A stretch of 64,000 nucleotides of DNA from Rheinheimera texasensis DSM 17496. Its GTDB lineage: Bacteria; Pseudomonadota; Gammaproteobacteria; Enterobacterales; Alteromonadaceae. The notes below the pieces were generated by a model that had not been told where the DNA came from, did not search any database, and saw only the letters and a list, made by a program, of their open reading frames with translations. The translations under genes were made by a program, and so were the position numbers. Below, in pieces: positions 1-64,000 of the stretch. The stretch covers positions 930,001 to 994,000 of the forward strand of contig NZ_JONU01000007.1 in NCBI RefSeq assembly GCF_000711985.1. Direction: 5' to 3'. The number at the start of each line of letters is the position of its first letter. Position 1 is the stretch's first letter.

Positions 1-766
1 GCTGACAAGTCCAGACCAGCGAATAACGCTGCTGTGTCAGTGGCAACAGTGCCAACGGGCCATCGGCAGTGAAACGCTCAAAAGCTTTGCCCTGATGCGG
101 CGAAGCTACTGCGATATTGGCAATCAAGGCACTTTGCTGATAATCGTGCTGCACGCTGTCGACGCCAGCCAGTGCGCGACTGGGCGAGTCGCCGCCTTCG
201 CACAGCACTAACAAACGGCAGCGAAGCGCAGCGCCGCTTTGTAATTGCAGATGTTGGCAGTCACGTTCTGTGCGAATAGCGCTGATTTGGTCTGGTCTAA
301 ACCAGGTGAGCTGTGAAGCTGGCACTTGTTGCAACTGCTGATACAGCAGTCGGCCAATCCATTCAATTTCAATGACATAACCTAAAGCGCTGCGGCCAAA
401 CTCAGCTGCCGTCAACCGACTTTTGCCAAAATGGCCACGATCCGACACCTGAATATGCTCAATGGCACAGGCGTGGGATTTGAGTTCCGGCCAAATCCCC
501 CAAGTAGCCAGCAAACCCACGCTGCCGGCGGAAAGCGCAATACTGCGGCTGTCAAAGCTGCTGGTATGTTGGGCTGTGGTATCTGCGCTTAGTTGACCGG
601 CGTTCTGTTGTTCAGGCTGTTGCTCAATAATCGCAATCCGCAACGCCGGCAACTGCCGGCTGATTTGCAGCGCCAGCATAGCGCCGGTCATGCCGCCACC
701 GGCGATCACCAGATCAAAGTTGTGGTCGTGATTGTTATGGGGTGCCGTGCTTTGGGCTGAACTCAC
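1..766 (-). CDS. ubiH: 2-octaprenyl-6-methoxyphenol hydroxylase (partial)
   Basis: FAD-dependent monooxygenase of ubiquinone synthesis; the family hydroxylates the polyprenyl-phenol ring and acts at the inner-membrane face. The gene runs off the left edge, so only about the first 255 residues are present. I start it at the GTG at 766, preceded by AGGAGC; the protein then begins VSSAQS and reaches the N-terminal Rossmann motif DLVIAGGGMTGAMLA around residues 18-32, typical of UbiH/UbiI flavoproteins. It lies 42 bp downstream of pepP on the same strand, matching the ygfB-pepP-ubiH-ubiI order known from enterobacteria; this order is why I prefer UbiH over its paralogue UbiI. The C-terminal half is not visible. 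Confidence 0.85.
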   Translation of the reverse strand, partial: MSSAQSTAPHNNHDHNFDLVIAGGGMTGAMLALQISRQLPALRIAIIEQQPEQQNAGQLSADTTAQHTSSFDSRSIALSAGSVGLLATWGIWPELKSHACAIEHIQVSDRGHFGKSRLTAAEFGRSALGYVIEIEWIGRLLYQQLQQVPASQLTWFRPDQISAIRTERDCQHLQLQSGAALRCRLLVLCEGGDSPSRALAGVDSVQHDYQQSALIANIAVASPHQGKAFERFTADGPLALLPLTQQRYSLVWTCQ

Positions 767-808
767 ACCTGCTCCTGTACTTTGGTGGCTGCGCTTTAGC
801 TGCTGCGG

Positions 809-2149
809 TTAAAACGACCGGTCGGCCATTAATGCTTCAATTTCAGCGATGGTTTTAGGCGCAGTGTCGGTCAGATTCAGATGGCCGTCTTTGATCACCA
901 ACAAATCATCTTCAATTCGTACCGCCATACCCCACCAGCGCGGGTCACAATCAGAGCCCGTCGGAATGTACAGGCCAGGCTCAATCGTCAGCACCATGCC
1001 GGGCTCAAACGGCCGCTCTATGTCGGCAACTTTATAAGCGCCGACATCATGCACGTCGAGGCCAAGCCAGTGGCCAAGGCCATGAATAAAATACTTTTTA
1101 CAGGCTTGTTCGGCGATTAAGGTCGGCAGATCGCCGTTTAAGATACCTAAATCACGTAAACCGCGGGTCAGTTCAGCAATAGCGGCGGCGACAGTATCAC
1201 GCGTGCTGTTGCCGGGTTTGACGGCAGCGCAGGCGGCATATTGTGCGTCTAACACCACCTGATACAAAGCAGCCTGATCAGGCGTGAATTTGCCATTGAC
1301 CGGAAAAGTTCGGGTGATGTCAGCGGCATAACCTGCCAACTCGCCGCCAGCGTCAATCAGCACTAAATCACCGTCTTTGAGCGCATCATTGTTGTCGGTG
1401 TAATGCAAAATACAGCCGTTTTCGCCACCGCCGACAATAGTGTTATACGCCTGCTGCCGCGCGCCGTGCATGGCACAAAAATGACGGATTTCGGCGTCAA
1501 GCTGATATTCAAATACACCTGGTGCGGCGATTTGCATGGCGCGTTTATGCGCACCGGCACTGATACGGCCGGCCTCACGCATCAGCGCGATTTCGTGTTC
1601 GTCTTTAAATAAGCGCAGTTCAGCAGTCAGCGGGCGCAAATCAGTGATATGCACCGGTGCGCTGTAACCGCGTTTGGGATAAGTGCGTAGCGTTTGCAGC
1701 GTCTGGAAAATCTTCTCGTCCAGCTGCGCATAAGCACCCTGGGCAAATACCAGCGTTTGTTTGCCGTTTAGCGCCTGCAGCAGTTCCTGCTCTAGTACGT
1801 CGTTGCATAAAGCGGGTAGACCAAAGTGCTGCGCGGCCACTGCCGGACCAAAACGCCGGCCTTGCCAGACTTCGGCCAGCTCGTCTTTCGGCCGGCACAG
1901 CAGCAGTTCACGGCAGCTGCCATCGGCAGCTTTGCTTAGAATCAGCCAGGCTTCCGGCTCCGGAAAACCGGTCAGATACAGCAGGTCACTGTCCTGACGG
2001 TAGGGATAATCAGTGTCGCGGCTACGGACAACTTCCGGTGCCGCACAGTGCACCAGCACAGAGCCGGGGGTTAAACTGGCCAGCAGCGCGGCGCGGCGTT
2101 TGGCATACACAGCAACAGGCACCAGCGGAATTTGTGGTTGCGGCGTCAT
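809..2149 (-). CDS. pepP: Xaa-Pro aminopeptidase (aminopeptidase P)
   Basis: Cytosolic Mn-dependent M24 peptidase that removes an N-terminal residue preceding proline. The 446 residues match the usual length of about 440. An N-terminal creatinase-like domain (about 10-150) precedes the pita-bread catalytic domain. Metal ligands are all visible: Asp266 in VLIDAGGE, Asp277 in AADITR, a His in HGLGHWLG near 360, a Glu in TIEPGLY near 390 and a Glu in VRIEDD near 415. It lies between ygfB and ubiH on the same strand and is probably co-transcribed with them. Nothing looks broken. Confidence 0.96.
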   Translation of the reverse strand: MTPQPQIPLVPVAVYAKRRAALLASLTPGSVLVHCAAPEVVRSRDTDYPYRQDSDLLYLTGFPEPEAWLILSKAADGSCRELLLCRPKDELAEVWQGRRFGPAVAAQHFGLPALCNDVLEQELLQALNGKQTLVFAQGAYAQLDEKIFQTLQTLRTYPKRGYSAPVHITDLRPLTAELRLFKDEHEIALMREAGRISAGAHKRAMQIAAPGVFEYQLDAEIRHFCAMHGARQQAYNTIVGGGENGCILHYTDNNDALKDGDLVLIDAGGELAGYAADITRTFPVNGKFTPDQAALYQVVLDAQYAACAAVKPGNSTRDTVAAAIAELTRGLRDLGILNGDLPTLIAEQACKKYFIHGLGHWLGLDVHDVGAYKVADIERPFEPGMVLTIEPGLYIPTGSDCDPRWWGMAVRIEDDLLVIKDGHLNLTDTAPKTIAEIEALMADRSF

Positions 2150-2192
2150 CAGGGCCTCTTATCAGGAGTTTTGCTTCGGTGTTGTCAGTGAT

Positions 2193-2774
2193 TTAGTGCA
2201 GCGTCTGGCTGGCAACTTCCGCCGCCGCAAACTTCTGGCCCACTTCACAGAAGCAGGTCAGCACCATCACCCGCACATGTTCCAGCACCAGGAAATACGA
2301 CTCTTCGTTTTCCGCTTCGCTGCTGTCATCCGGCGTGTAGATATCAATACGGGTGACTTCGGTTAACTGTTCAACCGCGTCGCGCACTTCTTCGGCGACA
2401 ATCGACAAATCAGTTTGCTGGATGGCAAAACCGACTAAAAATGCCTGCGCCCATTCAACTAAAGCCTCCAGCCGCTCTGGAAGCGCATCGTCGTCGCTTG
2501 GCAGCAGCGGACTAAAGCCCAGCTCTTCGTCGGCCAGCTGACGTGCCGTTTCGGCGATGAGTCCACTGATTTGGCTTTTTAAAGCAGCATTGACCGCTTG
2601 CCCGTCGTTTAAGAAGTCGTGTAAAACTGGTAGAATCTGATTCGCATCCGCCGGGACACCGGCACTTAACATGCCGGCGATCAGGCCGTGCAGCTCAGCT
2701 GCCGACGCCATCAGCGCATTTTGGTCTAAAGCGCTGGTCCAGAGGTCGAAATTCATTAAAGGATGTTTAGGCAT
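2193..2774 (-). CDS. ygfB: UPF0149 family protein (YgfB)
   Basis: Small cytosolic protein of the UPF0149/YgfB family, about 193 residues from the ATG chosen here, the usual length. The family is found next to pepP in many gammaproteobacteria; the Pseudomonas homologue has been linked to regulation, but the function is not certain here. Recognisable features are ELHGLIAGML near residue 25 and the acidic C-terminal half ending EVASQTLH, which resembles the TLH end of the E. coli protein. A longer frame starts at TTG 2834, but that would overlap the divergent zapA promoter region and add 20 residues foreign to the family, so ATG 2774 is preferred. First gene of the ygfB-pepP-ubiH operon. Confidence 0.88.
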   Translation of the reverse strand: MPKHPLMNFDLWTSALDQNALMASAAELHGLIAGMLSAGVPADANQILPVLHDFLNDGQAVNAALKSQISGLIAETARQLADEELGFSPLLPSDDDALPERLEALVEWAQAFLVGFAIQQTDLSIVAEEVRDAVEQLTEVTRIDIYTPDDSSEAENEESYFLVLEHVRVMVLTCFCEVGQKFAAAEVASQTLH

Positions 2775-2905
2775 AACAGCATCATCAGGCAGTGTGAATG
2801 CCACTATGCTAACACCGGGCTTTCTGAGCGCCAAGCGCGCACCGCCCCGAACCGATTAACCAAACAGTGGCCAAGGCCGCTGTAGTCATCAGAAAAGCAG
2901 ACAAC

Positions 2906-3163
2906 ATGTATCCAAAAGCACAAAAACCAGCCGCAAATCCAAATAAACCAAAACAGCTGACGATTGCGGTGTTAGGCCGCCATATGAAAATTTCCTGCCC
3001 GGCCGGTCAGGAAGAAAAACTGCAGGCGGCGCTGACTGAACTGGAAAGCCGCGTCAGCAACACCCGTTACCAGCCGGGCGTCCACGGTGCTGAAGATGTG
3101 TTACTGATGATTGCGCTAAATTTGTGCAATGAGTTGCTGGAAGCGAAAAAGAGCGACGAATAA
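2906..3163 (+). CDS. zapA: Cell division protein ZapA (short form)
   Basis: ZapA binds FtsZ and bundles protofilaments at the division ring. The core beta-alpha domain is visible: QLTIAVLGRHMKISCP, then a helix, then the conserved segment DVLLMIALNLCNELLEAK. The protein stops right after this, giving 85 residues from ATG 2906 (98 from GTG 2867), whereas E. coli ZapA has 109 residues with a C-terminal coiled coil used for dimer/tetramer formation. That coiled coil is essentially absent. Position divergent from ygfB and directly upstream of 6S RNA and ygfA is the conserved zapA-ssrS-ygfA order, so the identification is secure despite the short length. Confidence 0.87.
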   Translation: MYPKAQKPAANPNKPKQLTIAVLGRHMKISCPAGQEEKLQAALTELESRVSNTRYQPGVHGAEDVLLMIALNLCNELLEAKKSDE

Positions 3164-3166
3164 CAC

Positions 3167-3194
3167 TTATTTCGCCGGATTCCGGTGATATACT
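3167..3194 (+). promoter_or_regulatory. Predicted sigma-70 promoter of 6S RNA
   Basis: TATACT at 3189-3194 fits a -10 box about 7 bp before the 5' end inferred for 6S RNA at 3201; TTATTT at 3167-3172 with a 16-bp spacer is a modest -35 candidate. It starts immediately after the zapA stop codon. Confidence 0.5.
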
Positions 3195-3200
3195 GGCAAC

Positions 3201-3382
3201 GTTCTCTGAGTTGTTTGTGACTGGCTGATGTCCCTGAGCCGATAATTCTTTACATCAGGGTTTCTTCTCCAGCGCTATTGTGCAAGCCCGGCCCGTACCG
3301 GGAAGCCTGCGGTGCTGATTGGATTCCCGCCTTGAACCTCTGGTTCAAGGGCTTACGCCGGTCACGGCAATTCGGAGAACAC
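3201..3382 (+). ncRNA. ssrS: 6S RNA
   Basis: 6S RNA binds the sigma-70 RNA polymerase holoenzyme and mimics an open promoter in stationary phase. Recognised by sequence and placement: TTCTCTGAG at the 5' end pairs with TTCGGAGAA near 3371-3379; CCCTGAGCCGATA follows near 3232-3244; the conserved CTTGAACC...GGTTCAAGGG hairpin is at about 3333-3352; and a long closing stem surrounds an internal bubble. The length of about 182 nt is usual (E. coli 183-184). It is followed 10 bp later by ygfA, the conserved ssrS-ygfA arrangement in which the mRNA and the small RNA share a transcript. Ends are approximate by a few bases. Confidence 0.93.
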
Positions 3383-3391
3383 TTTCGGAGT

Positions 3392-4057
3392 ATGCTTAAG
3401 TTGCTGCTACCAAACCCCGCGTTATCCCCTGCTATATCATCCGACTTTCAGCCCGACGCGGCCAAACAGGCGCAGCGTAAGCAAATTCGCCAACAAGTGC
3501 GTAAAGCCCGACAACAACTCAGCACAGAATTTCAGGCAGAATGCGCCGCAGCTTTGGTGCAACAAGCGCAACAATTCCTCGAGTTGCAGCACGCCCAGCA
3601 TATTGCGCTGTATCTGAGTAACGACGGCGAACTCGACACATCAGCGCTGCTTGCTTATTTGCAGCAGCAAGGCAAAACCCTGTATCTGCCGGTGCTGCAT
3701 CCTTTTACTGCCGGTTATTTATTGTTTCAGCGTTATGACGCGTTAACCGTGATGCAGCTGAATAAATTCGGTATCCGCGAACCCAAACCAGACGTCACTG
3801 CCATCGCGTTGCCGGCGCAGCTTGATGTGATTTTTATGCCGCTGGTGGCTTTTGATGCGCAAGGTCAGCGCCTTGGTATGGGTGGTGGTTTTTATGACCG
3901 TACGCTGGCAGCGCTGCCAAAAACCAGCCAGAAACCGTTATTAGTAGGCCTCGCGCATCAATGTCAGCAAGTGGCCGCTATACCCACCGAACCCTGGGAT
4001 GTACCGCTGCCGTTAGTGTTAACGCCACAGCAACTCTGGGATTTTCGCTGCTCTTGA
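3392..4057 (+). CDS. ygfA: 5-formyltetrahydrofolate cyclo-ligase
   Basis: Converts 5-formyl-THF to 5,10-methenyl-THF using ATP; cytosolic folate metabolism. 221 residues from ATG 3392, preceded by CGGAGT. A longer reading frame back to 3278 would lie inside 6S RNA and is rejected. Family hallmarks are the basic N-terminal helix QRKQIRQQVRKARQQL, the substrate strand YLPVLHPF near the middle, and the signature RLGMGGGFYDRTLA near residue 165. The N-terminus is about 20 residues longer than in E. coli. Probably co-transcribed with ssrS. Confidence 0.93.
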   Translation: MLKLLLPNPALSPAISSDFQPDAAKQAQRKQIRQQVRKARQQLSTEFQAECAAALVQQAQQFLELQHAQHIALYLSNDGELDTSALLAYLQQQGKTLYLPVLHPFTAGYLLFQRYDALTVMQLNKFGIREPKPDVTAIALPAQLDVIFMPLVAFDAQGQRLGMGGGFYDRTLAALPKTSQKPLLVGLAHQCQQVAAIPTEPWDVPLPLVLTPQQLWDFRCS

Positions 4058-4190
4058 GCTGATATCTATTGGTTTTTGCCGCAGAAGAACCTGTTCTCAG
4101 CGCCCGAAACTGACATCCGGCTGAATAGCACCCTATACCTGACAAAAGTTTTTGATATACTCGGCTTTCCTCAGTCACCTTATGGTTTAT

Positions 4191-5516
4191 ATGGAAATCC
4201 TCATACTTGTTAGTCTGATTTTGTTAAACGGCTTATTTGCCATGTCGGAAATAGCCATAGTCACAGCACGCAAATCACGTCTGACAGCCCTGGCCCACAA
4301 CGGCCGCTCCTCTGCCGCCATCGCACTGAAACTGGCGGAAGACCCAACGCAATTTTTATCGACAGTACAAATTGGTATCACCTCTATTGGTATCTTAAAC
4401 GGTATCTTCGGTGAAGCCGTGCTGGCCGGTCCGTTTTCGATGTGGCTGCAAAGTTATGGCCTGTCGGAAGCCTTCAGCTCGATTTTCGCCACTGTATTAG
4501 TGGTTGTAGTCGTGACTTATGTCTCCATCGTCGTCGGTGAACTGGTGCCAAAACGCATTGGCCAAATCAGCGCTGAGACCATCGCCTGCATTATGGCAAA
4601 ACCAATGCTGCTGCTTGCCATGCTGACTAAGCCATTTGTCTGGTTATTATCAGGCTCTACCCACGCCATGATGCGGGTTTTTGGTTTTGCCCACAGCCAG
4701 GAATCAAACGTCACGCACGAAGACATTCAGGCGCTGCTACAGGAAGGCTCCAGCAGTGGTGTCATTGAACACACCGAACATACCATGGTGAAAAACGTGT
4801 TTCGCCTGGACGAGCGCAGCATTTCGTCATTAATGGTACCGCGCTCAGACATCGTGTTTCTTGATATCGAATTACCACTTGCTGAAAACATGCAGCGCGT
4901 GATGCAGTCGCCGCACTCGCGGTTCCCGATTTGCAAAGGTCACGCCGATGAATTAATTGGCATTATTTCCGCCAAACAGCTGCTGGCACAGTCAGTCGCC
5001 GGTACTTTAAATGACCTGCAACAGCTGGCGCAGCCTTGTAATTTTGTGCCGGACAGCTTAACCGGTATGGAATTACTGGAGCACTTCCGCAGCTCTGGCA
5101 GCCAGATGGTGTTTGTCGTCGACGAATACGGCGACCTCAAAGGCCTCGTGACCTTGCAAGACTTGATGGACGCGCTGACCGGTGAATTTAATCAGGCCGA
5201 TTCTGCTGAACAGGATTTGATGATAGTGCAGCGTGACGACGGCTCTTATTTGCTGGACGGCTTATTACCGGTCATCGACCTCAAAGATTGCTTAGGCATC
5301 AGCAAGTTGCCGGAAGAAGACAGCAAACGCTATCAGACCTTAAATGGTCTTATCATGATGCTGCTGGGTAAAATTCCGCAAACCGCCGACAAAGTAGAAC
5401 TGGACGACTGGTTGCTGGAAATCGTTGATATGGACGGCAAACGCATCGACAAAGTGCTGGCTAAACGCATAGAGCCGGTCGCCGAAGAAGAAATGCCGGG
5501 CGCTCTGGCCGACTAA
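4191..5516 (+). CDS. CorC/TlyC-HlyC family membrane protein (CNNM + CBS)
   Basis: Hemolysin-family / UPF0053 protein of about 442 residues. Order of domains: CNNM/DUF21 membrane domain (about 1-190) with hydrophobic segments starting MEILILVSLILLNGLFA; a CBS-domain pair (about 200-325) including VPRSDIVFLDIELPL and VFVVDEYGDLKGLVTLQDLMDALTG; and a C-terminal CorC/HlyC domain (about 345-430) with the typical DGSYLLDGLLPVIDL. Members are linked to Mg/Co efflux or membrane ion homeostasis; the old name hemolysin is not evidence of toxicity. Start chosen at ATG 4191; ATG 4182 is also possible. The TTG at 4152 belongs to a TTTGATATACT promoter-like stretch. Confidence 0.88.
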   Translation: MEILILVSLILLNGLFAMSEIAIVTARKSRLTALAHNGRSSAAIALKLAEDPTQFLSTVQIGITSIGILNGIFGEAVLAGPFSMWLQSYGLSEAFSSIFATVLVVVVVTYVSIVVGELVPKRIGQISAETIACIMAKPMLLLAMLTKPFVWLLSGSTHAMMRVFGFAHSQESNVTHEDIQALLQEGSSSGVIEHTEHTMVKNVFRLDERSISSLMVPRSDIVFLDIELPLAENMQRVMQSPHSRFPICKGHADELIGIISAKQLLAQSVAGTLNDLQQLAQPCNFVPDSLTGMELLEHFRSSGSQMVFVVDEYGDLKGLVTLQDLMDALTGEFNQADSAEQDLMIVQRDDGSYLLDGLLPVIDLKDCLGISKLPEEDSKRYQTLNGLIMMLLGKIPQTADKVELDDWLLEIVDMDGKRIDKVLAKRIEPVAEEEMPGALAD

Positions 5517-5581
5517 GCCGACATGACTCGCCGCCGACTGGCTTCGATTCCGCGCTGTTCGTCGCAGCAGCAACATTTAGC

Positions 5582-5607
5582 AACAACCGCCCGCTTGGGC
5601 GGTTGTT
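5582..5607 (+). terminator. Rho-independent terminator after the CorC-like gene
   Basis: An 11-bp perfect stem (AACAACCGCCC at 5582-5592 with GGGCGGTTGTT at 5597-5607) and GCTT loop, followed by TGCTTTT. It closes the ygfA/CorC-like transcription unit. Confidence 0.85.
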
Positions 5608-5704
5608 TGCTTTTATGCTAGCCTCGGCAAGATCTGTTAAAAACAGCTGATTCAATAACAAGATGGCAACGTGAATCGTCAGTCATCATTTCACAGGAAC
5701 ACAA

Positions 5705-7408
5705 ATGAAAACAATTCACTGGCTGACTCTCGGGTCAGCACTGGCGCTTGGCGCATGCCAGCAAACCAGCCAGCCGCAAACCGCCGCTGCGGTCGCAACT
5801 CCAGCCGCCAATCAGGAAAACAGCCAACGCGCTGTGGCCGAACGCGTCGAAGCACACATGTTGTTTTTAGCCGACGACGCCCTCGCCGGCCGTGATACCG
5901 GCAGTAATGGCCACTTGATCGCCAGCCAGTATATCGCCAGCAATTTCCACCAGTTAGGCTTAAAACCTGCCGGTACCGAAGGCTATTTACAGCCGGTGCC
6001 GATGAAACAAAGCAAGCTGGTACAATCAAGCCCGAAACTGAGCCTGACCGTAGACGGCAAAGCAACTGATTTCGCTTTCCCAAAACAATTTATGACAGGC
6101 CCAAGCAGCCATGAAGGCAAAGTGGATCTCAGCGCCGGCCTGGTGTTTGTCGGTTATGGTCTGGTGTCGAAAGAATTTGGTATCGACGACTACGCTGGTT
6201 TAGACGTCAAAGGCAAAGTTGTGGTTATTCTGCCGGGTCGCCCCGAGTCACTGCCAAGTGAAGAAGCCGCCCATATCGCCTCGTTAAAAGCCCGCACCGC
6301 CGCGGAAAAAGGCGCCGTGGGTATGATCACTATCAACACGCCAAAAGATGAAAAACTGCGCCCATTCGCGCAAGGCGCCATGTACCTGCATATGCCGCGT
6401 ATCCGCTGGTTGCATGCCGACGGCGTGGCTGAAGGCGATTATCCGCAGCTGAAAATCTCCGCCTCGCTGGATATGAAACCGGCCGAAGCACTGTTTGCCA
6501 AAGCGCCAGTGTCATTAAAAGATATCTACGCTCAGCTGGAGAAAAAACAAACGCCAAAAGGCTTTGCCCTGCCAGGTGAAGTGAATTTCAGCCGCCAGTC
6601 TGAACATCAGCAAATCAGCAGCCCGAACGTGGCCGCAGTGCTGGAAGGCTCTGATCCGGTACTGAAAAACGAATACGTAGTCGTGACTGCACACTCAGAC
6701 CACATCGGTGTCGGCGTCGATATGCGTAGCAAAGACCGCATCAACAACGGCCTGATGGATAACGCCGCTGGCGTCGCTATCATGCTCGAAACTGCACGGT
6801 TATTCGTGAACGCGCCAGTGAAACCAAAACGCTCAATTTTATTTGTTGCGGTTACAGGTGAAGAAAAAGGCCTGCTGGGCGCCGACTACTTCGCCCACAA
6901 CCCAACCCGCCCTGCCGACAAGCTGGTGGCTAACGTCAACCTCGACATGCCAGTGCTGTTATACCCATTTGCCGACATCGTCGCCTTTGGTGCCAACCAC
7001 TCAAGCCTGGGCCCGGTAGTAGAAAAAGCTGCAGGTCTTTATGACGTGAAACTGGCGGCAGACCCAATGCCAGACCAGGCAATTTTCACCCGCTCAGACC
7101 ACTACACGCTGGTGAAACAAGGCGTGCCGTCGGTATTCCTGATGACAGGTTTCACCTCACGCGACCCGAAACAAAAAGGCGGTGAAGTGTGGGGCAAATT
7201 CTTCGCCAAGCACTACCACAAACCAACAGATGACGTCGCCGGCCTCACCAAAGACTTTGGCGCCATCCGCTACGACTACGGCGCCCTGTTTGCTGACATC
7301 AACTACGCCATCGGCACCGAAATCGCCAACGCTCCAGCGCGCCCAACCTGGAACAAAGAATCGTTCTTCGGCAAGATTTTTGGCAAAGACTACAACACTG
7401 TGAAGTGA
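5705..7408 (+). CDS. M28-family zinc aminopeptidase, lipoprotein
   Basis: Secreted metallopeptidase of 567 residues. The N-terminus is a lipoprotein signal with lipobox LGAC at Cys18, so it should be anchored to the envelope. A protease-associated (PA) insertion lies at about 130-280. The M28 catalytic domain follows at about 310-540 with its metal ligands: His/Asp in VTAHSDHIG, Asp in NNGLMDNAAG, the GEEKGLLG pair (catalytic Glu and ligand Glu), Asp in VNLDM, and a late His in KHYHKPTDD. Family members remove N-terminal residues from peptides in the periplasm. It stands alone between two terminators. Substrate specificity cannot be read from sequence. Confidence 0.93.
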   Translation: MKTIHWLTLGSALALGACQQTSQPQTAAAVATPAANQENSQRAVAERVEAHMLFLADDALAGRDTGSNGHLIASQYIASNFHQLGLKPAGTEGYLQPVPMKQSKLVQSSPKLSLTVDGKATDFAFPKQFMTGPSSHEGKVDLSAGLVFVGYGLVSKEFGIDDYAGLDVKGKVVVILPGRPESLPSEEAAHIASLKARTAAEKGAVGMITINTPKDEKLRPFAQGAMYLHMPRIRWLHADGVAEGDYPQLKISASLDMKPAEALFAKAPVSLKDIYAQLEKKQTPKGFALPGEVNFSRQSEHQQISSPNVAAVLEGSDPVLKNEYVVVTAHSDHIGVGVDMRSKDRINNGLMDNAAGVAIMLETARLFVNAPVKPKRSILFVAVTGEEKGLLGADYFAHNPTRPADKLVANVNLDMPVLLYPFADIVAFGANHSSLGPVVEKAAGLYDVKLAADPMPDQAIFTRSDHYTLVKQGVPSVFLMTGFTSRDPKQKGGEVWGKFFAKHYHKPTDDVAGLTKDFGAIRYDYGALFADINYAIGTEIANAPARPTWNKESFFGKIFGKDYNTVK

Positions 7409-7431
7409 TTGTGGTTTGGGATTTGAGATTA

Positions 7432-7457
7432 AAAAAAGCGCCGAAAGGCGCTTTTTT
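7432..7457 (+). terminator. Bidirectional terminator after the M28 peptidase
   Basis: Perfect palindrome with GCGCC/GGCGC core, GAAA tetraloop, and six A on the left and six T on the right (7432-7442 with 7447-7457). It can serve both the peptidase gene and leftward transcription from 7955. Confidence 0.93.
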
Positions 7458-7574
7458 GTTGGGTGTGAGGTTTGGTCTTAGCGGGATCATTGCTGGAACG
7501 GCAATAGTGCCAGGATCTGAAGCAACTCTCAGACTTTGTGCAGGGCACATCTATTGATTAAAGAGCGGCGACGG

Positions 7575-7955
7575 CTACTGCTTTACAGCGCTCCAGTAGG
7601 ATAAAAAGTTACGTCCTGTCGAGTTAGTCAGCCCTTCCAGCTTTGCCCCCTGTAACACGGCCGAGTGGTTATAGGGACCAGACTGATCTGCCGTAACAAA
7701 AGCGATTCGGATCGCCCCCCAGTCTTTATTGATCCGTGCCTGTGCAATCGGCGCGCCGTAAAAAGTGCCTTCGAAGCTGTTATCAGGATTCACCTTTGTC
7801 ACCACAAATTGCTGCAAGTAGGGTTTGGCATCGGGCGTGGGCCGAAGGTCGACTTGCCAGGTTCCGAGCAGTTGTGTTGGTTGTAAAGGCGCAGCTGTCT
7901 CAGCCTGAACCATAGCGACAACAGTCATAAAAATCAGAGCAATCAGATAGCGCAT
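7575..7955 (-). CDS. Hypothetical exported protein
   Basis: 126 residues with a clear Sec signal peptide (MRYLIALIFMTVVAMVQA, cleavage predicted after AQA/VQA near 18-19). The mature part begins with LLGTWQVDLRP and has a lipocalin-like beta pattern (GTWQVDL, FEGTFYGAPI, AIRIAFVTADQSG, GRNFLSYW). I do not recognise the family. ATG 7955 is preceded by GGAGG at ideal distance, which supports a real gene. It lies 12 bp downstream of the ABC1-kinase gene and may be co-transcribed with it. Confidence 0.75.
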   Translation of the reverse strand: MRYLIALIFMTVVAMVQAETAAPLQPTQLLGTWQVDLRPTPDAKPYLQQFVVTKVNPDNSFEGTFYGAPIAQARINKDWGAIRIAFVTADQSGPYNHSAVLQGAKLEGLTNSTGRNFLSYWSAVKQ

Positions 7956-7967
7956 AGGCCTCCAAAC

Positions 7968-9275
7968 TTATAAAAATGGCTCCAGCAAGGCCCGTACCGC
8001 GACTTTGGCCTGCAGCTGTTTTGCCAGCAAAAATAAACCTGCCATTTTACGGTGTAAAAACAACGCATCGACCGGTGGTGTATGCCAGTAGCGTAAACGG
8101 GTCGATAGCTGCAATCCGGCATCGCGCATGCGCGGCGCTAAATCAGAAGCGGCAAAATCATATACAGCTTGTTGCAGTGGCTCCGCCGCCAGGCTGACCA
8201 AATCCAGCACGGCTTGTTGCTGGGCTGGCACTATGTCGGTACTGAAATAACCAATTTGCTGCAGAGCCTGTAATTGGATGCTTTGGTCTTGTTGCAGTAA
8301 GCCACGGAACAGCTGCCGATAGCCGTCACTGACCGTCTGGCTGTAATCGCGGCAGGCACCAAAATCCAGCAGAACCAGCTGATTGGTGGTCAGATTGTAG
8401 CGGTAGTTGGCAAAGTTCGGGTCGGTTTGGACCAGCCGGAAACGAAAGATCTCCAGAAATAACAGCTCAAACAAACTACTCATCACGGCATCGCGCAGCG
8501 CCTGCGGCTGCTGGCGTAGCTCATCCAGCGCGACGCCGTCGACAAAGCCCATGGTTAGAATATGGCGGTTGGACAGCTCGGGGTATAACGCCGGCAGTAA
8601 AAAGCGTTGATCAGCAGCGAGCAGCTGTTGATAGCGCTGCAGATAACGGGCCTCCTGCAGGTAATCCGCTTCCTGATGCAACTGTTGTTTCGCTTCGGCC
8701 AGCAACGGCTCGATAGCCAGCCCTTGCGGCAACAACCCGCTGATGCGCAACAAGGTCGCCACATTATCCACATCGCTGTCGATACTGGTGTTGATGCCCG
8801 GATACTGGATTTTCACTGCCAGCGGCCGGCCATTGTCATGATTTGCAGCATGCACCTGACCAATCGAAGCTGCCGCCAGCGGTGCAAAATTAAAGTGACT
8901 GAATTGACGTTGCCAGTCCGCGCCCCATTCTTGCTTCAGCACAGCAGCGAGTTGGGCCGGCAGCATCGGGCTGCCATGCGCTCTAAGCTGCGACAATATG
9001 CCACTGAGCGCCGGTGGCAGCAGGTCGCCGGCATCCATCGACAATAATTGGCCCAGTTTCATCGCAGCGCCACGCATATGCGCCAGCTGCTGTGTGACGC
9101 GTTTTGCATTGGCTGGTGTCAGCAAGACTTGCTGTAGCGCCGGTTTTTGGCCTTGCGCCAACTGCCGGGCACCTTCGGCTAACATGCCGCCGGCTACTTT
9201 GCCGGCTAAACTGGCCAGGCTGCCAAATCGGGCCAGCCGGCTGGTGGGAACTTTACTGCTTTTGGCGGTAGTCAT
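7968..9275 (-). CDS. ABC1/AarF/UbiB-family atypical kinase-like protein
   Basis: About 435 residues from ATG 9275. Diagnostic ABC1 motifs: KxGQ in MKLGQLLSMD (near 80), the A-rich nucleotide loop AAASIGQVH (near 140), the VAIK-like Lys in LAVKIQYPG (near 155), and the DFG-type metal motif LLDFGACRDY (near 305). Members act as ATPases or small-molecule kinases supporting ubiquinone or lipid metabolism; E. coli UbiB is the best-known relative, but this protein lacks the C-terminal membrane anchors of UbiB, so it is a paralogue of the ADCK/YP-type rather than UbiB itself. A 42-residue upstream extension to 9401 lacks family character. Confidence 0.85.
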   Translation of the reverse strand: MTTAKSSKVPTSRLARFGSLASLAGKVAGGMLAEGARQLAQGQKPALQQVLLTPANAKRVTQQLAHMRGAAMKLGQLLSMDAGDLLPPALSGILSQLRAHGSPMLPAQLAAVLKQEWGADWQRQFSHFNFAPLAAASIGQVHAANHDNGRPLAVKIQYPGINTSIDSDVDNVATLLRISGLLPQGLAIEPLLAEAKQQLHQEADYLQEARYLQRYQQLLAADQRFLLPALYPELSNRHILTMGFVDGVALDELRQQPQALRDAVMSSLFELLFLEIFRFRLVQTDPNFANYRYNLTTNQLVLLDFGACRDYSQTVSDGYRQLFRGLLQQDQSIQLQALQQIGYFSTDIVPAQQQAVLDLVSLAAEPLQQAVYDFAASDLAPRMRDAGLQLSTRLRYWHTPPVDALFLHRKMAGLFLLAKQLQAKVAVRALLEPFL

Positions 9276-9423
9276 ATTCAGCGGTTTATTGTAATGCCAT
9301 GCTGCAGGTATACGCGCAAAGCGCGGCGACAGGCCAGTCGACCGCAAAAAAACGTTAAAGCACCTGTTGTTAACGGGCAGCGCAGGAGAAAAGGTCATCA
9401 ACAGTAAAACTCATTGAGTTTCA

Positions 9424-10566
9424 ATGTCACTTCAAGCCATGATGCAGTATTTCGCAATGGATTTGGTGACGCGACTGATGAGGTTTATCGGACTAAAAAC
9501 CACGCTAACGGTACTGAGTGTACTGCCAGCTCTGGCATTTGCTGCCAGCAGTAACCTTTATCAGGTGCGGCTGAAAAATGGTGATTTACTTAGTGGTGAA
9601 CTGAAAAGTAGTTCGGCGACTGCGCTTGTGCTGCACACCGCTTATGCCGGGACTATCACCATCAATCGCAAAGAAGTGCAGGCGTTAAACCCGCTGCTTG
9701 CTGCCGCTAGCCCTGCAGCCAAGTCAATTGCCGCAGAGACATCCGGACTACCTGCCGAATCCCCTACGGCAATAACCACTGAAACAGCGCCTCCAATAGC
9801 CGCAACATCTAAAGCCACCAAAGCTAAAACGTCAGCCGCCCCCCCGATAAAACTCTGGTCTTTGCAGCTCGATTTAAGTGCGGCTACCCGTAATGGCAAA
9901 GAGCAGGCGAAAAACTACAGCCTGACCGAGCGTTTTGAGTATCGCCGCGGGGACTGGCGCGGCAAGTTTGATGCGCATTACGACTACGAAACCAAAGAAG
10001 CGGCGCGTAAGACGCACAAATATGCGCTGAATCCAGGGCTGGATTATTTCTATAGCAACCAGCTGTTTTGGCGCGTCGACGCCGACTACAGCTACAACTA
10101 CCTTGCCAGTGATTATAAAAATGTCGACTTAAGCACAGGCCCCGGTTATGCGGTGTGGCAACAGGGGCCGACGCGGCTGGATTTAGTCTTGCTGCTCGGT
10201 CATAAACAGGCCTATTTTCGTGAAGACGAGGCGTTTCGGCTGCTAACAGAATTTGAATCGCCGCTCGGTTACAACACGGCATCATTGGCCTGGGATTTCA
10301 GCCACAAATGGCCGGGCACTTTGCTGGAAGTGTATAGCGAAGGCAACTGGCTTGAACTGCTCAGCCAGCCGCTTAGCATCTTTGATTTTGCCCGTGAACT
10401 GACGATGGAAACCGGCCTGCGCTACGCGCTGACTGACCAGATCCGCATCAGCTGGTCCTGGCAATATGAACGCTCAGAATTGACGTTACTGCTCCCCAAA
10501 CTGCCGCGCACATCATTGGATTTATTTGATTCGAAACAAAAAATCAGTATCGGCGCGGCGTTTTAA
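9424..10566 (+). CDS. DUF481-family outer-membrane protein
   Basis: Envelope protein of up to 380 residues. Translation may start at ATG 9424, or at ATG 9457 or 9478, which would bring the hydrophobic signal segment TTLTVLSVLPALAFA nearer the N-terminus. A short SH3-like module follows (YQVRLKNGDLLSGELKSSSATALVLHTAYAGTITINRKEV), then a low-complexity Ala/Thr/Ser linker (about 95-140), then a beta-rich DUF481 barrel ending in aromatic-flanked strands and a terminal Phe (ISIGAAF), as expected for BAM-dependent insertion. E. coli YdiY is a relative described as salt-induced. Function unknown. Upstream and divergent from the ABC1-kinase gene; converges with the ABC-importer operon. Confidence 0.82.
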   Translation: MSLQAMMQYFAMDLVTRLMRFIGLKTTLTVLSVLPALAFAASSNLYQVRLKNGDLLSGELKSSSATALVLHTAYAGTITINRKEVQALNPLLAAASPAAKSIAAETSGLPAESPTAITTETAPPIAATSKATKAKTSAAPPIKLWSLQLDLSAATRNGKEQAKNYSLTERFEYRRGDWRGKFDAHYDYETKEAARKTHKYALNPGLDYFYSNQLFWRVDADYSYNYLASDYKNVDLSTGPGYAVWQQGPTRLDLVLLLGHKQAYFREDEAFRLLTEFESPLGYNTASLAWDFSHKWPGTLLEVYSEGNWLELLSQPLSIFDFARELTMETGLRYALTDQIRISWSWQYERSELTLLLPKLPRTSLDLFDSKQKISIGAAF

Positions 10567-10590
10567 GCCGCGCTGAGCTCAATCACCGGC

Positions 10591-11667
10591 CTAACAGGCT
10601 GCTGCGACTGCAACAGCCGGTAAACGGCGTTTGCCGTCGGTTTCAAACAGGAAACAGCGGTCCTGGGCAAAAGTCAGTGCGACTTTTTCACCAACTTCGT
10701 ATTGGCAATCACCTTCCTGGCGCACTACCAGCTGTTCTTGCGTCTGGCAATGCAGGTGAATAAAGGTCTCAACGCCTAAACGCTCGACCAAATCCACTTC
10801 CCAGCCAGCGCCGCCGCGCACAATTTGTAAATGCTCTGGCCGCACGCCGAGCTGCAGTTCAGCCGCGCTGCCGTAGCCAGAGTCCAGCTGCACCTGTTCG
10901 CCACAGGGCAGCGTAAACAGGCCGTTTTGCAGGCGGCCTTTGACCAGATTCATCTTCGGCACACCGATAAACTGCGCGACAAAGGTGTTGTCCGGCTGAT
11001 GATATAAATCCAGCGGCGCACCCATTTGCGCGACGTGGCCGTTATGCAGCACGACAATTTTTTGCGCCATGGTCATGGCTTCGACTTGGTCGTGCGTGAC
11101 GTACACAATGGTCGAGCCAAATTCGCGGTGTAATTTGGTGAGCTCAGCGCGCATCTGCACGCGCAGTTTGGCGTCCAAATTCGATAAAGGCTCGTCAAAC
11201 AAAATCACTTTGGGCCTTTTGACTATTGCGCGGCCGATGGCGACGCGCTGGCGCTGGCCACCGGATAACGCTGCCGGTTTGCGCTCCAGCAAATGCTCCA
11301 GTTCGAGCATTTTGGCAACGTCTTTGACGCGTTTGGCGATTTCTTCTTTTGGCACTTTTTTCAGCGACAGCGCAAAACCTATATTGTCAGCCACCGTCAT
11401 ATGCGGATAAAGCGCATAAGACTGAAACACCATGGCGATTTCACGCTGGTCCGGCGGCACCATATTCATCACTTTGCCACCCATCACCAGCTCACCGCTG
11501 CTGATATCTTCCAGGCCGGCGATCATCCGCAATAAAGTTGATTTGCCACAACCGGACGGGCCGACAATCACGGCAAATTCGCCCTCTTCTATCGTGATAT
11601 CAATGCCTTTGACGATTTCAGTGCCCTGATAATCTTTTTTGATGCCACGTAATTCAATTTTTGACAT
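10591..11667 (-). CDS. Sugar ABC importer ATPase (MalK/UgpC family)
   Basis: Cytosolic ATPase of a carbohydrate importer, 358 residues. Walker A GPSGCGKSTL (about 38-47), signature LSGGQRQRV (about 134), Walker B VILFDEP, D-loop SNLDAK and the switch His in YVTHDQ are all intact. A C-terminal TOBE/MOP regulatory domain (about 240-345) with LGVRPEHL marks the MalK/UgpC group that can energise several importers. Last gene of a four-gene leftward operon (binding protein, two permeases, ATPase). The operator at 15205-15222 upstream implies LacI control. Substrate unknown; sugar or sugar-polyol is inferred from neighbours. Confidence 0.93.
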   Translation of the reverse strand: MSKIELRGIKKDYQGTEIVKGIDITIEEGEFAVIVGPSGCGKSTLLRMIAGLEDISSGELVMGGKVMNMVPPDQREIAMVFQSYALYPHMTVADNIGFALSLKKVPKEEIAKRVKDVAKMLELEHLLERKPAALSGGQRQRVAIGRAIVKRPKVILFDEPLSNLDAKLRVQMRAELTKLHREFGSTIVYVTHDQVEAMTMAQKIVVLHNGHVAQMGAPLDLYHQPDNTFVAQFIGVPKMNLVKGRLQNGLFTLPCGEQVQLDSGYGSAAELQLGVRPEHLQIVRGGAGWEVDLVERLGVETFIHLHCQTQEQLVVRQEGDCQYEVGEKVALTFAQDRCFLFETDGKRRLPAVAVAAAC

Positions 11668-11687
11668 AACAGGTCCTTATCCCTTCG

Positions 11688-12617
11688 TTAGCCTTTGACG
11701 CCGCCAGAGAATGTCTGGGTCAGGAAACGTCGGGCGAATGCAAATGCGATGACAGCCGGCAAGGTGTAAATCACCGCCAGCGCTGTTAAAAAGCCATAGT
11801 CGATGGCGTCGACGCGCAAAAAGGCGCGGAACATGCCAAGCGGCAGGGTTTGTAATTCCGGCGATGAGGTAAACATCAGCGGCATCAGGAAATCGCCCCA
11901 GGCATTGATAAAAGCAAATAAACCGGCAGCCGCAAAACCTGGTAAAGCGAGCGGGATCAGCACATAACGCAGCGTTTGCCACTGACTGGCACCATCCAGC
12001 GCCGCTGCTTCTTCATAGTCTTTTGGAATGGCATCAAAAAAGGTTTTCATGATCCAAATGGCGAGCGGCAGCTGCAGCGCGGTGTAAATCAGAATCAGGC
12101 CCAAATAACCGTCAACAAAGGAAAACATCCGCAGCAGAGTGGTTTGCAAAGCTGCATCGTCAGTCAGACCAGTGATAAAACCGTGCATCCAGCCGTTTAG
12201 CGTCAGCATCACTTTATACACCGGCACAATCAGCGCCGGCGGCGGCACAATGCGCACCAGAATAATGGCGTACAGCAAAGGCCGCTTCCACCAGGCCTGA
12301 GTGCGCGACAAGGCATAACCGCCAAGCCCGGCAAAAATCAGCGTCAGCACTGTGGCACTACCGATGATCACCACCGAGTTCATGATCCAGCGCACGCCGC
12401 TTTCGTTAGTCAGCAGATTATGAAAATGCGCCAGCGTCAGGCTGTCCGGCAGTCTTAAGAACTGCGAGGCTTTAGGGTCGAAGGCCGCCAACAGCACCCA
12501 GAAAAACGGCGCGAGGCAAAATAACGAAATCAACACCAGCGTGACATAAGCGCGACGCTGCGCCTGTTGCCCGCTGACACAAGTATCCATCGGGGCTTCC
12601 CGAACCAGACTCACCAC
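11688..12617 (-). CDS. Sugar ABC importer permease (MalG-like)
   Basis: Inner-membrane permease of about 309 residues (GTG 12617; ATG 12590 is an alternative). Six hydrophobic segments are visible, starting AYVTLVLISLFCLAPFFWVLL. The cytoplasmic EAA loop that docks the ATPase is canonical: YEEAAALDGASQWQTLRYVL near residue 205. The long periplasmic region after the first membrane segment (ASQFLRLPDSLTLAHFHNLL) is typical of the MalG half of CUT1 carbohydrate importers. It sits 1 bp from the MalF-like gene, so the two are surely co-transcribed. Confidence 0.92.
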   Translation of the reverse strand: MVSLVREAPMDTCVSGQQAQRRAYVTLVLISLFCLAPFFWVLLAAFDPKASQFLRLPDSLTLAHFHNLLTNESGVRWIMNSVVIIGSATVLTLIFAGLGGYALSRTQAWWKRPLLYAIILVRIVPPPALIVPVYKVMLTLNGWMHGFITGLTDDAALQTTLLRMFSFVDGYLGLILIYTALQLPLAIWIMKTFFDAIPKDYEEAAALDGASQWQTLRYVLIPLALPGFAAAGLFAFINAWGDFLMPLMFTSSPELQTLPLGMFRAFLRVDAIDYGFLTALAVIYTLPAVIAFAFARRFLTQTFSGGVKG

Positions 12618-12618
12618 G

Positions 12619-13506
12619 TCAGACCTCCACTTTCAGCGCGCGCACATACAAGATGCCGAGCAACATCGAGACCACCAGACTGACCACTGCGACCGCGGCA
12701 CCATAACCGAGCTGGAAGGCAGTAAACGACTGATTGTAAATATAAATCCCCAAAATCTCGGTGCTGTTGGCCGGCCCGCCACGGCTTAAGGTGTAGACCA
12801 GGCCAAAGATGGCAAAAGTGGTCACCGTCGAGATAAACATGTAGAGGAAAATGGTCGGCATCATCATTGGCAGCGTGATGCGCCAGAAGATTTGCCGGTC
12901 GGTCGCGCCGTCAACCCGCGCCGCTTCATACAAATCTTTTGGAATGGACGACAGGCCCGAGGTCAGTAAAATCATCGCAAAAGCAATACCGCGCCAGGTG
13001 TTGACGATGATGATCGACAACAGCGGAAAGGTATACAGCCACTGCTGCGGCTCCACGCCAAACCAGGCCACCAGCCGGTTTAAGGTGCCGTATTCGCCGC
13101 TGGCGAACATCGAGATCCATAGAAAGCCGACGACCATTTCCGGCACTGCATTGGGCAGGCAGATGATGGCATTAAAAATCGCTTTGTATTTCACCGGCTG
13201 TTGCAGCGTCAGCGCCGACAAAAAGCCCAGTACAAACTGGCCGATGACAGCAGAGCCAATAACAAAAATCAGCGTGACTTTTAATGAGTTCCAGAATAGC
13301 GGGTCGGTAAAGAGCCGCTCGAAGTTACGCAGGCCAACAAAAGACGATTCCTGCGCGGCAAAACCCAGCAGCGCATCGTCAGTGAGACTGAGTGAAAAGG
13401 CATAGAGCGCCGGAAACACGATAAAAGCCGCCATCAACACCAGGGCCGGCGTCATCATCAGGCGGTAACCAAACTGGCGGCGCGCCTCAAAAGTTTTTGG
13501 CTTCAT
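12619..13506 (-). CDS. Sugar ABC importer permease (MalF-like)
   Basis: Inner-membrane permease, 295 residues, CUT1 family. Hydrophobic segments begin with LMMTPALVLMAAFIVFPALYAF; the EAA loop reads LYEAARVDGATDRQIFWRIT near residue 195, one of the strongest matches to the consensus. The start codon overlaps the stop of the binding-protein gene by 4 bp (ATGA), indicating translational coupling. It lacks the extra periplasmic domain of enterobacterial MalF, as usual for ThuF/UgpA-like permeases. Confidence 0.92.
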   Translation of the reverse strand: MKPKTFEARRQFGYRLMMTPALVLMAAFIVFPALYAFSLSLTDDALLGFAAQESSFVGLRNFERLFTDPLFWNSLKVTLIFVIGSAVIGQFVLGFLSALTLQQPVKYKAIFNAIICLPNAVPEMVVGFLWISMFASGEYGTLNRLVAWFGVEPQQWLYTFPLLSIIIVNTWRGIAFAMILLTSGLSSIPKDLYEAARVDGATDRQIFWRITLPMMMPTIFLYMFISTVTTFAIFGLVYTLSRGGPANSTEILGIYIYNQSFTAFQLGYGAAVAVVSLVVSMLLGILYVRALKVEV

Positions 13507-14921
13507 TGCGCCTCCTGCTGTAATGCTTTGCCTTCAGCCTGTGCCAGGGCACTGTGATTGATTTCCACTTCCCGGTTTTTGCCGACAGTGTCTTCGCCCA
13601 GCACATGGCTGACGTATTGCAATAACAGCTGCTGTGCACCAGCGCCATCGACTTTGCCAATCAGCACAGCTTCAGTCGCCCGCGCCACACCGGCCATCAT
13701 CGCATTGGCGCCGACGGTGCTGCGCAGCGCTCGCGCTTGCGGCAACAAGGCATGGTCGGCGGTCATCGCGCCTAATTCAGCAAACTTCGGATGCTGCGCC
13801 GCATCCAGCCGCGCCGGCACGTTACCCAGGCGTTTGGCATAAGCCAGCGCCACATCGTTGTCGCCCATCAATAAAGCCAGCGCCCGCGCCAATTCAGGCT
13901 TGCGGCTATTGGCATTAACCGCCCAGGCGTAAACCACTGAAGCTAAGGCAAAAGGCTCAGCGCCATCGGCCGAAGGGAAACGCCAGGTGCGTACGGCGTC
14001 GTCAACATTGGCAATCGGATTGCGGCTGCCCGGGCCCCAGTCAAAAGTTTTGCACCAGCTACCGCAAGTGGTGATCAGCAATTGGCCTTTCGGGAACATT
14101 TCATACTTCGGAATAACCCAGGGCTCCGGGTTTAACAGCGGCGCCACCGGCATCAGCTGTTCGCTGACTAAAGTGTGATAAAAATCAAAAGCTTTAGCGA
14201 CGGCCGGGTCACGCAGCGCGTAGCGGTTGTCGCTGGTCAGCAACTGATAGCCGGAAAAACTGGCGAGTAAATAACGGAAACCTTCAGTGTAACTGCCCAT
14301 ACCCCATGTCAGGCCGGCCGGGATTAACAGCGGAAACTGTCCGAGTTTTTGTTTGATTTGGCGGCTGCGTGCCAACAAATCCTGCCAGTCTTTTGGCTGT
14401 TCGGTAGAAATACCGGCCTGGGTTAACAAATCATGGCGGTAATACAGTTGCTCGACGGCAACGATGGAAGGCACCACATAACTTTTTTCGTTAAAACTGG
14501 CACGGCTTAACTGGCGCACTAACTCAGGCATGGATGCATAACCAGGCCAGGCTTGTAAATCTTGTGTCAAATCAGCCAGATAACCAGCGGCGGCCAGGTC
14601 GTCGACCTGCAAATCCCGCGGAATACTAAACACATCCGGTGCATTGCCAGCGCGTAATTCTGTCACCAGCTTGGTGAAATAATCCTGCGGCGGTGCCGGA
14701 TATTCGACAATGCGCAGCTGCACACCCAGACGTTGCTGCAACATCGGCTGTAATTCACGTAACGCGTCGAGCCGGGCGGCTCTGTGTTCGGCGATCACCA
14801 GCACAGGCTGAGTGCTATCGGCGACAGGCGGCTCCCCCCGCCCCTGGCTGGTGCTATGGCACCAACCGATCGCGACCACTGCTGCTACCGGTAGCAGTAG
14901 TAATTTTATCGTCTGTCTCAT
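13503..14921 (-). CDS. ABC importer extracellular solute-binding protein
   Basis: Periplasmic binding protein of 472 residues, SBP family 1. The N-terminus has a hydrophobic export segment (IKLLLLPVAAVVAIGWC); the Cys might be lipidated but the lipobox (AIGWC) is poor. The mature fold shows GNAPDVFSIPRDLQVDDLAAAGYLADLTQ and later QQLYYRHDLLTQAGI, typical for oligosaccharide-binding proteins, and the tail YAWAVNANSRKPELARALALL. First gene of the importer operon; its leader is long (about 265 nt from the predicted promoter at 15194-15221). The ligand cannot be deduced. Confidence 0.87.
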   Translation of the reverse strand: MRQTIKLLLLPVAAVVAIGWCHSTSQGRGEPPVADSTQPVLVIAEHRAARLDALRELQPMLQQRLGVQLRIVEYPAPPQDYFTKLVTELRAGNAPDVFSIPRDLQVDDLAAAGYLADLTQDLQAWPGYASMPELVRQLSRASFNEKSYVVPSIVAVEQLYYRHDLLTQAGISTEQPKDWQDLLARSRQIKQKLGQFPLLIPAGLTWGMGSYTEGFRYLLASFSGYQLLTSDNRYALRDPAVAKAFDFYHTLVSEQLMPVAPLLNPEPWVIPKYEMFPKGQLLITTCGSWCKTFDWGPGSRNPIANVDDAVRTWRFPSADGAEPFALASVVYAWAVNANSRKPELARALALLMGDNDVALAYAKRLGNVPARLDAAQHPKFAELGAMTADHALLPQARALRSTVGANAMMAGVARATEAVLIGKVDGAGAQQLLLQYVSHVLGEDTVGKNREVEINHSALAQAEGKALQQEAQ

Positions 14922-15193
14922 CTATATTGCTCTGTTATCGGTCAGAAAAATGTTGGTCTGTTCAGCCATTGTCGCTGCGGGCAGCAGCCCCTGCGTCACT
15001 GGCTGTATGCTGGCGCCGCTCCACCACCGACAATGCGGGTGTCGGTAGTTTTAGCGTCAGCATGCAGCTTTGCGTGCGGTTGTTTGCACAGCTGCACAGC
15101 ACATTTTTCGTTCCTGGTTTTTTCGTTCCGGTCTGCCGGCAAAGCGCCAGCGCCAGACGTCGTTTTTTTAAGCAGAAAACCCTGTCGACTTTG

Positions 15194-15234
15194 ATAATAC
15201 GCTTATTGACACCGGTGTCAATATACAATTTAAT
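15194..15234. promoter_or_regulatory. Divergent promoters sharing an 18-bp LacI-type operator
   Basis: The perfect palindrome ATTGACACCGGTGTCAAT occupies 15205-15222. Because each arm contains TTGACA, it supplies a consensus -35 box on both strands: rightward TTGACA 15206-15211, 17-bp spacer, TTTAAT 15229-15234 (to the Gfo/Idh gene); leftward TTGACA 15221-15216, 16-bp spacer, TATTAT 15199-15194 (to the importer operon). A repressor bound here would block both promoters. A half-site GGTGTCAA follows at 15235-15242. The rest of the 420-bp gap 14922-15341 holds no gene I can support. Confidence 0.85.
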
Positions 15235-15341
15235 GGTGTCAATGCCAGCGGTAGCAACACTATGCACAGGCCGGCAAACCTGAGCTTTAATTAGTATATC
15301 TTTATGTTTTTTATAGGTTTTTAACCTTCAGGAGTTTTGCT

Positions 15342-16331
15342 GTGGCCTTACAATTAGCGATCATCGGCTGTGGTACCAAAGCCACTCAGTATATTCAGAC
15401 CTGGATCAGCCGGGACGACCTGCAAATCCGCGCCGTGATGGACCCAAATCCAGCCGCGATGGCGAATGTCGCCACTATCGCTGCCGCCGCAGAAAAAGCC
15501 GCACCGCAAAGCTATAGCGACTGGCAACAACTGCTTAATACTGAAGCCAAATCATTGGATGCGGTCTATATCTGTACGCCACACGCCGCCCACGCTGAGC
15601 AAGCGCTGCTGGCGCTGAACCTGGGCCTTGACGTGCTGCTGGAAAAGCCGATGGTGACGACAGTGGCAGAAGCTGAAGCCTTAGTTGCTGCCCAGCAGCG
15701 CAGCGGCAAAACACTGGTGGTGGCTTATCAGGGCGGCTTATCGCCGTTAGTTGCCGAGCTGCGCGACGCTATCGCGACAGAAAAATACGGCCCGCTGGTC
15801 AGTATCAACGCCGCCATCTGGGAAGACTGGGCCGACAAATATCAGGGCCACTGGAAACAAATTCCGGCGATTTCCGGCGGTGGTTTTATGTTTGATACCG
15901 GCGCCCACATGATGAACACCGTATCGCGCATCACCAGCAAACCGTTCGCCCGCATCAGCGCAATGATGCAAAACCTCGGTTTCCCGGTTGACGTGGTGAC
16001 TTCTGTTTCCGGCGAACTCAGTGACGGCACGCTGTTTAACCTGCACGCCAGCGGCCGCGCAATCCGCTGCGTGTCGCGCATTGAATGTTATTTCCCAACC
16101 GCCATAGTGCGCATTTGCGCCTGGGGCCGCTGGATGGAAATTGAAGATACCCAGGGCAATGTGGTGCGCAAAGAACAGGAAGCCGCCAACAATCTGATGA
16201 ACGTCTTTATGCAAACCCGCACCGGCGAAATTGCCAATCCATCCGACGTATTACAAGGCCTGCGCATGGCGCAGCTGTGGGATGCCATTAAGTTATCTGC
16301 CAGCCAGCATGGCGTGCCGGTGACGCTTTAA
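15342..16331 (+). CDS. Gfo/Idh/MocA-family NAD(P)-dependent dehydrogenase
   Basis: Cytosolic oxidoreductase, 329 residues. The N-terminal Rossmann fold is clear (LQLAIIGCGTKATQYIQTW, residues 3-21) and the conserved EKP motif is present in DVLLEKPMVT near residue 100. The C-terminal Gfo/Idh domain has GGGFMFDTGAHMMN near 188, with the metal-free catalytic His type DTGAH. Starts at GTG 15342 behind AGGAG. Such enzymes oxidise sugars, inositols or glycosides; ThuB of trehalose-type operons and IolG of inositol catabolism are both in this family. It is expressed divergently from the ABC importer from a shared operator, so it likely acts on the imported compound. It is the best, but unproven, candidate for the missing inositol 2-dehydrogenase. 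Confidence 0.88.
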   Translation: MALQLAIIGCGTKATQYIQTWISRDDLQIRAVMDPNPAAMANVATIAAAAEKAAPQSYSDWQQLLNTEAKSLDAVYICTPHAAHAEQALLALNLGLDVLLEKPMVTTVAEAEALVAAQQRSGKTLVVAYQGGLSPLVAELRDAIATEKYGPLVSINAAIWEDWADKYQGHWKQIPAISGGGFMFDTGAHMMNTVSRITSKPFARISAMMQNLGFPVDVVTSVSGELSDGTLFNLHASGRAIRCVSRIECYFPTAIVRICAWGRWMEIEDTQGNVVRKEQEAANNLMNVFMQTRTGEIANPSDVLQGLRMAQLWDAIKLSASQHGVPVTL

Positions 16332-16380
16332 TTTAAGATTGGAGCATAGCTTGGAGTGAAAAGTGGCACCGCCATTCGGT

Positions 16381-17059
16381 TCACTCCGAGCTGTTTAACC
16401 AGTTTCGGGACCAACGATACAGCAGCATGCTGTCCAACACGTTAAATACCAACAACATAGTAAAAGTCTGCAGTAAATGGCATTTAAGTCGTAAGCTCAA
16501 CCAAAGCGGCAATAACATCAGCGATACAAAGACGCCACAGACGGCTATAAAACACAACTGGTTTAACGTCGCTAAGTCATATGATGCTGACGCTATGAAT
16601 AAAAGTACCAAGCCCTGCGGCCGGATACACCAGAGGTCGGCGATCTGGAACCAGTTGATCTACGGCAACGACCTGAAACACGACTTTCCCCGCCAATGTG
16701 TCTAACCATTTTTCGGAGCGCTGAACATAAAACATCACAGGTATATTTTGTGGCGGGTTATGCATGATATGCGGCAAGTTTTCACAACGTTGCCAGTCAG
16801 ACATCAAGATCGGGTCTGGCGATAAGGAAGTCTGAAGATAAACATGATCACCACCCCGTTTTTGTTCCAAGCACCATACAGAATGCAGTGTACCGCTGAT
16901 TTGCTCTAACTGTTCCGGCGCAAATCCCTCTTTCAGAGTGGGAAAGCGCCACGCCAGTGCGAGCGCACACAGTATTAACAGAAGTCTGAAAACGATGGGA
17001 ACATGACACAATCTAATCATCGCTTTGCTTAACGCCGGTTGCTTTGGTATCTCGTGCAT
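16381..17059 (-). pseudogene. Membrane protein gene split by an apparent frameshift
   Basis: Two overlapping reading frames look like one gene. The upstream frame (17059-16577, 160 codons) starts at ATG 17059 behind AAGGAT, has a membrane segment (VFRLLLILCALALAW), a soluble beta-rich part (SGTLHSVWCLEQKRGGDHVYL ... PVMFYVQRSEKWL) and ends abruptly after VYPAAGLGTFIHSVSII. The downstream frame (16611-16381) continues smoothly from the same spot as LVLLFIASASYDLATL and supplies two further membrane helices. The shift lies between about 16580 and 16615. The layout is reminiscent of DUF3592 proteins, but I cannot confirm that. It could be a decayed gene, programmed slippage, or a sequencing error. 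Confidence 0.6.
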
Positions 17060-17087
17060 TCAAGTATCCTTGTTTCTCATGAACGCA

Positions 17088-17393
17088 TCACTGTGACAAA
17101 ATATAAAAACATTTTAAAACAATGACGTAAAGCAGCACCTGGGTTAAAAATGTCAGTACCAATAACACGATGAAAGGCAACCCTGAGGCCAGTACGGGCC
17201 GGGCCATGAAAATTCTGTTTAGGATTTTAAAAAAACTCTGGTAAATCAATGGCACCAGAAAGATGAGAATTAGTGTCCGCCAAATATCATCCAACCGGGC
17301 TGTGATGCCCCAAATCATCATTATCGTGGGCGAAAACGTGAGAATAAGTAAAAAAACAAACACAGCGGTTTCCTTTCCATTTAAATCGGGCAC
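17088..17393 (-). CDS. Small integral membrane protein, unknown
   Basis: 101 residues with three hydrophobic segments (AVFVFLLILTFSPTIMMIWGI; TLILIFLVPLIYQSFF; LPFIVLLVLTFLTQVLLYVIVL). No family recognised. The only long start in frame is GTG 17393, without a clear ribosome site, so the N-terminus is uncertain. It lies 28 bp upstream of the frameshifted membrane gene on the same strand and could share a transcript. Confidence 0.55.
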   Translation of the reverse strand: MPDLNGKETAVFVFLLILTFSPTIMMIWGITARLDDIWRTLILIFLVPLIYQSFFKILNRIFMARPVLASGLPFIVLLVLTFLTQVLLYVIVLKCFYILSQ

Positions 17394-17511
17394 GATCCAT
17401 CAAGTAGCTGAGCACCAATCAGTCGGGATTGGACATATTTAACTACCATGAACAAATTACAAGATTTAAAACCGGACTAGCACAAAGGGCATTAGCTGAG
17501 TCACTTAGGAT

Positions 17512-17949
17512 TCAACTAGCAGCTTTCATCCGCCCAAACCGTGCGCCGAGAAAACCTCCCAGCAGAGCGAACAAGCAAGTGTAAATCAAAGTGAAAACGC
17601 TGCCGATGGCAAAAGTGGATGACATTTTGGCACCTTCAATCAGCGGAACCCACTGATTTAATACCAAAAAGCTAAAACTGACTGCAGCTGCGATAAGACT
17701 GCCCCAGCCGGCCGATTGGCGAATTTGCGCAGATTGGCGCCGAACTATCAGCAGCACAACAAAAACCCCGAGCAGGGGCAAAACACCGGATAGCAGATGC
17801 GACAACAGTGGCTGAAGATCCGTTTTATCTAATGGGCTAAGTAAATAAGGCGGCAGATTTTGCCCGGTCACCAGGCAATACAACTGCACAATCAGCGCTT
17901 CTTGCAGCAGGCAGACCAGTATGGTCAGCACCAGATATATCGCTTTCAT
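17512..17949 (-). CDS. Four-helix membrane protein, unknown
   Basis: About 145 residues from ATG 17949 (AGGG six bases upstream; ATG 17955 and TTG 17973 are alternatives). Four hydrophobic segments: IYLVLTILVCLLQEALIV, LSGVLPLLGVFVVLLIV, LIAAAVSFSFLVLNQWVPL and FTLIYTCLFALLGGFLGA, ending in a basic tail RFGRMKAAS. Not recognised as a known family. Isolated between two gaps of about 120 bp with no terminator recognised. Confidence 0.6.
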   Translation of the reverse strand: MKAIYLVLTILVCLLQEALIVQLYCLVTGQNLPPYLLSPLDKTDLQPLLSHLLSGVLPLLGVFVVLLIVRRQSAQIRQSAGWGSLIAAAVSFSFLVLNQWVPLIEGAKMSSTFAIGSVFTLIYTCLFALLGGFLGARFGRMKAAS

Positions 17950-18068
17950 CCTCATCCCTGTTGTTAAGAGCAAACGTTGGCTCTAAGCACGCCGTACCCA
18001 AGATAGCAGTTTTTTTATCCCGAAAAGATACTTTTGCGTATACAAAATGTCTGACGTGATGATTCGCC

Positions 18069-18752
18069 TCAGCGCATCTTCCGCTTCGCCAGACTTTGCT
18101 CTAACGCCGCAGTGATATCCTTGGCCATAAAGGCATATTTTTTGTGCAGCACATGGTACAGATTGGCATCAAACAGCGTCACGTAACGCAGTTCCGCCGG
18201 ATCCAACCGTTTAAGTTCACTGGCCGTTGAGGGATAAATGGCGTAGCTAAAACGCCCGCTGCTGACAAATTTGGGGATGTTGGCAAGATCATTGACTACA
18301 TAAAACTGGCTGCGGATGGCAACGCGATAGCCCTTTTCCAGACCATGTTTGGAGACTGAAGTGGTGACAATAGTCTGCTCCGGGTCGGACAACAGCGACG
18401 GATCACATGGCAGCTTTGGCTGGCACAACAAGGTGTAAACACCTGATACCAAAGGCGGTTCTATGCTGATGATGTTGGCGTAGCCATCGAGCACAATCCG
18501 CATATAACCAACGTCTCCATCCACCACATTTTTGTCGACCAGTAGCAAATTGCGGTTCGATGGCTGTGCAATAAAATCAGTTTCTATACCTAATGTTTGA
18601 TAAGCGTCGCGAATAACCGGGATAATAAAATTGACCATGGCCGGATGGTCGACGTAGGAAAAAGTCATTCTGGCCGGGCGCTCTGGTTGTTGTGCCGCCA
18701 AGGGCCAGGCCAGCAGCAACAGCCAACCCAAGAGCGCTAGTTTTGTCATCAT
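18069..18752 (-). CDS. Periplasmic solute-binding-like protein
   Basis: 227 residues from ATG 18752, behind AAGGTG. Signal peptide LALLGWLLLLAWPLAA followed by a mature domain beginning MTFSYVDHPAMVNFIIPVIRDAY, which is the pattern of family-3 or phosphonate-type binding proteins without a permease. Internal features include DGDVGYMRIVLDGYANIISIEPPLV, reminiscent of proteins that sense or bind small ligands in two-component or chemotaxis contexts. No transporter gene is adjacent. The upstream gene is a similar protein, separated by 89 bp. Confidence 0.7.
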   Translation of the reverse strand: MMTKLALLGWLLLLAWPLAAQQPERPARMTFSYVDHPAMVNFIIPVIRDAYQTLGIETDFIAQPSNRNLLLVDKNVVDGDVGYMRIVLDGYANIISIEPPLVSGVYTLLCQPKLPCDPSLLSDPEQTIVTTSVSKHGLEKGYRVAIRSQFYVVNDLANIPKFVSSGRFSYAIYPSTASELKRLDPAELRYVTLFDANLYHVLHKKYAFMAKDITAALEQSLAKRKMR

Positions 18753-18841
18753 TGGTACACCTTTCCAGACTGCCGGTCGCCGATGCCCGATGTGAAGGAC
18801 ACTGCGATTTTCACTGACCATCGCCGATTATAGCCAGCCTT

Positions 18842-19579
18842 TTACTGGGTTGGTGCATTCACTGTCAGGCTTTGTTGCGCCTGCTGCGCGACCGCGGCTT
18901 TAAGTTGTTGCAACAATATTGGGTCAGTCTGCGGATGCGCTGCCAGATACAGCTGAATTTGCCGGACTATCTGACGCGAGGCATAAAACTGGGTTTGCCG
19001 CACTTTGGCATCACTCAGCGCCTGAAAATCCGGTTCAAATGCCAGCGTCAGCTGAGCGCGGTTTAACTGCAGGATTTTCCATTGGGCATTCACATCTTTG
19101 ACCAAAATCAGGTTTTGGTCTGGCACAAAACCAATCTGCTGCAGCGTGCTGTCCATCATGCTGCCAGCGACGGCCACAGCAGTGAATTCAGTCGGTAATT
19201 TACCTTGCTGAATTTGTTCAATCACGGCGCTACTGGCTGAATAATAACGATAATCGGCGTTAATCAGCGGTGCCAGCCAGATAAACAAGTTCTCGCGGGC
19301 GGGCAGCCGCGCCAATGAATAGATCAAGGTATTGGGTTGGGTGCGGGCCAGGTCAAAAGCACGGGCCCAGGGCAAAACTTCAGTACGGCAAGGTAAACCG
19401 GCAGCCTGCAGAATGGCCTGAACCTGCAGATAAGCTGAACCTGCCACCACCCTCTGCTCATACACCACCTGATAAGGCGGTAAATCTTCGGTGACGACCC
19501 GCAGGCCACAGGCTTGGAGCGCTGCTGGCAGCAACGCCGACAACCACAATAACAGCCTCGCGGCATATTTCCCTGTCAT
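18842..19579 (-). CDS. Periplasmic solute-binding-like protein (family 3)
   Basis: 245 residues from ATG 19579, preceded by a strong AGGAGGTG. Signal peptide LLLWLSALLPAALQA then CGLRVVTEDLPPYQVV, the usual opening of SBP_bac_3 domains; YSLARLPARENLFIWLAPLINADYRYYS and AVAVAGSMMDSTLQQIGF match the hinge and second-lobe strands. Orphan: no permease or ATPase nearby. With its neighbour at 18069-18752 it forms a tandem of orphan binding proteins, common in Alteromonadales genomes and of unknown purpose. Confidence 0.78.
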   Translation of the reverse strand: MTGKYAARLLLWLSALLPAALQACGLRVVTEDLPPYQVVYEQRVVAGSAYLQVQAILQAAGLPCRTEVLPWARAFDLARTQPNTLIYSLARLPARENLFIWLAPLINADYRYYSASSAVIEQIQQGKLPTEFTAVAVAGSMMDSTLQQIGFVPDQNLILVKDVNAQWKILQLNRAQLTLAFEPDFQALSDAKVRQTQFYASRQIVRQIQLYLAAHPQTDPILLQQLKAAVAQQAQQSLTVNAPTQ

Positions 19580-19610
19580 TGGCACACCTCCTGTTCCTTT
19601 TGCAGTATAA

Positions 19611-19637
19611 ACAGCAAACCAGCGAATGGTTTGCTGT
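19611..19637 (-). terminator. Hairpin between thuA-like gene and binding protein
   Basis: Perfect 10-bp stem ACAGCAAACC (19611-19620) / GGTTTGCTGT (19628-19637) with a 7-nt loop. On the minus strand it is followed by TTTATACTG, a weak T-run, so it is a plausible terminator for the thuA-like gene ending at 19663. Confidence 0.55.
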
Positions 19638-19662
19638 TCTGGCAACTTTTATCAGGTAGGGG

Positions 19663-20463
19663 TTATTTCTTCGCCTTTTCGGCCTTTTCCGCCAGCATCA
19701 GCTTGCGTGGTTTTTTGTAGTAGGTTTGCTTCGGCGCGCCGGCTTCGAGCGGAATAGGCCGGCCCCAGTTGCCAAGGTTCCAGCCGCTTTGATGCGGTTG
19801 ATGTGCCCAGGCGATGGCGTTGGCCAAAATCTGGATAATGTGTTCGTTGCGATAAATCGGGAAGGTCTCGTGACCCGGCGCAAAAAAGAAAATCCGGCCG
19901 CGGCCACGCTGGAAAGTACAACCGCTCCTGAGCACTTCCCCACCCTGATACCAGGAGTTAAAAATCAGTTCGTCCGGCTCCGGGATATCAAAAGGCTCGC
20001 CGTACATTTCCGATTGTGGCAGTTCCAGATATGGCGGAATGTTGTAGGCAATTGGATGGGACGGTTTTAAACACCAGACCCGTTCGCGCTCGCCGCCTTC
20101 GGCTTCGCGCCAGCTCAGGTTACAGCTGGTGCCCATCAGACGTTTAAACAGTTTGGCGTGATGGCCGCTGTGCAGCACAATCAGGCCCATGCCGGCCAGC
20201 ACCCGCGCCTGCAGCTTGTCGATGAGCGCGTCGCTTAATTCGTCGTGATAGCGATGCCCCCACCAAATGGCAACTTCAGTACTTTCAATTAATTCATCCG
20301 GCCAGCCTTGCGCCGGGTCGTCCAGCGTGCTCAGCGTTAAATCAAAGCCATAAGGTTGGAGGTTATCGACGATGCAGCCACCGATAGTTTCCGGATAAAC
20401 TTCCTGCACATCGGCGTCTTCTTTTTCGTGGCGGCATTCGTTCCAAACGGTCACTTTAATCAT
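19663..20463 (-). CDS. ThuA-domain protein
   Basis: 266 residues of the ThuA (trehalose-utilisation) family, a class-I glutamine-amidotransferase-like fold. Typical pieces: VTVWNECRHEK at the start, VAIWWGHRYHDELSD near 65, GMGLIVLHSGHHAKLFKRLMG near 92-112, and GRGRIFFFAPGHETFPIYRNEHI near 205. In rhizobia ThuA and ThuB (a Gfo/Idh protein) act on disaccharides imported by ThuEFGK; the same gene set (ABC importer, Gfo/Idh, ThuA, LacI) is present here. The exact reaction of ThuA is unsettled. Its ATG overlaps the end of the upstream gene by 4 bp, so the two are translationally coupled. Confidence 0.87.
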   Translation of the reverse strand: MIKVTVWNECRHEKEDADVQEVYPETIGGCIVDNLQPYGFDLTLSTLDDPAQGWPDELIESTEVAIWWGHRYHDELSDALIDKLQARVLAGMGLIVLHSGHHAKLFKRLMGTSCNLSWREAEGGERERVWCLKPSHPIAYNIPPYLELPQSEMYGEPFDIPEPDELIFNSWYQGGEVLRSGCTFQRGRGRIFFFAPGHETFPIYRNEHIIQILANAIAWAHQPHQSGWNLGNWGRPIPLEAGAPKQTYYKKPRKLMLAEKAEKAKK

Positions 20464-21077
20464 GCCGGAGTCCTCTTATCTGATGCGAAAGTGCTGAAAT
20501 CACGCGCGCTGTAATCGCGGCATTCAATGGAAAGAATTTGCAGCGCAGTGCCCATGCCGTTGGCCAGAATGACACAGAGCCAGTAGGCAAGACGCTCAGC
20601 AAAGGCCGGCTGTGCCGCGAGCGGCGCAGGAAATAAGCCATCAATCGCCAGATAACCGGCCGTCAGCTCGTCAATATGATCCCAGCGTTCTAAACGGTTT
20701 TGCATCAGCTGGTCGGCTAAAGCGTCTTCGACAACCAGCGTGTCGCCTTTGCCATCAAAGCCCATGCTGTAACGCAGCCAGCAGGCACTGGCAAAACAGA
20801 GATACTCAACCGACTGCTGCTGCTCCAACCGTGCCACTGTAGTAATCAGCAAAGGTTGCAACCGGGCCGAGCCCTGGCTTAACAAAGCGCCAAGTGGCTG
20901 AGTGCCTTGCTCCGGCGCTGCAGCTGACGACGCAAGCTCCCGGTAAAGCCCTCGGGCAAAATCTGCCAGCGCAGGATAAACCAGTGCAGATTGTAAAGCT
21001 GTGCTGTGATGCTGGCCACTTAACAAGGCGGCGCAGGACAACACCAGCGCAGCGGCCGATTGTTGTGCAGTTTCCAC
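20460..21077 (-). CDS. Isolated mannitol-dehydrogenase C-terminal-like domain
   Basis: 205 residues from GTG 21077 (AGGAG at ideal distance; a longer frame to 21212 has no family character). The sequence resembles only the helical C-terminal substrate domain of the mannitol dehydrogenase/fructuronate reductase family: YPALADFARGLYREL, then VEYLCFASACWLRYSMGFDGKGDTLVVEDALADQL, then AFAERLAYWLCVIL. The NAD-binding N-terminal domain is entirely missing, and the ribosome site argues that this is how the gene is translated, rather than being a random fragment. It is the first gene after the operator at 21196-21213 and is coupled to thuA. Function unknown; it may be a decayed enzyme or a binding partner. 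Confidence 0.65.
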   Translation of the reverse strand: METAQQSAAALVLSCAALLSGQHHSTALQSALVYPALADFARGLYRELASSAAAPEQGTQPLGALLSQGSARLQPLLITTVARLEQQQSVEYLCFASACWLRYSMGFDGKGDTLVVEDALADQLMQNRLERWDHIDELTAGYLAIDGLFPAPLAAQPAFAERLAYWLCVILANGMGTALQILSIECRDYSARDFSTFASDKRTPA

Positions 21078-21177
21078 TTCAGACTCCTGTTTAAACACGT
21101 TCTGGCTGCAGCTTTGGCGGCAACCATTGATTCTTTTACAAAATGTCTCGTTAAAAATCGTGATCCGCCAGCCAATT

Positions 21178-21225
21178 ATCATAGCTTGCCGACACATTGA
21201 CACCGGTGTCAATATGCTTTATACC
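21178..21225. promoter_or_regulatory. LacI-type operator with promoters, second copy
   Basis: ATTGACACCGGTGTCAAT at 21196-21213 is identical over 18 bp to the palindrome at 15205-15222. Rightward it provides TTGACA 21197-21202, 17-bp spacer and TATACC 21220-21225 in front of the LacI gene (start 21330), the layout of autorepression. Leftward a -10-like TATGAT reads at 21183-21178, but its -35 is poor. The operator stands between the LacI gene and the mdh-C/thuA pair. Confidence 0.85.
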
Positions 21226-21329
21226 TGACTCTTTCCTGCGCATTTTTGCCCTTCTTTTTCTGCAGTTGTTGCAGCAGGCGCGCAGGGTATTCGCTGCTAT
21301 CCGGCAGCTAAACGGAGGTTGTTGCTGTT

Positions 21330-22358
21330 ATGTCTGCTGTCACCATTAACGATGTGGCCCGTCAGGCCGGTGTATCGAAAAAAACTGTGTCGCGCGTCAT
21401 TAACAATGAAGCCAATGTGTCGGTGGAAACCCGCGACAAAGTGATGGCGGTCATCCAGGCCACCGGTTTTAAACGCAACCCGCTTGGCATGGCGCTGGCA
21501 AAAAACCGCTCCTTGTTTATCGCGCTGCTGGCCGACAACCCAAGCCCCGGTTATCTGCAAAAACTGCAAAAAGGCGTGCTGCAGTATTGCAGTGAATCGA
21601 ATATGGGGTTGTTTTTGTACGACTGCAGCTACCGCTCGCCAGGCCTGGTCGCTGAAATTGAAGGCTTTATCGACAACACCCTCGCCGACGGCCTGATTTT
21701 GGTGCCGCCGCTCAGTGATAAAAAAGAATTGCTCGACATGCTCAATCGCCGCAAGGTCGCTTATGTGCGCATCGGCGCGCCGGACGCGGCGCTTGGTGAC
21801 AGCGTAGGCTTTGATAACCAGCAGGCGGCTTATGAACTGACGCGCTACCTGCTCAGGCTTAAACATAAAGATATTGGTTTTGTGCTGGGTCACCCGGATC
21901 AGGGTTCCAGTCAGCGCTGCGAAGCCGGCTTTCGCCAGGCCTATGCCGAAGCCGGTATTGAGTTTCCGGAAAAGCTGCTGGTGCAGGGTTATTACACTTT
22001 TCAGTCGGGTGTTGATGCAGCCGCCGTGCTGTTGAACAAAACCCCGCGCCCCACTGCTATTCTGGCATCGAACGACGAAATGGCGGTCGGTGTGCTGTAC
22101 AGCGCGCACAGCCGGGGCCTGAAAGTTCCGGACGATATTTCGGTGGTTGGCATCGACGATATTGCGCTCTCGACCAAGGTGTGGCCGAACCTGACGACGA
22201 TGCGCCAGCCCATTACCGCCATTGGGTATCGCGCGGCTTATAAACTGATCCGCAAACTGCAGGGTTTGCCGGATGAAGGCCCGAAAAACCCCGAAGCTGA
22301 TTTGCTGACCTGTGAACTTATCGTGCGCGATTCGGCGCGCGAACCGGGTCGCAACTGA
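21330..22358 (+). CDS. LacI-family transcriptional repressor (ABC/thuA cluster)
   Basis: 342 residues. N-terminal helix-turn-helix TINDVARQAGVSKKTVSRVIN (5-25) with the hinge helix NPLGMALA near 52, then a periplasmic-binding-protein-like effector domain (about 60-335; LILVPPLSD, GIDDIALSTKVWPNLTTM). ATG 21330 follows ACGGAGG. It is divergent from mdh-C/thuA and has the perfect palindrome in its own promoter. The identical palindrome in front of the importer/dehydrogenase pair and a 14-bp version before the TonB receptor at 51087-53792 suggest it controls all of these. Effector unknown. It could instead be that the LacI protein at 49944 shares some of these sites. Confidence 0.92.
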   Translation: MSAVTINDVARQAGVSKKTVSRVINNEANVSVETRDKVMAVIQATGFKRNPLGMALAKNRSLFIALLADNPSPGYLQKLQKGVLQYCSESNMGLFLYDCSYRSPGLVAEIEGFIDNTLADGLILVPPLSDKKELLDMLNRRKVAYVRIGAPDAALGDSVGFDNQQAAYELTRYLLRLKHKDIGFVLGHPDQGSSQRCEAGFRQAYAEAGIEFPEKLLVQGYYTFQSGVDAAAVLLNKTPRPTAILASNDEMAVGVLYSAHSRGLKVPDDISVVGIDDIALSTKVWPNLTTMRQPITAIGYRAAYKLIRKLQGLPDEGPKNPEADLLTCELIVRDSAREPGRN

Positions 22359-22390
22359 CAAAACAGCATGTCGCATACCGGCTGTGGCGA

Positions 22391-23227
22391 TCATTTTTTG
22401 ATGATCCATTCATGCTGCGGGTCATTTTTAAACACCCACTGCCGCGTTGGGCCGGCCATCACATTGAGGTAATACAGCTCGTAACCGTGTGGCGCGCCAA
22501 CCGGATGATAACCACGCGGCACCAGCACTAAGCTGTTGTGCTCAACACAAATGGTTTCATCCAAACTGCGGTCATCGGTATAAACGCGCTGAAAAGCAAA
22601 GCCTTGCTGTGGATTGAGTTTGTGGTAATAGGTTTCTTCCAGCGCGCTTTCGACCGGCAGCATGTCGGCGTCATGTTTGTGCGGTGGATAGCTCGACCAG
22701 TGGCCCGGCGGCGTGATGACTTCAGTGATCAGCAGCCGCTCTGCCGGCAAGTTGCCGAGCAAAATATTACACACCAGCCGGGTATTAGTGCCCTGGCCAC
22801 GGGTTTCACGGGTGCAATCTTCGGGTTTTATCAGCCGCAGCGGATATTGGTTGCCGGATGCAGGGGCGCGGCAAAAAGCGATTTCGGCGTCAGTGTCGGC
22901 GAAAACCTCCAGCGCGAACCCGGGCGGCACATACAAGGCATAAGGCGCGGTGCCGTCAAATACTGACATGCGTTTGCCGACCTGCAGGAACTGTTGGCCA
23001 CCATTTTGTTGGCCACCACAGTCAAAACTGACAATGCCACTTAAAATCACGACACAAAGCTCGGTGGTGCCGTCGCTGTCGACAGCCAAATTAGCACCTG
23101 CTTTGAGCTGTGCAGCTTCAAAACCAACATATTGCCAGCCGGCACTTTGCGGCGTGACGCGCTGGATAAAACCTGCAGCGTCTGGTGCTGTCGGTTTGCA
23201 GTGTAATGAAGTCGTTGCATCAGACAT
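22391..23227 (-). CDS. iolB: 5-deoxy-glucuronate isomerase
   Basis: Inositol catabolism: isomerises 5-deoxy-D-glucuronate to 2-deoxy-5-keto-D-gluconate; cytosolic bicupin of 278 residues, the usual length. Recognisable metal-site region GHWSSYPPHKHD near 172-183 (two His) and Glu in ALEETYYHKLNPQQGFAFQRVY near 195; late strand LVPRGYHPVGAPHGYELYYLNVMAGP near 235-258 supplies the last His. Its start overlaps the end of the RpiR regulator gene by 8 bp, so the two form an operon. Converges with the LacI gene, 32 bp apart. Confidence 0.95.
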   Translation of the reverse strand: MSDATTSLHCKPTAPDAAGFIQRVTPQSAGWQYVGFEAAQLKAGANLAVDSDGTTELCVVILSGIVSFDCGGQQNGGQQFLQVGKRMSVFDGTAPYALYVPPGFALEVFADTDAEIAFCRAPASGNQYPLRLIKPEDCTRETRGQGTNTRLVCNILLGNLPAERLLITEVITPPGHWSSYPPHKHDADMLPVESALEETYYHKLNPQQGFAFQRVYTDDRSLDETICVEHNSLVLVPRGYHPVGAPHGYELYYLNVMAGPTRQWVFKNDPQHEWIIKK

Positions 23228-24119
23228 TGGGTTGCTCCGGTTTGATGTTTTGCGCGTTGGTTTGATCAGGTGCTAAGTGATCATGAATCAGTCCCAGCAC
23301 CAGCGCCTGCACCAGGCTCATACTGGCGCTTAATGAACGAAAGGCGTGTAACTCGGCTTCGCGCACCAACAGTGTGTGGTCGGCCAGCTGATACAGCGGG
23401 CTGACGCGGCTGTCGGTGATCAGCAGCACTTTGCAGCCAACCGCTTTGGCGCGCTGCACCACGGTTTGGGTCTCGGCGGCATAAGGCGCAAAGCTGACCG
23501 CGAGCAACACATCGTCGGCATCGAGCAGATTCAGCGCCGACTGCTGCATATAACCGGTGCCATCAAATAAATGCACGGCAAGGCCGGTGTTACCAAGCAG
23601 ATAACTGGCGTAACTGACCACCGGAAATGCCCGGCGCGCACCTTGTAAATGAATCAGCCTGGCTTTCGCCAGTAAGCTGGTAGCAGCAGATAAGGCTGTG
23701 GCATCAATGCTTTGGCACAGCTGATTCAGCGCCTGTTGATTGGCGCTGCTGATTTGCTGCAGGTAGTTAAGGCCCGCGCTGTCGGCGGGCACTGAATGGT
23801 CTTGCTGCACTGCGGCAATACGCTGCTGATAATCCGGCTGGTTTTGCAGCAGCTGGGTTTTGTACAGCTGTTGCAGCTCAGAAAAACCGGTAAAAGCAAA
23901 GGCGTTGGCAAAACGCACCAGTGCAGAGGCGTGCACACCGGCGGCCTGCGCAATAGATGCTGCAGTGCCAAGTGCCACAGCTTGTGGCTGGTCGAGTAAA
24001 TAGCGGCCAATCACCTGCAGCCGGTCGCTCAGGCTGCTGAAACGGCTGCTGATCTGTTGTTCCAGCTCAACCTGAGTAGCAGCTGGCTGAGTGTTCGTCG
24101 TGCTTGGGGCTGTGGCCAT
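23220..24119 (-). CDS. MurR/RpiR-family regulator of the iol genes (IolR-like)
   Basis: About 299 residues from ATG 24119 (TTG 24137 is a weaker start). RpiR HTH at about 15-95 (LEQQISSRFSSLSDRLQVIGRYLLDQ; SIAQAAGVHASALVRFANAF) and a sugar-isomerase SIS domain at about 135-275 (AKARLIHLQGARRAFPVVSYASYLL; DDVLLAVSFAPYAAETQ). RpiR-type repressors of inositol genes are known in several bacteria. It is divergent from iolCDA across a 195-bp gap with inverted repeats and is coupled to iolB. I therefore infer that it controls both sides, with a phosphorylated pathway intermediate as likely effector. Confidence 0.88.
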   Translation of the reverse strand: MATAPSTTNTQPAATQVELEQQISSRFSSLSDRLQVIGRYLLDQPQAVALGTAASIAQAAGVHASALVRFANAFAFTGFSELQQLYKTQLLQNQPDYQQRIAAVQQDHSVPADSAGLNYLQQISSANQQALNQLCQSIDATALSAATSLLAKARLIHLQGARRAFPVVSYASYLLGNTGLAVHLFDGTGYMQQSALNLLDADDVLLAVSFAPYAAETQTVVQRAKAVGCKVLLITDSRVSPLYQLADHTLLVREAELHAFRSLSASMSLVQALVLGLIHDHLAPDQTNAQNIKPEQPNV

Positions 24120-24169
24120 ATTGCGAAAAAAAACCAATCGGCGGACTGTGATGCTCTGGAGTCTAACCC

Positions 24170-24216
24170 AATAAAATATTTATTCCAATAGTTGATCTAA
24201 TAGAATTTTCATTCTA
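24170..24216. promoter_or_regulatory. Putative IolR (RpiR-type) operators
   Basis: Two perfect inverted repeats in the rpiR-iolC gap: AATAAA-ATA-TTTATT at 24170-24184 and TAGAAT-TTTC-ATTCTA at 24201-24216. GAAT...ATTC spacing fits RpiR-family sites in general. AT-rich repeats can arise by chance, so this is a candidate. Confidence 0.5.
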
Positions 24217-24314
24217 ATCTGACGAAGATTTTAGCAACGCTGCCAGCGTGCTTTTTTAATTGGCCACCGGTAGCAAATGCGATTAAAACAGCTTTTTACA
24301 GCAGGAGTCAGCGG

Positions 24315-26315
24315 GTGACAGCACTAGTTTCAGACAAAAAGCTCGACGTGATTTGCTTAGGCCGTGCCTCGGTCGATTTGTACGGCCAGCAGATTGGTGA
24401 CCGGCTACAGGACATCAGCTCTTTCGCCAAATCACTCGGCGGTTCGTCCTGCAATATTGCCTTTGGCGCAGCGCGGCTTGGCCTGAAAGCCTCAATGCTG
24501 ACGCGGGTTGGCGACGAACAATTTGGCCAGTTTATCCGTGAGGAGCTTAAAAGCGCCGGTTGTGACGTCAGCCATGTGGTGACAGATCCGAACCGGCTGA
24601 CGGCGCTGGCAATTTTATCGATTAAAAGCAAACAACAATTTCCGCTGTTGTTTTACCGCGCTGATTGCGCCGATATGGCGGTCGATGTCAGCGATTTTGA
24701 CGAAGCCTATATCGCATCAAGCAAAGCGCTGCTTATCACCGGCACGCACTTTTCCACCGCTCATGTGGACCATGTCGCCCGCACTGCTATTGGTTATGCC
24801 CGCGCCAACAATACCAAAGTAATTCTGGATATCGACTACCGCCCGGTGCTGTGGGGTTTGACCCGGCCCGGCGAAGGCGACAACCGTTTTGTCAGCAATG
24901 ACAGCGTCAGCGCGCATTTACAGTCGATTGTGCCTTTGTGTGACTTAATTGTCGGCACCGAAGAAGAAGTGCATATCGCCGGTGGCAGCACCGACACTAT
25001 CGCTTGTCTGAAAACTTTGCGCCGCCTGACTGACGCGGTGATTGTGCTCAAACGTGGCGCCGACGGCTGCAGCATTTTTGACGGCGCTATACCGGATAGC
25101 CTCGACGACGCCTTTTTTGCTGCTGGTGTGCGGGTCGAAGTGCTGAATGTATTAGGCGCCGGCGACGCCTTTATGGCCGGTTTCCTGCGCGGCTGGCTGC
25201 GCGGCGAATCTTTTGAAATGGCCTGTACCTACGCCAATGCCTGCGGCGCTTTAGTGGTGTCGCGCCACGGCTGTGCCCCGGCCATTCCAACGCCGGAAGA
25301 GCTGGATTATTACATCGCCCGCCAGCACGCCATAAAAAGACCGGACATCGACAGCGAACTGAATTACCTGCACCGCGTCACCACACGCCAACCGGCGCAG
25401 TGGCCGGAGCTGTGTATTTTAGCGTTTGACCATCGCAAGCAATTTGTTGAGATGTGTGAAGCGACAGGCGCCAGCACTGCGCGGCTACCGAAACTGAAAC
25501 AGCTGATTTTGCAGGCCGCACAGGCTGAAGTCACAGTGCTGCAGCTGACCGCTAAGGGATATGCGCCGGGTGTGCTGATTGACGATACTTTTGGTCAGGA
25601 CGCGCTCAATGATGTAACCGGGCTTTTTACAGAACAGCAAGCTGGCCGCTGGTGGATTGGCCGGCCGGTGGAAGTGCCGGGTTCACGCCCGCTGGAGCTG
25701 GAAGGCGGCCGCTCTATCGGTTCACGCCTGGTCAGCTGGCCGCGCAGCCACACGGTGAAATGCTTGGTGTTTATGCACCCGGACGATGCGCAAGCATTAT
25801 GGCAGCAACAGGCGCGGCAAATTCAGGAGCTGTATCAGGCCTGTGCCCTGTCCGGCCATGAGTTATTACTGGAAGTGATCCCGCCAAAAGATTTGCCGGT
25901 TGACGATTTAACCGTGTGCAACGCCATGGCGCAGATTTATCAGCTGGGCGTACGGCCGGACTGGTGGAAATTACCACCACAAACAGCTGCCGGCTGGCAA
26001 GCCGTCAGCGACCTTATTCAGCGCGAGGCGCCGCATTGCCGTGGCGTGATTTTACTCGGTCTGGATGCCCCTCTCGTCGACCTTTGTGCGGCCTTTGCTG
26101 CTACTGCAGCCTTCCCGGTGTGCCGTGGTTTTGCCATCGGCCGCACTATTTTTGGCGCGCCAGCTAAAGCCTGGTTAAGCGGCGAGATTGATGATGGACA
26201 GTTGCAGACGCAGATCCGCGCCAATTATCGCCAACTGACTGAAGCCTGGCTCGCACGCAAGCAAGCGGCAGATCACAGCGCCACAGGTCCTCATGAAGCA
26301 GGAGCATCTTTATGA
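24315..26315 (+). CDS. iolC: 5-dehydro-2-deoxygluconokinase fused to DUF2090 aldolase-like domain
   Basis: Bifunctional inositol-pathway protein of 666 residues. N-terminal PfkB kinase (about 8-330): DVICLGRASVDLYG, GGSSCNIAFGAARLG and the catalytic GAGDAF motif in LNVLGAGDAFMAGFLRG near 284. C-terminal DUF2090 domain (about 345-640), related to class-I aldolases: LCILAFDHRKQFVEMCE, LLLEVIPPKD and PDWWKLPP. The kinase makes 2-deoxy-5-keto-gluconate 6-phosphate; the DUF2090 part is thought to cleave it to DHAP and malonate semialdehyde (role of IolJ). GTG 24315 sits behind CAGGAG. The stop overlaps the iolD start by 4 bp. First gene of iolC-iolD-iolA. Confidence 0.94.
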   Translation: MTALVSDKKLDVICLGRASVDLYGQQIGDRLQDISSFAKSLGGSSCNIAFGAARLGLKASMLTRVGDEQFGQFIREELKSAGCDVSHVVTDPNRLTALAILSIKSKQQFPLLFYRADCADMAVDVSDFDEAYIASSKALLITGTHFSTAHVDHVARTAIGYARANNTKVILDIDYRPVLWGLTRPGEGDNRFVSNDSVSAHLQSIVPLCDLIVGTEEEVHIAGGSTDTIACLKTLRRLTDAVIVLKRGADGCSIFDGAIPDSLDDAFFAAGVRVEVLNVLGAGDAFMAGFLRGWLRGESFEMACTYANACGALVVSRHGCAPAIPTPEELDYYIARQHAIKRPDIDSELNYLHRVTTRQPAQWPELCILAFDHRKQFVEMCEATGASTARLPKLKQLILQAAQAEVTVLQLTAKGYAPGVLIDDTFGQDALNDVTGLFTEQQAGRWWIGRPVEVPGSRPLELEGGRSIGSRLVSWPRSHTVKCLVFMHPDDAQALWQQQARQIQELYQACALSGHELLLEVIPPKDLPVDDLTVCNAMAQIYQLGVRPDWWKLPPQTAAGWQAVSDLIQREAPHCRGVILLGLDAPLVDLCAAFAATAAFPVCRGFAIGRTIFGAPAKAWLSGEIDDGQLQTQIRANYRQLTEAWLARKQAADHSATGPHEAGASL

Positions 26316-28174
26316 AAAACCCTAACAGCACCATCCGACTGACCATGGCGCAGGCGTTGGTGAAGTTCTTAAGCAACCAGTTTATCCAGCAGGACGACGG
26401 TCGGGTGGAACCGCTATTCGCCGGCGTGTTTGCCATTTTTGGTCACGGTAATGTCGCAGGTCTGGGCGAAGCGCTGTATCAGGTGCGCGACACACTGCCG
26501 ACACTACGCGCGCACAACGAACAGGGCATGGCGCATGCGGCCATTGCTTTTGCCAAAGCCAACGACCGCCGCCGGCTGATGGCCTGCACCACATCTGTTG
26601 GCCCCGGCGCCACCAATATGGTCACCGCCGCCGCACTGGCGCATGCCAACCGCTTGCCGGTGTTGCTGTTGCCGGGCGATCATTTTGCCAACCGTAAACC
26701 TGACCCGGTGCTGCAGCAAATCGAAGATTTTGGCAATCCGAATACCGCCGCCAGCGACTGTTTTATCCCGGTGAGCCGCTATTTCGACCGCATTAACAGG
26801 CCTGAGCAGCTCATTCATTCATTGCCGGTTGCGCTGCAAACGCTGCTCGACCCCATCAACTGCGGCCCGGTCACGCTGGCTTTGCCGCAAGACGTACAGG
26901 CAGAAGCTTATGGTTATCCTCAAAGTTTCTTTGCAGCCACCACACACCGGCCACGTCGCCAGCCGGCCGATGCGGCTGAGATTTTTGATGCGCTGAAGCT
27001 GCTCAGTCAGGCGAAAAAGCCGCTGTTAATTGCCGGTGGCGGCGTGCTGTACAGCCAATGCGCTACGCAGCTGGCCGATTTTGCCGCCCGTTATGGCATA
27101 CCGGTGGCGGAAACTCAGGCCGGTAAAGGCAGCCTGCACTGGCAACATCCGTGCGCGGTCGGCGGCATTGGCGTCACCGGCTCGGCGGCTGCCAATCAAC
27201 TGGCGCAAGAAGCGGATTTGATTATCGCCGTCGGTAGCCGGCTACAGGACTTCACCACCCAGTCCCGCACCGGTTTTGCCGGCAAGCCACTGCTGCAAAT
27301 TAATGTGGCGGCATTTGATGCGCACAAACATCAGGCGCAGCCTTTGGTGGGCGACGCCCGCACTGTGCTGAAACAACTGGACGACGCGCTGCAGGCCGGT
27401 AACTGGCCGGAGTCGTCGCCGGTTGATAGCCAATGGCTTGCTCACGCCCAAACGCTGAATCAGCAGTGGCAGCAACAGTACGAAGCACTGACCCAAGCGC
27501 CAGTAAGCGGCTTGCCGTCAGACGCTCAGGTGCTGGGCGCGATTAAACGCCAGTCGCAGCCAAGTGATGTGGTGGTCTGTGCTGCCGGTGGTTTGCCGGG
27601 CGAGCTGCACAAACTCTGGCGCGCCGAAGGCCCGGGCAGTTATCACCTCGAATACGGCTTCTCCTGTATGGGTTATGAAATTGCCGGTGGCCTTGGCGTC
27701 AAACTGGCGGCACCTGCGCGCGAAGTCTTTGTTGTGGTCGGTGACGGCTCTTATCTGATGCTGAACTCCGAATTGGCCAGCAGCGTGATGTTGGGGCAAA
27801 AAATTATTGTGGTGCTGCTGGATAACCGCGGCTTTGGCTGCATCAACCGGCTGCAGCAAGGCTGTGGCGGCGCGCCCTTTAACAACTTATGGCGCGACTG
27901 CGAAGGCAGCGCACCGGATATCGACTTTGCGCTGCATGCCCGCGCTTTGGGCGCGCTCAGTGAAAAGGTCGGCAATGTGGCCGAGCTGGAGCAGGCCATC
28001 AGCCGCGCCCGCGCCGCCGACCGCAGCTATCTGATTGAAATCAAAACCGATCCGGCCGTCAGTACCGACAACGGCAGCTGGTGGGACGTTGCCATTCCGG
28101 CCGTGTCCAGCCGCGACGAAGTGCAACAAGCCTTCGCCCGTTATCAGAGCCAACAACAACAGCAACCTTATTAA
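26312..28174 (+). CDS. iolD: 3D-(3,5/4)-trihydroxycyclohexane-1,2-dione acylhydrolase
   Basis: ThDP-dependent ring-opening enzyme of inositol catabolism, 620 residues, full length. ThDP-activating Glu lies in RAHNEQGMAHAA near 70; the middle domain has LLIAGGGVLYSQ near 240 and GVTGSAAANQLAQEADLIIAVGSRLQDFTTQS near 290-320; the Mg/ThDP-binding motif is GDGSYLMLNSELASSV near 475 followed by VVLLDNRGFGCINRLQ. The conserved HANRLPVLLLPGDHFANR and DPINCGPVTLALPQDVQAEAYG identify IolD rather than acetolactate synthase. Ends 9 bp before iolA. Confidence 0.96.
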   Translation: MKNPNSTIRLTMAQALVKFLSNQFIQQDDGRVEPLFAGVFAIFGHGNVAGLGEALYQVRDTLPTLRAHNEQGMAHAAIAFAKANDRRRLMACTTSVGPGATNMVTAAALAHANRLPVLLLPGDHFANRKPDPVLQQIEDFGNPNTAASDCFIPVSRYFDRINRPEQLIHSLPVALQTLLDPINCGPVTLALPQDVQAEAYGYPQSFFAATTHRPRRQPADAAEIFDALKLLSQAKKPLLIAGGGVLYSQCATQLADFAARYGIPVAETQAGKGSLHWQHPCAVGGIGVTGSAAANQLAQEADLIIAVGSRLQDFTTQSRTGFAGKPLLQINVAAFDAHKHQAQPLVGDARTVLKQLDDALQAGNWPESSPVDSQWLAHAQTLNQQWQQQYEALTQAPVSGLPSDAQVLGAIKRQSQPSDVVVCAAGGLPGELHKLWRAEGPGSYHLEYGFSCMGYEIAGGLGVKLAAPAREVFVVVGDGSYLMLNSELASSVMLGQKIIVVLLDNRGFGCINRLQQGCGGAPFNNLWRDCEGSAPDIDFALHARALGALSEKVGNVAELEQAISRARAADRSYLIEIKTDPAVSTDNGSWWDVAIPAVSSRDEVQQAFARYQSQQQQQPY

Positions 28175-28183
28175 GGCGTTTTT

Positions 28184-29698
28184 ATGCAAACTCTTCTGCA
28201 TTTTATCAACGGTAAACCAGAGGCCGGTCACAGTGAGCGCGTGGCGCCGGTGTATAACCCAGCCAGCGGCGAAGTGATCCGTCAGGTCAAACTGGCCACT
28301 GTCGCCGACACCGAAGCCGCCATCGCCAGTGCGCAGCAGGCTTTTGCCAGCTGGAGCCAGGTGACGCCCCTGAACCGTGCCCGCGTGATGTTTAACTTTA
28401 AAGCGCTGCTGGAACAACACCGCGACGAGCTGGCCAAACTGATTAGCCAGGAGCACGGCAAAGTCTATTCTGACGCACTAGGCGAGCTGACCCGTGGCCT
28501 CGAAGTCGTTGAATTCGCTTGTGGTATTCCGCACCTTTTAAAAGGCGAGCATTCGATGAACGTCGGCCGTGGCGTCGACAGTTTCAGCCTGATGCAGCCG
28601 CTCGGCGTCTGCGCCGGCATCACGCCGTTTAACTTCCCGGCGATGGTGCCGCTGTGGATGTTCCCAATCGCCATCGCCTGCGGCAATACCTTTGTGTTAA
28701 AGCCATCAGAGCGCGACCCGTCGCTGCCGCTGCGTCTGGCTGAACTGCTGGTTGAAGCCGGTCTGCCGGCCGGTGTGTTTAACGTCGTCAACGGCGACAA
28801 AACCGCCGTCGACGTGCTGCTGACCGACCCACGGGTGCAGGCAGTGAGTTTTGTTGGCTCTACCCCTATCGCCGAATATGTGTACGCCACAGGTTCTGCC
28901 CACGGCAAACGCGTGCAGGCTTTAGGCGGTGCAAAAAACCATATGCTGGTACTGCCGGATGCCGATTTAGACCAGGTGGTGAACGCCCTGATGGGCGCGG
29001 CCTACGGCTCAGCTGGTGAGCGCTGTATGGCAATTTCCGTCGCGCTTTGTGTCGGCGACGAAGTTGCCGATGCGCTGACAGCAAAACTGGCAGCGGAAAT
29101 TGCCCAGACCAAAACTGGCCCAGGCACCGGCCCCTTTAGCAAAGAGCAACCGGAGCCGCATTTAGGCCCGTTAGTCAGTAAAGAACATGCAGCCCGTGTG
29201 CGCGGTTATATCGACAGCGGTGTCGAGCAAGGCGCGACTTTGCTCTGTGATGGGCGTGAGGTTAAAGTTGAAGGCCAGCCACAGGGTTATTTTGTTGGCC
29301 CCACCCTGTTTGATCACGTGACGCCAGACATGCGGATTTACCGCGAAGAGATTTTCGGCCCAGTGCTGTCTGTAGTGCGGGTCCCGTCTTTTGCCGAAGG
29401 TTTGCAGCTGATTAACCAACACGAATACGGCAACGGCACCGCCATTTTCACCGCCAGCGGCGAAGCCGCCCGCGAGTTCGCCGCCCAGGTGCAAGCCGGC
29501 ATGGTCGGCATCAACGTGCCTATCCCAGTGCCAATGGCCTTCCACAGCTTCGGCGGCTGGAAACGCAGCGTATTCGGCCCGCTCAACATGCACGGCCCAG
29601 ACGGCGTCCGTTTCTACACCCGGATGAAAACCATCACAGCCCGCTGGCCAACAGGCCCGGTCACCGGCAACCAGTTCTCAATGCCGACAATGAAGTAA
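28184..29698 (+). CDS. iolA: CoA-acylating methylmalonate/malonate-semialdehyde dehydrogenase
   Basis: Last step of inositol (and valine) breakdown: malonate semialdehyde to acetyl-CoA and CO2 with NAD and CoA (also called mmsA). 504 residues. Family marks: GITPFNFPAMVPLWMFPIAIA near 148, FVGSTPIAEYVYATGSAHGKRVQALGGAKNHM near 225-255, and the catalytic Cys in GSAGERCMAISVAL near 285. The QALGGAKNH wording in place of the usual ELGGK is characteristic of the MmsA group. Third gene of the iolCDA operon, closed by a terminator at 29725-29751. Confidence 0.96.
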   Translation: MQTLLHFINGKPEAGHSERVAPVYNPASGEVIRQVKLATVADTEAAIASAQQAFASWSQVTPLNRARVMFNFKALLEQHRDELAKLISQEHGKVYSDALGELTRGLEVVEFACGIPHLLKGEHSMNVGRGVDSFSLMQPLGVCAGITPFNFPAMVPLWMFPIAIACGNTFVLKPSERDPSLPLRLAELLVEAGLPAGVFNVVNGDKTAVDVLLTDPRVQAVSFVGSTPIAEYVYATGSAHGKRVQALGGAKNHMLVLPDADLDQVVNALMGAAYGSAGERCMAISVALCVGDEVADALTAKLAAEIAQTKTGPGTGPFSKEQPEPHLGPLVSKEHAARVRGYIDSGVEQGATLLCDGREVKVEGQPQGYFVGPTLFDHVTPDMRIYREEIFGPVLSVVRVPSFAEGLQLINQHEYGNGTAIFTASGEAAREFAAQVQAGMVGINVPIPVPMAFHSFGGWKRSVFGPLNMHGPDGVRFYTRMKTITARWPTGPVTGNQFSMPTMK

Positions 29699-29724
29699 GG
29701 TGTTGGTGTTGTTTTAGAAAACCA

Positions 29725-29751
29725 AAGTCCGGCCTTGCTGCCGGGCTTTTT
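29725..29751 (+). terminator. Terminator of the iolCDA operon
   Basis: Stem AGTCCGGC / GCCGGGCT (with one G-T pair) around a CTTGCT loop, then TTTTTG. Located 27 bp after the iolA stop. Confidence 0.85.
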
Positions 29752-29870
29752 GTTTGTCGGCTTCGATGATTGCGATAGCCCTCAGTCACTGTGATGAGCA
29801 AGTTTTATAATTTTGGAAAGAATGAATTCGCTGCGAATCCGCAGCAAACGGCACGGACGATTACACAAGA

Positions 29871-29937
29871 CTGGGCGTCACACGCACGCCGTGAATACAT
29901 CCATGTAGGCTCCTCTGCGGCATCCCTGCCGCAGAGG
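29871..29937. repeat. Hairpin repeat element with 11-bp stem
   Basis: Sequence starting GCGTCACACGCACGCC and GTGAATACATCCATGTAGG leads into a perfect 11-bp stem CCTCTGCGGCA (29912-29922) / TGCCGCAGAGG (29927-29937) with a TCCC loop. The ACGCCGTGAATACATCCATG wording is one I associate with dispersed palindromic repeats in other gammaproteobacteria; no second copy is in this window. An 80-codon frame crossing it (29791-30033) is considered spurious. Confidence 0.5.
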
Positions 29938-29968
29938 GTCTGCTTTAGTAATCCTCCGGCCGCTTTGA

Positions 29969-30166
29969 CAGTTCTTTTGGAACAGCGGCGGGCTTCACTT
30001 GTACGTATCTACTTACAAGAATTGGATCTGTAGGTATCGGCTAGCGAAGCGCCGCCGTACATCTTTGAATTTCCTCGCGAACATCACGGCGGACGATATC
30101 AAGATGATCGCCACAAGACTGGCGTCTCAAGCCCCTGAAGACACCATCCGGCAAATGAAAATTTGA
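29969..30166 (+). pseudogene. Possible decayed P4-type integrase fragment
   Basis: A stretch without an initiation codon, open from the TGA at 29966 to the TGA at 30164, reads WNSGGLHLYVSTYKNWICRY then RLAKRRRTSLNFL. The order G-G-L-(H/Y)-L-x-V ... W-x-x-R-Y-R ... (K/R) ... T-x-L resembles the N-terminal DUF4102 arm-binding domain of P4-like tyrosine recombinases. The remainder (ITADDIKMIATRLASQ ...) is not diagnostic. A further open stretch in another frame (30168-30272, beginning VQSQIKDPLHAFAFYKE) could be another remnant. No catalytic domain remains. The call rests on a short motif match. Confidence 0.35.
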
Positions 30167-30347
30167 TGTGCAATCACAAATCAAAGACCCCCTGCACGCG
30201 TTCGCTTTCTACAAAGAATGCACCAGACGCAAAGGCTTGAGGTCTGTATCCTTTTTCGGTAGTGTGAACTAATGTTAAAAAAATCAAAGGCACAGCGCAG
30301 GCTTAAAAGCATGTATTTTGCATTTGATTAATATGTTGGGGCCTTTA

Positions 30348-30764
30348 ATGGGTGCACTTGAATATTCACAAGCAACACTCCGGATCTTCGGGGATGATTT
30401 AATACCTGACGACATTTCAGATTTACTTGGCGCCAAACCCACTAAAAGTAAAAAGAAAGGTGATGAAGAGGTCGGTAAAACTAGTGGAAAGGTTCGGATT
30501 GCCAAAACAGGTAGTTGGCATTTACATGCTCAAAAGAGAGAGCCTGAAGATCTAAACGCCCAGATTGAGGAAATTTTATCCCAGCTAACAAGTGACTTTG
30601 ATACATGGGAAAAACTCCGCGAAAGTTACAAAGTTGATATGTTCTGCGGCTTGTTTATGGGCAACTCGAATGATGGTTTGAGCTTGTCACCTGAAATCAT
30701 GTTGGCACTTGGCCAACGTAGAATTGGTTTAAGTTTAGATATTTATAATCGGTCGTATAACTGA
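30348..30764 (+). CDS. DUF4279-family protein
   Basis: About 138 residues from ATG 30348 (GGGG nine bases upstream); ATG 30333 and TTG 30318 are in frame. MGALEYSQATLRIFGDDLIP followed by DDISDLLGAKPTKSKKKGD and GSWHLHAQKREPEDLNAQIEEILSQL is the pattern of DUF4279 proteins, which are small and common in integron cassette arrays and toxin-immunity contexts; their function is unknown. Base composition is clearly AT-richer than in the flanking operons, and the gene is followed by an attC-like sequence, both pointing to horizontal acquisition. Confidence 0.75.
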   Translation: MGALEYSQATLRIFGDDLIPDDISDLLGAKPTKSKKKGDEEVGKTSGKVRIAKTGSWHLHAQKREPEDLNAQIEEILSQLTSDFDTWEKLRESYKVDMFCGLFMGNSNDGLSLSPEIMLALGQRRIGLSLDIYNRSYN

Positions 30765-30773
30765 GGCGGTTGT

Positions 30774-30869
30774 CGGCCCTAACAAGCAAATGTTAATCGC
30801 CCACGCTGCTCATGGGCTGCGACGGCAAAACGCATGCGTGTTTTCCCGCGCTAAATTTGGTAGTTCGGC
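30774..30869 (+). other. attC-like recombination site (candidate)
   Basis: About 96 bp after the DUF4279 gene start with CGGCCCTAACAAGC (inverse-core-like CCCTAAC 30777-30783) and end with GTTCGGC at 30863-30869 (core-like GTT...). Between lie complementary segments, including AAAACGCATGCG / GTGTTTT and CAAAT / ATTTG near the ends. Length and layout fit an integron attC, but the two core sites match the consensus imperfectly. Confidence 0.4.
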
Positions 30870-30897
30870 GTCACAGTCGCATCCGGAGCCGCTTTAC

Positions 30898-31362
30898 ATG
30901 AGAAACTATTGGAAGACTCGTTATTTGAGGCGCTTACTTGGCATAGCGGCCTGGTTTAGCTCAACCTGCTACGCCGCATCCAACCTTGAGGACTTTTCGT
31001 ACGACGCAACTGTAGCCGTGAACCTCTCTAGCTTAGTGATTGCCGACTTCATAAAGGTCCAAACCCCGCCATTGAAAACCCCAGCTAGGGATACCGTACA
31101 GACTGGCTCGTTCATTGATCATGCCGGAAGGCGCTTCGTGTATGTTCTTTTTCGTGAGCCAGACGGTAACGGCGTATATAACGTCGTTTCTGAGATATGT
31201 ACTGGCTTCGGTACTGCAACTCATGAGTACCACGTTTCGGACTATGGAATTTCTGCCTATTCAGCGGAAGAGCTCATACAAAGCTATAGAGCAATGAAAA
31301 CGGACCGTACCGCAGATCTGCCATCGGCGTGCCCAACGTCCGACGAGTTCAAACAGCCATGA
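30898..31362 (+). CDS. Hypothetical secreted protein in a cassette-like unit
   Basis: 154 residues from ATG 30898 (GGAG 11 bases upstream). Signal peptide RRLLGIAAWFSSTCYA with cleavage after CYA. Mature part has SFIDHAGRRFVYVLFREPDG, VVSEICTGFGTATHEYHV and YSAEELIQSYRAMK; not recognised. The gene is bracketed by a perfect 12-bp inverted repeat (GTTCGGCGTCAC at 30863-30874, GTGACGCCGAAC at 31389-31400), the arrangement expected for one integron cassette, where the cassette start and the attC inverse core are complementary. Codon use and neighbours suggest recent transfer. Confidence 0.6.
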   Translation: MRNYWKTRYLRRLLGIAAWFSSTCYAASNLEDFSYDATVAVNLSSLVIADFIKVQTPPLKTPARDTVQTGSFIDHAGRRFVYVLFREPDGNGVYNVVSEICTGFGTATHEYHVSDYGISAYSAEELIQSYRAMKTDRTADLPSACPTSDEFKQP

Positions 31363-31388
31363 TCGTGCTTACATCATGCGTTGGTTCA

Positions 31389-31400
31389 GTGACGCCGAAC
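31389..31400. repeat. Right arm of a 12-bp inverted repeat flanking the secreted-protein gene
   Basis: GTGACGCCGAAC here is the exact reverse complement of 30863-30874. It is followed by AACTCGTTGCACTCG, as at the left end of attC sites, but no matching right end was found downstream, so the second attC would be truncated. Confidence 0.55.
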
Positions 31401-31477
31401 AACTCGTTGCACTCGATGTCACTCTGACCCCAAAACGCACTGTTTACTCTCTATAAGCTGCTATCAGCAAACCCCAA

Positions 31478-31569
31478 CAAAGCCAGCATCGGCATCCGCG
31501 GAGTGAGCGATCAAGAGTGAGCGCGGGAGGCGCGAACGGGCGAACGCAGTGGTGGCGGTGTTGGCTTTG
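31478..31569. repeat. Dispersed repeat, copy A
   Basis: Begins CAAAGCC and ends GGCTTTG (inverted 7-bp ends). The interior, with GAGTGAGCGCGGGA and GAACGGGCGAACGC, matches the stretch at 33361-33439 at roughly 70 percent by eye after short gaps. Together with flanking non-coding DNA it fills the gap 31363-31738, in which I see no gene. The possible terminator at 31641-31664 lies in the same gap. Confidence 0.5.
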
Positions 31570-31640
31570 CCACGATACGCGTCCTTACCCGCTTCAAGCG
31601 CTTGTTTATAAAAGTAAATAAAGCCCATACAACACTTCAA

Positions 31641-31664
31641 CCGGCGACGTTGCCGGGCTTTTGC
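31641..31664 (+). terminator. Terminator-like hairpin, similar to the iolA terminator
   Basis: CCGGC (31641-31645) / GCCGG (31652-31656) followed by GCTTTTG; also AAGCCC upstream can extend the stem. The right arm and tail (GCCGGGCTTTT) repeat those of the iolCDA terminator. Confidence 0.5.
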
Positions 31665-31738
31665 ATAATCAGCATCGTCGCTGAAAACTTTATAGTGTAA
31701 ACACAGGCATGCTCAGAAAGTGCCTTGACTATCATTAA

Positions 31739-32254
31739 CTAAGCTTGGTTTACAACGTTCGGCAGCAGCACATGCACAGTGGCGTCGCGGCCATCCGGAT
31801 CTGGCAGAGTATGGCTGACCTGAAATTGCGGCATGCTAAACAGCTGTTGCCAGAATGCAATGGCATCGGCGCCGTCATTGAAGGTCGTAATGGTCCAGGG
31901 GATACAGCGCTGCGCCATAAAATGCTGCACCACCTGGCGGGCGATGCCGCGGCGGCGAAACCGGCTCATGATAAACAAGTCGGCCAGCTCCTGCGCTTCG
32001 GCAACCGCATCCGACGGTTCTATCAGCGCAAAGCCTGCAGGGGCGTCGTCTATTTTCAGCAGATAAGCACTCCAGCGTGGCAAGGTCCAATATTGGCCAA
32101 AATAGTCGGCACACATCTTATATTTGCCGTCAGCTTCGACGTCATAGCCGTCGTAATTGGAAGTGTCGTAACAATAAAACTGGAACAGGTTCCAGATGGT
32201 GGTTTTATCTTCAAGCCCGGCGGGCAGAATTTCTAAGGCGGGGACAGCAGTCAT
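31739..32254 (-). CDS. GNAT-family N-acetyltransferase
   Basis: About 171 residues from ATG 32254 (ATG 32269 is an alternative). The acetyl-CoA-binding motif A is visible as ELADLFIMSRFRRRGIARQVVQHFMAQ near 90-115 (R-R-x-x-I-A type loop), followed by motif B-like WTITTFNDGADAIAFWQQLF. Preceding strands WSAYLLKIDDAPAGFALIEP are typical of GNAT folds. Cytosolic; substrate unknown. No operon partner. Confidence 0.85.
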   Translation of the reverse strand: MTAVPALEILPAGLEDKTTIWNLFQFYCYDTSNYDGYDVEADGKYKMCADYFGQYWTLPRWSAYLLKIDDAPAGFALIEPSDAVAEAQELADLFIMSRFRRRGIARQVVQHFMAQRCIPWTITTFNDGADAIAFWQQLFSMPQFQVSHTLPDPDGRDATVHVLLPNVVNQA

Positions 32255-32436
32255 CAAATTACATCCCATTAAAATTTGATGCAGTTTAACAACAATCATT
32301 CTGTTTTCAATAAGGCGGTAAAGAGAGGCTGGTATCCAGGCTACCACTACTATTCAAGCTTTCTATTTTGCAATCAATCCGCATAGCAACCGCACATCAA
32401 CTGACGTTTTTTATCCAGTTAGCTGATTATCAACAG

Positions 32437-32958
32437 TTATGGCATATCTGGATCAGCGGTAGTGTTTGCAAGCCCTTTCGGCTCAGCGATGACATCCGAC
32501 CAGGACACAACACTACAACTCCATTCGTTGCCTACAACGTGTTGGCAGCTTTGCCTGATAGTTTTCGAGTCTTTGGCGACACATGCGGCTAAGTTATGTT
32601 TATTAACAAGCTCCAGGCCCAAGGCCTTACAGTTGTCTGTTTTTGCTAAAAACGGTTCGATATATACGTTCTTAAAATAGAAGAAATCGTACAAGCTCTT
32701 CGCACCTGACGCGGCCAAGCCCATGACTATCACAATCGGGATCACTTTGATGATAACAGGTGTAAATTTTGCGACTAAAAAGCCAATGGCACCGGCAACT
32801 ATCGAGATAGCGACCAGCAATAACAAGTTTGGCTGCCAGAAAAACAGCTCGTTGAACACAAAGACTGAGCCGGCGAATAAAACAACCGCTGTGCCTCTGA
32901 TGAGCACAGTATCCGAATCCTTCAGGTCTTTGTGTGATAGCCAGTTAATCAACATTTC
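32437..32958 (-). CDS. Membrane protein of unknown function
   Basis: 173 residues from ATG 32958, preceded by GGAGGCGAA; a 98-codon upstream extension lacks coding character. Three hydrophobic segments (TAVVLFAGSVFVFNELFFW; LLLLVAISIVAGAIGFLVA; VIKVIPIVIVMGLAASGA) are followed by a soluble tail with four Cys (DNCKALG, AACVAKDS, RQSCQHV, EWSCSVV) that could form disulfides outside the cytoplasm. No family recognised. Located in the accessory region. Confidence 0.65.
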   Translation of the reverse strand, partial: EMLINWLSHKDLKDSDTVLIRGTAVVLFAGSVFVFNELFFWQPNLLLLVAISIVAGAIGFLVAKFTPVIIKVIPIVIVMGLAASGAKSLYDFFYFKNVYIEPFLAKTDNCKALGLELVNKHNLAACVAKDSKTIRQSCQHVVGNEWSCSVVSWSDVIAEPKGLANTTADPDMP

Positions 32959-33582
32959 GCCTCCATGCTCAGAGCACCATTCAGTTCTAAAAAGCGGTAA
33001 CAGAGAACGGCTGAACAGCTGCGTTGCCACAGCTCGAAGGAGCACCAGTATTCCTTCGGTTTTTCGCCTTGCCTGAGGCAATATCAGGTGGCTCAGCGGC
33101 TCACTGCTTAACCTATATTGTGCTCTGGTTACAGCCTTGACTGTATTACATTTTTTCGCCAACAACAATTGGCTGAAACGACATACCGGACCGCTTATGA
33201 TTGGGCAAAAAGATCTGAGGTCATCACGAGTTTTGTAGAGCTGCGGGTACAACTAACCTGTCCAGGTTTCCTTTGTTGGCCCCCTCATTCCGTGACAACC
33301 AGAGGTTCAGACAGCGCCAAATGTCAGCAATTCAATCAATACTGCAGTCCCCATATTCCAACCAAGCCAGCCGTGGAGCCTGCGTTCAGGAGTGATCGCG
33401 GGACGCGTGAATGGGCGCTAACCGTGCTGGCGGGGTTCAAATATTTACAATGGTTGTCAGAACACTTTACACATAAAAGCACTTAATTTATTAGATCTTA
33501 ATAATATTTATATTAATCAGTAAGTTAATTTCATGGCATCTATTATGCTATGTAACCATAGATTCAGCTTAGGAGTTTAAAA
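32959..33582. other. Gene-poor stretch with terminator-like hairpin and repeat copy B
   Basis: No gene is supported in these 624 bp. It contains CGAAGGA / TCCTTCG plus GTTTTT at 33035-33064 (a terminator-like hairpin with no gene in front of it on that strand), the diverged second copy of the dispersed repeat at 33361-33439, and from about 33470 an AT-rich stretch with TATTATGCT near 33541 that likely includes the promoter of the next gene. Confidence 0.45.
33361..33439. repeat. Dispersed repeat, copy B
   Basis: CCAAGCCAGCCG, GGAGTGATCGCGGGA and GAATGGGCG followed by GTGCTGGCGGGGTT align with copy A (31478-31569) in the same order and orientation. Identity is partial, so these are old copies or members of a loosely conserved family. 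Confidence 0.45.
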
Positions 33583-34269
33583 ATGAAAAAGACTATTCTT
33601 CTCTCTCTCAGTATGTTGCTCGCCAGTGTTGCTAACGCCGGTGTTATTGACACCACAGCAGCCTGGAACAGTGCCGGACAACCAAATATCAGTCCGTTCG
33701 GTCAACCGGAAACAGCCACCTATGGTCAAACGTTTACAGCAACGGCGGCACTTGGTAGCAAAATCGATAGTTTTTCTTTTTATCTCAGCAATGTCGCTTC
33801 AAGTAACACAGCTTTTGCTGCCTATATCGCACGTTGGGACGGCCTGAAAGCTACTGGCCCGATTTTGTACAGCAGTGCCTCTAACTGGATACCAACAGGT
33901 CAAGCCGGTTTTACTAAGTTTAGTTTTAATACCGGTGGCGTCAGCCTGACTGCGGGACAACAATATGTCGCTTTTCTGAGCGCTTCGGGCTTGGGTGCCA
34001 ATGGCAATACCACGACGACTATGGGTTTCTTATCAAATCCGGCGGCTTACACGGGTGGTGCTTTTGTGTTCTTCAATAACAGCGACTTCTCGCAACTGAC
34101 CACCACCACCTGGGATAACTTTTTAGGTAATTATGGCGATGCAGCGTTTGAAGCATCGTTCTCTGACCAGGCTGCAGCTGTGTCAACTCCTGGTAGCATG
34201 TCTTTGTTTGGCATCGCAACTTTACTGCTCGCCGGTGGTATTCGTTCACGGCAACGCCAGCAACGTTAA
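33583..34269 (+). CDS. PEP-CTERM-like secreted protein
   Basis: 228 residues. N-terminal signal peptide KKTILLSLSMLLASVANA, a beta-rich body with YGQTFTATAALGSKIDSFSF and LTAGQQYVAFLSASG (typical of choice-of-anchor/PEP-CTERM domain families), and a C-terminal sorting tail: VSTPGSMSLFGIATLLLAGG then RSRQRQQR. The tail has the Pro, single membrane helix and Arg-rich end expected for exosortase substrates, but the motif is TPGS rather than PEP. No exosortase gene is in the window. ATG 33583 follows AGGAG. Confidence 0.78.
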   Translation: MKKTILLSLSMLLASVANAGVIDTTAAWNSAGQPNISPFGQPETATYGQTFTATAALGSKIDSFSFYLSNVASSNTAFAAYIARWDGLKATGPILYSSASNWIPTGQAGFTKFSFNTGGVSLTAGQQYVAFLSASGLGANGNTTTTMGFLSNPAAYTGGAFVFFNNSDFSQLTTTTWDNFLGNYGDAAFEASFSDQAAAVSTPGSMSLFGIATLLLAGGIRSRQRQQR

Positions 34270-34282
34270 TCTGCAACTCAAG

Positions 34283-34327
34283 CCACAGGATAAAAAAGCC
34301 AGCGCCTAGCGGCCTTTTATCCTGTGG
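34283..34327. terminator. Strong bidirectional terminator
   Basis: Perfect 13-bp stem CCACAGGATAAAA (34283-34295) / TTTTATCCTGTGG (34315-34327) around a GC-rich inner part. It separates the PEP-CTERM-like gene from the leftward GlcNAc operon whose last gene ends at 34389. Confidence 0.8.
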
Positions 34328-34388
34328 ACGCCAATCCCCCCATACCAATAGCTGTTGCTGCCTGTTATAAACGACCGTAAGTTACGCG

Positions 34389-35963
34389 TTATTTTTGCAC
34401 CTCAATAAACACCGGATTGCTGTAAAACCACAAATCGCTCCAAGGGTTTTCGCCTTTGGTGTCGGCTTTGGGTTCCAGCTCGTCGCGCAGGTTGGTGCCG
34501 CGCAGGCGGATGTACTGGCTTTGTTGCAGGTTTTTCAGCGAGTAACTGAGCTGATAGACCACGCCGTTACTGTCGTCGGATACTTTTTTAAACTCAGTCT
34601 GGTCAAAGCGCTGCAGCACACGGGTTTGTGGTGCTTCGTCAGCGTTACGGTCAGCTGCAGGGCCTGTGACTTGGCCGCCTATGACATCCAGTCGGGCCAC
34701 TTGTGGTCGTTCGAGCCCGCCGTTTAAAGCGGCCGGTACGCGAAAGCGGATTTGCACTAAAACGTCGCTGCCGGCTTTGATCTGCAGGCTCTCACCGGCT
34801 TTTGCTACTTTTGTGCTGTCAGCGCCCAGCCCTTGGGCGCCCTGCTCCTGCATGCCCTGCTCTTGCACACTGAGATCCAGCTCGTCGATTAAATCGCCGG
34901 TGGTGACAAAGATGGTGCCGTTTTTCAGCGCTGCAAAAATGGCGTCGTAGTTTTTGTCGGCCAACACATAAGTTTTGGCATATTGGCCGGGCCAGAAATC
35001 GGCCCAGCCGTCGGTGTAATGGCCGTGACTGTCGGAGACACCAGTCACCCAAAACCGGCGACCTTCGCTTAATAAACTGTCCCAGACCCCGCCCAAGCGC
35101 GCGGTCATCTGATCATAACCGCCGTAGGTTGGATGGTCCGGGTATTCGCCGCGGATGCCGTCTGGTTTTGGGCTGCCGTCCGCGTTTAAGGTGGCGGCCT
35201 GATGGCCCTCAGCGGCCGTCATGCCAATCATCACGCCGGGCGCTGTGTCCTGCCAGTCGCGTAATTGCTGCGGCGTGATTTTAAAATATTGCCGAAAACC
35301 CCTGGCGAGGCGCGCCGGGTGATTGGCGAGCAGCAACGGTGGATCTGGCAGCTGCGCCATCGCCGCAAGCGCTTTTAGCATATAAGCATCTTCGGCTTTT
35401 TCCGGCGCCGGCGGTACGCCCTGACGGCCGTTGTAAATCCGCTCAATGCTAAACAGTTGCTCGGCTTCATTCGGTCTGCTGTCTTTAACGACCGCATCAG
35501 GCCGGTACGGCATAATCAAACTGGCGTGACGGCCGCCCGGCGCGTTACCCGGCACGTCGAATTCCATGCCATGAAACTGCAAAATCTGCGGCAGCGCGCG
35601 CCGTGATGCCAGCAGTTCCGGATATGCTTGTTTTAACGCCAGCTCAGCACGGTTAGGCCCGCCATGGTCGGTCAGCACTATCCAGTCGAGGCCATAATGG
35701 CTTGCCATCTGGGCATTGAGCGGGATCGAATATTTGGCATCGCCGCCAATAATAGGTTTGGGCGGAAACACGCTGTTGTCCCATTTCACACTGTAATGGG
35801 TGTGGATATGGTGGTCGCCGGCCAGCCAGTGTTTTGCCGGCTTTGCTGCCTGTGGCTGGCTCTGTGATTGCTGGCCTTCTGATTGCTGACTCTGCTGCGC
35901 ACAGCCCGTCAGCGATAAAGCGACAGCAAGGCTTAGCGGCGTAAAAAACAATACATTCTTCAT
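34389..35963 (-). CDS. PHP-domain metallohydrolase, lipoprotein (CehA/McbA-like)
   Basis: 524 residues. Lipoprotein signal with lipobox LTGC (Cys21) followed by a Gln/Ser-rich linker. The PHP metal site is clear: GDHHIHTHYS near 50, VLTDHGG near 97, HGMEFDVPG near 130, NHPAR near 215 and GVSDSHGHY near 310. Such proteins are phosphoesterases or related hydrolases; the outer location suggests action on an extracellular phosphorylated or ester-linked product. Last gene of the nag operon, overlapping the GH28-like gene by 4 bp. The C-terminal 150 residues look like a beta-sandwich. Substrate unknown. Confidence 0.82.
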   Translation of the reverse strand: MKNVLFFTPLSLAVALSLTGCAQQSQQSEGQQSQSQPQAAKPAKHWLAGDHHIHTHYSVKWDNSVFPPKPIIGGDAKYSIPLNAQMASHYGLDWIVLTDHGGPNRAELALKQAYPELLASRRALPQILQFHGMEFDVPGNAPGGRHASLIMPYRPDAVVKDSRPNEAEQLFSIERIYNGRQGVPPAPEKAEDAYMLKALAAMAQLPDPPLLLANHPARLARGFRQYFKITPQQLRDWQDTAPGVMIGMTAAEGHQAATLNADGSPKPDGIRGEYPDHPTYGGYDQMTARLGGVWDSLLSEGRRFWVTGVSDSHGHYTDGWADFWPGQYAKTYVLADKNYDAIFAALKNGTIFVTTGDLIDELDLSVQEQGMQEQGAQGLGADSTKVAKAGESLQIKAGSDVLVQIRFRVPAALNGGLERPQVARLDVIGGQVTGPAADRNADEAPQTRVLQRFDQTEFKKVSDDSNGVVYQLSYSLKNLQQSQYIRLRGTNLRDELEPKADTKGENPWSDLWFYSNPVFIEVQK

Positions 35964-37702
35964 GATTTTTTCTCTTTCGCTGCAGGCACAAACTGCAGCG
36001 TGGCATTTTTATCAGGCCCTGCCGCCGTTTCAAAATAAGGCGCCAGCGGTTTGACCAAAGCGATACCGCCATTGTCTGCACTCAGCAGTTCAGCGACGCC
36101 ACTTTGATTGTCGCTGCTAAGCGCCAATAACAACGGCTGCGGCACATTTTGCAGTACCAGCTGCGGTCGTTGTGTGCCGGCGAAATGGGCTTGCTGCAGG
36201 CTCAGCCGGCGCACATCATCCAGCACCAGCGCCGGGCGAAAATCGGCGTCGCGACAGCGGATTTGGATGTTTTTCAGCTGCAGCCCATCGACGTGGCGGA
36301 CAAACAAGCCATAAGCCGGCAGCTCACCAAACATGCTGTACTCCGGATAAGCCGCGCGTTCCTGCGGCACCAGATGCAGCTGATGCCAGGGCCGGTAGGC
36401 CATGCCGCTATTAGCGCGGCCCGGATAGCTGATGTCGATATTTTCCATCGCTACGTCATGCACCTTGGCATCCGGCAGGCCGGTAATGGAAGCAGGAATG
36501 GGGTTATGCAGCGCGTTCAGCAAAGGCCCACGCACCTGATAGGCCAAATCGGCCGGGCCAAAGGCAATACTGGCTTTGAGGTTGCGGATCCGCACATTGC
36601 GCAAAGTGCCGACCGCTTTGTCAGGCGCCACGCCCATATTACGCTGGCCCAGGCGGATAAACAGTGCACAGCCGACGTGCTGCGCATCGATACCGTCGAC
36701 TTCGACATCTTCTAAAAATGCACCATCAACGCTCTCTAAAGCCACCGCGGCGCGGTAAGTATCAAACACCACGATGTTGCGGATGCTGACACGGCGAAAA
36801 CCGCCTTGTGATTCAGTGCCAAACTTGACGCCATTGGCTGAGGAGCGCACCACGCAGTCGCGGATCTCAATATCTTCGTTGTACAAACCCTTGGTCGATT
36901 TCAGGCAAATCGCGTCATCGGCGGCATTGATAAAACAGTTGCTGACCCGTACTTTGCGACAATCGTTGATATCGATGCCGTCGTTATTCCAGTAGCAATC
37001 ACTATCAACGCGGATACCGTCTATGACCAGATCGGTACAGGCGCCATAGTGCTGCACCCAGGCTGCGCTGTTGGCGATGGTCAGGTCATAAATGCGGATG
37101 TTCTCGCAGTGGGTAAAAGCGATGACTTGGGGGCGGTGATTGGAGCGGTTACGCCACAGGTTAAAATCCGGCTCGATGCGGCGCCCGGAATGATGTAAAT
37201 CGCTGATATTATTGGCAAGCTGGCGACCTTGCCCATCTACGCGGCCTTTGCCGCACAAAGCGATGTTGCTGGCCTGGTCGGCCCAGAGCAGCGCATGCAG
37301 CTGGCCTTGTGCATCATAATAATCGACGATATCGACGCTGCCCAAAAGCACTGCACCTTCATCAAACTCAAGTTGCACGCCGCTTTTAAGCTGCAAAGCG
37401 CCGCTCAGATACTGGCCTTCACCAAACTGCAAAGTACCACCTCCGGCGGCCGCTAAGGCATCAATCGCTTGCTGTAGCGTGGCAGTGATTTTGCTGCTGC
37501 CATCGGTAGCCACACCTAAGCTTTTGACCAGCACCCTTTTGCCGGCAGGCAATGCTGGTCTGTTATTGTGTTTAGCCAACTGCAGATACAACTGTTCAAA
37601 TTGCGCCAACCGGCTTTGTGGCTCGGCCCCTGCTTTTGCCAGGAGCGGCGCAGCGGCAGCAGCGGCCAGCGCCGATTGCAGAAAAATACGACGGGTCAGC
37701 AT
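35960..37702 (-). CDS. GH28-fold (polygalacturonase-like) beta-helix protein
   Basis: 580 residues, exported: twin-Arg-like RRIFLQSALAAAAAAPLLA start. Right-handed beta-helix with GH28 hallmarks: GGGTLQFGEGQYLSGALQLK near 90, NNDGIDINDCRKVRVSNCFI near 235-255 (catalytic Asp of the NTDG-type motif) and AADDAICLKS near 260 (DD pair). The usual GHG motif is replaced by SANGVKFGTES, so the canonical catalytic His is missing and hydrolase activity on pectin cannot be assumed. It sits between the PI-PLC-like and PHP genes with 1-4 bp overlaps, so it probably acts on the same glycan. Confidence 0.82.
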   Translation of the reverse strand: MLTRRIFLQSALAAAAAAPLLAKAGAEPQSRLAQFEQLYLQLAKHNNRPALPAGKRVLVKSLGVATDGSSKITATLQQAIDALAAAGGGTLQFGEGQYLSGALQLKSGVQLEFDEGAVLLGSVDIVDYYDAQGQLHALLWADQASNIALCGKGRVDGQGRQLANNISDLHHSGRRIEPDFNLWRNRSNHRPQVIAFTHCENIRIYDLTIANSAAWVQHYGACTDLVIDGIRVDSDCYWNNDGIDINDCRKVRVSNCFINAADDAICLKSTKGLYNEDIEIRDCVVRSSANGVKFGTESQGGFRRVSIRNIVVFDTYRAAVALESVDGAFLEDVEVDGIDAQHVGCALFIRLGQRNMGVAPDKAVGTLRNVRIRNLKASIAFGPADLAYQVRGPLLNALHNPIPASITGLPDAKVHDVAMENIDISYPGRANSGMAYRPWHQLHLVPQERAAYPEYSMFGELPAYGLFVRHVDGLQLKNIQIRCRDADFRPALVLDDVRRLSLQQAHFAGTQRPQLVLQNVPQPLLLALSSDNQSGVAELLSADNGGIALVKPLAPYFETAAGPDKNATLQFVPAAKEKKS

Positions 37703-38886
37703 CAGGGAGTTCCTCTGTTATGGCAAAACGCTTCGGTAAAAGGCCGGTCCGGCAGGCGAAATTGCTGCGCGGGCTCGCCTTGAGGCGCGCCTGAATAAAA
37801 ATCCGATGAAATAAACTGAGCGCCACTTTTAAGCGCATGGGTAAAACGGGCTGGATGGAGCACGTTGCCGTCATCACTGCGGGTACGGACTAACAAGCCT
37901 TGTGCCAGCGCGCTGGTGATGTCAGCTTGCTGGCTTGCCGGGTCATTCAGCACTAATATTGCCGCTTCGTCAGTATCAGCAGGATAATTGCCAAACATCA
38001 GCCGGCCTTGCAGCGATGGGTAACCAGCGCGATACAAAGCGAGTTGCGCCGGCGAGCCGTCAAATAACAGCACAAAACGCCCCGCGGCCTGTTTTAACGT
38101 CGGCCAGCCATGCTGTCGCAGACTGGCCGCAAGGCTTAATGGCGCCTGACGCACATCATCCGGTATCAACAACCGGTTTCGACCGAGGCCTTGCAACCAC
38201 AGCTGTTCCAACGCCTGATAATCAGCCGCAAGCCATGCCTCAGCCTGACTTGCTTTTGCCGCCAGAGTCGCCGGCAAATAAGCGCCGGCGCCCTGCTCGC
38301 GGATATTGATCACAATCAGTACCGGCCAGTGTCCGGGGTTGGCCTCTGACCATTGCCTGAGTGCCCCTACACAATGACGCGCATCGGCGCAGTGGCTGGC
38401 GAAATCTATGTCCGGCAAATGCAGCACTTTAAAACCGGGCTTTGCCAGTGACGGCGGAAGATACTGAGCGACCAAATGGCCGATTGCAGCCATCGCCTGC
38501 TGCATTTCCGTGGCAAACAACGGAGCGGCGTAACGCCCCCCCTGCGCATCTTTAAGAAAGTCCAGCTCCAATAAGCGCAGCCCCTGATTGAGCTGCGCCG
38601 TCAGACTGGCGTGGCCATATTCGAGGCTGCGCAGTTTTTGCCGGGCGGCCGCTTGTTGCTCCGCAGGGATCAACGCCGCGACGCGCGTGGCCACCCGTTC
38701 ATAATAAGCCGGCGGCAACACCGGTTTAAAACTGTTATGGGAACCGAGCCAGCGCGCCTGGTTGAGCGGGCAATCCGGCAAAACTTCAGGCACTGCAGAT
38801 GCCTGCGAAGCGACGCAGCAACAAAGACCAAAAGCCAGCCTCAGGCTAGCCTTGATCAGACGCTTTGGCTGAAGCAGCAGTTTCAT
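37702..38886 (-). CDS. Ca-dependent phosphoinositide phospholipase C-like protein
   Basis: 394 residues from ATG 38886 (GGTGAG ahead; a longer frame to 39030 is rejected). Signal peptide SLRLAFGLCCCVASQASA. The TIM-barrel PI-PLC pattern is visible: catalytic His in RWLGSHNSFK near 45, Glu/Asp in LRLLELDFLKD near 105, and the second His in FKVLHLPDIDF near 150, followed by RQWSEANPGHWPVLIVINIRE near 175-195. Family members cleave phosphatidylinositol-type phosphodiesters outside the cell. Placed in a GlcNAc operon directly after nagP, and not far from inositol catabolism genes. Overlaps the next gene (TGATG). Confidence 0.83.
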   Translation of the reverse strand: MKLLLQPKRLIKASLRLAFGLCCCVASQASAVPEVLPDCPLNQARWLGSHNSFKPVLPPAYYERVATRVAALIPAEQQAAARQKLRSLEYGHASLTAQLNQGLRLLELDFLKDAQGGRYAAPLFATEMQQAMAAIGHLVAQYLPPSLAKPGFKVLHLPDIDFASHCADARHCVGALRQWSEANPGHWPVLIVINIREQGAGAYLPATLAAKASQAEAWLAADYQALEQLWLQGLGRNRLLIPDDVRQAPLSLAASLRQHGWPTLKQAAGRFVLLFDGSPAQLALYRAGYPSLQGRLMFGNYPADTDEAAILVLNDPASQQADITSALAQGLLVRTRSDDGNVLHPARFTHALKSGAQFISSDFYSGAPQGEPAQQFRLPDRPFTEAFCHNRGTP

Positions 38887-38908
38887 CTCACCGCGTCCGA
38901 ACTCATCA

Positions 38909-40228
38909 TCAGTGCGCTCTCGCCACGACCGGTTTGTGACCAGCCAGCGCGTAATAAAGAATAAAGGCATAACAGGGCAATAGCAGCAGATAAGCCTGTT
39001 GATGTCCCTGCGCATCGGCCAGCGCACCATACAGCAGCGGCAATACCGCGCCGCCGGCGATCCCCATGATCAGCAAGGCAGCCGCTTTCGGCGTTTTATC
39101 ACCCAGCCCTTGCAAAGCCAGTGGCCACACCGTTGGCCAGACCATTGCATTGGCAAGCCCCAACAGCGCCACGCAGCTGACAGGATCCGGCAGTAACGGC
39201 AGCCCGGTCCAGCCCCACAGCACAGTCGCTATCACTTGACTGCTGCGGTCCAGCAGCACAATAGCCAACGTCAGCACCAAACCGAGTAAAGCCGAAGCCT
39301 GCAGGGCTTTTGCCTGCGACAGCCAGCGCGGGATCAGCACCAGCCCCAGCACATAACCCACTACCATAAAAAACAAGGTAAAAGATGCCAGTGACAACGC
39401 ATTCGGCAACCCAAGCGCCTGACCAAAAAGCCCAATGGTGTCACCGGCGATGACCTCTACGCCGACATAACAAAACAGCGTCAGCACGCCTAAACGCAAA
39501 TGCCGAACTTGTAATACTTCTGCAGTAGTGACTGTACGCACCGGCACCGCGTCGGTTAAAGCCGGCAAATGCACCTGACGTAAAAACAACGCCAACAGCG
39601 CCATGGCAACCGCGATGCCAGCGTAAGGTAATACTAATTGCTCAGCCAGCATGGCAAGCTGCGCTTCTTGCTCAGCCGGCGCGAGCGCGGCCAGACTTTG
39701 TTGATCAATATGCGGTAAACCAGCCAGCACCAACGCGGTAAACACCAGCGGTGCCAGCACACCGGCGCTTTTGTTCAGGATGCCCATCAGGGAGATCCGC
39801 GCGGCGGCAGATTCAGCCGGGCCTAATAGCACCAGATAAGGATTGGACGCCGTCTGTAACAACGTCAGGCCAGCGCCGACCACAAATTGTGCCAGCAAAA
39901 ACAACCCAAATTTGGCCGATAAAGCTGCCGGGATAAACAGAGCACAGCCCAAACCAATCAGGCCAAGCCCGGCCGCCATCGACCGCTGGTAGCCAAGCCG
40001 CGCCAACAACGCCGACATCGGCAGCGCCATCACGACATAGGCGATATAAAACGAGAAAGCGACCAGCAGAGCCTCAAACTCGCTGAGCTGACAGACTAAT
40101 TGCAAAAACGGGATCAAGGCGCCGTTGAGCCAGGTGATAAAACCAAAGACAAAAAACAGTAAGCCAATCAACAGCAGAGGCTGCAAACTTGAGGCGTTGG
40201 TGGGCCGTACTGAAGCGGCATTCGTCAT
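38909..40228 (-). CDS. nagP: MFS sugar permease NagP (GlcNAc uptake)
   Basis: 439 residues, twelve hydrophobic segments, FucP/NagP branch of the major facilitator superfamily: GLLFFVFGFITWLNGALIPFLQ near 22-43, ASNPYLVLLGP near 127-137 and the second-half segments up to the YLLLLPCYAFILYYAL end. In Alteromonadales such NagP proteins import N-acetylglucosamine across the inner membrane. Context is the reason for the GlcNAc call: nagA overlaps by 4 bp and kinase/deaminase genes precede it. Use of unphosphorylated uptake explains the need for a cytosolic kinase (nagK). Confidence 0.9.
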   Translation of the reverse strand: MTNAASVRPTNASSLQPLLLIGLLFFVFGFITWLNGALIPFLQLVCQLSEFEALLVAFSFYIAYVVMALPMSALLARLGYQRSMAAGLGLIGLGCALFIPAALSAKFGLFLLAQFVVGAGLTLLQTASNPYLVLLGPAESAAARISLMGILNKSAGVLAPLVFTALVLAGLPHIDQQSLAALAPAEQEAQLAMLAEQLVLPYAGIAVAMALLALFLRQVHLPALTDAVPVRTVTTAEVLQVRHLRLGVLTLFCYVGVEVIAGDTIGLFGQALGLPNALSLASFTLFFMVVGYVLGLVLIPRWLSQAKALQASALLGLVLTLAIVLLDRSSQVIATVLWGWTGLPLLPDPVSCVALLGLANAMVWPTVWPLALQGLGDKTPKAAALLIMGIAGGAVLPLLYGALADAQGHQQAYLLLLPCYAFILYYALAGHKPVVARAH

Positions 40229-41541
40229 AACAGTTCCTTATCAGTCAAAGTGTGGGCTGCAGTGGCAGTGCCTTGTTCAGCCATAGTCACGGCGACGCCG
40301 CCAAGCCAGATCTGGCTGATTTGCCAGTCTGAGTCCAGTGCAAGTAAATCGGCACGCGCACCAGGCCTTATCACGCCAAACGGCAGGTCAGCAGGCGTTA
40401 ATGCCGGTTGGATCAGCAAAGCCGGATTGCGGCTGCAGGCGCTAAGACCAAGCTCTGGCGACAGTTGTAAATCAGCAATCAGATGATGTAACGCACTTTG
40501 CATATCCAGGGCAGAACCTGCCAGGGTGCCATCTGGCAGACAGAGTTTGTCGCTGCCGCGCAGACCACCCAAGGCACCGCCGGGGCTGGCCGGACGCCGT
40601 TCAATCCGGCTGTCACCGTATTGCAGCTGCTGCAAAGTGCTGCCGGTATGCGCCATTGCATCCGTCACCAGCACCAACCGCTCCTGCCCCAGATATTGCG
40701 CCATCAGGCGGGCGCTGGCCGGATGCAAATGATGATGGTCAAGAATTAAGCCACTGAAAGTGCCCTGCGCAGTCAGCGCAGCGCCGACCATACCGGGTTC
40801 ACGGCTGGTTAATGGCGACATTGCATTCATCAGGTGAGTAAAACCGCGGGCACCGGCGGCGACTGCGGCCATGGCCTGCGGATAACTGGCATTGGAATGG
40901 CCCAGACAAACAATGACACCTTGCGCACACAGTGCACTGATTTGCTCAGGGCTGACTGTTTCCGGCGCCAGTGTCAGCATGACGATGCCAATATCTTTGC
41001 GGCTAAACAATGCCAACTCAGCTGCTGACAAAGGCCGGATCTGCGCAGTCGGATGGATCCCGGGTTTGCTCCCGGATAAATGCGGGCCTTCAAAATGGAT
41101 CCCGGCAACAGTATGAGTCAAGCCGGCAGGGTCCGCTTGCAGCAAAGCGGCAACCGCATCGGCGGCTTGTTGCATCACCCGGAGATCGTCGGTGATGAGT
41201 GTTGGCAGCATTTTTGTGGTGCCATAAGCCAGATGTGCCCGGCTCATCTGTTTAAGCGCCGCCACATCTGGCTGCTGATTCAGCAGCACACCGCCGCCAC
41301 CATTGACCTGTACATCAATAAAGCCGGGCACCAGACAATGCAGTTTTGGCACGCCCGGCGGTACTTGTCTTTCTTCACAAGGCTCAACAGCGCTGATCTG
41401 AGCGCCTGTGACAGTCAGGAGCACCGGCCCCAGCCAATCGGAGCCGTCAAAGCAGCGCCGGGCAAATAACTGCGTCAGCGCTGGTGCTGCCGGCTCATGT
41501 CTTGCGGCCGATCCGCCGCTTTCGCCAACTTGCACCTTCAT
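40225..41541 (-). CDS. nagA: N-acetylglucosamine-6-phosphate deacetylase
   Basis: 438 residues (family about 380; extra N-terminal ~25 residues). Hydrolyses GlcNAc-6-P to GlcN-6-P and acetate. Metal and catalytic residues: Glu in GIHFEGPHLS near 150, His in CLGHSNASY near 215, His in FTHLMNAMSPL near 238, catalytic Asp in LVTDAMAHTG near 295. GFIDVQVNGGGG near 75 is the amidohydrolase entry motif. Start overlaps nagB-II by 4 bp, end overlaps nagP by 4 bp. Clear member of the nagX-K-B-A-P operon. Confidence 0.95.
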   Translation of the reverse strand: MKVQVGESGGSAARHEPAAPALTQLFARRCFDGSDWLGPVLLTVTGAQISAVEPCEERQVPPGVPKLHCLVPGFIDVQVNGGGGVLLNQQPDVAALKQMSRAHLAYGTTKMLPTLITDDLRVMQQAADAVAALLQADPAGLTHTVAGIHFEGPHLSGSKPGIHPTAQIRPLSAAELALFSRKDIGIVMLTLAPETVSPEQISALCAQGVIVCLGHSNASYPQAMAAVAAGARGFTHLMNAMSPLTSREPGMVGAALTAQGTFSGLILDHHHLHPASARLMAQYLGQERLVLVTDAMAHTGSTLQQLQYGDSRIERRPASPGGALGGLRGSDKLCLPDGTLAGSALDMQSALHHLIADLQLSPELGLSACSRNPALLIQPALTPADLPFGVIRPGARADLLALDSDWQISQIWLGGVAVTMAEQGTATAAHTLTDKELL

Positions 41542-42539
41542 ACCGTACTGGTCACTTTATTGAGGCCCTTAGGCGCATCAGGATTGAGCCCCAGCAGCTG
41601 CGCCAGAGCCTCGACATCCAGATAAAAACGTTGCATCAGCAACAAAGGCTGTAGCCTCGGATGCACCTGATGCTGCAACGTTATGGCCAAATTCAGCACT
41701 TCCCCGCCGCGGCGGCGCACTTCATCGATTTGTTGCTGATGTGCTGCAGCCGACTCGTCCTCAATCGCAGCATTCAGTAGGACTAACGGCTGATTTAACA
41801 GTGAAATCGGGCCGTGCAAAAACTCAGCGCTACTGAAAGCCTCCGCCTGAATGCCGCAGACTTCTTTGATTTTCAGCGCGATCTCCCGGGCAATGGCATA
41901 ACCAAAGGCCCGGCCGAGAACCACACAATGCCGGCTTTGTTGTAGTACACCAAATTGTGGGCGGCCCGGTTGGCGACAAACTTCGTCCAGCTGATCCGGT
42001 AGCTGACTCAGCGCCGCCAGCAAAGTTTCATCCTGTTTCCACTGTGCGACCAGCATCAGTAATGCCGACAAAGTGCACAGGTAACTCTTGGTCGCGGCAA
42101 CCGCACGCTCAGGCCCGGCAAGCAGCGGCAACGTATGATGGGCCAGCTGGGCCAGCGGTGAGCTGGCATCATTAACCAGCGCCACCACTAGTGCTCCGCT
42201 GTCACGGGCGGCACGGGCTTGCGCCAGCAAATCTTCACTGCGGCCTGATTGGGAGATCAGTAACACCAAGGCCCGGTTGAGCTGCAGCTTGCGGCCAAAC
42301 AAGCTGGCGACTGAAGGTGCGGCAGCCGCCACCACTAACCCCAGTTCGACTTCAATCAGATAGCGGGCAAACACACCGGCATGGTCAGAAGTGCCGCGGC
42401 CGACGATATAAACAAAAGCAGGAGCAAAATCACGGATCTGCTGCGCGAGGCTGGCACATAAAGCCTGGTTTTGTTCCAGTTGGCAGCGGATCCGCGCCGC
42501 GGTTTCACGGGCTTCCTGCTGCATTAAAGACATGGTCAT
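41538..42539 (-). CDS. Glucosamine-6-phosphate deaminase/isomerase, SIS type (NagB-II)
   Basis: 333 residues from ATG 42539. Two SIS domains (about 30-170 and 200-325) related to the isomerase half of GlmS: VGRGTSDHAGVFARYLIEVE, LLISQSGRSEDLL, and VAATKSYLCTLSALL. The second half has GRAFGYAIAREIALKIKEVCGI followed by AEAFSSAEFLHGPISLL, and the ending LNKVTSTV resembles GlmS-like tails. In Shewanella-type GlcNAc pathways this non-orthologous enzyme (NagB-II) replaces classical NagB, converting GlcN-6-P to Fru-6-P and ammonia. It has no glutaminase domain. The start codon overlaps the nagK stop (TGATG). Confidence 0.9.
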   Translation of the reverse strand: MTMSLMQQEARETAARIRCQLEQNQALCASLAQQIRDFAPAFVYIVGRGTSDHAGVFARYLIEVELGLVVAAAAPSVASLFGRKLQLNRALVLLISQSGRSEDLLAQARAARDSGALVVALVNDASSPLAQLAHHTLPLLAGPERAVAATKSYLCTLSALLMLVAQWKQDETLLAALSQLPDQLDEVCRQPGRPQFGVLQQSRHCVVLGRAFGYAIAREIALKIKEVCGIQAEAFSSAEFLHGPISLLNQPLVLLNAAIEDESAAAHQQQIDEVRRRGGEVLNLAITLQHQVHPRLQPLLLMQRFYLDVEALAQLLGLNPDAPKGLNKVTSTV

Positions 42540-43534
42540 CACGCAATACTCCGGGTCGCTGCCGCCGGACACTCAGGGCCGTTGGCATTTGCTGAACATT
42601 CAGATTCTGAGAATTGAGGCTTTGCAGGTGGCTGCGCGGCCAGTTGCTGTGCCAGCAGCACAGCGCCGGCTTCGGGTGGGGCCGTTACCGCAGATAAGTG
42701 CTGCTGCCACTCATCGGCAAGGAATTCTTTGATGGCGCCAGCTACGCCGCCGGCCATGGCGATTTGTCTGGCTCCGGTTTGCTGCAGCCGACGCAGCAAA
42801 GCTTCAAGGTATTGCACGCCATCCCTGAGAATATCCTGCGCAGCCTGGTCTTTTCGCTGCGCAGCCGCGAAAACCGCCGGGGCCAGGGTGGCAAATTCCG
42901 TCGCACGAAAATCCCGGCAGACGCTGATCAATGCTGTGGCCTGTTGGGGGGTGTTAGACAGCAATTTACTGACCACTAAAGCACTGAGCGCACTTTCTTG
43001 TGCCACGCCATCCAGTACATCGAGGGTATGGCTGACAGCACGCCAGCCAAGCCAGGCGCCGCTGCCCTTGTCGCCCAGTGGAAAGCCCTGTGCACTGAAC
43101 AGCGACTGCTGGCCATTGACGACCGAAAAGGCTGCGGTACCGGTGCCACAAATCAGCATGGCGCCATCGGCGCCGGCATGGGCACCGAGGCAGGCAATAT
43201 GCAGATCTGTGGTCAGATGTAACCAGGCAAACGGATGTTGCCACTGCGCAAACATAGCTGCTGCTGCCGGTAAATTTGCGCCGGCAAGGCCAGCCACTAC
43301 CCCGCACTGCGCCAGCGCCAGCGGCGTTAAACCAGCCTGTTGCAGCAGTTGTTGGCAGACATCGAGGATCGACCGGACAGACTCTGACAAATCTGTGGCG
43401 ATATTGGCAGGACCAGCCACAGCTTCGGCCAACACAGTGCCATGTAAATCAGTCAGCCGTGCTTTACATTTTGTTCCGCCGCCATCAATACCCAGGTAAT
43501 AGCGAACCTTGCTGGCGGAATTGCTTAACTGCAT
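42539..43534 (-). CDS. nagK: N-acetylglucosamine kinase (BadF/BadG type)
   Basis: 331 residues from ATG 43534 (an upstream frame to 43603 overlaps nagX). ASKHA-fold kinase: phosphate-1 motif YLGIDGGGTKCKARL near 12-26, AGLAGANL near 80, phosphate-2 motif CGTGTAAF near 120, and GDKGSGAWLGWRAV near 148. Phosphorylates GlcNAc at O6 in the cytosol, feeding nagA. C-terminal Ala/Glu/Ser-rich tail is unremarkable. Fifteen bp downstream of nagX. Confidence 0.92.
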   Translation of the reverse strand: MQLSNSASKVRYYLGIDGGGTKCKARLTDLHGTVLAEAVAGPANIATDLSESVRSILDVCQQLLQQAGLTPLALAQCGVVAGLAGANLPAAAAMFAQWQHPFAWLHLTTDLHIACLGAHAGADGAMLICGTGTAAFSVVNGQQSLFSAQGFPLGDKGSGAWLGWRAVSHTLDVLDGVAQESALSALVVSKLLSNTPQQATALISVCRDFRATEFATLAPAVFAAAQRKDQAAQDILRDGVQYLEALLRRLQQTGARQIAMAGGVAGAIKEFLADEWQQHLSAVTAPPEAGAVLLAQQLAAQPPAKPQFSESECSANANGPECPAAATRSIA

Positions 43535-43548
43535 CTGCTTCACCCGCG

Positions 43549-44628
43549 TTAAATTTTGATAAAGATCTGCCGGCGATACAGCCACCAGACCGGTAAATAA
43601 CAAATACCGAGGAACACTAAAGTCCAGAGACCGACAGTGCAGAACTGATTAAAACCGGCGGCTTCTGCCAGCTGGCGATACCAGGCCAGCACCGATGCGT
43701 CGCCAAGCGGAACTTCCAGCAGCTTCTCAATAGCCACATGCAGCACGTAAGCAACAATAGCGTTGGAACCAAACACCACGGGCCAACGCGTAAACCGGCG
43801 GCCACCGGCGATATCGGTGTAATAAATCAGTGTCGCCAGGCACATCGCGGCCATACCGGAGGTCACCAGCACAAAAGAACTGCTCCAGATTTGCTTAATC
43901 AGCGGGAACTGCAGGCTCCATAACCAGCCGAGCAGACAGGCGACAAAACCTCCGACAAACAGCTGACTGACTAATAACGGGAGGGATTGCTGTCCGCCGG
44001 CCTGATGTGCGCGGATCAGCTGACCAATCAATACGCCGGCAAGACCACTGGCGATGGCCGGTATTGTGCTCAGGATCCCTTCAGGGTCCCAGCTACCGCG
44101 CCACAACATGCCCGGTAAAAACGCACTGTCGAACCAGTTGATCAGATTGGCACCACGTTCCAGTTGCCCAGCCACCAGACCGGGTGCCGGTACCAACAGA
44201 ATCAACAGCCAATAGCCCACAAGCAGCGCTGCAGCCATCAACCACAAAGTGCGTCTTTGGCAATAAAGCACGAGTAAGGAACAAACCAGATAGACGATGG
44301 CAAGCCGCTGTAATACACCCAGCACCCGGATATCGCTGAACTTCAGGTAAAGCAGATTCACCAAGAGACCCAGCGCAAACATGATGCAACTGCGTTTCAC
44401 GATTTTTTGTACCAGCTGACACCTCGCGGCGTCGCTGAGGTCCGCTTTAAAACCCAGCGCGATTGCAACACCGACAATCACGACGAAAAACGGGAACACA
44501 TAATCGGCAAAAGTGATGCCATCCCAATAAGCATGGGAAAAGGTACCGTAAGTGCCGGGGCTGTTCACCATGATCATCAGCAGGATCGTCAGGCCGCGGA
44601 ACACATCCAGAGCAAAAAGTCGTTGCAT
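43549..44628 (-). CDS. nagX: NagX, HGSNAT-like transmembrane acetyltransferase family
   Basis: About 359 residues from ATG 44628 (AGGATACAG directly ahead). Polytopic membrane protein with about ten hydrophobic segments, DUF5009/HGSNAT architecture: LFALDVFRGLTILLMIMVNS near the start and YWDGITFADYVFPFFVVIVG with the family's conserved DxxFPxF-type region; GSNAIVAYVLHVAIEKL near 300. The human relative HGSNAT acetylates terminal alpha-glucosamine across the lysosomal membrane so that NAGLU can act. Here the gene follows a NAGLU homologue directly (85-bp gap with hairpins). In Shewanella nagX belongs to GlcNAc operons without known activity. Confidence 0.87.
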   Translation of the reverse strand: MQRLFALDVFRGLTILLMIMVNSPGTYGTFSHAYWDGITFADYVFPFFVVIVGVAIALGFKADLSDAARCQLVQKIVKRSCIMFALGLLVNLLYLKFSDIRVLGVLQRLAIVYLVCSLLVLYCQRRTLWLMAAALLVGYWLLILLVPAPGLVAGQLERGANLINWFDSAFLPGMLWRGSWDPEGILSTIPAIASGLAGVLIGQLIRAHQAGGQQSLPLLVSQLFVGGFVACLLGWLWSLQFPLIKQIWSSSFVLVTSGMAAMCLATLIYYTDIAGGRRFTRWPVVFGSNAIVAYVLHVAIEKLLEVPLGDASVLAWYRQLAEAAGFNQFCTVGLWTLVFLGICYLPVWWLYRRQIFIKI

Positions 44629-44651
44629 CTGTATCCTCAAACTAGTTGTGC

Positions 44652-44708
44652 CAGCCTGTCACAGGCTGAGGTTCTGTTGATGAACGGCCTGAACCTTTTC
44701 AGGCCGTT
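44652..44708 (-). other. Two intergenic hairpins between GH89 and nagX
   Basis: AACGGCCTGAA (44683-44693) / TTCAGGCCGTT (44698-44708), an 11-bp perfect stem, and CAGCCTG / CAGGCTG (44652-44668). Neither has a T-run in the transcript direction, so partial attenuation or mRNA 3'-end protection is more likely than full termination. Confidence 0.55.
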
Positions 44709-44713
44709 GCTGC

Positions 44714-47038
44714 TTATAAATTTGACGGTGGCGCTTTGCTGGCCGTGATCAGCGCCTGAATTGACGCAATGGCAGCAACCAGATCCTGCGGCGCAGGCTG
44801 TGGCTGTGGCAGCGGTTGCTGCAACCATTGTTGCTCAAACGCGACCAGCTGCTGCTCGACCGCCTGCGCATTCAATGCTTTGCCGTTTTGGGCCGCGTGA
44901 CGCTGGGCCTGGAACAATAACTGCCAGCGTGGCAGGTAATAACCGGCATAAAGCCCATGCCAGGCTTTGGAGGCGTAGTCTTTTAGTTTCAAACCGCCCC
45001 AGACCGTCACTTGCTGACGTGCATTGCGCTCGTACAACTCCGCTTCTGTCGGCGTGTCGGCATAAGCCCGGGCTTCAGCTACCCAACTGTACAAAGTGTC
45101 GCGATTAGTGCCGGCGGGTGCATAGGCCATCAGTGCATCGACTGCCAGGATCAGGCTTTGTGCCTGTGCCTGCAGTTTATCGCCCTGCGCCACTTTGCCT
45201 TGCTGATACGCCAGCATGGTGTGCTGTAACAACATGTCGATATGTTGCGTGGCACTGTGACGGACAAAGTCGATCAAGTCGTATTGCAACAGCGACGCCT
45301 TTAATTCAGCGGCCGGCAGCGCCACCAGCTCTTTTAATGCCTGATCAAGCAGCATCAAATCGCCGGGCGCGCCGGTATAGCGCAGATATTCGGTATTAGG
45401 TCTTTTCATCAGCAGGAAAGCGCCGGCTGAATCCTCCCACCAGCGTGGCTCCCAATAGCGGGTACTGAATACCGCTTTGTAAATCTTGTACCAGCTACTG
45501 AACAGCGCCGGACTCACCTCGCCATAGCGGCTTTGCAGGTATTGACTTAACCACTGCCGGGTATCCGCCGCCTGACCGCGCCAGGCCAGATCAAACATAA
45601 ATTCATAGGCGGACGAATTGGAGTGAATGCCCTCCGGAAATACACCGTAACCGGTCAGATTGCCTTTGCCGGCATGATTAAGCGCGGTATTCACTTTGTC
45701 GCGGTAGAAATCAAAGTCGCCATAAACCGGGTTGCTGGCACCGTAGTTATGGATAAAACCAAACACCCATTCTTTACCATAAAAGCCTTCGGCTTTTTGC
45801 CAGACATCAAAGCGGTCATTACCGATGTCATGCACCATCAGCCGGTCCGACGGCACTTTGCTGAGGAATGCTTCAATCGAGGCTAAATCCCAAAAATGTG
45901 CATCGGAACCAAACATCCAGCCCTGCATCACCCAGGTCGCATCCGGCACCACCTGGGCCAGTGACTGATAAAGCGCAGCGCCATAACCGGCTAAATCAAC
46001 CAGCCGCTGTGCCGTGGAATCTTTTGATACCGGCGGCAGCATCTCGTTAAAGGCATCCAGCAGGTAATATTGCTGCGGACCATATTCGGCGTTGTACAGC
46101 TCAATAAAACGCTTCGCGACTTTGGCGAACAGCGGGTCAGCCGGGTCCAGCCAGTAAGTTTCGTGCTTGAAACCAGACCATTTTGGCATCGCCGAAATTT
46201 TGGCCTGCGGGAACAAGGTCTTGAATTGTTTTGGCACGTACCCGGAGAAAGCCGGCACCACAGGTTTCATGCCCAGCTGCTGCATTTGTTGCAGAATTTG
46301 CTTTTGCAACTGGCGCTTTTTCTCTATGTAACCAGCCGGCAATGGCCCTTCGTGGCCCTCAATATTGCCCATGCGCTGCCAAGGCGTAAAAGCAGGTCCG
46401 GAAAAGTACTCAGTTAATGCGGCTTCTGACACGCCAAACTCAAGCCACAACTGCTGCCAGACATATTCCTGACCTTCCATCGCCACCGGATTATTCACGC
46501 CGTGCAGCGCCATCCAGTCCAGTTCCTGCTGCCAGCGGGACCAGCCCCACCATGGTGTGCTGTAACCATAAGCACAGACATTCAGGTAAGCCCGGTTTTT
46601 AAACAAAGCATCCACCCGTTCAGCCGGCTGATCATTAAAACGGGCCGGCAACGCGATACGGTTGCCTTCCCAGCTGACCGACATGGCGCCAATCTGGCGC
46701 AAATATTCATAAGCGCCAAAGCTGATAGCGCTCAGTGCATTCCCGCTGACATAGAGCTTGCCATCCCGCACTTCCAGCTGATACCAATCCGCTTGCTGGT
46801 CTTGCACCAACGCAAACCGGACCTGGTCGCTCACCCCGGCAACACGCTCAAAGACCTGTTGCACTGGCGCTGCTGCTGCCACTTCGGCGCTGTTAAACGC
46901 CGCAGTCATAGTAACGCTCTGTGCTGCAGACGGTGCCTTGGCTGCCGGATCGGCGGCGGAATGTGGCTGACAGGCTGTCAGTACAACCGCAGCGGTAACA
47001 GTGGCCAGCAGAGACCGGCGAAACAAGCTCAAATGCAT
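44714..47038 (-). CDS. GH89 alpha-N-acetylglucosaminidase (NAGLU-like), lipoprotein
   Basis: 774 residues, close to the usual NAGLU length. Lipobox LTAC puts the anchor at Cys23, so the enzyme sits in the envelope. The N-terminal alpha/beta domain (about 40-125) precedes the GH89 barrel: NVCAYGYSTPWWGWSRWQQ and ELDWMALHGVNNPVAMEGQE near 150-195, PVVPAFSGYVPKQF near 260, QYYLLDAFNEMLPP near 335 (a catalytic-region Glu), and the alpha-helical C-terminal domain with NTEYLRYTG. It removes terminal alpha-linked GlcNAc, as in heparan sulfate, class-III mucin glycans or similar. Second gene of the operon, 53 bp after the TonB receptor. Confidence 0.94.
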   Translation of the reverse strand: MHLSLFRRSLLATVTAAVVLTACQPHSAADPAAKAPSAAQSVTMTAAFNSAEVAAAAPVQQVFERVAGVSDQVRFALVQDQQADWYQLEVRDGKLYVSGNALSAISFGAYEYLRQIGAMSVSWEGNRIALPARFNDQPAERVDALFKNRAYLNVCAYGYSTPWWGWSRWQQELDWMALHGVNNPVAMEGQEYVWQQLWLEFGVSEAALTEYFSGPAFTPWQRMGNIEGHEGPLPAGYIEKKRQLQKQILQQMQQLGMKPVVPAFSGYVPKQFKTLFPQAKISAMPKWSGFKHETYWLDPADPLFAKVAKRFIELYNAEYGPQQYYLLDAFNEMLPPVSKDSTAQRLVDLAGYGAALYQSLAQVVPDATWVMQGWMFGSDAHFWDLASIEAFLSKVPSDRLMVHDIGNDRFDVWQKAEGFYGKEWVFGFIHNYGASNPVYGDFDFYRDKVNTALNHAGKGNLTGYGVFPEGIHSNSSAYEFMFDLAWRGQAADTRQWLSQYLQSRYGEVSPALFSSWYKIYKAVFSTRYWEPRWWEDSAGAFLLMKRPNTEYLRYTGAPGDLMLLDQALKELVALPAAELKASLLQYDLIDFVRHSATQHIDMLLQHTMLAYQQGKVAQGDKLQAQAQSLILAVDALMAYAPAGTNRDTLYSWVAEARAYADTPTEAELYERNARQQVTVWGGLKLKDYASKAWHGLYAGYYLPRWQLLFQAQRHAAQNGKALNAQAVEQQLVAFEQQWLQQPLPQPQPAPQDLVAAIASIQALITASKAPPSNL

Positions 47039-47059
47039 GCTGTTTTCCTTCTAACACGG

Positions 47060-47086
47060 GAGGCTGGCAGTCAGACCGCCAGCCTC
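47060..47086 (-). other. Hairpin between TonB receptor and GH89 gene
   Basis: Perfect 9-bp stem GAGGCTGGC (47060-47068) / GCCAGCCTC (47078-47086) with a 9-nt loop, right after the receptor stop codon. No T-run follows on the minus strand. Such hairpins commonly make the receptor transcript more abundant than the downstream enzymes. Confidence 0.6.
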
Positions 47087-47091
47087 AGGGT

Positions 47092-49767
47092 TCATAGATT
47101 AAAATTCACACCCAGATAATAACTGCGGCCGATGATGCTGGTTGTCTGCCAGGCCTGAGTGACTTCGTCACGATAGGCCTCTTCATCATTGCCATTGATA
47201 TTCAGGGCACCAAACCGGACTGACCATTGCTCATCGATATTCCAGCCAAGCAGCAGGTCAATCTGATTGCGGCCATCCACGGTACGACCTTCACGGGCAA
47301 AAAAAGCGTCACTGCTATCCTGCACATAAGGGCTGCGGTGATTGAGCGACAAGCGCGCGCTGTAACTGTCGTCTTCCCAGTAAGCTGTGATGTTCCAGGT
47401 TTGCTCCGACGAGTTAGTCAGTTTAAATCCGGTACTTTGGCCGACCATGATGCGGGTGTAGTTCGAAGTCACACCAAAACCAGCCCATGGCAGATAATCA
47501 TCCAGTCCCTGGGTCCAGCCGAGCTCATAGCCTTTGACTCTGACCGTCGACGCGTCGTTGTAAATCGCTGTGATATCGTAAATATTGCCACTGCCATCTA
47601 CACAATCGCCGCCACTGCTGGTCAGCGTTTTGCCGTTGTAACTGTCCGGACAAACCAGCGCACTGACAGTGCCGTTTTTGATATCTTTCTGGAACAGGTT
47701 CAGTGTCAGTGAGTCGGCACGGCTGTAATACCACTCCCAGCCGAGGTCAAACTGATCCGCTGTCAGTGCTTTGAGTTCCGGCTGACCGAGGTTGACGGTG
47801 TAAGTGCGGCTACCGACTGAGTTGGCAGCTGAGCTTTCTGATGCGGCCAGCTGAGTATTGGACGTCAGAATAGGCCGCACCAGTACTTTGGCGGCAGCCA
47901 GACGCAACTGCATATCCTCATTCAATTCCAGTACCAGGTTGGCACTTGGCAAGAAGTTGTCGTAGCTGAACGTCTGCGTCAGTTGACCGACCACCAGTTT
48001 GATCTCTTCGTTATTCGGATGGTTGGCGCCTGTGATGTAGGTATCAATATCCCGTTCCGTTTCCTCATAGCGCCCACCCAGATTGCCGCGCAGCGGTAAG
48101 CCGGCCAGCTCGGTCTCAAAGTTGGTCATCAGATAGACCGACTTGATGTCCTGCTCAACGCCGTAACTCGACTGCGCTGCAAACAGCGTCGGCACCACAA
48201 CCCCTTCTTTTGCCAATGCATCACGGTAAGCCTGAATGTTCGGCGCTATCCAGCTGTGCTGGATCGACATCTGGTTATCGAGAAAATCAGTGATCAGCTC
48301 GCCGGTTTGCGCCATCGAAGGCAAAGCGGATGCCGCAGCCTGACCAATAGTGGCGCGGTCGGTACGGTACACAGCACGGTCCATAGTTTCGCGGCGGAAT
48401 TTGACACCGGTGTCAATTTGTCGCAGCCAACCCCACTCTAATTCACGTTGCGCATCAAACTGTAAAGCAGTTTCGTCGGATTGCATCAGCCGGCTGGCAC
48501 CGTTCGGATATTCGTTACGCGGCATCACCGTTGGGTACAACGCTGCGCTGGCAAGATTGTCGGCAATTTCGAAAATCACATTGGACGGGTCAGAAATATC
48601 CAGCCGCGCCTGTGAAATTACAGTTGCCAGAATTGCGGCCTCTTCGTTGTGTTCGGCTTCGCCTGAGGTGTAATGGGCGACACCTTTGAAAGTCCAGTCG
48701 TCGAGCTCGTATTTTGATTCCAATGTGTAGGCGTCACTGGTGGCGTCTTTGCTTTCCAGCTGCCGGTTATTCTCAGTGGTAAAGCCTTTAATCAGGATAT
48801 TGTCGTACAGCTTGTTGCTGGCACTTTCAAGCCGGGTGATCTGATTGGCATTAAACAAAAACACTTGCTGATTCAGATCCTGTTTGGTGTCGTCACCGGC
48901 GTAGACTGCTGTCAGCTTGGTTTCAAACTGATCGTTCGGCCGCCATTGCACAGTGCCATTGAACAGTTCGCGATCGGTTTCGCGGTCAATCCGGCGGTAA
49001 CGCGGCCGGCGCGGCGTGACATCACCGGCACTGTCAACAAACCAGCGATCCATCCAGAAATTGTCCACCCGGTCATTCAGTTCCTGATAACCCAGGTTCA
49101 GTAACACACCGACTGTGCCATCAGCAAACTGGTCGATATAAGTGATGTTGCCTTTAGGCGTGACGCCACTGTCAGGCGAGAATTCTGAATACTGCGCTTT
49201 GCCGGACAATAACACTTTGGTTTCAGTAAATGACAAAGGCGAAGCGGTATCAATATTGATAGTGCCGGCCAGACCACCGCTATCCATATTTGCGGTCGGT
49301 GATTTGATCACTTCGATGGTCGAGGCCAGTTCGGTCTGAATAATGTCAAAACGAAAGCCGCTGGTGAAATCTGCGCTCTGCATGGTCTGGCCGTTCAACG
49401 TCGTGCGGGCATATTGTGAACCAAGCCCCCGCACACTTATGGTCGAGCCGCGGCCGTTGACGTTAGAAATTTGTACGCCGGGGATACGCTGGATAGCTTC
49501 AGCGATATTTTCGCTGGGAAATTTACCGATATCTTCGGTAGTAATAGCGTCTGTCACTTTAGTGTCTTGTCGCTTGATATCGGCGGCAGCCACCAGACTG
49601 CCACGGAACGTGACGGCAATGACTTCCATTTCCTGTTCGGCCTTTTTATCTGCAGCCGGCTTTTGCGTTGTAGTTGTTTGCTGTGCCACCGCTGGCAACC
49701 AAAGCGACGCTAAAGCCGCCGCCAGCAGTGTTTTTTGCCCTAACTTGTGCTGATGTAACCTGTTCAT
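47092..49767 (-). CDS. TonB-dependent receptor of the GlcNAc operon
   Basis: Outer-membrane transporter, 891 residues. Signal peptide LLAAALASLWLPAVAQQ, TonB-box-like MEVIAVTFRGSL near 48-59, plug domain (about 65-175: KFPSENIAEAIQRIPGVQIS, GSTISVRGLGSQYARTTLNG) and a 22-strand barrel ending in the aromatic YYLGVNFNL. It belongs to the proteobacterial carbohydrate TonB receptor group. Placement at the head of the GH89/nag operon with two operators at 49877-49914 suggests import of GlcNAc-containing oligosaccharides. A 16-bp copy of the ABC-cluster palindrome lies inside the gene at 48401-48416. Confidence 0.93.
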   Translation of the reverse strand: MNRLHQHKLGQKTLLAAALASLWLPAVAQQTTTTQKPAADKKAEQEMEVIAVTFRGSLVAAADIKRQDTKVTDAITTEDIGKFPSENIAEAIQRIPGVQISNVNGRGSTISVRGLGSQYARTTLNGQTMQSADFTSGFRFDIIQTELASTIEVIKSPTANMDSGGLAGTINIDTASPLSFTETKVLLSGKAQYSEFSPDSGVTPKGNITYIDQFADGTVGVLLNLGYQELNDRVDNFWMDRWFVDSAGDVTPRRPRYRRIDRETDRELFNGTVQWRPNDQFETKLTAVYAGDDTKQDLNQQVFLFNANQITRLESASNKLYDNILIKGFTTENNRQLESKDATSDAYTLESKYELDDWTFKGVAHYTSGEAEHNEEAAILATVISQARLDISDPSNVIFEIADNLASAALYPTVMPRNEYPNGASRLMQSDETALQFDAQRELEWGWLRQIDTGVKFRRETMDRAVYRTDRATIGQAAASALPSMAQTGELITDFLDNQMSIQHSWIAPNIQAYRDALAKEGVVVPTLFAAQSSYGVEQDIKSVYLMTNFETELAGLPLRGNLGGRYEETERDIDTYITGANHPNNEEIKLVVGQLTQTFSYDNFLPSANLVLELNEDMQLRLAAAKVLVRPILTSNTQLAASESSAANSVGSRTYTVNLGQPELKALTADQFDLGWEWYYSRADSLTLNLFQKDIKNGTVSALVCPDSYNGKTLTSSGGDCVDGSGNIYDITAIYNDASTVRVKGYELGWTQGLDDYLPWAGFGVTSNYTRIMVGQSTGFKLTNSSEQTWNITAYWEDDSYSARLSLNHRSPYVQDSSDAFFAREGRTVDGRNQIDLLLGWNIDEQWSVRFGALNINGNDEEAYRDEVTQAWQTTSIIGRSYYLGVNFNL
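48401..48416. promoter_or_regulatory. Intragenic copy of the TTGACACCGGTGTCAA palindrome
   Basis: A perfect 16-bp match to the core of the operators at 15206-15221 and 21197-21212, here inside the receptor coding sequence (codons for IDTGVK). It could be a functional intragenic site or a coincidence of barrel-strand codons. Confidence 0.35.
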
Positions 49768-49876
49768 GATTTGTTCTCTGCGTTGCCAATCTGTGTCATG
49801 GAGACGCCATATCCTTGTAATTCAGGTCAATACGCGGTGATTTATTCATCACTCTGCGTTCAAGTTATCACCAGCC

Positions 49877-49914
49877 TGTCAACGTTGTCAATACAATTAC
49901 TGTCAACGTTGTCA
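49877..49914. promoter_or_regulatory. Tandem operators for the GlcNAc operon (NagR-type)
   Basis: TGTCAACGTTGTCA occurs twice, at 49877-49890 and 49901-49914, 24 bp apart. The CAACGTTG core is a palindrome, and the CG centre is typical for LacI-family operators. On the minus strand they contain TTGACA at 49895-49890, which with ATAACT after a 17-bp spacer could be the promoter of the receptor gene. The LacI gene at 49944 is the obvious regulator. Confidence 0.75.
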
Positions 49915-49943
49915 TATAATTTATTGCCATATTTTTCATTAGC

Positions 49944-50963
49944 TTAGCTAAGCATCGGCAGCACAGAATCGCGTTTCACTAAGTTCAGTACAAAACCCTC
50001 GGTATTCTGTTCCTGTGGTTCATCCAACATCCAGCTGATCAGCAAACGTGCGGCACTGGCGGCTATTTCTGCATTCGGCTGGTGGACGGTTGTCAGTCGT
50101 GGCCAGGTCTGGCGTGAAAACGGACTGTCTTCAAAACCGACAATTGACCACTGGCCAGGCACCGGGATTTCATGTAAGCGCGCCGCAAATAAAGCGCCTG
50201 CGGCGATCTCATCGTTACAGCCAAAAATGGCGCTGACTTCACTGCCCTGCTCCAACAATGCAGTAGCCATCTCTATACCAGACTCAAAAGTAAAATCACC
50301 GGCCAGCACATGGCGCGGATCTGGTTCCATCCCCGCTTGTGCGAATGCCCGGCAAAAACCGCGGTAACGCCCAAGCGACGAACGGTGCGCCGGCTGGTAG
50401 CCAAGAAAGGCGATACGGCGATGACCTTGTGCCAGTAAATAGTCGGTAATAGCAAAACCGGCCTGTTCATCATCGACATAGACAGTTGGACATAGGTCGT
50501 CCGGCGCGACGGCACCGGACACAATCCGCACTACTTTGGCCTGTTGCGCCAACAATTCTTTGACCAAATCATTATTTTCAGACAAAGGCGGCGTCAGGAT
50601 CACCCCGCCGACCTGATTACTGCCAATCATATTGGCCAGTTCCTGCCGGACCTGATCCGAGGTCGAATCGGTCGGATGGATCACCAGCTCAAAACCCTTT
50701 TGCCGGCACTGCGACAAAATACCTGTCTGCATTTCAATCACATAGTGACTGTTCGGGTTGTCATAAACAAAAGCCAGCGAAAAAGGCGCGGTGCGCATTA
50801 AGCGAGCTGTGCGGTTCGGCTGGTAGTGCAACTGAGCAATGGCAGACTGCACTCTGGCTTTGATGTCTTCGCTGACCCAGGCTTCGTTGTTGACGACGCG
50901 GGAGACGGTTTTAAACGATACGCCGGCCAGGCTGGCGACGTCTTTAATGGTAGGTTTTTTCAC
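49944..50963 (-). CDS. LacI-family repressor of the GlcNAc operon (NagR-like)
   Basis: 339 residues from GTG 50963; ATG 50993 would add ten residues. HTH PTIKDVASLAGVSFKTVSRV (residues 4-23) plus NRTARLMR hinge helix; ligand domain about 60-335 (QVGGVILTPPLSENND; IVGFEDSPFSRQTWPRLTTV). The recognition helix differs from that of the other LacI protein (21330-22358) at only a few positions (SFKTVSR versus SKKTVSR), fitting two similar CG-centred operators. It lies just upstream of the operators 49877-49914 and on the same strand as the operon. Effector GlcNAc-6-P or similar is inferred. Confidence 0.88.
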   Translation of the reverse strand: MKKPTIKDVASLAGVSFKTVSRVVNNEAWVSEDIKARVQSAIAQLHYQPNRTARLMRTAPFSLAFVYDNPNSHYVIEMQTGILSQCRQKGFELVIHPTDSTSDQVRQELANMIGSNQVGGVILTPPLSENNDLVKELLAQQAKVVRIVSGAVAPDDLCPTVYVDDEQAGFAITDYLLAQGHRRIAFLGYQPAHRSSLGRYRGFCRAFAQAGMEPDPRHVLAGDFTFESGIEMATALLEQGSEVSAIFGCNDEIAAGALFAARLHEIPVPGQWSIVGFEDSPFSRQTWPRLTTVHQPNAEIAASAARLLISWMLDEPQEQNTEGFVLNLVKRDSVLPMLS

Positions 50964-51048
50964 TGCGTTTTCCCTGCACCTGAGAGAGGTCATGAATAAA
51001 AAACTATGACGACTTTATACAGAGACCGACCGGAATACCACAGCCAAA

Positions 51049-51071
51049 ACAGCCGGCATCAAGCCGGCTGT
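51049..51071 (-). terminator. Terminator of the second TonB receptor gene
   Basis: Perfect 9-bp stem ACAGCCGGC (51049-51057) / GCCGGCTGT (51063-51071), 5-nt loop, followed on the minus strand by TTTTGG. It makes the receptor a separate unit from the LacI gene downstream. Confidence 0.7.
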
Positions 51072-51086
51072 GATGACTGGGTCTTA

Positions 51087-53792
51087 TCAGAACTTGTAAC
51101 TGAAGCCCGCGCTGTAAGTACGACCACTGGTGGTAGTGTTGTACTGACGGTCGTTCGAGTCACTGTATTGCTCTTCACGTTCGTTGGTCAGGTTAATCGC
51201 TTCAACCGTGAACTTCAGATTTTCTGACAGCTGATAGAAAGCCGAGAAATCTACGAAAGTGGTTTTATGGAAACCGCGTTCATCTTCATCACGCAGGCCA
51301 CCTTCCACTACACTGATGTACTGACTGCGGTTGGCTGCTGCGATCCGGCCACCCCAGTTGTCCGCTTCGTAGTACAGCGTCATGTTGTAGCTGTTTTTCG
51401 ACAGGCCCGGGAAACTCTTCTCCTGTGTCTGACCGGTTCCCTGCACGTTGCGGTACAGCGCAGTACCATCTACCCAGGTGTAGTTGGCAATAATACCCAA
51501 CTTGTCAAAAGGTGCCGGCAGGAAATCCAGGTCGCGCTGGAATGCAATCTCAGCCCCTTTGATAGTCGACTCATCCGAGTTTTGCGGTGACGTCACATCA
51601 AACAGTGAATCCATAGTGGCACCGTTTGGCAGCAGAGACGCTGGCAGACCGGTGTCGCTGTACTTCACTGTTGTCACTTCGGTCACGATGAAGTTTTCGA
51701 TGTCTTTTTTGAACACAGCTGCCGACAAAGAGCCCACGCCTTCGTAGTACTGCTCGATGGCAAGGTCAAAGTTCACCGACTCAAAGGGTTCCAGATCCGG
51801 GTTACCAACGGTGATTTTACCGACTTCACCAGGAGAACCTGTCATCTGCGCCACGTTGGCTGAGACCGAAATGGCGCTCAGCGCCGGCCGGGTCAGGTTT
51901 TTACTGACTCCGGCGCGCAGCAATAAATCATCTTCCAGTTCATACACCAGGTTGAGGCTCGGTAAAACGCCAGAGTAATCACGGGTAATTTCAACCGGTT
52001 TGCCCTGCGACACACCGATAGAAGTCAGATCAGTTTTGTAATAACGGGCACCGACATTACCACGCAGCACTTTGCCGCCGATCATGCTCTCCCAGCTGTA
52101 TTGGGTGTAAGCCGCATCGGTATTCTCTTCCACTGTGTAAGAGTTGGTCTGGATAATTTTGTCAGTGCCGAGTTTCAGGTCCGAAATGCCATAAAACGCC
52201 TGCAACGCAGCAACATCAGCCTGACGCCAGGACATATTCGGGTGCACGCTGTACACCGAGCTGATCGCGTCGGTCACAGTTTTCACGCCATTATTCAGCG
52301 GCGTCGCTTTTGACTGCACATAACCAGCATCTTCACGGTTATCACCGCTGTTTTTGAATTTCTTCAGGTTAAAGCCAAAATCAAGATTGCTGGTATCTGA
52401 CACGTCATAACGGAAATCGGCTTTGATATTGTCAAAATCAGTAGCGATATAGTCTTCGCGGAAATACAGGTCTTTCACCGCCCAGCCGGCCAGTTGTGCC
52501 GGGTCGAAGTCATAAGTGTTGACGCCGTAATAGCGGTCTTTGGTGAAATCTGTGGTGATACCGCCGGTACGGATCAGGTTCACTTTATCCACACGCGGCT
52601 GGTCGTAATCTGAAGTGCTGGTACCAAACATAAACTTGGCGCCTAAGTTATCACTGATTTGCCAGTCGGCAGTGAGCGACACCTGATTAAACACTGACTC
52701 GTTGTAGTCAGCGCGGTTTTCGGTCTGGATGGTCGAATTGCTGAAACGGGCAAACACAGCTTCTTTATCGCCGTTGTTATCCAGCACGCGCAATTCTTCA
52801 ATGCGGCCAAGCGCAGTACTGGAAGCTCCGCCGGTGGAGATATGGTGTTCGTCCAGGGTGTTTTCCAAAGCGCCATACATATAATCCAGACCAAACTTTA
52901 AGTCGTCGCTATGGCGGTACTGTAATGAAGTCGTGACGCCCAAACGCTCCTGGTCGTTATTCCACACTGAATAACGGTTACCACGGGCAAACCAGATGGT
53001 GCCGGCTGCAGCCTGTGCGGCCAGCGTAGGATCTACAGTGCTGGCGATGCCGTTAGTAGCCCGGACCTGACGCCAGCGGTAAGTGTTATAACCCATTTCG
53101 CGTGAGTTTTTCTGGCTGAAAGCGACAGACGCCAGCGCGCCGAATTTACCCCAGGTATTGGACACCATCCCAACTAAACGTGGGTTGGTTTCATCTGCGT
53201 TGGTATTAGTGCCAATCTGACCGCCAACCGCGCCCTGAAAACCATCGTAGTCAAACGGCTTGGCTGTTCTTAAGTTAACTGTACCACCGATACCACCTTC
53301 GTCCTGATCGGCAGAATATGATTTTTTCACGTCAATCTGGTTAAACAGTTCAGAAGCGAAAATGTTGAAGTCAAAAGCACGCGAGCGGCCCACTGCGCCG
53401 CGGCTGTCCATTGGCGAGGATGAAGTGCCAAGCGCTTCCATACCATTGACCTGCACGCGGGTGAAATCCGGGCCTAAACCGCGCAGAGAAATTTGCCGGC
53501 CTTCACCACCTTCACGGGTGATGGCAATACCTGGCACGCGCTGCAGTGAATCGGCTAAGTTCTGGTCCGGGAAATCAGCGATGTCTTCAGCGACGATAGA
53601 ATCCTGCGCCACCATGGCTTCACGTTTTAAATCTTTGGCTTTGATCACCGAGTCGCGGAAGCCTTTAACTTCAATGACTTCAGTTTCTTCGGCTTTATTA
53701 TTCTGGTTGGTTTGCTGGGCGCCGGCACTGAATGCGGCACCAAGTGCGGCAAGCACGGCCAGCGCAACCGCTGTTTTCTGCTGTTTGTACAT
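51087..53792 (-). CDS. TonB-dependent receptor co-regulated with the ABC importer
   Basis: Outer-membrane transporter, 901 residues. Signal peptide AVALAVLAALGAAFSAGAQQ, TonB box near ETEVIEVKGFRDSV (35-48), plug (about 55-190: DFPDQNLADSLQRVPGIAIT, RQISLRGLGPDFTRVQVNG), barrel ending TYSAGFSYKF with terminal Phe. The promoter region carries TGACACCGGTGTCA at 53866-53879, the core of the operator found at the ABC importer/Gfo-Idh promoter and at the LacI gene 30 kb away. I infer that it delivers the substrate of that importer to the periplasm rather than serving the GlcNAc operon beside it. Confidence 0.92.
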   Translation of the reverse strand: MYKQQKTAVALAVLAALGAAFSAGAQQTNQNNKAEETEVIEVKGFRDSVIKAKDLKREAMVAQDSIVAEDIADFPDQNLADSLQRVPGIAITREGGEGRQISLRGLGPDFTRVQVNGMEALGTSSSPMDSRGAVGRSRAFDFNIFASELFNQIDVKKSYSADQDEGGIGGTVNLRTAKPFDYDGFQGAVGGQIGTNTNADETNPRLVGMVSNTWGKFGALASVAFSQKNSREMGYNTYRWRQVRATNGIASTVDPTLAAQAAAGTIWFARGNRYSVWNNDQERLGVTTSLQYRHSDDLKFGLDYMYGALENTLDEHHISTGGASSTALGRIEELRVLDNNGDKEAVFARFSNSTIQTENRADYNESVFNQVSLTADWQISDNLGAKFMFGTSTSDYDQPRVDKVNLIRTGGITTDFTKDRYYGVNTYDFDPAQLAGWAVKDLYFREDYIATDFDNIKADFRYDVSDTSNLDFGFNLKKFKNSGDNREDAGYVQSKATPLNNGVKTVTDAISSVYSVHPNMSWRQADVAALQAFYGISDLKLGTDKIIQTNSYTVEENTDAAYTQYSWESMIGGKVLRGNVGARYYKTDLTSIGVSQGKPVEITRDYSGVLPSLNLVYELEDDLLLRAGVSKNLTRPALSAISVSANVAQMTGSPGEVGKITVGNPDLEPFESVNFDLAIEQYYEGVGSLSAAVFKKDIENFIVTEVTTVKYSDTGLPASLLPNGATMDSLFDVTSPQNSDESTIKGAEIAFQRDLDFLPAPFDKLGIIANYTWVDGTALYRNVQGTGQTQEKSFPGLSKNSYNMTLYYEADNWGGRIAAANRSQYISVVEGGLRDEDERGFHKTTFVDFSAFYQLSENLKFTVEAINLTNEREEQYSDSNDRQYNTTTSGRTYSAGFSYKF

Positions 53793-53865
53793 ATCTACCC
53801 CTGTTTCTGATGTGTTTGTTTTATCGCCTTTTTTTACCAGTCTCAGCTTTACAGTGAAAGTAATG

Positions 53866-53879
53866 TGACACCGGTGTCA
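53866..53879. promoter_or_regulatory. LacI-type operator upstream of the second TonB receptor
   Basis: Perfect 14-bp palindrome TGACACCGGTGTCA, identical to the core of the 18-bp sites at 15205-15222 and 21196-21213, 74 bp upstream of the receptor start codon. Confidence 0.8.
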
Positions 53880-53905
53880 GCTATGGCGTTTTTTTTACCA
53901 CAGTT

Positions 53906-54174
53906 TTAGGGCGTGTTGACGTCTGGTGTTTGTTTTTGCAGCAGTTTGCAGCTTTTTATGCAAGGCAGTGCGAGCGCCGTGTAGTGATTCTACACAAACG
54001 AGCACTAACGCCGCAGAAAGAGCTGCCAAACGCTGCCCTTCGGGTTCGTTTGGTGGCGCTTTGGGCTTTGTCACTCGTTGCTCACATAGAATAACTATGC
54101 CACGCGCCTCGTTTCGCGCCCAAAACGCCACCAATTCGAACAAAACTCAACCACCAAACATCAACACGCCCTAA
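53906..54174. mobile_element. MITE-like element with 23-bp terminal inverted repeats
   Basis: 269 bp bounded by TTAGGGCGTGTTGACGTCTG (continuing GTG) on the left and its imperfect reverse complement at 54152-54174 on the right; 21 of 23 positions pair. No transposase inside. Reading frames through it (for example 53926-54174 and 53895-54143) are low-complexity and look non-functional. It separates the TonB receptor promoter from the mannose module. I see no clear target-site duplication. Confidence 0.7.
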
Positions 54175-54302
54175 CCAATTTGGCGCAGCACTGTTTTTTT
54201 ACTGCACCAAACCGGCCGGATCTCAAGACGGTATTTCACCCGCTGCAGCGAAAAACTGAGGACTACAAACTCTCAGTCACAGGTCAATACCCTGGCCGCG
54301 CA

Positions 54303-55511
54303 TCAAAACGCGGCCAATACATCCAGACAAGCGCACAGCGTGTGATAATCACACTTAGCGCCGGCACTACTTTTTTCATTGGAAACTTGTTGGTTTTGCC
54401 GGTTTAGCAGGCGATACCAGGCACCGTGCTGATGGTCGACAAAATGCTCCCAGCAATAGCCCCACAGCTGCTGATATTTCTGTAAATACGCCGCATCGCC
54501 AGTGGTTTGATACAAGAGGGCAGCTGCGGCCATAGATTCGGCCTGTACCCAGAAATATTTGTCGTCGTCGCAGCAGACGCCGTCCAAATCATAGCCGTAG
54601 ACCAGACCACCATATTCATGGTCCCAGGCCAGAGCGTAAGCGCGGTCAAACAATTCGGCGGCACGGCGCACTAACGCCGGGTCCGGTGCTAAGCGGTTCA
54701 GCTGCAACAACAACTTCGCCCACTCAGTCTGATGACCAGGCTGAAAGCCCCAGGGCCGGTACAGATTTTTCGGGTCGTCTTTGTTGTATTCAAGGTCCAG
54801 CTGAAACTGCACCGTGTAGTGTTCCCACACTTGCCCACCGCTTAACGCGGCCTGACGCACTGTGATGTTGTGCGCCAGCAGCTGCGCGCGTTCGAGAAAA
54901 TGGCTTTGCTGTGTCGCCTGATACGCCGCCAGCATGGCTTCACACAAATGCATATTGGCGTTCTGGCCGCGATATTCGCTTAACACGCCGTCACGGCTGA
55001 TTTCATCGGCATACAGGCCATACCCGGCCTGCCAAAACCGCTGTTCCAGTAAATCCCAGGTTTGGCTCAGCTTTTCACTGACATCGGCAATTTCAGCCAG
55101 CTGCAGATGGGCATAAGCCAGCAATACAAAGGCATAACCATAAGCCTGCTGCGTCATGATTTCGGGCTGATGCTGACGTAAAGTCCAGGCGTATTGTTGG
55201 GTCGCGCTCTGAAAATGCACAGTTTCAAGGTACTTCAGACCGTGCAGTGCATAAGCGCGGTACTTTTCCGCCAGTTCTTGCTGATCACTCCGCCCTGCCA
55301 GCTCGCGGCTGGCTCTGGCGTAATTGACAATAATGCGGGTGCTGCTGACCAGCTGGCGAAATTCAGGCGCAAACAAGCTGCCGTCATCATAATAATTCTG
55401 GAAATAACCACCGGCAGTATCAATCACCCGCGGGTCGTAAAACCCGAGGATGTCGCTGCAATGCTGCCGGATAAAACCGGCGCTATAAAATTCAGTGGTT
55501 GCTGGTTGCAT
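54303..55511 (-). CDS. AGE-family sugar isomerase/epimerase (mannose isomerase-like)
   Basis: 402 residues, (alpha/alpha)6 barrel of the N-acylglucosamine 2-epimerase family. Conserved: GGYFQNYYDDGSL near 35, RIIVNYARASREL near 58, RGQNANMHLCEAMLAAYQAT near 180 (active-site His), GFQPGHQTEWAKLLLQL near 250 (His), and KCDYHTLCACLDVL at the end. Family members isomerise mannose/fructose or epimerise sugars; with GH92 and ManD next door a mannose isomerase role is likely, but cellobiose or GlcNAc epimerase activity cannot be excluded. Downstream of manD by 39 bp in the same operon. Confidence 0.88.
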   Translation of the reverse strand: MQPATTEFYSAGFIRQHCSDILGFYDPRVIDTAGGYFQNYYDDGSLFAPEFRQLVSSTRIIVNYARASRELAGRSDQQELAEKYRAYALHGLKYLETVHFQSATQQYAWTLRQHQPEIMTQQAYGYAFVLLAYAHLQLAEIADVSEKLSQTWDLLEQRFWQAGYGLYADEISRDGVLSEYRGQNANMHLCEAMLAAYQATQQSHFLERAQLLAHNITVRQAALSGGQVWEHYTVQFQLDLEYNKDDPKNLYRPWGFQPGHQTEWAKLLLQLNRLAPDPALVRRAAELFDRAYALAWDHEYGGLVYGYDLDGVCCDDDKYFWVQAESMAAAALLYQTTGDAAYLQKYQQLWGYCWEHFVDHQHGAWYRLLNRQNQQVSNEKSSAGAKCDYHTLCACLDVLAAF

Positions 55512-55550
55512 CAGCTGTGTTCCTGCCTGCTTGATTAAAAAAACTGCTCA

Positions 55551-56759
55551 TCACCAGTTAAACATAGTGCCGTCTTCTAACCGGTTGACCGGCAGATAAG
55601 CCCGTTTGTACGGGTATTTCGCTGCCAGTTTTTCGTCGATATCGACGCCATGGCCCGGTTTTTCGCCGGCATATAAATAGCCATTGGCGAAGTGATAATC
55701 ATGTGGGAACACTTCGTCAGTGGCCGGGGTGTGGCGCATGTATTCCTGAATACCGAAATTTGGTACCCAGGTATCAAAATGCAGCGCAGCGCCCATCGTG
55801 ATGGGGCTTAAGTCAGTCGCACCATGGAAGCCGGTGCGGACATGATAAAGTTCGGCCAGATGCGCGATCCGGCGCAGATGAGTGATACCGCCGCCGTGCA
55901 CAATGGTGGTGCGGATGTAGTCAATCAGCTGCTCACTAATCAGTTGCTGGCAATCATGGATAGAGGCAAACACTTCACCAACCGCGATAGGCGTCGTGGT
56001 GTGATGGCGGAATAAACGGAAACCTTCCTGCAGTTCGGCCGGTACCGCATCTTCTAACCAGAATAATTTGTACGGTTCCAGTGACTTACCAAGCTGCGCC
56101 GCTTCAATCGGCGTTAGGCGGTGGTGTGTGTCATGCAGCAGATGGTGGTCATAACCATAGGTTTCGCGCAGCACTTTAAACAGCTCCGGCACGCTGTTCA
56201 GATATTTACTGGTGGACCAGACGTTTTCGCTTGGCAGGTCGTTGTCGGCCGGCTCGTAATACATTTTGTCTTTTGACACACCATAAGTGCTGGCAAGGCC
56301 TGGCACACCGGTCTGGGCGCGAATGGCCTTGTAGCCCATCTCGATATAACGGCCGACTTCCGCCACCGTTTCCGCAATGGTATTGCCATTAGCATGGCCA
56401 TACACCATCACGCCGTCACGGCTGCGGCCACCGAGCAGCTGATACAGCGGCATATTAGCGGCTTTGGCTTTGATATCCCACAACGCCACGTCAATAGCGG
56501 CGATGGCGGTCATACCTACCGGGCCACGGCGCCAGTAAGCGCCACGGTAAAAAAATTGCCAGATGTCTTCGATGCGGCTGGCGTCACGACCAATCAGGCA
56601 AGGGATCAGATGGTCCTGCAAATAACTGGCGACCGCCAGCTCGCGGCCGTTTAAGGTCGCATCACCGATGCCATACAGCCCCTGATCCGTGGTGATTTTG
56701 ACCGTGACAAAGTTACGGTCCGGGCAGGTAATAATGACTTTTGCATCAATGATTTTCAT
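55551..56759 (-). CDS. manD: D-mannonate dehydratase, enolase superfamily (ManD)
   Basis: 402 residues, full length. Dehydrates D-mannonate to 2-keto-3-deoxygluconate in the cytosol. The sequence follows ManD/RspA enzymes closely: [20 protein letters not shown] near 23-42, [22 protein letters not shown] near 69-90, [15 protein letters not shown] near 117, [21 protein letters not shown] near 213, ligands in WLEDAVPAE and VGEVF, and [20 protein letters not shown] near 305-325. First gene of the manD-AGE operon, divergent from gntR. No mannonate-producing enzyme is adjacent, which leaves the source of its substrate open. Confidence 0.95.
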
Positions 56760-56773
56760 CTGGTTCCTCTGAG

Positions 56774-56789
56774 GTTCCGCACACGGAAC
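56774..56789 (-). other. Small hairpin in the manD leader
   Basis: GTTCCG (56774-56779) / CGGAAC (56784-56789) with a CACA loop lies immediately upstream of the ribosome site AGAGGAACC of manD; it could influence translation, but it is short. Confidence 0.3.
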
Positions 56790-56983
56790 TACTTAAATGC
56801 TATAAAACCCTACTGCCACCGCTGGCATTTGTTTTTACAGACAACGCTGCGGTTTTTTTTCTTTATGGCCTTTCGCGGCACTGGCCTGCTATCAGCAGCT
56901 GTTTCTGCTGTGCTGGTTCGCCATCTGGTCTGACCGCTTACAAACTAAACGCTGAAAAGTTGCGTCTGCTGCGCCTCGCGGCT

Positions 56984-57057
56984 AAATTGGTCAAGCCTGT
57001 TGAATTTAACTTACATCCGGACAGGCCAATTTGCAACTATAAATTTTTGGTCAAACC
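56984..57057. promoter_or_regulatory. Cluster of GntR-type operator candidates before gntR
   Basis: AAATTGGTCAAGCCT (56984-56998), CGGACAGGCCAATTT (57018-57032, inverted orientation) and AATTTTTGGTCAAACC (57042-57057) share TTGGnCA(A/G)(G/A)CC. These lie directly in front of gntR (ATG 57074), in the 314-bp gap shared with manD, consistent with autoregulation and control of manD. Confidence 0.65.
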
Positions 57058-57073
57058 ACTTCTACGGAAACTC

Positions 57074-57808
57074 ATGAACGACAACACGCTTCTTTCCTTG
57101 GCCAACAGTCGCCAGGCTCCGGCACCAAACTCCAGACTCTATCTGCAAATCGCCGATAAACTGGCGCAGCAAATCAACGCCGGCCAGCTTAAACCAGGCA
57201 TGCGATTACCGGCCGAACGCGACCTGGCACAGCAATATGACGTCAGCCGCCAGACTGTGCGGGAAGCGCTGATTGCACTGGAAGTTTCAGGACTGGTCGA
57301 TATCCGGCCGGGTTCCGGTGTTTATGTATTGCAGGAAGCTAGTCTGAAAAGTTCGCTTTTGGCAGAAAACGCACCAGGCCCGCTGGAGATTATGGAAGCA
57401 CGTTTATTACTCGAAGGCGATGCGGCCGCGCTGGCGGCAGAGCGGATCAGTAACGAAGAGCTATTGAAATTAAAGGCTTATTTAAATCAGATGATTAGTC
57501 TGGTGCAGCAACAAAGATCAGCCGAAGCTGAGACTTTTGATGGAAAATTCCACCAGCTCATCGCCAGCGCCACCCGTAACAGTGCTTTGCAATCAATGAT
57601 TGAATGGCTGTGGGCGCTGCGTGAAAGCTCAGAGCTCAGCCAGCTGTTTGCCGAGAAAATCCGCCGCCAGGTCGCAGGCCCCAACATCGAAGCGCATGAA
57701 AAAATCTATTTGTGTTTAAGCCGGCGGGACGCCGCGGGCGCCAAAGCAGCGATGCAATCGCATATAGCGCAGGTGACTGAAGCTTATGTACTTTTAATTG
57801 GCGAGTGA
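57074..57808 (+). CDS. GntR-family (FadR subfamily) regulator of the mannose module
   Basis: 244 residues from ATG 57074; the in-frame extension to 56960 covers the operators and is rejected. Winged helix near 20-85: LYLQIADKLAQQINAGQLKP, RLPAERDLAQQYDVSRQTVR and GLVDIRPGSGVYVL. The FCD effector domain is helical (about 105-235) with EIMEARLLLEGDAAALAAER and FDGKFHQLIASATRNSAL (metal-ligand type His). UxuR/ExuR-type relatives respond to uronate or aldonate intermediates and bind TTGG...CCAA, as repeated here upstream of both gntR and GH92. Divergent from manD. Confidence 0.9.
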   Translation: MNDNTLLSLANSRQAPAPNSRLYLQIADKLAQQINAGQLKPGMRLPAERDLAQQYDVSRQTVREALIALEVSGLVDIRPGSGVYVLQEASLKSSLLAENAPGPLEIMEARLLLEGDAAALAAERISNEELLKLKAYLNQMISLVQQQRSAEAETFDGKFHQLIASATRNSALQSMIEWLWALRESSELSQLFAEKIRRQVAGPNIEAHEKIYLCLSRRDAAGAKAAMQSHIAQVTEAYVLLIGE

Positions 57809-57848
57809 CCTGGCTGCGCGGAGAATCTCCGGACAAACCACCCTCAAC

Positions 57849-57882
57849 CGGTCAGGCCTGTTGCAATTGGACAGGCCAATTG
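57849..57882. promoter_or_regulatory. GntR-type operators before the GH92 gene
   Basis: CAATTGGACAGGCCAATTG (57864-57882) has 7-bp perfect arms; a related CGGTCAGGCCTGTTG precedes it at 57849-57863. The shared GG(T/A)CAGGCC element equals that in front of gntR. Confidence 0.7.
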
Positions 57883-57918
57883 ATATAACCAGCGCAGACC
57901 TCATAAAGGAGCTGGTTG

Positions 57919-60312
57919 ATGCCTGTCCTGAACTATCTCGCCATGCCGTTGAATTTCCGTCCGGTAATGCGCCGGCAAGTTTTGCCTAAACTGCTGAGTT
58001 GCCTGCTGTTATTGCCCGCAATCTCGGCGTTGGCTCAAGATAAAGTACAAAATAGCACAGCGCCGGCAAGCTTCGCCAAAGAGCCAGCGGCACTGGTATA
58101 TCCGTTTTTGGATACCGCCAACAGCCGCTGGTTTTATTTCTCCTCAGCAGCGCGGCCTTTTGGCATGGTCAGTTTGTTTCCTGATACCGCCATCGACGGT
58201 GAATGGGGTAGCGGTTATCGTTATCACGAGCCGACAGTCAAAGGTTTTAACCATATCCACGAATGGCAATTGGCTGGTTTATCGCTGATGCCACTCTCAG
58301 ACGAGCGTTCGTTGGCTGAACAAAAAGCCGATTACGCTTCTGAGTTTTCGCATGACACTGAACAAGTCCGGCCCGGTTTTCATCAGTTGCAATTAAGCCG
58401 CTACGGTATCAAAGTTGACCTGACCGCCACCTCCCGCGTCGGTTTTTCGCGTTATCAGTATCAAAAAGCCAAGTCGCAACAGCTGCTACTGCAATTAGGC
58501 GGCGTGCAGGGCCCTTCTAAGCTTGGCCATGCTGAAGTCTGGCAAATCGACGCACAAAACATCGCCGGTTTTATCACCAATCAAGGCACAGAGCGGCGCG
58601 TCAAACCGGTCAAAGTGTTTTTCCACCTGGCGTTTTCCACACCGGTGCAGCAGTTTGATGCCTGGCGCGGCGACATGTTATTTGCCAATGTCAGTGGCAT
58701 CAGCGGCGACAACACCGGGGTGCGGCTGAGTTTTCAAAGCAAAGACCAGACTGTGTTGGTCAAAGCCGGTTTTTCTTATGTCTCAGCTGACAATGCCCGG
58801 TTAAATTTGAATACTGAACAGCCCGGCTGGGATTTTGCCGGCACCAGCGCGCAAGCCTATAACGAGTGGAACCAACTGCTATCACGCATTCAAATCAAAG
58901 GCGGCAGCGAACAGCAGCAACGGCGCTTCTACACTGACCTGTGGCACGCGTTGCAAGGCCGGCGTGTGGTTTCCGACGTCAATGGTCAATATGCCGATTT
59001 ATCAGGTTTTGCACCTAAAGTCCGGCAGTTGCCGCTTGATAGCCAAGGCCAGCCCAAATTTGCTATGCATAACTCAGATTCATTCTGGGGTGCGCAGTGG
59101 ACCATCGCGACTTTATGGCCGCTGGCTTTTCCGGAAAAAGCAACAGCGCTGGGGGAAAGCTTGATCCAATACGGCCGGGATTTTGGCCTGATCCCACGCG
59201 GTCCGTCCGGTGGGCAAGACACGCTGGTGATGCCCAGCGTGCCGATGACACCGTTTTTAGTTTCGCTGGCACAAAAAGGTCTACTACAAACCACAGCAAC
59301 CGAGCTGCTGCCGATGTTAGAGAAAAACCACAGTAGCGCGGGCCTGATGGCCAAAGCTGGCTACGAGCACTATAGCGCCACCGGCGGCGGCTTCAGTTAT
59401 TACCTTCAACGCGGCTATGTACCCTACCCGCTGCCGGAATCCGAAAGCAGTTACGGCAGCCACAGACGCGGTGCCGGTCAGACTCTGGAATATGCCTATC
59501 AGGATTTCGCGCTGGCGCAGCTGGCGATAAAAGCCGGCGAAACAGACATCGCCGGGGAATACCTCAAGCGCAGCCAAAACTGGCAGAATTTGTATGACGG
59601 CAAAACCGGGTATATCAGACCCAAGGAAGTGGATGGCAATTGGCGCACACCTTTTGACCCACTGGAATACGAAGCCGGTTTTATCGAATCCAACGCCGCT
59701 CAGGCCAGCTGGTTTGTCCCCCATGATATTGAAGGCCTGGCCAAACTTATGGGTGGCAAAACCGCCTTAATTAACCGGCTGCAACAGGCGTTTGAACAGG
59801 CCGCCAAACAGGATTTCACTGCCGGCACCGCGCATGCGCAGGAAGGCCATCCGGAATATCGCCGCACGCCCATCAACTATGGCAACCAGCCCAGTATCCA
59901 AACCGCATTTATCTTTGCTGCGGCCGGCGATGTGGCGAAAACGCAATATTGGTCACGCCGGATCAGCGACACTGTGTATAGCCATTTAAGCCCGGAGCGT
60001 GGGTACAATGGCGATGAAGATCAGGGCCTGATGGGTAGCCTGGCTGTGCTATTGAAACTCGGTTTATTCCAGTTAAGTGGTGGCTTAGAGGCCGACCCGG
60101 TGTATCAGCTCGGCAGCCCGTTATTTGACGAAGCCTGCCTGCAACTGGCCGGCAAACGCAGCTTCTGTATCAAGACCTTGAACAACAGCCCCGAGCGGCC
60201 TTATATCCGCCAAATCAAATTGAATGGCAAAGTGCTGTCACGTACTTATCTGCTGCACAGCGAGATTATGGCCGGCGGTGAGCTGGAACTGCAGATGGCC
60301 GCGCAGCCATGA
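57919..60312 (+). CDS. GH92 exo-alpha-mannosidase
   Basis: 797 residues from ATG 57919 (AAAGGAGCTGG ahead). Signal peptide PKLLSCLLLLPAISALAQ. The N-terminal beta-sandwich (about 45-290) contains DTANSRWFYFSSAARPFGMVSLFPDT and GFNHIHEWQLAG; the helical barrel has SDSFWGAQWTIATLWPLAFPE near 380, GAGQTLEYAYQDFALAQLA near 515 (catalytic-type Glu), INYGNQPSIQTAFIF near 655 (GNQPS where many have GNEPS) and GDEDQGLMGSLAVLLKLG near 700 (acidic pair). GH92 enzymes are Ca-dependent exo-mannosidases acting on N-glycans, yeast mannan or mannose-phosphate links. Secreted; regulated by the GntR gene before it. Overlaps the phosphatase gene by 4 bp. Confidence 0.92.
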   Translation: MPVLNYLAMPLNFRPVMRRQVLPKLLSCLLLLPAISALAQDKVQNSTAPASFAKEPAALVYPFLDTANSRWFYFSSAARPFGMVSLFPDTAIDGEWGSGYRYHEPTVKGFNHIHEWQLAGLSLMPLSDERSLAEQKADYASEFSHDTEQVRPGFHQLQLSRYGIKVDLTATSRVGFSRYQYQKAKSQQLLLQLGGVQGPSKLGHAEVWQIDAQNIAGFITNQGTERRVKPVKVFFHLAFSTPVQQFDAWRGDMLFANVSGISGDNTGVRLSFQSKDQTVLVKAGFSYVSADNARLNLNTEQPGWDFAGTSAQAYNEWNQLLSRIQIKGGSEQQQRRFYTDLWHALQGRRVVSDVNGQYADLSGFAPKVRQLPLDSQGQPKFAMHNSDSFWGAQWTIATLWPLAFPEKATALGESLIQYGRDFGLIPRGPSGGQDTLVMPSVPMTPFLVSLAQKGLLQTTATELLPMLEKNHSSAGLMAKAGYEHYSATGGGFSYYLQRGYVPYPLPESESSYGSHRRGAGQTLEYAYQDFALAQLAIKAGETDIAGEYLKRSQNWQNLYDGKTGYIRPKEVDGNWRTPFDPLEYEAGFIESNAAQASWFVPHDIEGLAKLMGGKTALINRLQQAFEQAAKQDFTAGTAHAQEGHPEYRRTPINYGNQPSIQTAFIFAAAGDVAKTQYWSRRISDTVYSHLSPERGYNGDEDQGLMGSLAVLLKLGLFQLSGGLEADPVYQLGSPLFDEACLQLAGKRSFCIKTLNNSPERPYIRQIKLNGKVLSRTYLLHSEIMAGGELELQMAAQP

Positions 60313-61007
60313 GCGTGGGCGCTAACACAGCCATGAGCTCGTGCATGCAAGAGCCGGCAACTCGCATCCGCGCTGTGCTGTTTGACAACGACGGCACCCT
60401 GGTTGACAGCGAATATCTGTGTAATCTGGCATTGCAGCAACAATTTGCCGATTACGGAATAAACATATCGCTGGATGAGTTGCTGCTGCATTACCGCGGC
60501 GGCAAGCTCAGTGATATTTTCAGCAGGCTGTGTCTGGCCCATCACATCAGCCGGCCGGCAAACTATGAAACCGAATACCGCGCCCGTTTGCAGCAGCTGT
60601 TTACCAAAGCGTTGCAGCCAATTGCCGGCGCTGCTGCTGTGCTCGAACAGCTCAAACAACAACAGTTACAGCTGGCTGTGGTCAGCAACGGGCCGCAAAG
60701 CAAAATGCGCTTTACGCTGGCGCATTGTGGTTTGCTTGCATATTTCTGCGATAACAACGAACCTCAGCGGCTGTTCAGCGCTTATGACTGCAATTTGTTT
60801 AAACCAGATCCGGCGCTTTATCTGTATGCGATCAAGGCGTTAGGGCTGGAGAGCGCTGAATGTGTGATAGTCGAAGACAGCCCAACCGGTGTACAGGCCG
60901 GCCTTGCGGCCGGGGTGAAGACGTTTTTCTTAAATCACTACGCCGAGCCTTGCCCGGCCGGCGCTATTGAGATTAAGCAGCTGTCAGACTTGCTGACAGC
61001 GCTTTAA
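60309..61007 (+). CDS. HAD-family phosphatase (YieH-like)
   Basis: 232 residues, HAD-IA. Nucleophile motif RAVLFDNDGTLVDSE near 21-35 (D-N-D-G-T), cap domain about 40-100, motif II VVSNGPQSKM near 121, Lys in LFKPDPALYLYA near 160 and acidic motif VEDSPTGVQAG near 182. Closest to E. coli YieH (6-phosphogluconate phosphatase) by wording (VVSNGP..KM, FKPDPAL). Start overlaps the GH92 stop (ATGA), so it belongs to that operon; it may remove phosphate from a sugar phosphate of the pathway. A later start at ATG 60333 or 60345 cannot be excluded. Confidence 0.85.
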   Translation: MSVGANTAMSSCMQEPATRIRAVLFDNDGTLVDSEYLCNLALQQQFADYGINISLDELLLHYRGGKLSDIFSRLCLAHHISRPANYETEYRARLQQLFTKALQPIAGAAAVLEQLKQQQLQLAVVSNGPQSKMRFTLAHCGLLAYFCDNNEPQRLFSAYDCNLFKPDPALYLYAIKALGLESAECVIVEDSPTGVQAGLAAGVKTFFLNHYAEPCPAGAIEIKQLSDLLTAL

Positions 61008-61018
61008 AGTGAACAATC

Positions 61019-62101
61019 TCAGGCTTTGCACAAATGCACTGTGACTTCTTCGCGGTCATGGAATAAATGCCGCGCCTGGAATTTCACTTTGATGCCGGCT
61101 TCGTCAAAACGTTGCTGCATTTCTGCCAGCACTTCCTGCACGGTTTCATAGCGTTTTTTCATTGGCAGTTTCAGGTTAAAAATACTTTCCTGACACCAGC
61201 CGTTAATAAGCCAATCGCAAATCAGCTGACCAACCCGCTGCGGTTTTTCAATCATGTCGCAGACCAGCCAATACACGTTCTTTTTCTCCGGTTTGTATTT
61301 AAAACCGTCGACCATATAGTGTTTAACCTGGCCGGTCATCATCAGGCTTTCTGCCATAGCGCCGTTATCAATCGACACCACCATCATCGAGCGTTTCACC
61401 AGCTGATAAGTCCAGCCGCCCGGACAAGCGCCTAAATCCACCGCCCGCATGCCGGATGCTAAGCGGGTGTCCCACTCATCACGCGGAATAAATTCCAAGA
61501 AGGCTTCTTCCAGTTTCAGCGTGCTACGACTTGGCGCATCAGACGGAAATTTCAGCCGGCGGATGCCGTTTTCCAGCGAATTGTTATTCTCCGGATAAGA
61601 CACAGCCAACAAGGCTTTTTGCCCGCTTTGCATAAACATATGCAGCACAGGCGCACGCAGATTTTCTTTTTTCAGCATCAGACCAGCCTGACGCAGGCTC
61701 TGGCGCAGCGGCACTGTCAGTTTGCGCGCCAGCGTTGACAGCTCTTTGCCATCGTTGGTATCCGGATATTCAATCCTGAGTTCACCGATACTGCTAATTT
61801 CACTGCCCTCTTCGACGCTACGCAGAGTTTCCAGTACAGGCGTTACCCTGTCGCCTGCCGGCAATTCCAGCCAGTCGCCAATCACTAAGGCCCACTGGCG
61901 GACAAAAATCAGTTTGGAAAACGGGAAATCGCTGAAAAAGCGCTCTAAAGCTGCGCCGTCATAAGCTTCGAAAATGATAAAAGCGTCGTTGGCTTTGAGT
62001 TTGCAATACCCAAAAACACCAAACTGGCCGGCTTTATCCTGAATTTCTGCCGCGCATTCTTTTTCAAAACCTGAACGACAGTAGAGCAATAATTGTTTCA
62101 T
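61019..62101 (-). CDS. rlmM: 23S rRNA 2'-O-ribose C2498 methyltransferase
   Basis: 360 residues from ATG 62101 (E. coli 366). N-terminal THUMP-like region (KQLLLYCRSGFEKECAAEIQ) and a C-terminal Rossmann methyltransferase: MRAVDLGACPGGWTYQLVKR near 215-233 (SAM motif with PGG), VVSIDNGAMAESLM near 238, and YWLVCDMIEKP near 270. The longer frame to 62188 lies inside the upstream gene. The end of the DUF423 gene overlaps its start by 4 bp; this rlmM-ygdD-gcvA neighbourhood is conserved in gammaproteobacteria. Confidence 0.95.
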   Translation of the reverse strand: MKQLLLYCRSGFEKECAAEIQDKAGQFGVFGYCKLKANDAFIIFEAYDGAALERFFSDFPFSKLIFVRQWALVIGDWLELPAGDRVTPVLETLRSVEEGSEISSIGELRIEYPDTNDGKELSTLARKLTVPLRQSLRQAGLMLKKENLRAPVLHMFMQSGQKALLAVSYPENNNSLENGIRRLKFPSDAPSRSTLKLEEAFLEFIPRDEWDTRLASGMRAVDLGACPGGWTYQLVKRSMMVVSIDNGAMAESLMMTGQVKHYMVDGFKYKPEKKNVYWLVCDMIEKPQRVGQLICDWLINGWCQESIFNLKLPMKKRYETVQEVLAEMQQRFDEAGIKVKFQARHLFHDREEVTVHLCKA

Positions 62102-62511
62102 TTGTTTTTCCGCAACCAGGGCAACAGCATCAGGCCGGCCCAGCATAAAATCAGCATCTGACCACCTACCGGCGCTAACTGGCGCCAATACAGCGGTAAC
62201 TCAAATAATCCGGCCCAGACAGTGTAGACAAAACACCAGAGGCCCAGATGAAATCCTACTAACACCAGCGCCAGCAGCCAGTGCTGCGCTTTATTCAATT
62301 CGTTGCGCCGTGCGTCAGACTGGCCATACAGCGACAGCACTAATATCGCCAAGGCCTGAAACGCCAAAACCGCAGTGCTCGACACCAGCCGGCTGAATTC
62401 TTCCGTCACCATATTGAACTGGAAATAATGCGAAATTGCCGCACTCATACCAATGACGGCGGCACCATATAAGCCAGCTAAAGATAAACTGCATTTCCAC
62501 AGCGTTTTCAT
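62098..62511 (-). CDS. DUF423-family membrane protein (YgdD-like)
   Basis: About 137 residues from ATG 62511, behind AGGAGCGACCTG. Four membrane segments: LSLAGLYGAAVIGMSAAISHY, LAFQALAILVLSLYG, HWLLALVLVGFHLGLWCF and APVGGQMLILCWAGLMLLPWL; the last contains the conserved P-x-G-G-x-x-x-I-x-x-W of DUF423. Function unknown. Gene order gcvA - hydrolase - this - rlmM matches enterobacterial gcvA-ygdD-rlmM with an extra hydrolase inserted. Confidence 0.82.
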   Translation of the reverse strand: MKTLWKCSLSLAGLYGAAVIGMSAAISHYFQFNMVTEEFSRLVSSTAVLAFQALAILVLSLYGQSDARRNELNKAQHWLLALVLVGFHLGLWCFVYTVWAGLFELPLYWRQLAPVGGQMLILCWAGLMLLPWLRKNK

Positions 62512-62524
62512 CAGGTCGCTCCTG

Positions 62525-63190
62525 CTAAGTTGTAGTTCTGTGGCGGCGGATAAATTCGCCACATGCCGCTACCGCCAAACTAAAAGCCTGCTCAGCCGGT
62601 AAACCTGCCCGTTTTGGAAGCGCATAATCATGATCGGCGCCGGTTAGTTCAACAACCTGCGCTGTACCTGCCACCAGCCGCAGCGCATCAGCACTGCCAA
62701 AAGGGTCGCGGCTGCCCTGACAAAGCAATAATGGTCGCTGCAGCTGCTGCAAACACTGGCTGCGTGCTTTGACTGTCAAAGCTGCTTTTGCTGCATCTTT
62801 GGCTTGTGCCGGCGGGCACAGCGGATAACCAAACACCACACCACCTGCAACTTCTGGCGCAACTTGTGTACCAGCCAGATACAGGCTCAGCACGCGGCCG
62901 CCCAGACTTTTGCCACCAAGCCATAGCGGTAGATGATCGTCTGCAGGCACAGCAGCAATTAGCTGTTCCAGCTCTGCCAGCAACTTGTCGGCTTTAGGCG
63001 CAACCTGGCGCTTACCCAACAAGCTTTGCTGCATAAAATCAAAATTGGCAGCAAAAACCACAATGCCCTGAGCGTTTAGCAGAGGAATAAGCTGCTGAAA
63101 AAAAGCCGATTGCACAGGGGCGCCGGCGCCGTGTAACAACAATAAACGCGCACGAGGCGCCGCTACATCATGTTTGCTGACCAGCGGCAT
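62525..63190 (-). CDS. Alpha/beta hydrolase (KANL3/TEX30-like family)
   Basis: 221 residues. LLLLHGAGAPVQSAFF near 17-32 (oxyanion-loop region), nucleophile elbow LWLGGKSLGGRV near 90-101 (G-x-S-x-G), Asp in CQGSRDPFG near 157 and His in LTGADHDYALP near 185 form a plausible catalytic triad. Cytosolic; substrate unknown. Its ATG overlaps the gcvA stop (TAATG), so it is translated from the gcvA transcript. Confidence 0.85.
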   Translation of the reverse strand: MPLVSKHDVAAPRARLLLLHGAGAPVQSAFFQQLIPLLNAQGIVVFAANFDFMQQSLLGKRQVAPKADKLLAELEQLIAAVPADDHLPLWLGGKSLGGRVLSLYLAGTQVAPEVAGGVVFGYPLCPPAQAKDAAKAALTVKARSQCLQQLQRPLLLCQGSRDPFGSADALRLVAGTAQVVELTGADHDYALPKRAGLPAEQAFSLAVAACGEFIRRHRTTT

Positions 63191-64000
63191 TAATCTTGTT
63201 CCGACGCTATAGCGATATTAAATTGCTGCTCGTTAAAAGCTTCTTGCTCCTGCGCCACCAGTTTGTTCATCCAGTCGCGGAAGGCGGCGATTTTGCCAAG
63301 CTCAATCTGATTGTCGCGGCACACCAGATAATAAGCATCTTTACTTTGCAGCACATGATTAAACGGCACTATTAACCGGCCGGAATTGATGTCAGGCCGC
63401 GCCAGCACGTTGTGCGCCAGTGCCACGCCCTGACCGTGAATAGCTGCCTGCAACACCATAGCGGTGTGACTGAAAATCGGCCCCTGATTGACGTTAAAAT
63501 GTTTAAAACCCTGGCTGGTAAACCAGGCTTTCCAGGCGTCGCGGGTGCCGTCATGCAATAAAGTATGAAACCGCAAATCGGCGGGTTCGTTCAGCGGCTT
63601 GGCGCGGTTGAGCAGCATTGGCGAGCAGACCGGCACCAAATACTCGGTGTGAAGTTTGTCAGCGTGTAAATTACGCCAGCTGCCGCGACCATAATATATC
63701 GCCACGTCGACGTCGTCGGTCAAAGAGCCTTCTTCATAATCGACAGCACGGATACGCACGTCGATATCCGGGTTTAATTCGCTGAATAAACTTAAGCGTG
63801 GCACCAGCCACTGAATGGCAAAACTGGGTGGCAGGCTGACGGTCAGCGCGCCTTTGGCGCCACGCGCCAGCAGTTTTTCGGTGGCTTCGTGCAGCTGCAG
63901 GAAAATCTCTTTGATGTCGAGAAAATAACTCTGGCCTTCTTCAGTCAGCAGCAAAGAGCGGTTTTTCCGCATAAACAGCTTGAGTCCCAGATGGTCTTCC
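63190..64000 (-). CDS. gcvA: LysR-family regulator GcvA (partial)
   Basis: Truncated by the right window edge: about 269 codons remain and the HTH start is missing. The visible N-terminus EDHLGLKLFMRKNRSLLLTE and EGQSYFLDIKEIFLQLHEAT is the end of the LysR DNA-binding domain and linker; the effector domain reads GALTVSLPPSFAIQWLVPRL, VDVAIYYGRGSW, and GQGVALAHNVLARPDINSGRL. These match GcvA, the activator/repressor of the glycine-cleavage system, and the downstream rlmM neighbourhood agrees. A distinct LysR paralogue is possible. Confidence 0.85.
   Translation of the reverse strand, partial: EDHLGLKLFMRKNRSLLLTEEGQSYFLDIKEIFLQLHEATEKLLARGAKGALTVSLPPSFAIQWLVPRLSLFSELNPDIDVRIRAVDYEEGSLTDDVDVAIYYGRGSWRNLHADKLHTEYLVPVCSPMLLNRAKPLNEPADLRFHTLLHDGTRDAWKAWFTSQGFKHFNVNQGPIFSHTAMVLQAAIHGQGVALAHNVLARPDINSGRLIVPFNHVLQSKDAYYLVCRDNQIELGKIAAFRDWMNKLVAQEQEAFNEQQFNIAIASEQD

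Follow-up and report, generated by a model that had tools for sequence, protein, structure and literature searches.

Gene content of the locus

The window analysed here is a 64,000-nt stretch of Rheinheimera texasensis DSM 17496 (contig NZ_JONU01000007.1 of GCF_000711985.1, positions 930,001 to 994,000), and all coordinates below are window-based. We studied the locus at 22391..60312 together with associated genes and operators from 10591 onward. Profile searches recovered every gene type that a first-pass annotation had named in the window. Its gene list was accurate yet missed a GH28-family gene (35960-37702) and ManD (55551-56759), and its names NagX, NagK, NagA, AGE and CehA stand as best matches whose scores nevertheless fall below the curated cut-offs.

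The inositol genes comprise IolB (22391..23227, minus strand; 326.8 bits, cut-off 205), an RpiR-family regulator that probably controls the iol genes (23220..24137, minus), and, on the plus strand, IolC (24315..26315; PfkB plus DUF2090), IolD (26312..28174; 910 bits, cut-off 715) and IolA (28184..29698; Aldedh). A minus-strand ORF at 21297-22409, considered as a further inositol gene, looks spurious, the site being occupied by a plus-strand LacI gene (21330..22358).

Three minus-strand genes follow. The first encodes a CehA/McbA-like PHP-motif lipoprotein (34389..35963; NF038032 63.2 bits, below the cut-off of 80; lipobox recognised by eye) carrying HxH, TDHG, HGME, NHP and DSH stretches, which we take to be PHP motifs. 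Between it and the phospholipase gene sits a secreted GH28 enzyme, hereafter GH28L (35960..37702; PF00295 60.3 bits, cut-off 22.9; Tat-type leader by eye). The third gene encodes a secreted phosphatidylinositol-specific phospholipase C of the Ca2+-dependent type (PI-PLC-C1; 37702..38886; PF16670 259 bits, cut-off 29.9) with conserved residues; judged by eye from the signal peptide, it probably starts at 38886 and not at 39030, where the ORF opens. Its profile matches the solved bacterial PI-PLCs 5fyo and 3h4w, but similarity to them is low and the window protein is a predicted enzyme.

The GlcNAc part, also on the minus strand, contains a NagP-like GlcNAc permease (38909..40228; 476.7 bits, cut-off 625), a NagA-like GlcNAc-6-P deacetylase (40225..41541; 213.8 bits, below 225.65), the GlcN-6-P deaminase NagB-II (41538..42572; 496 bits, cut-off 430), a NagK-like GlcNAc kinase (42539..43603; 287.7 bits, below 370) and a NagX-like (HGSNAT-like) transmembrane GlcN N-acetyltransferase (43549..44640). 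At 197.5 bits against a cut-off of 480, the latter is a relative and not an equivalog of NF046061; all eight NagX-like proteins examined have an HxxWxG stretch containing the His presumed to be catalytic. The role of NagX as a GlcN N-acetyltransferase is taken from the parts of PMC9007349 consulted. The next gene (44714..47038) encodes a GH89 lipoprotein, a predicted alpha-N-acetylglucosaminidase whose NAGLU profile domains score 404 bits (cut-off 25.5). It aligns to human NAGLU (4xwh) and has FNEM and PEGI stretches, to which we presumptively assign a catalytic role; its GH89 membership is borne out by the NAGLU domains and the conserved Glu stretches. The part ends with a TonB-dependent receptor, TBDT1 (47092..49767), upstream of which two NagR-like operator sites TGTCAACGTTGTCA (49877..49914) lie next to a LacI-family regulator gene (49944..50993, minus); we presume this regulator to be NagR.

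Further along lie a second TonB-dependent receptor, TBDT2 (51087..53792, minus), an AGE-family, mannose-isomerase-like epimerase (54303..55511, minus; 189.5 bits, cut-off 600), the D-mannonate dehydratase ManD of glucuronate catabolism (55551..56759, minus; 743 bits, cut-off 550), a GntR/FCD regulator (56960..57808, plus) and a GH92 exo-alpha-mannosidase (57916..60312, plus; 417 bits, cut-off 24.6). UxaC and a mannitol-dehydrogenase-family (fructuronate-reductase-type) gene are side by side elsewhere in the same genome, where no GH115 gene was found.

A rare operator connects parts of the region

A perfect 14-bp palindrome, TGACACCGGTGTCA, occurs four times in the 4.59-Mb genome, each time inside the window, against 0.017 copies expected from length. 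Copies stand upstream of TBDT2 (53866..53879), beside the LacI gene (21198..21211) and, at 15207..15220, in the gap separating an ABC sugar importer (10591..14921, minus; ATPase, two permeases and binding protein) from a GFO/IDH/MocA sugar dehydrogenase (15342..16331, plus), and are thus common to TBDT2, the LacI/ThuA operon and the importer. We propose the LacI protein encoded at 21330..22358 as the reader of this operator. The four minus-strand genes at 18069..21212 include a ThuA-like gene (19663-20463) and one for a short fructuronate-reductase-like protein (20460-21212); both recur in a Spongiibacteraceae locus (L042), where a homologue of the GFO/IDH/MocA dehydrogenase also lies beside the operator. 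As a candidate for IolG, that dehydrogenase gave only weak matches.

Relatives of the LacI protein are encoded beside PI-PLC in Catenovulum and its relatives (469 bits in L032, 484 in L063, 484 in L072 and 347 in L042). In Catenovulum adriaticum the operator precedes GH28L-GH92, MIOX and TBDT2, and another copy separates PI-PLC from LacI. None was found in the GH28L stretch of Catenovulum 2E275 (L146).

Separate regulation, which the first-pass annotation had named as evidence against a joint pathway, received a mixed answer: the rare operator joins some of the units, but no exact copy was found at the iol genes, which adjoin the RpiR gene, and the window's GH89-to-CehA genes follow the NagR-like sites and not the operator directly. 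These separate regulators favour a reading in which independent modules for free inositol, GlcNAc glycans, mannans, pectin (GH28) and phosphatidylinositol (PI-PLC) lie together by coincidence, and the common rare operator argues against it.

GH28L forms a distinct clade

Membership of GH28L in family GH28, which comprises uronic-acid hydrolases, is borne out by the PF00295 score and by NND and DD stretches that are invariant in 14 aligned sequences, the usual GHG motif being replaced in GH28L sequences; we take all three to be GH28 motifs and the Asp residues to be catalytic. In a tree limited to matches of at least 220 bits, the GH28L clade had support of 100/99. The nearest curated model is the rhamnogalacturonidase BT4146 (NF049898), the best NCBIfam match at 250 bits, and BT4146 is reportedly exo-acting on uronic acid; GH28L differs in reaching only half the cut-off of 500 and in its genomic partners in the window. 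A class-wide survey returned GH28L in 1 of 369 cases, the window itself. Two candidates were rejected: a Hymenobacter GH28 (L034) scored 182 bits against the clade profile and was thereby kept out of the tree, and the Spongiibacteraceae GH28 (L042) scored 223 bits and fell outside the clade, so that L042 was retained solely for regulon comparison. Our guess is that GH28L might be an exo-alpha-glucuronidase acting on GlcA-inositol. GH115 is the xylan alpha-1,2-glucuronidase family, and because two loci (L149 and L150) have GH115 besides GH28L, the glucuronidase role in those loci may not fall to GH28L.

Co-occurrence in relatives

Neighbourhoods were compared using mechanical ORFs, which are not gene calls. 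A sister species (G304) carries ManD-AGE-TBDT2-GH89-NagX-PIPLC-GH28L-CehA in this order on one strand, separated by 52, 247, 54, 7, 3, −1 and −4 bases; the 247-base spacer preceding TBDT2 contains the operator, the iol genes are next door, and TBDT1 is missing from the locus, as are nag genes from between the members of the run. In genome G311, PI-PLC, NagX and GH89 are adjacent and run in the opposite order, and PI-PLC and NagX flank the operator. In another phylum, Bacteroidota, three loci (L152, L173 and L175) carry phosphatase-NagX-GH89-GH28L-GH92, and a fourth (L168) carries GH89-NagX-GH28L-MIOX-UxuA. Co-occurrence in relatives, whose absence was to have counted against the first-pass reading of a joint pathway, was thus found. 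A full set with PI-PLC in a single stretch was confined to the genus and to C. adriaticum, where it is scattered across ~15 kb.

Among evenly drawn Bacteroidia, a partner gene (GH89, NagX, GH92, inositol oxygenase or phosphatase) was present in 10/18 GH28L stretches versus 2/20 stretches around control GH28 genes (p 0.003), the controls being the 20 best by E-value of 26 matches and the neighbour models deriving partly from loci of PI-PLC genomes. The commonest GH28L neighbour was GH106, a pectin-type partner, present in 9/18 stretches (once weakly, at 77 bits) and 0/20 controls, in some stretches besides the partner genes and in others instead of them. Six members of a seven-member GH28L branch have GH106 and none has partner genes, a rhamnogalacturonan-like setting; outside this branch, partner genes are found in 10 of 11 stretches. 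This split was made after the tree had been seen, and the unsplit 10/18 is therefore the figure to trust. PI-PLC, iol and ManD genes were found in none of the 18 stretches.

Around PI-PLC, no GH28-like gene was found in 77 of 80 loci and neither GH89 nor GH92 in any of the 80 (both full flanks covered in 63); GH89 is present anywhere in the genome in 12/40 PI-PLC genomes. Relatives of TBDT2 (at least 700 bits) occur in 14 of the 80 loci, in Alteromonadales and kin, and also adjoin PI-PLC in L006, L008 and L009. That many PI-PLC loci contain nothing more than a receptor and sometimes a phosphatase, and that GH28L relatives often neighbour GH106, would suit independent modules. The contiguous G304 order without nag genes and the repeated Bacteroidota sets argue against coincidence, which we consider unlikely.

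The same surveys bear on the idea of two overlapping systems, in which PI-PLC, the phosphatase, TBDT2 and LacI would scavenge phosphatidylinositol or inositol phosphates, and GH28L, GH89 and GH92 would handle another alpha-uronic glycan. PI-PLC occurs with a TBDT2-like receptor and a phosphatase, and with no GH28 in reach, in 10/80 loci. PI-PLC was present in 4/10 Bacteroidia GH28L genomes of the non-GH106 type versus 2/40 others, which speaks for a single system; in these four it lay far from GH28L (on another contig in three, ~258 kb away in one), which would suit two. Against two systems stand the contiguous G304 run and C. adriaticum, where one operator precedes GH28L-GH92, MIOX and PI-PLC; we regard two systems as quite improbable.

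CehA-like genes were near PI-PLC in 9/80 loci, and in L034. The PHP protein has widespread relatives, found in 22 records on plasmids of other hosts, for example in L038, which lacks PI-PLC. We propose that the window's lipoprotein may be a phosphoesterase for inositol (cyclic) phosphate; a literature search for precedents of a PHP cyclic-phosphate enzyme found none, and none is therefore used here.

Candidate substrate and proposed pathway

Taken together, the joined run in G304, the rare operator and the sets in another phylum suggest that these genes work jointly on an inositol-linked glycolipid, as the first-pass annotation had proposed, and a coordinated module of this kind, rather than independent modules, is fairly well supported. 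The substrate named there was GPI anchors or GPI-like inositol glycans, from which GH92 would strip mannose, NagX and GH89 would remove GlcN and PI-PLC would free inositol phosphate. All of these enzymes and the iol genes fit. A cyclising-type PI-PLC acts only where the 2-OH of inositol is free, as it is in GPI; in plant glycosyl inositol phosphoceramides (GIPCs) it becomes free only once GlcA is removed. However, GH28L and ManD here, together with UxaC and a fructuronate-reductase-type (mannitol-dehydrogenase-family) dehydrogenase in L042, UxuA in L168 and GH115 in L149 and L150, call for a uronic acid and would have no role on GPI. In addition, GH28L is accompanied in its loci by GH89/NagX, by GH92 or by both, as would be expected for two GIPC cap types. 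GPI, which has no uronic acid where plant GIPC has one, was therefore set aside as the main substrate and is now very improbable.

A target that has these sugars but no inositol, such as heparan-type glycans or sphingomonad glycosphingolipids (GlcN-GlcA-ceramide), would offer GH28L a uronic acid. In the parts of PMC9007349 consulted, HGSNAT, a relative of NagX, acts on lysosomal heparan sulphate GlcN ends. PI-PLC, the phosphatases, MIOX and iol would be left unexplained, and in relatives these targets were weighed with an HMM panel without lyase or sulphatase models; we give them very little credence.

An alpha-GlcN(Ac) or alpha-Man cap (enzymes present: GH89 with NagX, and GH92), then a uronic acid (GH28L, of putative specificity, with ManD, UxaC and Mannitol_dh), then an inositol-phosphate-lipid (PI-PLC and iol, with a presumptive phosphatase role for the PHP protein) together describe the plant GIPC headgroup. 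We therefore favour, at somewhat better than even confidence, a utilisation locus for plant GIPC-type inositol-phosphate glycolipids, GlcN(Ac)- or Man-alpha-GlcA-alpha-inositol-phosphate-ceramide; the structure of plant GIPC, the principal sphingolipid class in plants, agrees with this as far as the consulted parts of PMC8099651 go. Against it count the GH106 neighbours of GH28L, the reversed gene order in G311, the many PI-PLC loci in which no GH28-like, GH89 or GH92 gene was found, and the Bacteroidia stretches in which no PI-PLC, iol or ManD gene was found; the first two lower our confidence slightly.

The substrate, the bonds cut and their order are our reading of the gene content. TonB receptors would import headgroup material into the periplasm, where GH92 would take off alpha-mannose caps and NagX, supplied with cytoplasmic acetyl-CoA, would acetylate terminal GlcN so that GH89 could release GlcNAc. 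GH28L would then cleave alpha-1,2-linked GlcA from inositol, and since this would free the 2-OH required by a cyclising PI-PLC, PI-PLC would act afterwards, splitting inositol phosphate from ceramide, and the PHP lipoprotein would take off the phosphate. GlcNAc would enter NagPKAB, mannose the mannose-isomerase-like AGE, GlcA the UxaC, fructuronate-reductase-like and ManD steps, and inositol the iol pathway. The wider proposal, to which we give just under an even chance, is a dedicated plant-GIPC catabolic system of Pseudomonadota and Bacteroidota, with an HGSNAT/NAGLU-type step on GlcN-GlcA, a GH28 branch of new specificity hydrolysing GlcA-inositol, PI-PLC acting only afterwards, inositol routed via iol or inositol oxygenase and mannonate via ManD or UxuA.

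Relation to known systems

No bacterial GIPC-breakdown locus turned up among the papers listed by searches of 5.39 million open-access articles, a collection covering few subscription titles and no preprints. If correct, our reading would explain the clustering of inositol, GlcNAc, mannose and glucuronate genes here, give bacteria a route to feed on plant membranes, name genes for plant-membrane recycling by soil, leaf and water bacteria, and supply enzymes for sequencing GIPC headgroups along with a new GH28 specificity.

In heparan, the GlcN-alpha-1,4-GlcA end is the counterpart of GlcN(Ac)-GlcA in GIPC. NagX and GH89 are related to lysosomal HGSNAT and NAGLU of the heparan sulphate step, with the difference that the window's uronic acid would be alpha-linked to inositol phosphate. 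According to the consulted parts of PMC11496612, the secreted Botrytis cinerea GIPC phospholipase C (BCIN07g04350), picked as a putative sphingomyelinase, converts plant Series A GIPC to Man-GlcA-Ino-P and phytoceramide; it is a single fungal enzyme, whereas in the window a PI-PLC of family PF16670 is accompanied by glycosidases, transporters, regulators and catabolic genes. The NagX, NagP, NagK, NagA, NagB-II, TonB receptor and LacI regulator of the window resemble the bacterial nag operon with NagX in the parts of PMC9007349 consulted, but NagX sits with GH89 and/or GH28L in G304 and the Bacteroidota stretches, and in G304 nothing of nag intervenes.

The locus also resembles polysaccharide utilisation loci of the SusCD/TonB-receptor type in its outer-membrane receptor, exo-glycosidases, candidate dedicated regulator and monosaccharide catabolism, in the clustering of TonB receptors with secreted glycosidases (export judged by eye) and in the conservation of the gene set in distant relatives. 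It differs from them in adding a phospholipase C, a presumptive phosphatase and inositol catabolism, and its proposed target is a glycolipid headgroup.

Gene content of the locus and its proposed match to plant sphingolipid headgroups

Profile searches of the window, which spans 930001-994000 of contig C5 in a 4.59-Mb genome, recovered all gene classes that the first-pass annotation had named, several of these names scoring below curated cut-offs, and added two genes that it had overlooked: a GH28-family protein (GH28L, 35960-37702) and a D-mannonate dehydratase (ManD, 55551-56759). Export leaders or lipoboxes were recognized by eye in the translations of GH89, GH28L, PI-PLC, the PHP protein (CehA, a CehA/McbA-like lipoprotein at 34389-35963) and GH92. 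UxaC and an adjacent Mannitol_dh protein were located on contig C4 of the host genome. The product of 20460-21212, 250 residues long, resembled fructuronate reductase over just the C-terminal half of that enzyme; it was kept in the same-genus genome G304 and had a full-length relative in the Spongiibacteraceae stretch L042.

The best reading of this gene set was a locus for utilization of plant inositol-phosphate sphingolipids (GIPCs). According to PMC8099651, the best-described Series A form of the headgroup is GlcNAc(alpha1-4)GlcA(alpha1-2)inositol-1-O-phosphorylceramide; Arabidopsis leaves contain Man-GlcA-IPC, and rice and tobacco contain GlcN(Ac)-GlcA-IPC. The GlcA on inositol phosphorylceramide (IPC) is described as plant-specific (PMC9113257). 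The two cap gene sets, GH89 with NagX and GH92, match the two GIPC cap sugars. The inositol part has its counterpart in inositol oxygenase (MIOX) or iol, and the GlcA part in ManD, UxuA or UxaC. PI-PLC would be expected to act after GH28L, because inositol glycosylated at 2-O is unable to form the 1,2-cyclic phosphate. NagX, an HGSNAT-like acetyltransferase, is proposed to acetylate periplasmic GlcN in the manner of HGSNAT (PMC9007349). A fungal GIPC-PLC is already known, and was picked by its authors among putative sphingomyelinases (PMC11496612). Since some Bacteroidetes are described as making inositol sphingolipids (PMC9246714), inositol phosphorylceramides of non-plant origin are a further possible source, albeit one lacking GlcA.

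A candidate palindromic operator in the window and in related loci

The perfect 14-bp palindrome TGACACCGGTGTCA occurred as four exact copies in the genome, all within the window (15207, 21198, 48402 and 53866), compared to 0.017 perfect sites expected from length alone. One one-mismatch copy was found outside the window, the reversed control pattern matched two places at ≤1 mismatch, and none of 100 window shuffles contained four or more sites at ≤2 mismatches. Both in the window and in G304 (L020 9830, L021 14864), the operator adjoined the LacI gene (21198 in the window) and preceded the TonB-dependent receptor gene TBDT2 (53866), and this adjacency points to the LacI-family regulator at 21330-22358 (+) as its probable binder. 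The iol promoter region in the window carried a degenerate match only, and the run from GH89 to CehA sat behind two NagR-like sites. The perfect copy at 48402-48415 lay within the coding region of a second receptor, TBDT1 (47092-49767), where a chance origin looks unlikely. Upstream of TBDT2, a ~270-base element (53906-54174) with a 14-base inverted repeat at its termini (53906-53919 and 54161-54174) resembled a miniature transposable element.

Among the 203 loci then fetched, nine contained TGACACCGGTGTCA, two of which (L119 and L136) duplicate places in L032 and L042. The Catenovulum adriaticum locus (L032) had the operator upstream of GH28L-GH92, of MIOX and of a TBDT2-like gene, and again between PI-PLC and a LacI relative; in this organism a single site type thus connects inositol oxygenase with GH28, GH92 and PI-PLC. 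The Spongiibacteraceae stretch carried it upstream of a UxaC/mannitol-dehydrogenase-type gene/ThuA group, upstream of TBDT2, and between GFO and MFS-PIPLC-phosphatase-GH28. Two further loci (L063 and L072) had it around PI-PLC and TBDT2, the former also around MIOX. The exact operator was absent from the GH28L stretch of Catenovulum 2E275 (L146).

Separation of the putative inositol-glycan module from GlcNAc genes

Within the genus, the putative inositol-glycan module can occur apart from the GlcNAc genes. G304 carried GH92 and GntR on one strand and ManD-AGE-TBDT2-GH89-NagX-PIPLC-GH28L-CehA on the other, followed by the iol cluster, and NagK, NagB-II, NagA, NagP, TBDT1 and the second LacI were all absent between its module genes. 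The intergenic gaps from ManD to CehA measured, in order, 52, 247, 54, 7, 3, -1 and -4 bases; because the operator falls within the 247-base gap, TBDT2 through CehA likely forms the unit. A G311 contig of 3.4 kb carried PI-PLC and GH89, both partial, on either side of NagX; the three adjacent genes were read as PI-PLC, NagX, GH89, opposite to the order in G304, with the operator between PI-PLC and NagX. Across the genus, 12 of 22 genomes carried PI-PLC, and three of these genes (window, G304, G311) belonged to this module. The other nine (L022-L029, L031), one of them a fragment with a stop, were of a second type, 37-46% identical, and sat at one different conserved site with no glycosidases. 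At the order level, a PI-PLC match was found in 4 of 295 genomes, the window counted.

GH28L as the marker of the locus

GH28L was a better marker of the locus than PI-PLC. P0002 matches at E 1e-40 or better occurred in 18 of 50 genomes or records with PI-PLC, 14 of them within the GH28L clade by our own reading of the tree. Neighbourhoods included GH89-SusCD-GH92-GH92-MPE..MIOX..NagX-SSF-GH28L in Flavobacterium soyae, MIOX-SusCD-phosphatase-NagX-GH89-GH28L-GH92 in Pedobacter mendelii, SusCD-GH28L-GH89-NagX in Mucilaginibacter dorajii, MIOX-SusCD-GH92-GH28L-GH92-GH125-GH115-MPE in Algibacter pacificus, GH28L-GH115-MPE in Puteibacter and GH28L-MIOX in two further Mucilaginibacter. GH115 adjoined GH28L and a phosphatase at L149 (10690-13641) and L150 (14353-17301), the latter also with GH125, and could be the real glucuronidase at these two loci.

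A sample drawn independently of PI-PLC comprised 395 evenly drawn Bacteroidia genomes, with up to three candidates scored per genome. Matches at E 1e-60 or better were found in 37 genomes, and their scores were bimodal (20 at ≥478 bits, 26 at ≤284 bits). One high-scoring match was the seed genome; the 19 new ones, in 17 genomes, gave 18 stretches, which were compared to 20 low-scoring controls. GH89, NagX, GH92, MIOX or MPE (a calcineurin-type phosphatase) were found in 10/18 GH28L stretches vs 2/20 controls, the latter with GH92 only (Fisher p 0.003), and GH89, NagX or MIOX in 6/18 vs 0/20 (p 0.007). Singly, the counts were 8 vs 2 for GH92, 4 vs 0 each for NagX and MIOX, 3 vs 0 for GH89, 1 vs 0 for MPE, 2 vs 0 for a second phosphatase type, 1 vs 1 for UxuA and 9 vs 0 for GH106. 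PI-PLC, ManD, IolA-D, AGE and CehA were found in none of the 18 stretches or 20 controls.

A seven-member branch of the GH28L clade (L172, L174, L176-L179, L181) had GH106 in 6/7 and lacked all five partner genes; of the remaining 11 stretches, a split made post hoc after the tree, 10 had at least one partner and six had at least two. Outside this branch, 6 of 29 clade tree rows (L146, L154, L155, L158, L159, L171) lacked any gene of the panel then used. L180 and L182, where GH106 stood together with GH92, may be of the GH106 type. Because GH106 partners suggest so for part of the clade, GH28L might cleave another alpha-uronic bond. PI-PLC was present in 4/10 genomes of the non-GH106 branch type, 1/7 of the seven-member branch and 1/33 of the others examined. 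The seven-member branch also carried a lipoprotein of unknown function (7/7, and 5/20 controls) and a sugar transporter (2/7).

The usual setting of PI-PLC

When 84,980 genomes were scanned with alignment A2, at least 517 PI-PLC relatives were found, of which the best 80 were used, with both 10-kb flanks covered for 63. These 80 loci contained a TBDT2-like receptor (≥700 bits) at 14, SusD at 24, MPE at 14, CehA-like at nine, GH28-like at three, IolA-like at two, MIOX at one, and GH89 or GH92 at none. GH89 was present anywhere in the genome in 12 of 40 tested PI-PLC genomes. Plasmids carried relatives of PI-PLC in 23 records, of the PHP protein in 22 (nine from Streptomyces) and of GH28 in 245, where Catenovulum adriaticum alone exceeded 50% identity among the 25 listed. 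These neighbour counts in loci, genomes and plasmids indicate that the typical PI-PLC locus is a receptor with or without a phosphatase, the glycosidase-rich form being the exception. PI-PLC may mainly serve phosphatidylinositol. Sphingomonas PI-PLC genes (L044, L047, L050, L051), one from host Leaf242, had a CehA-like gene close by. A Hymenobacter volaticus plasmid (L034 2979-15675) carried SusCD-PI-PLC-CehA-GH28, its GH28 of another branch, and also had an alkaline phosphatase and a gene of the endonuclease/exonuclease/phosphatase family.
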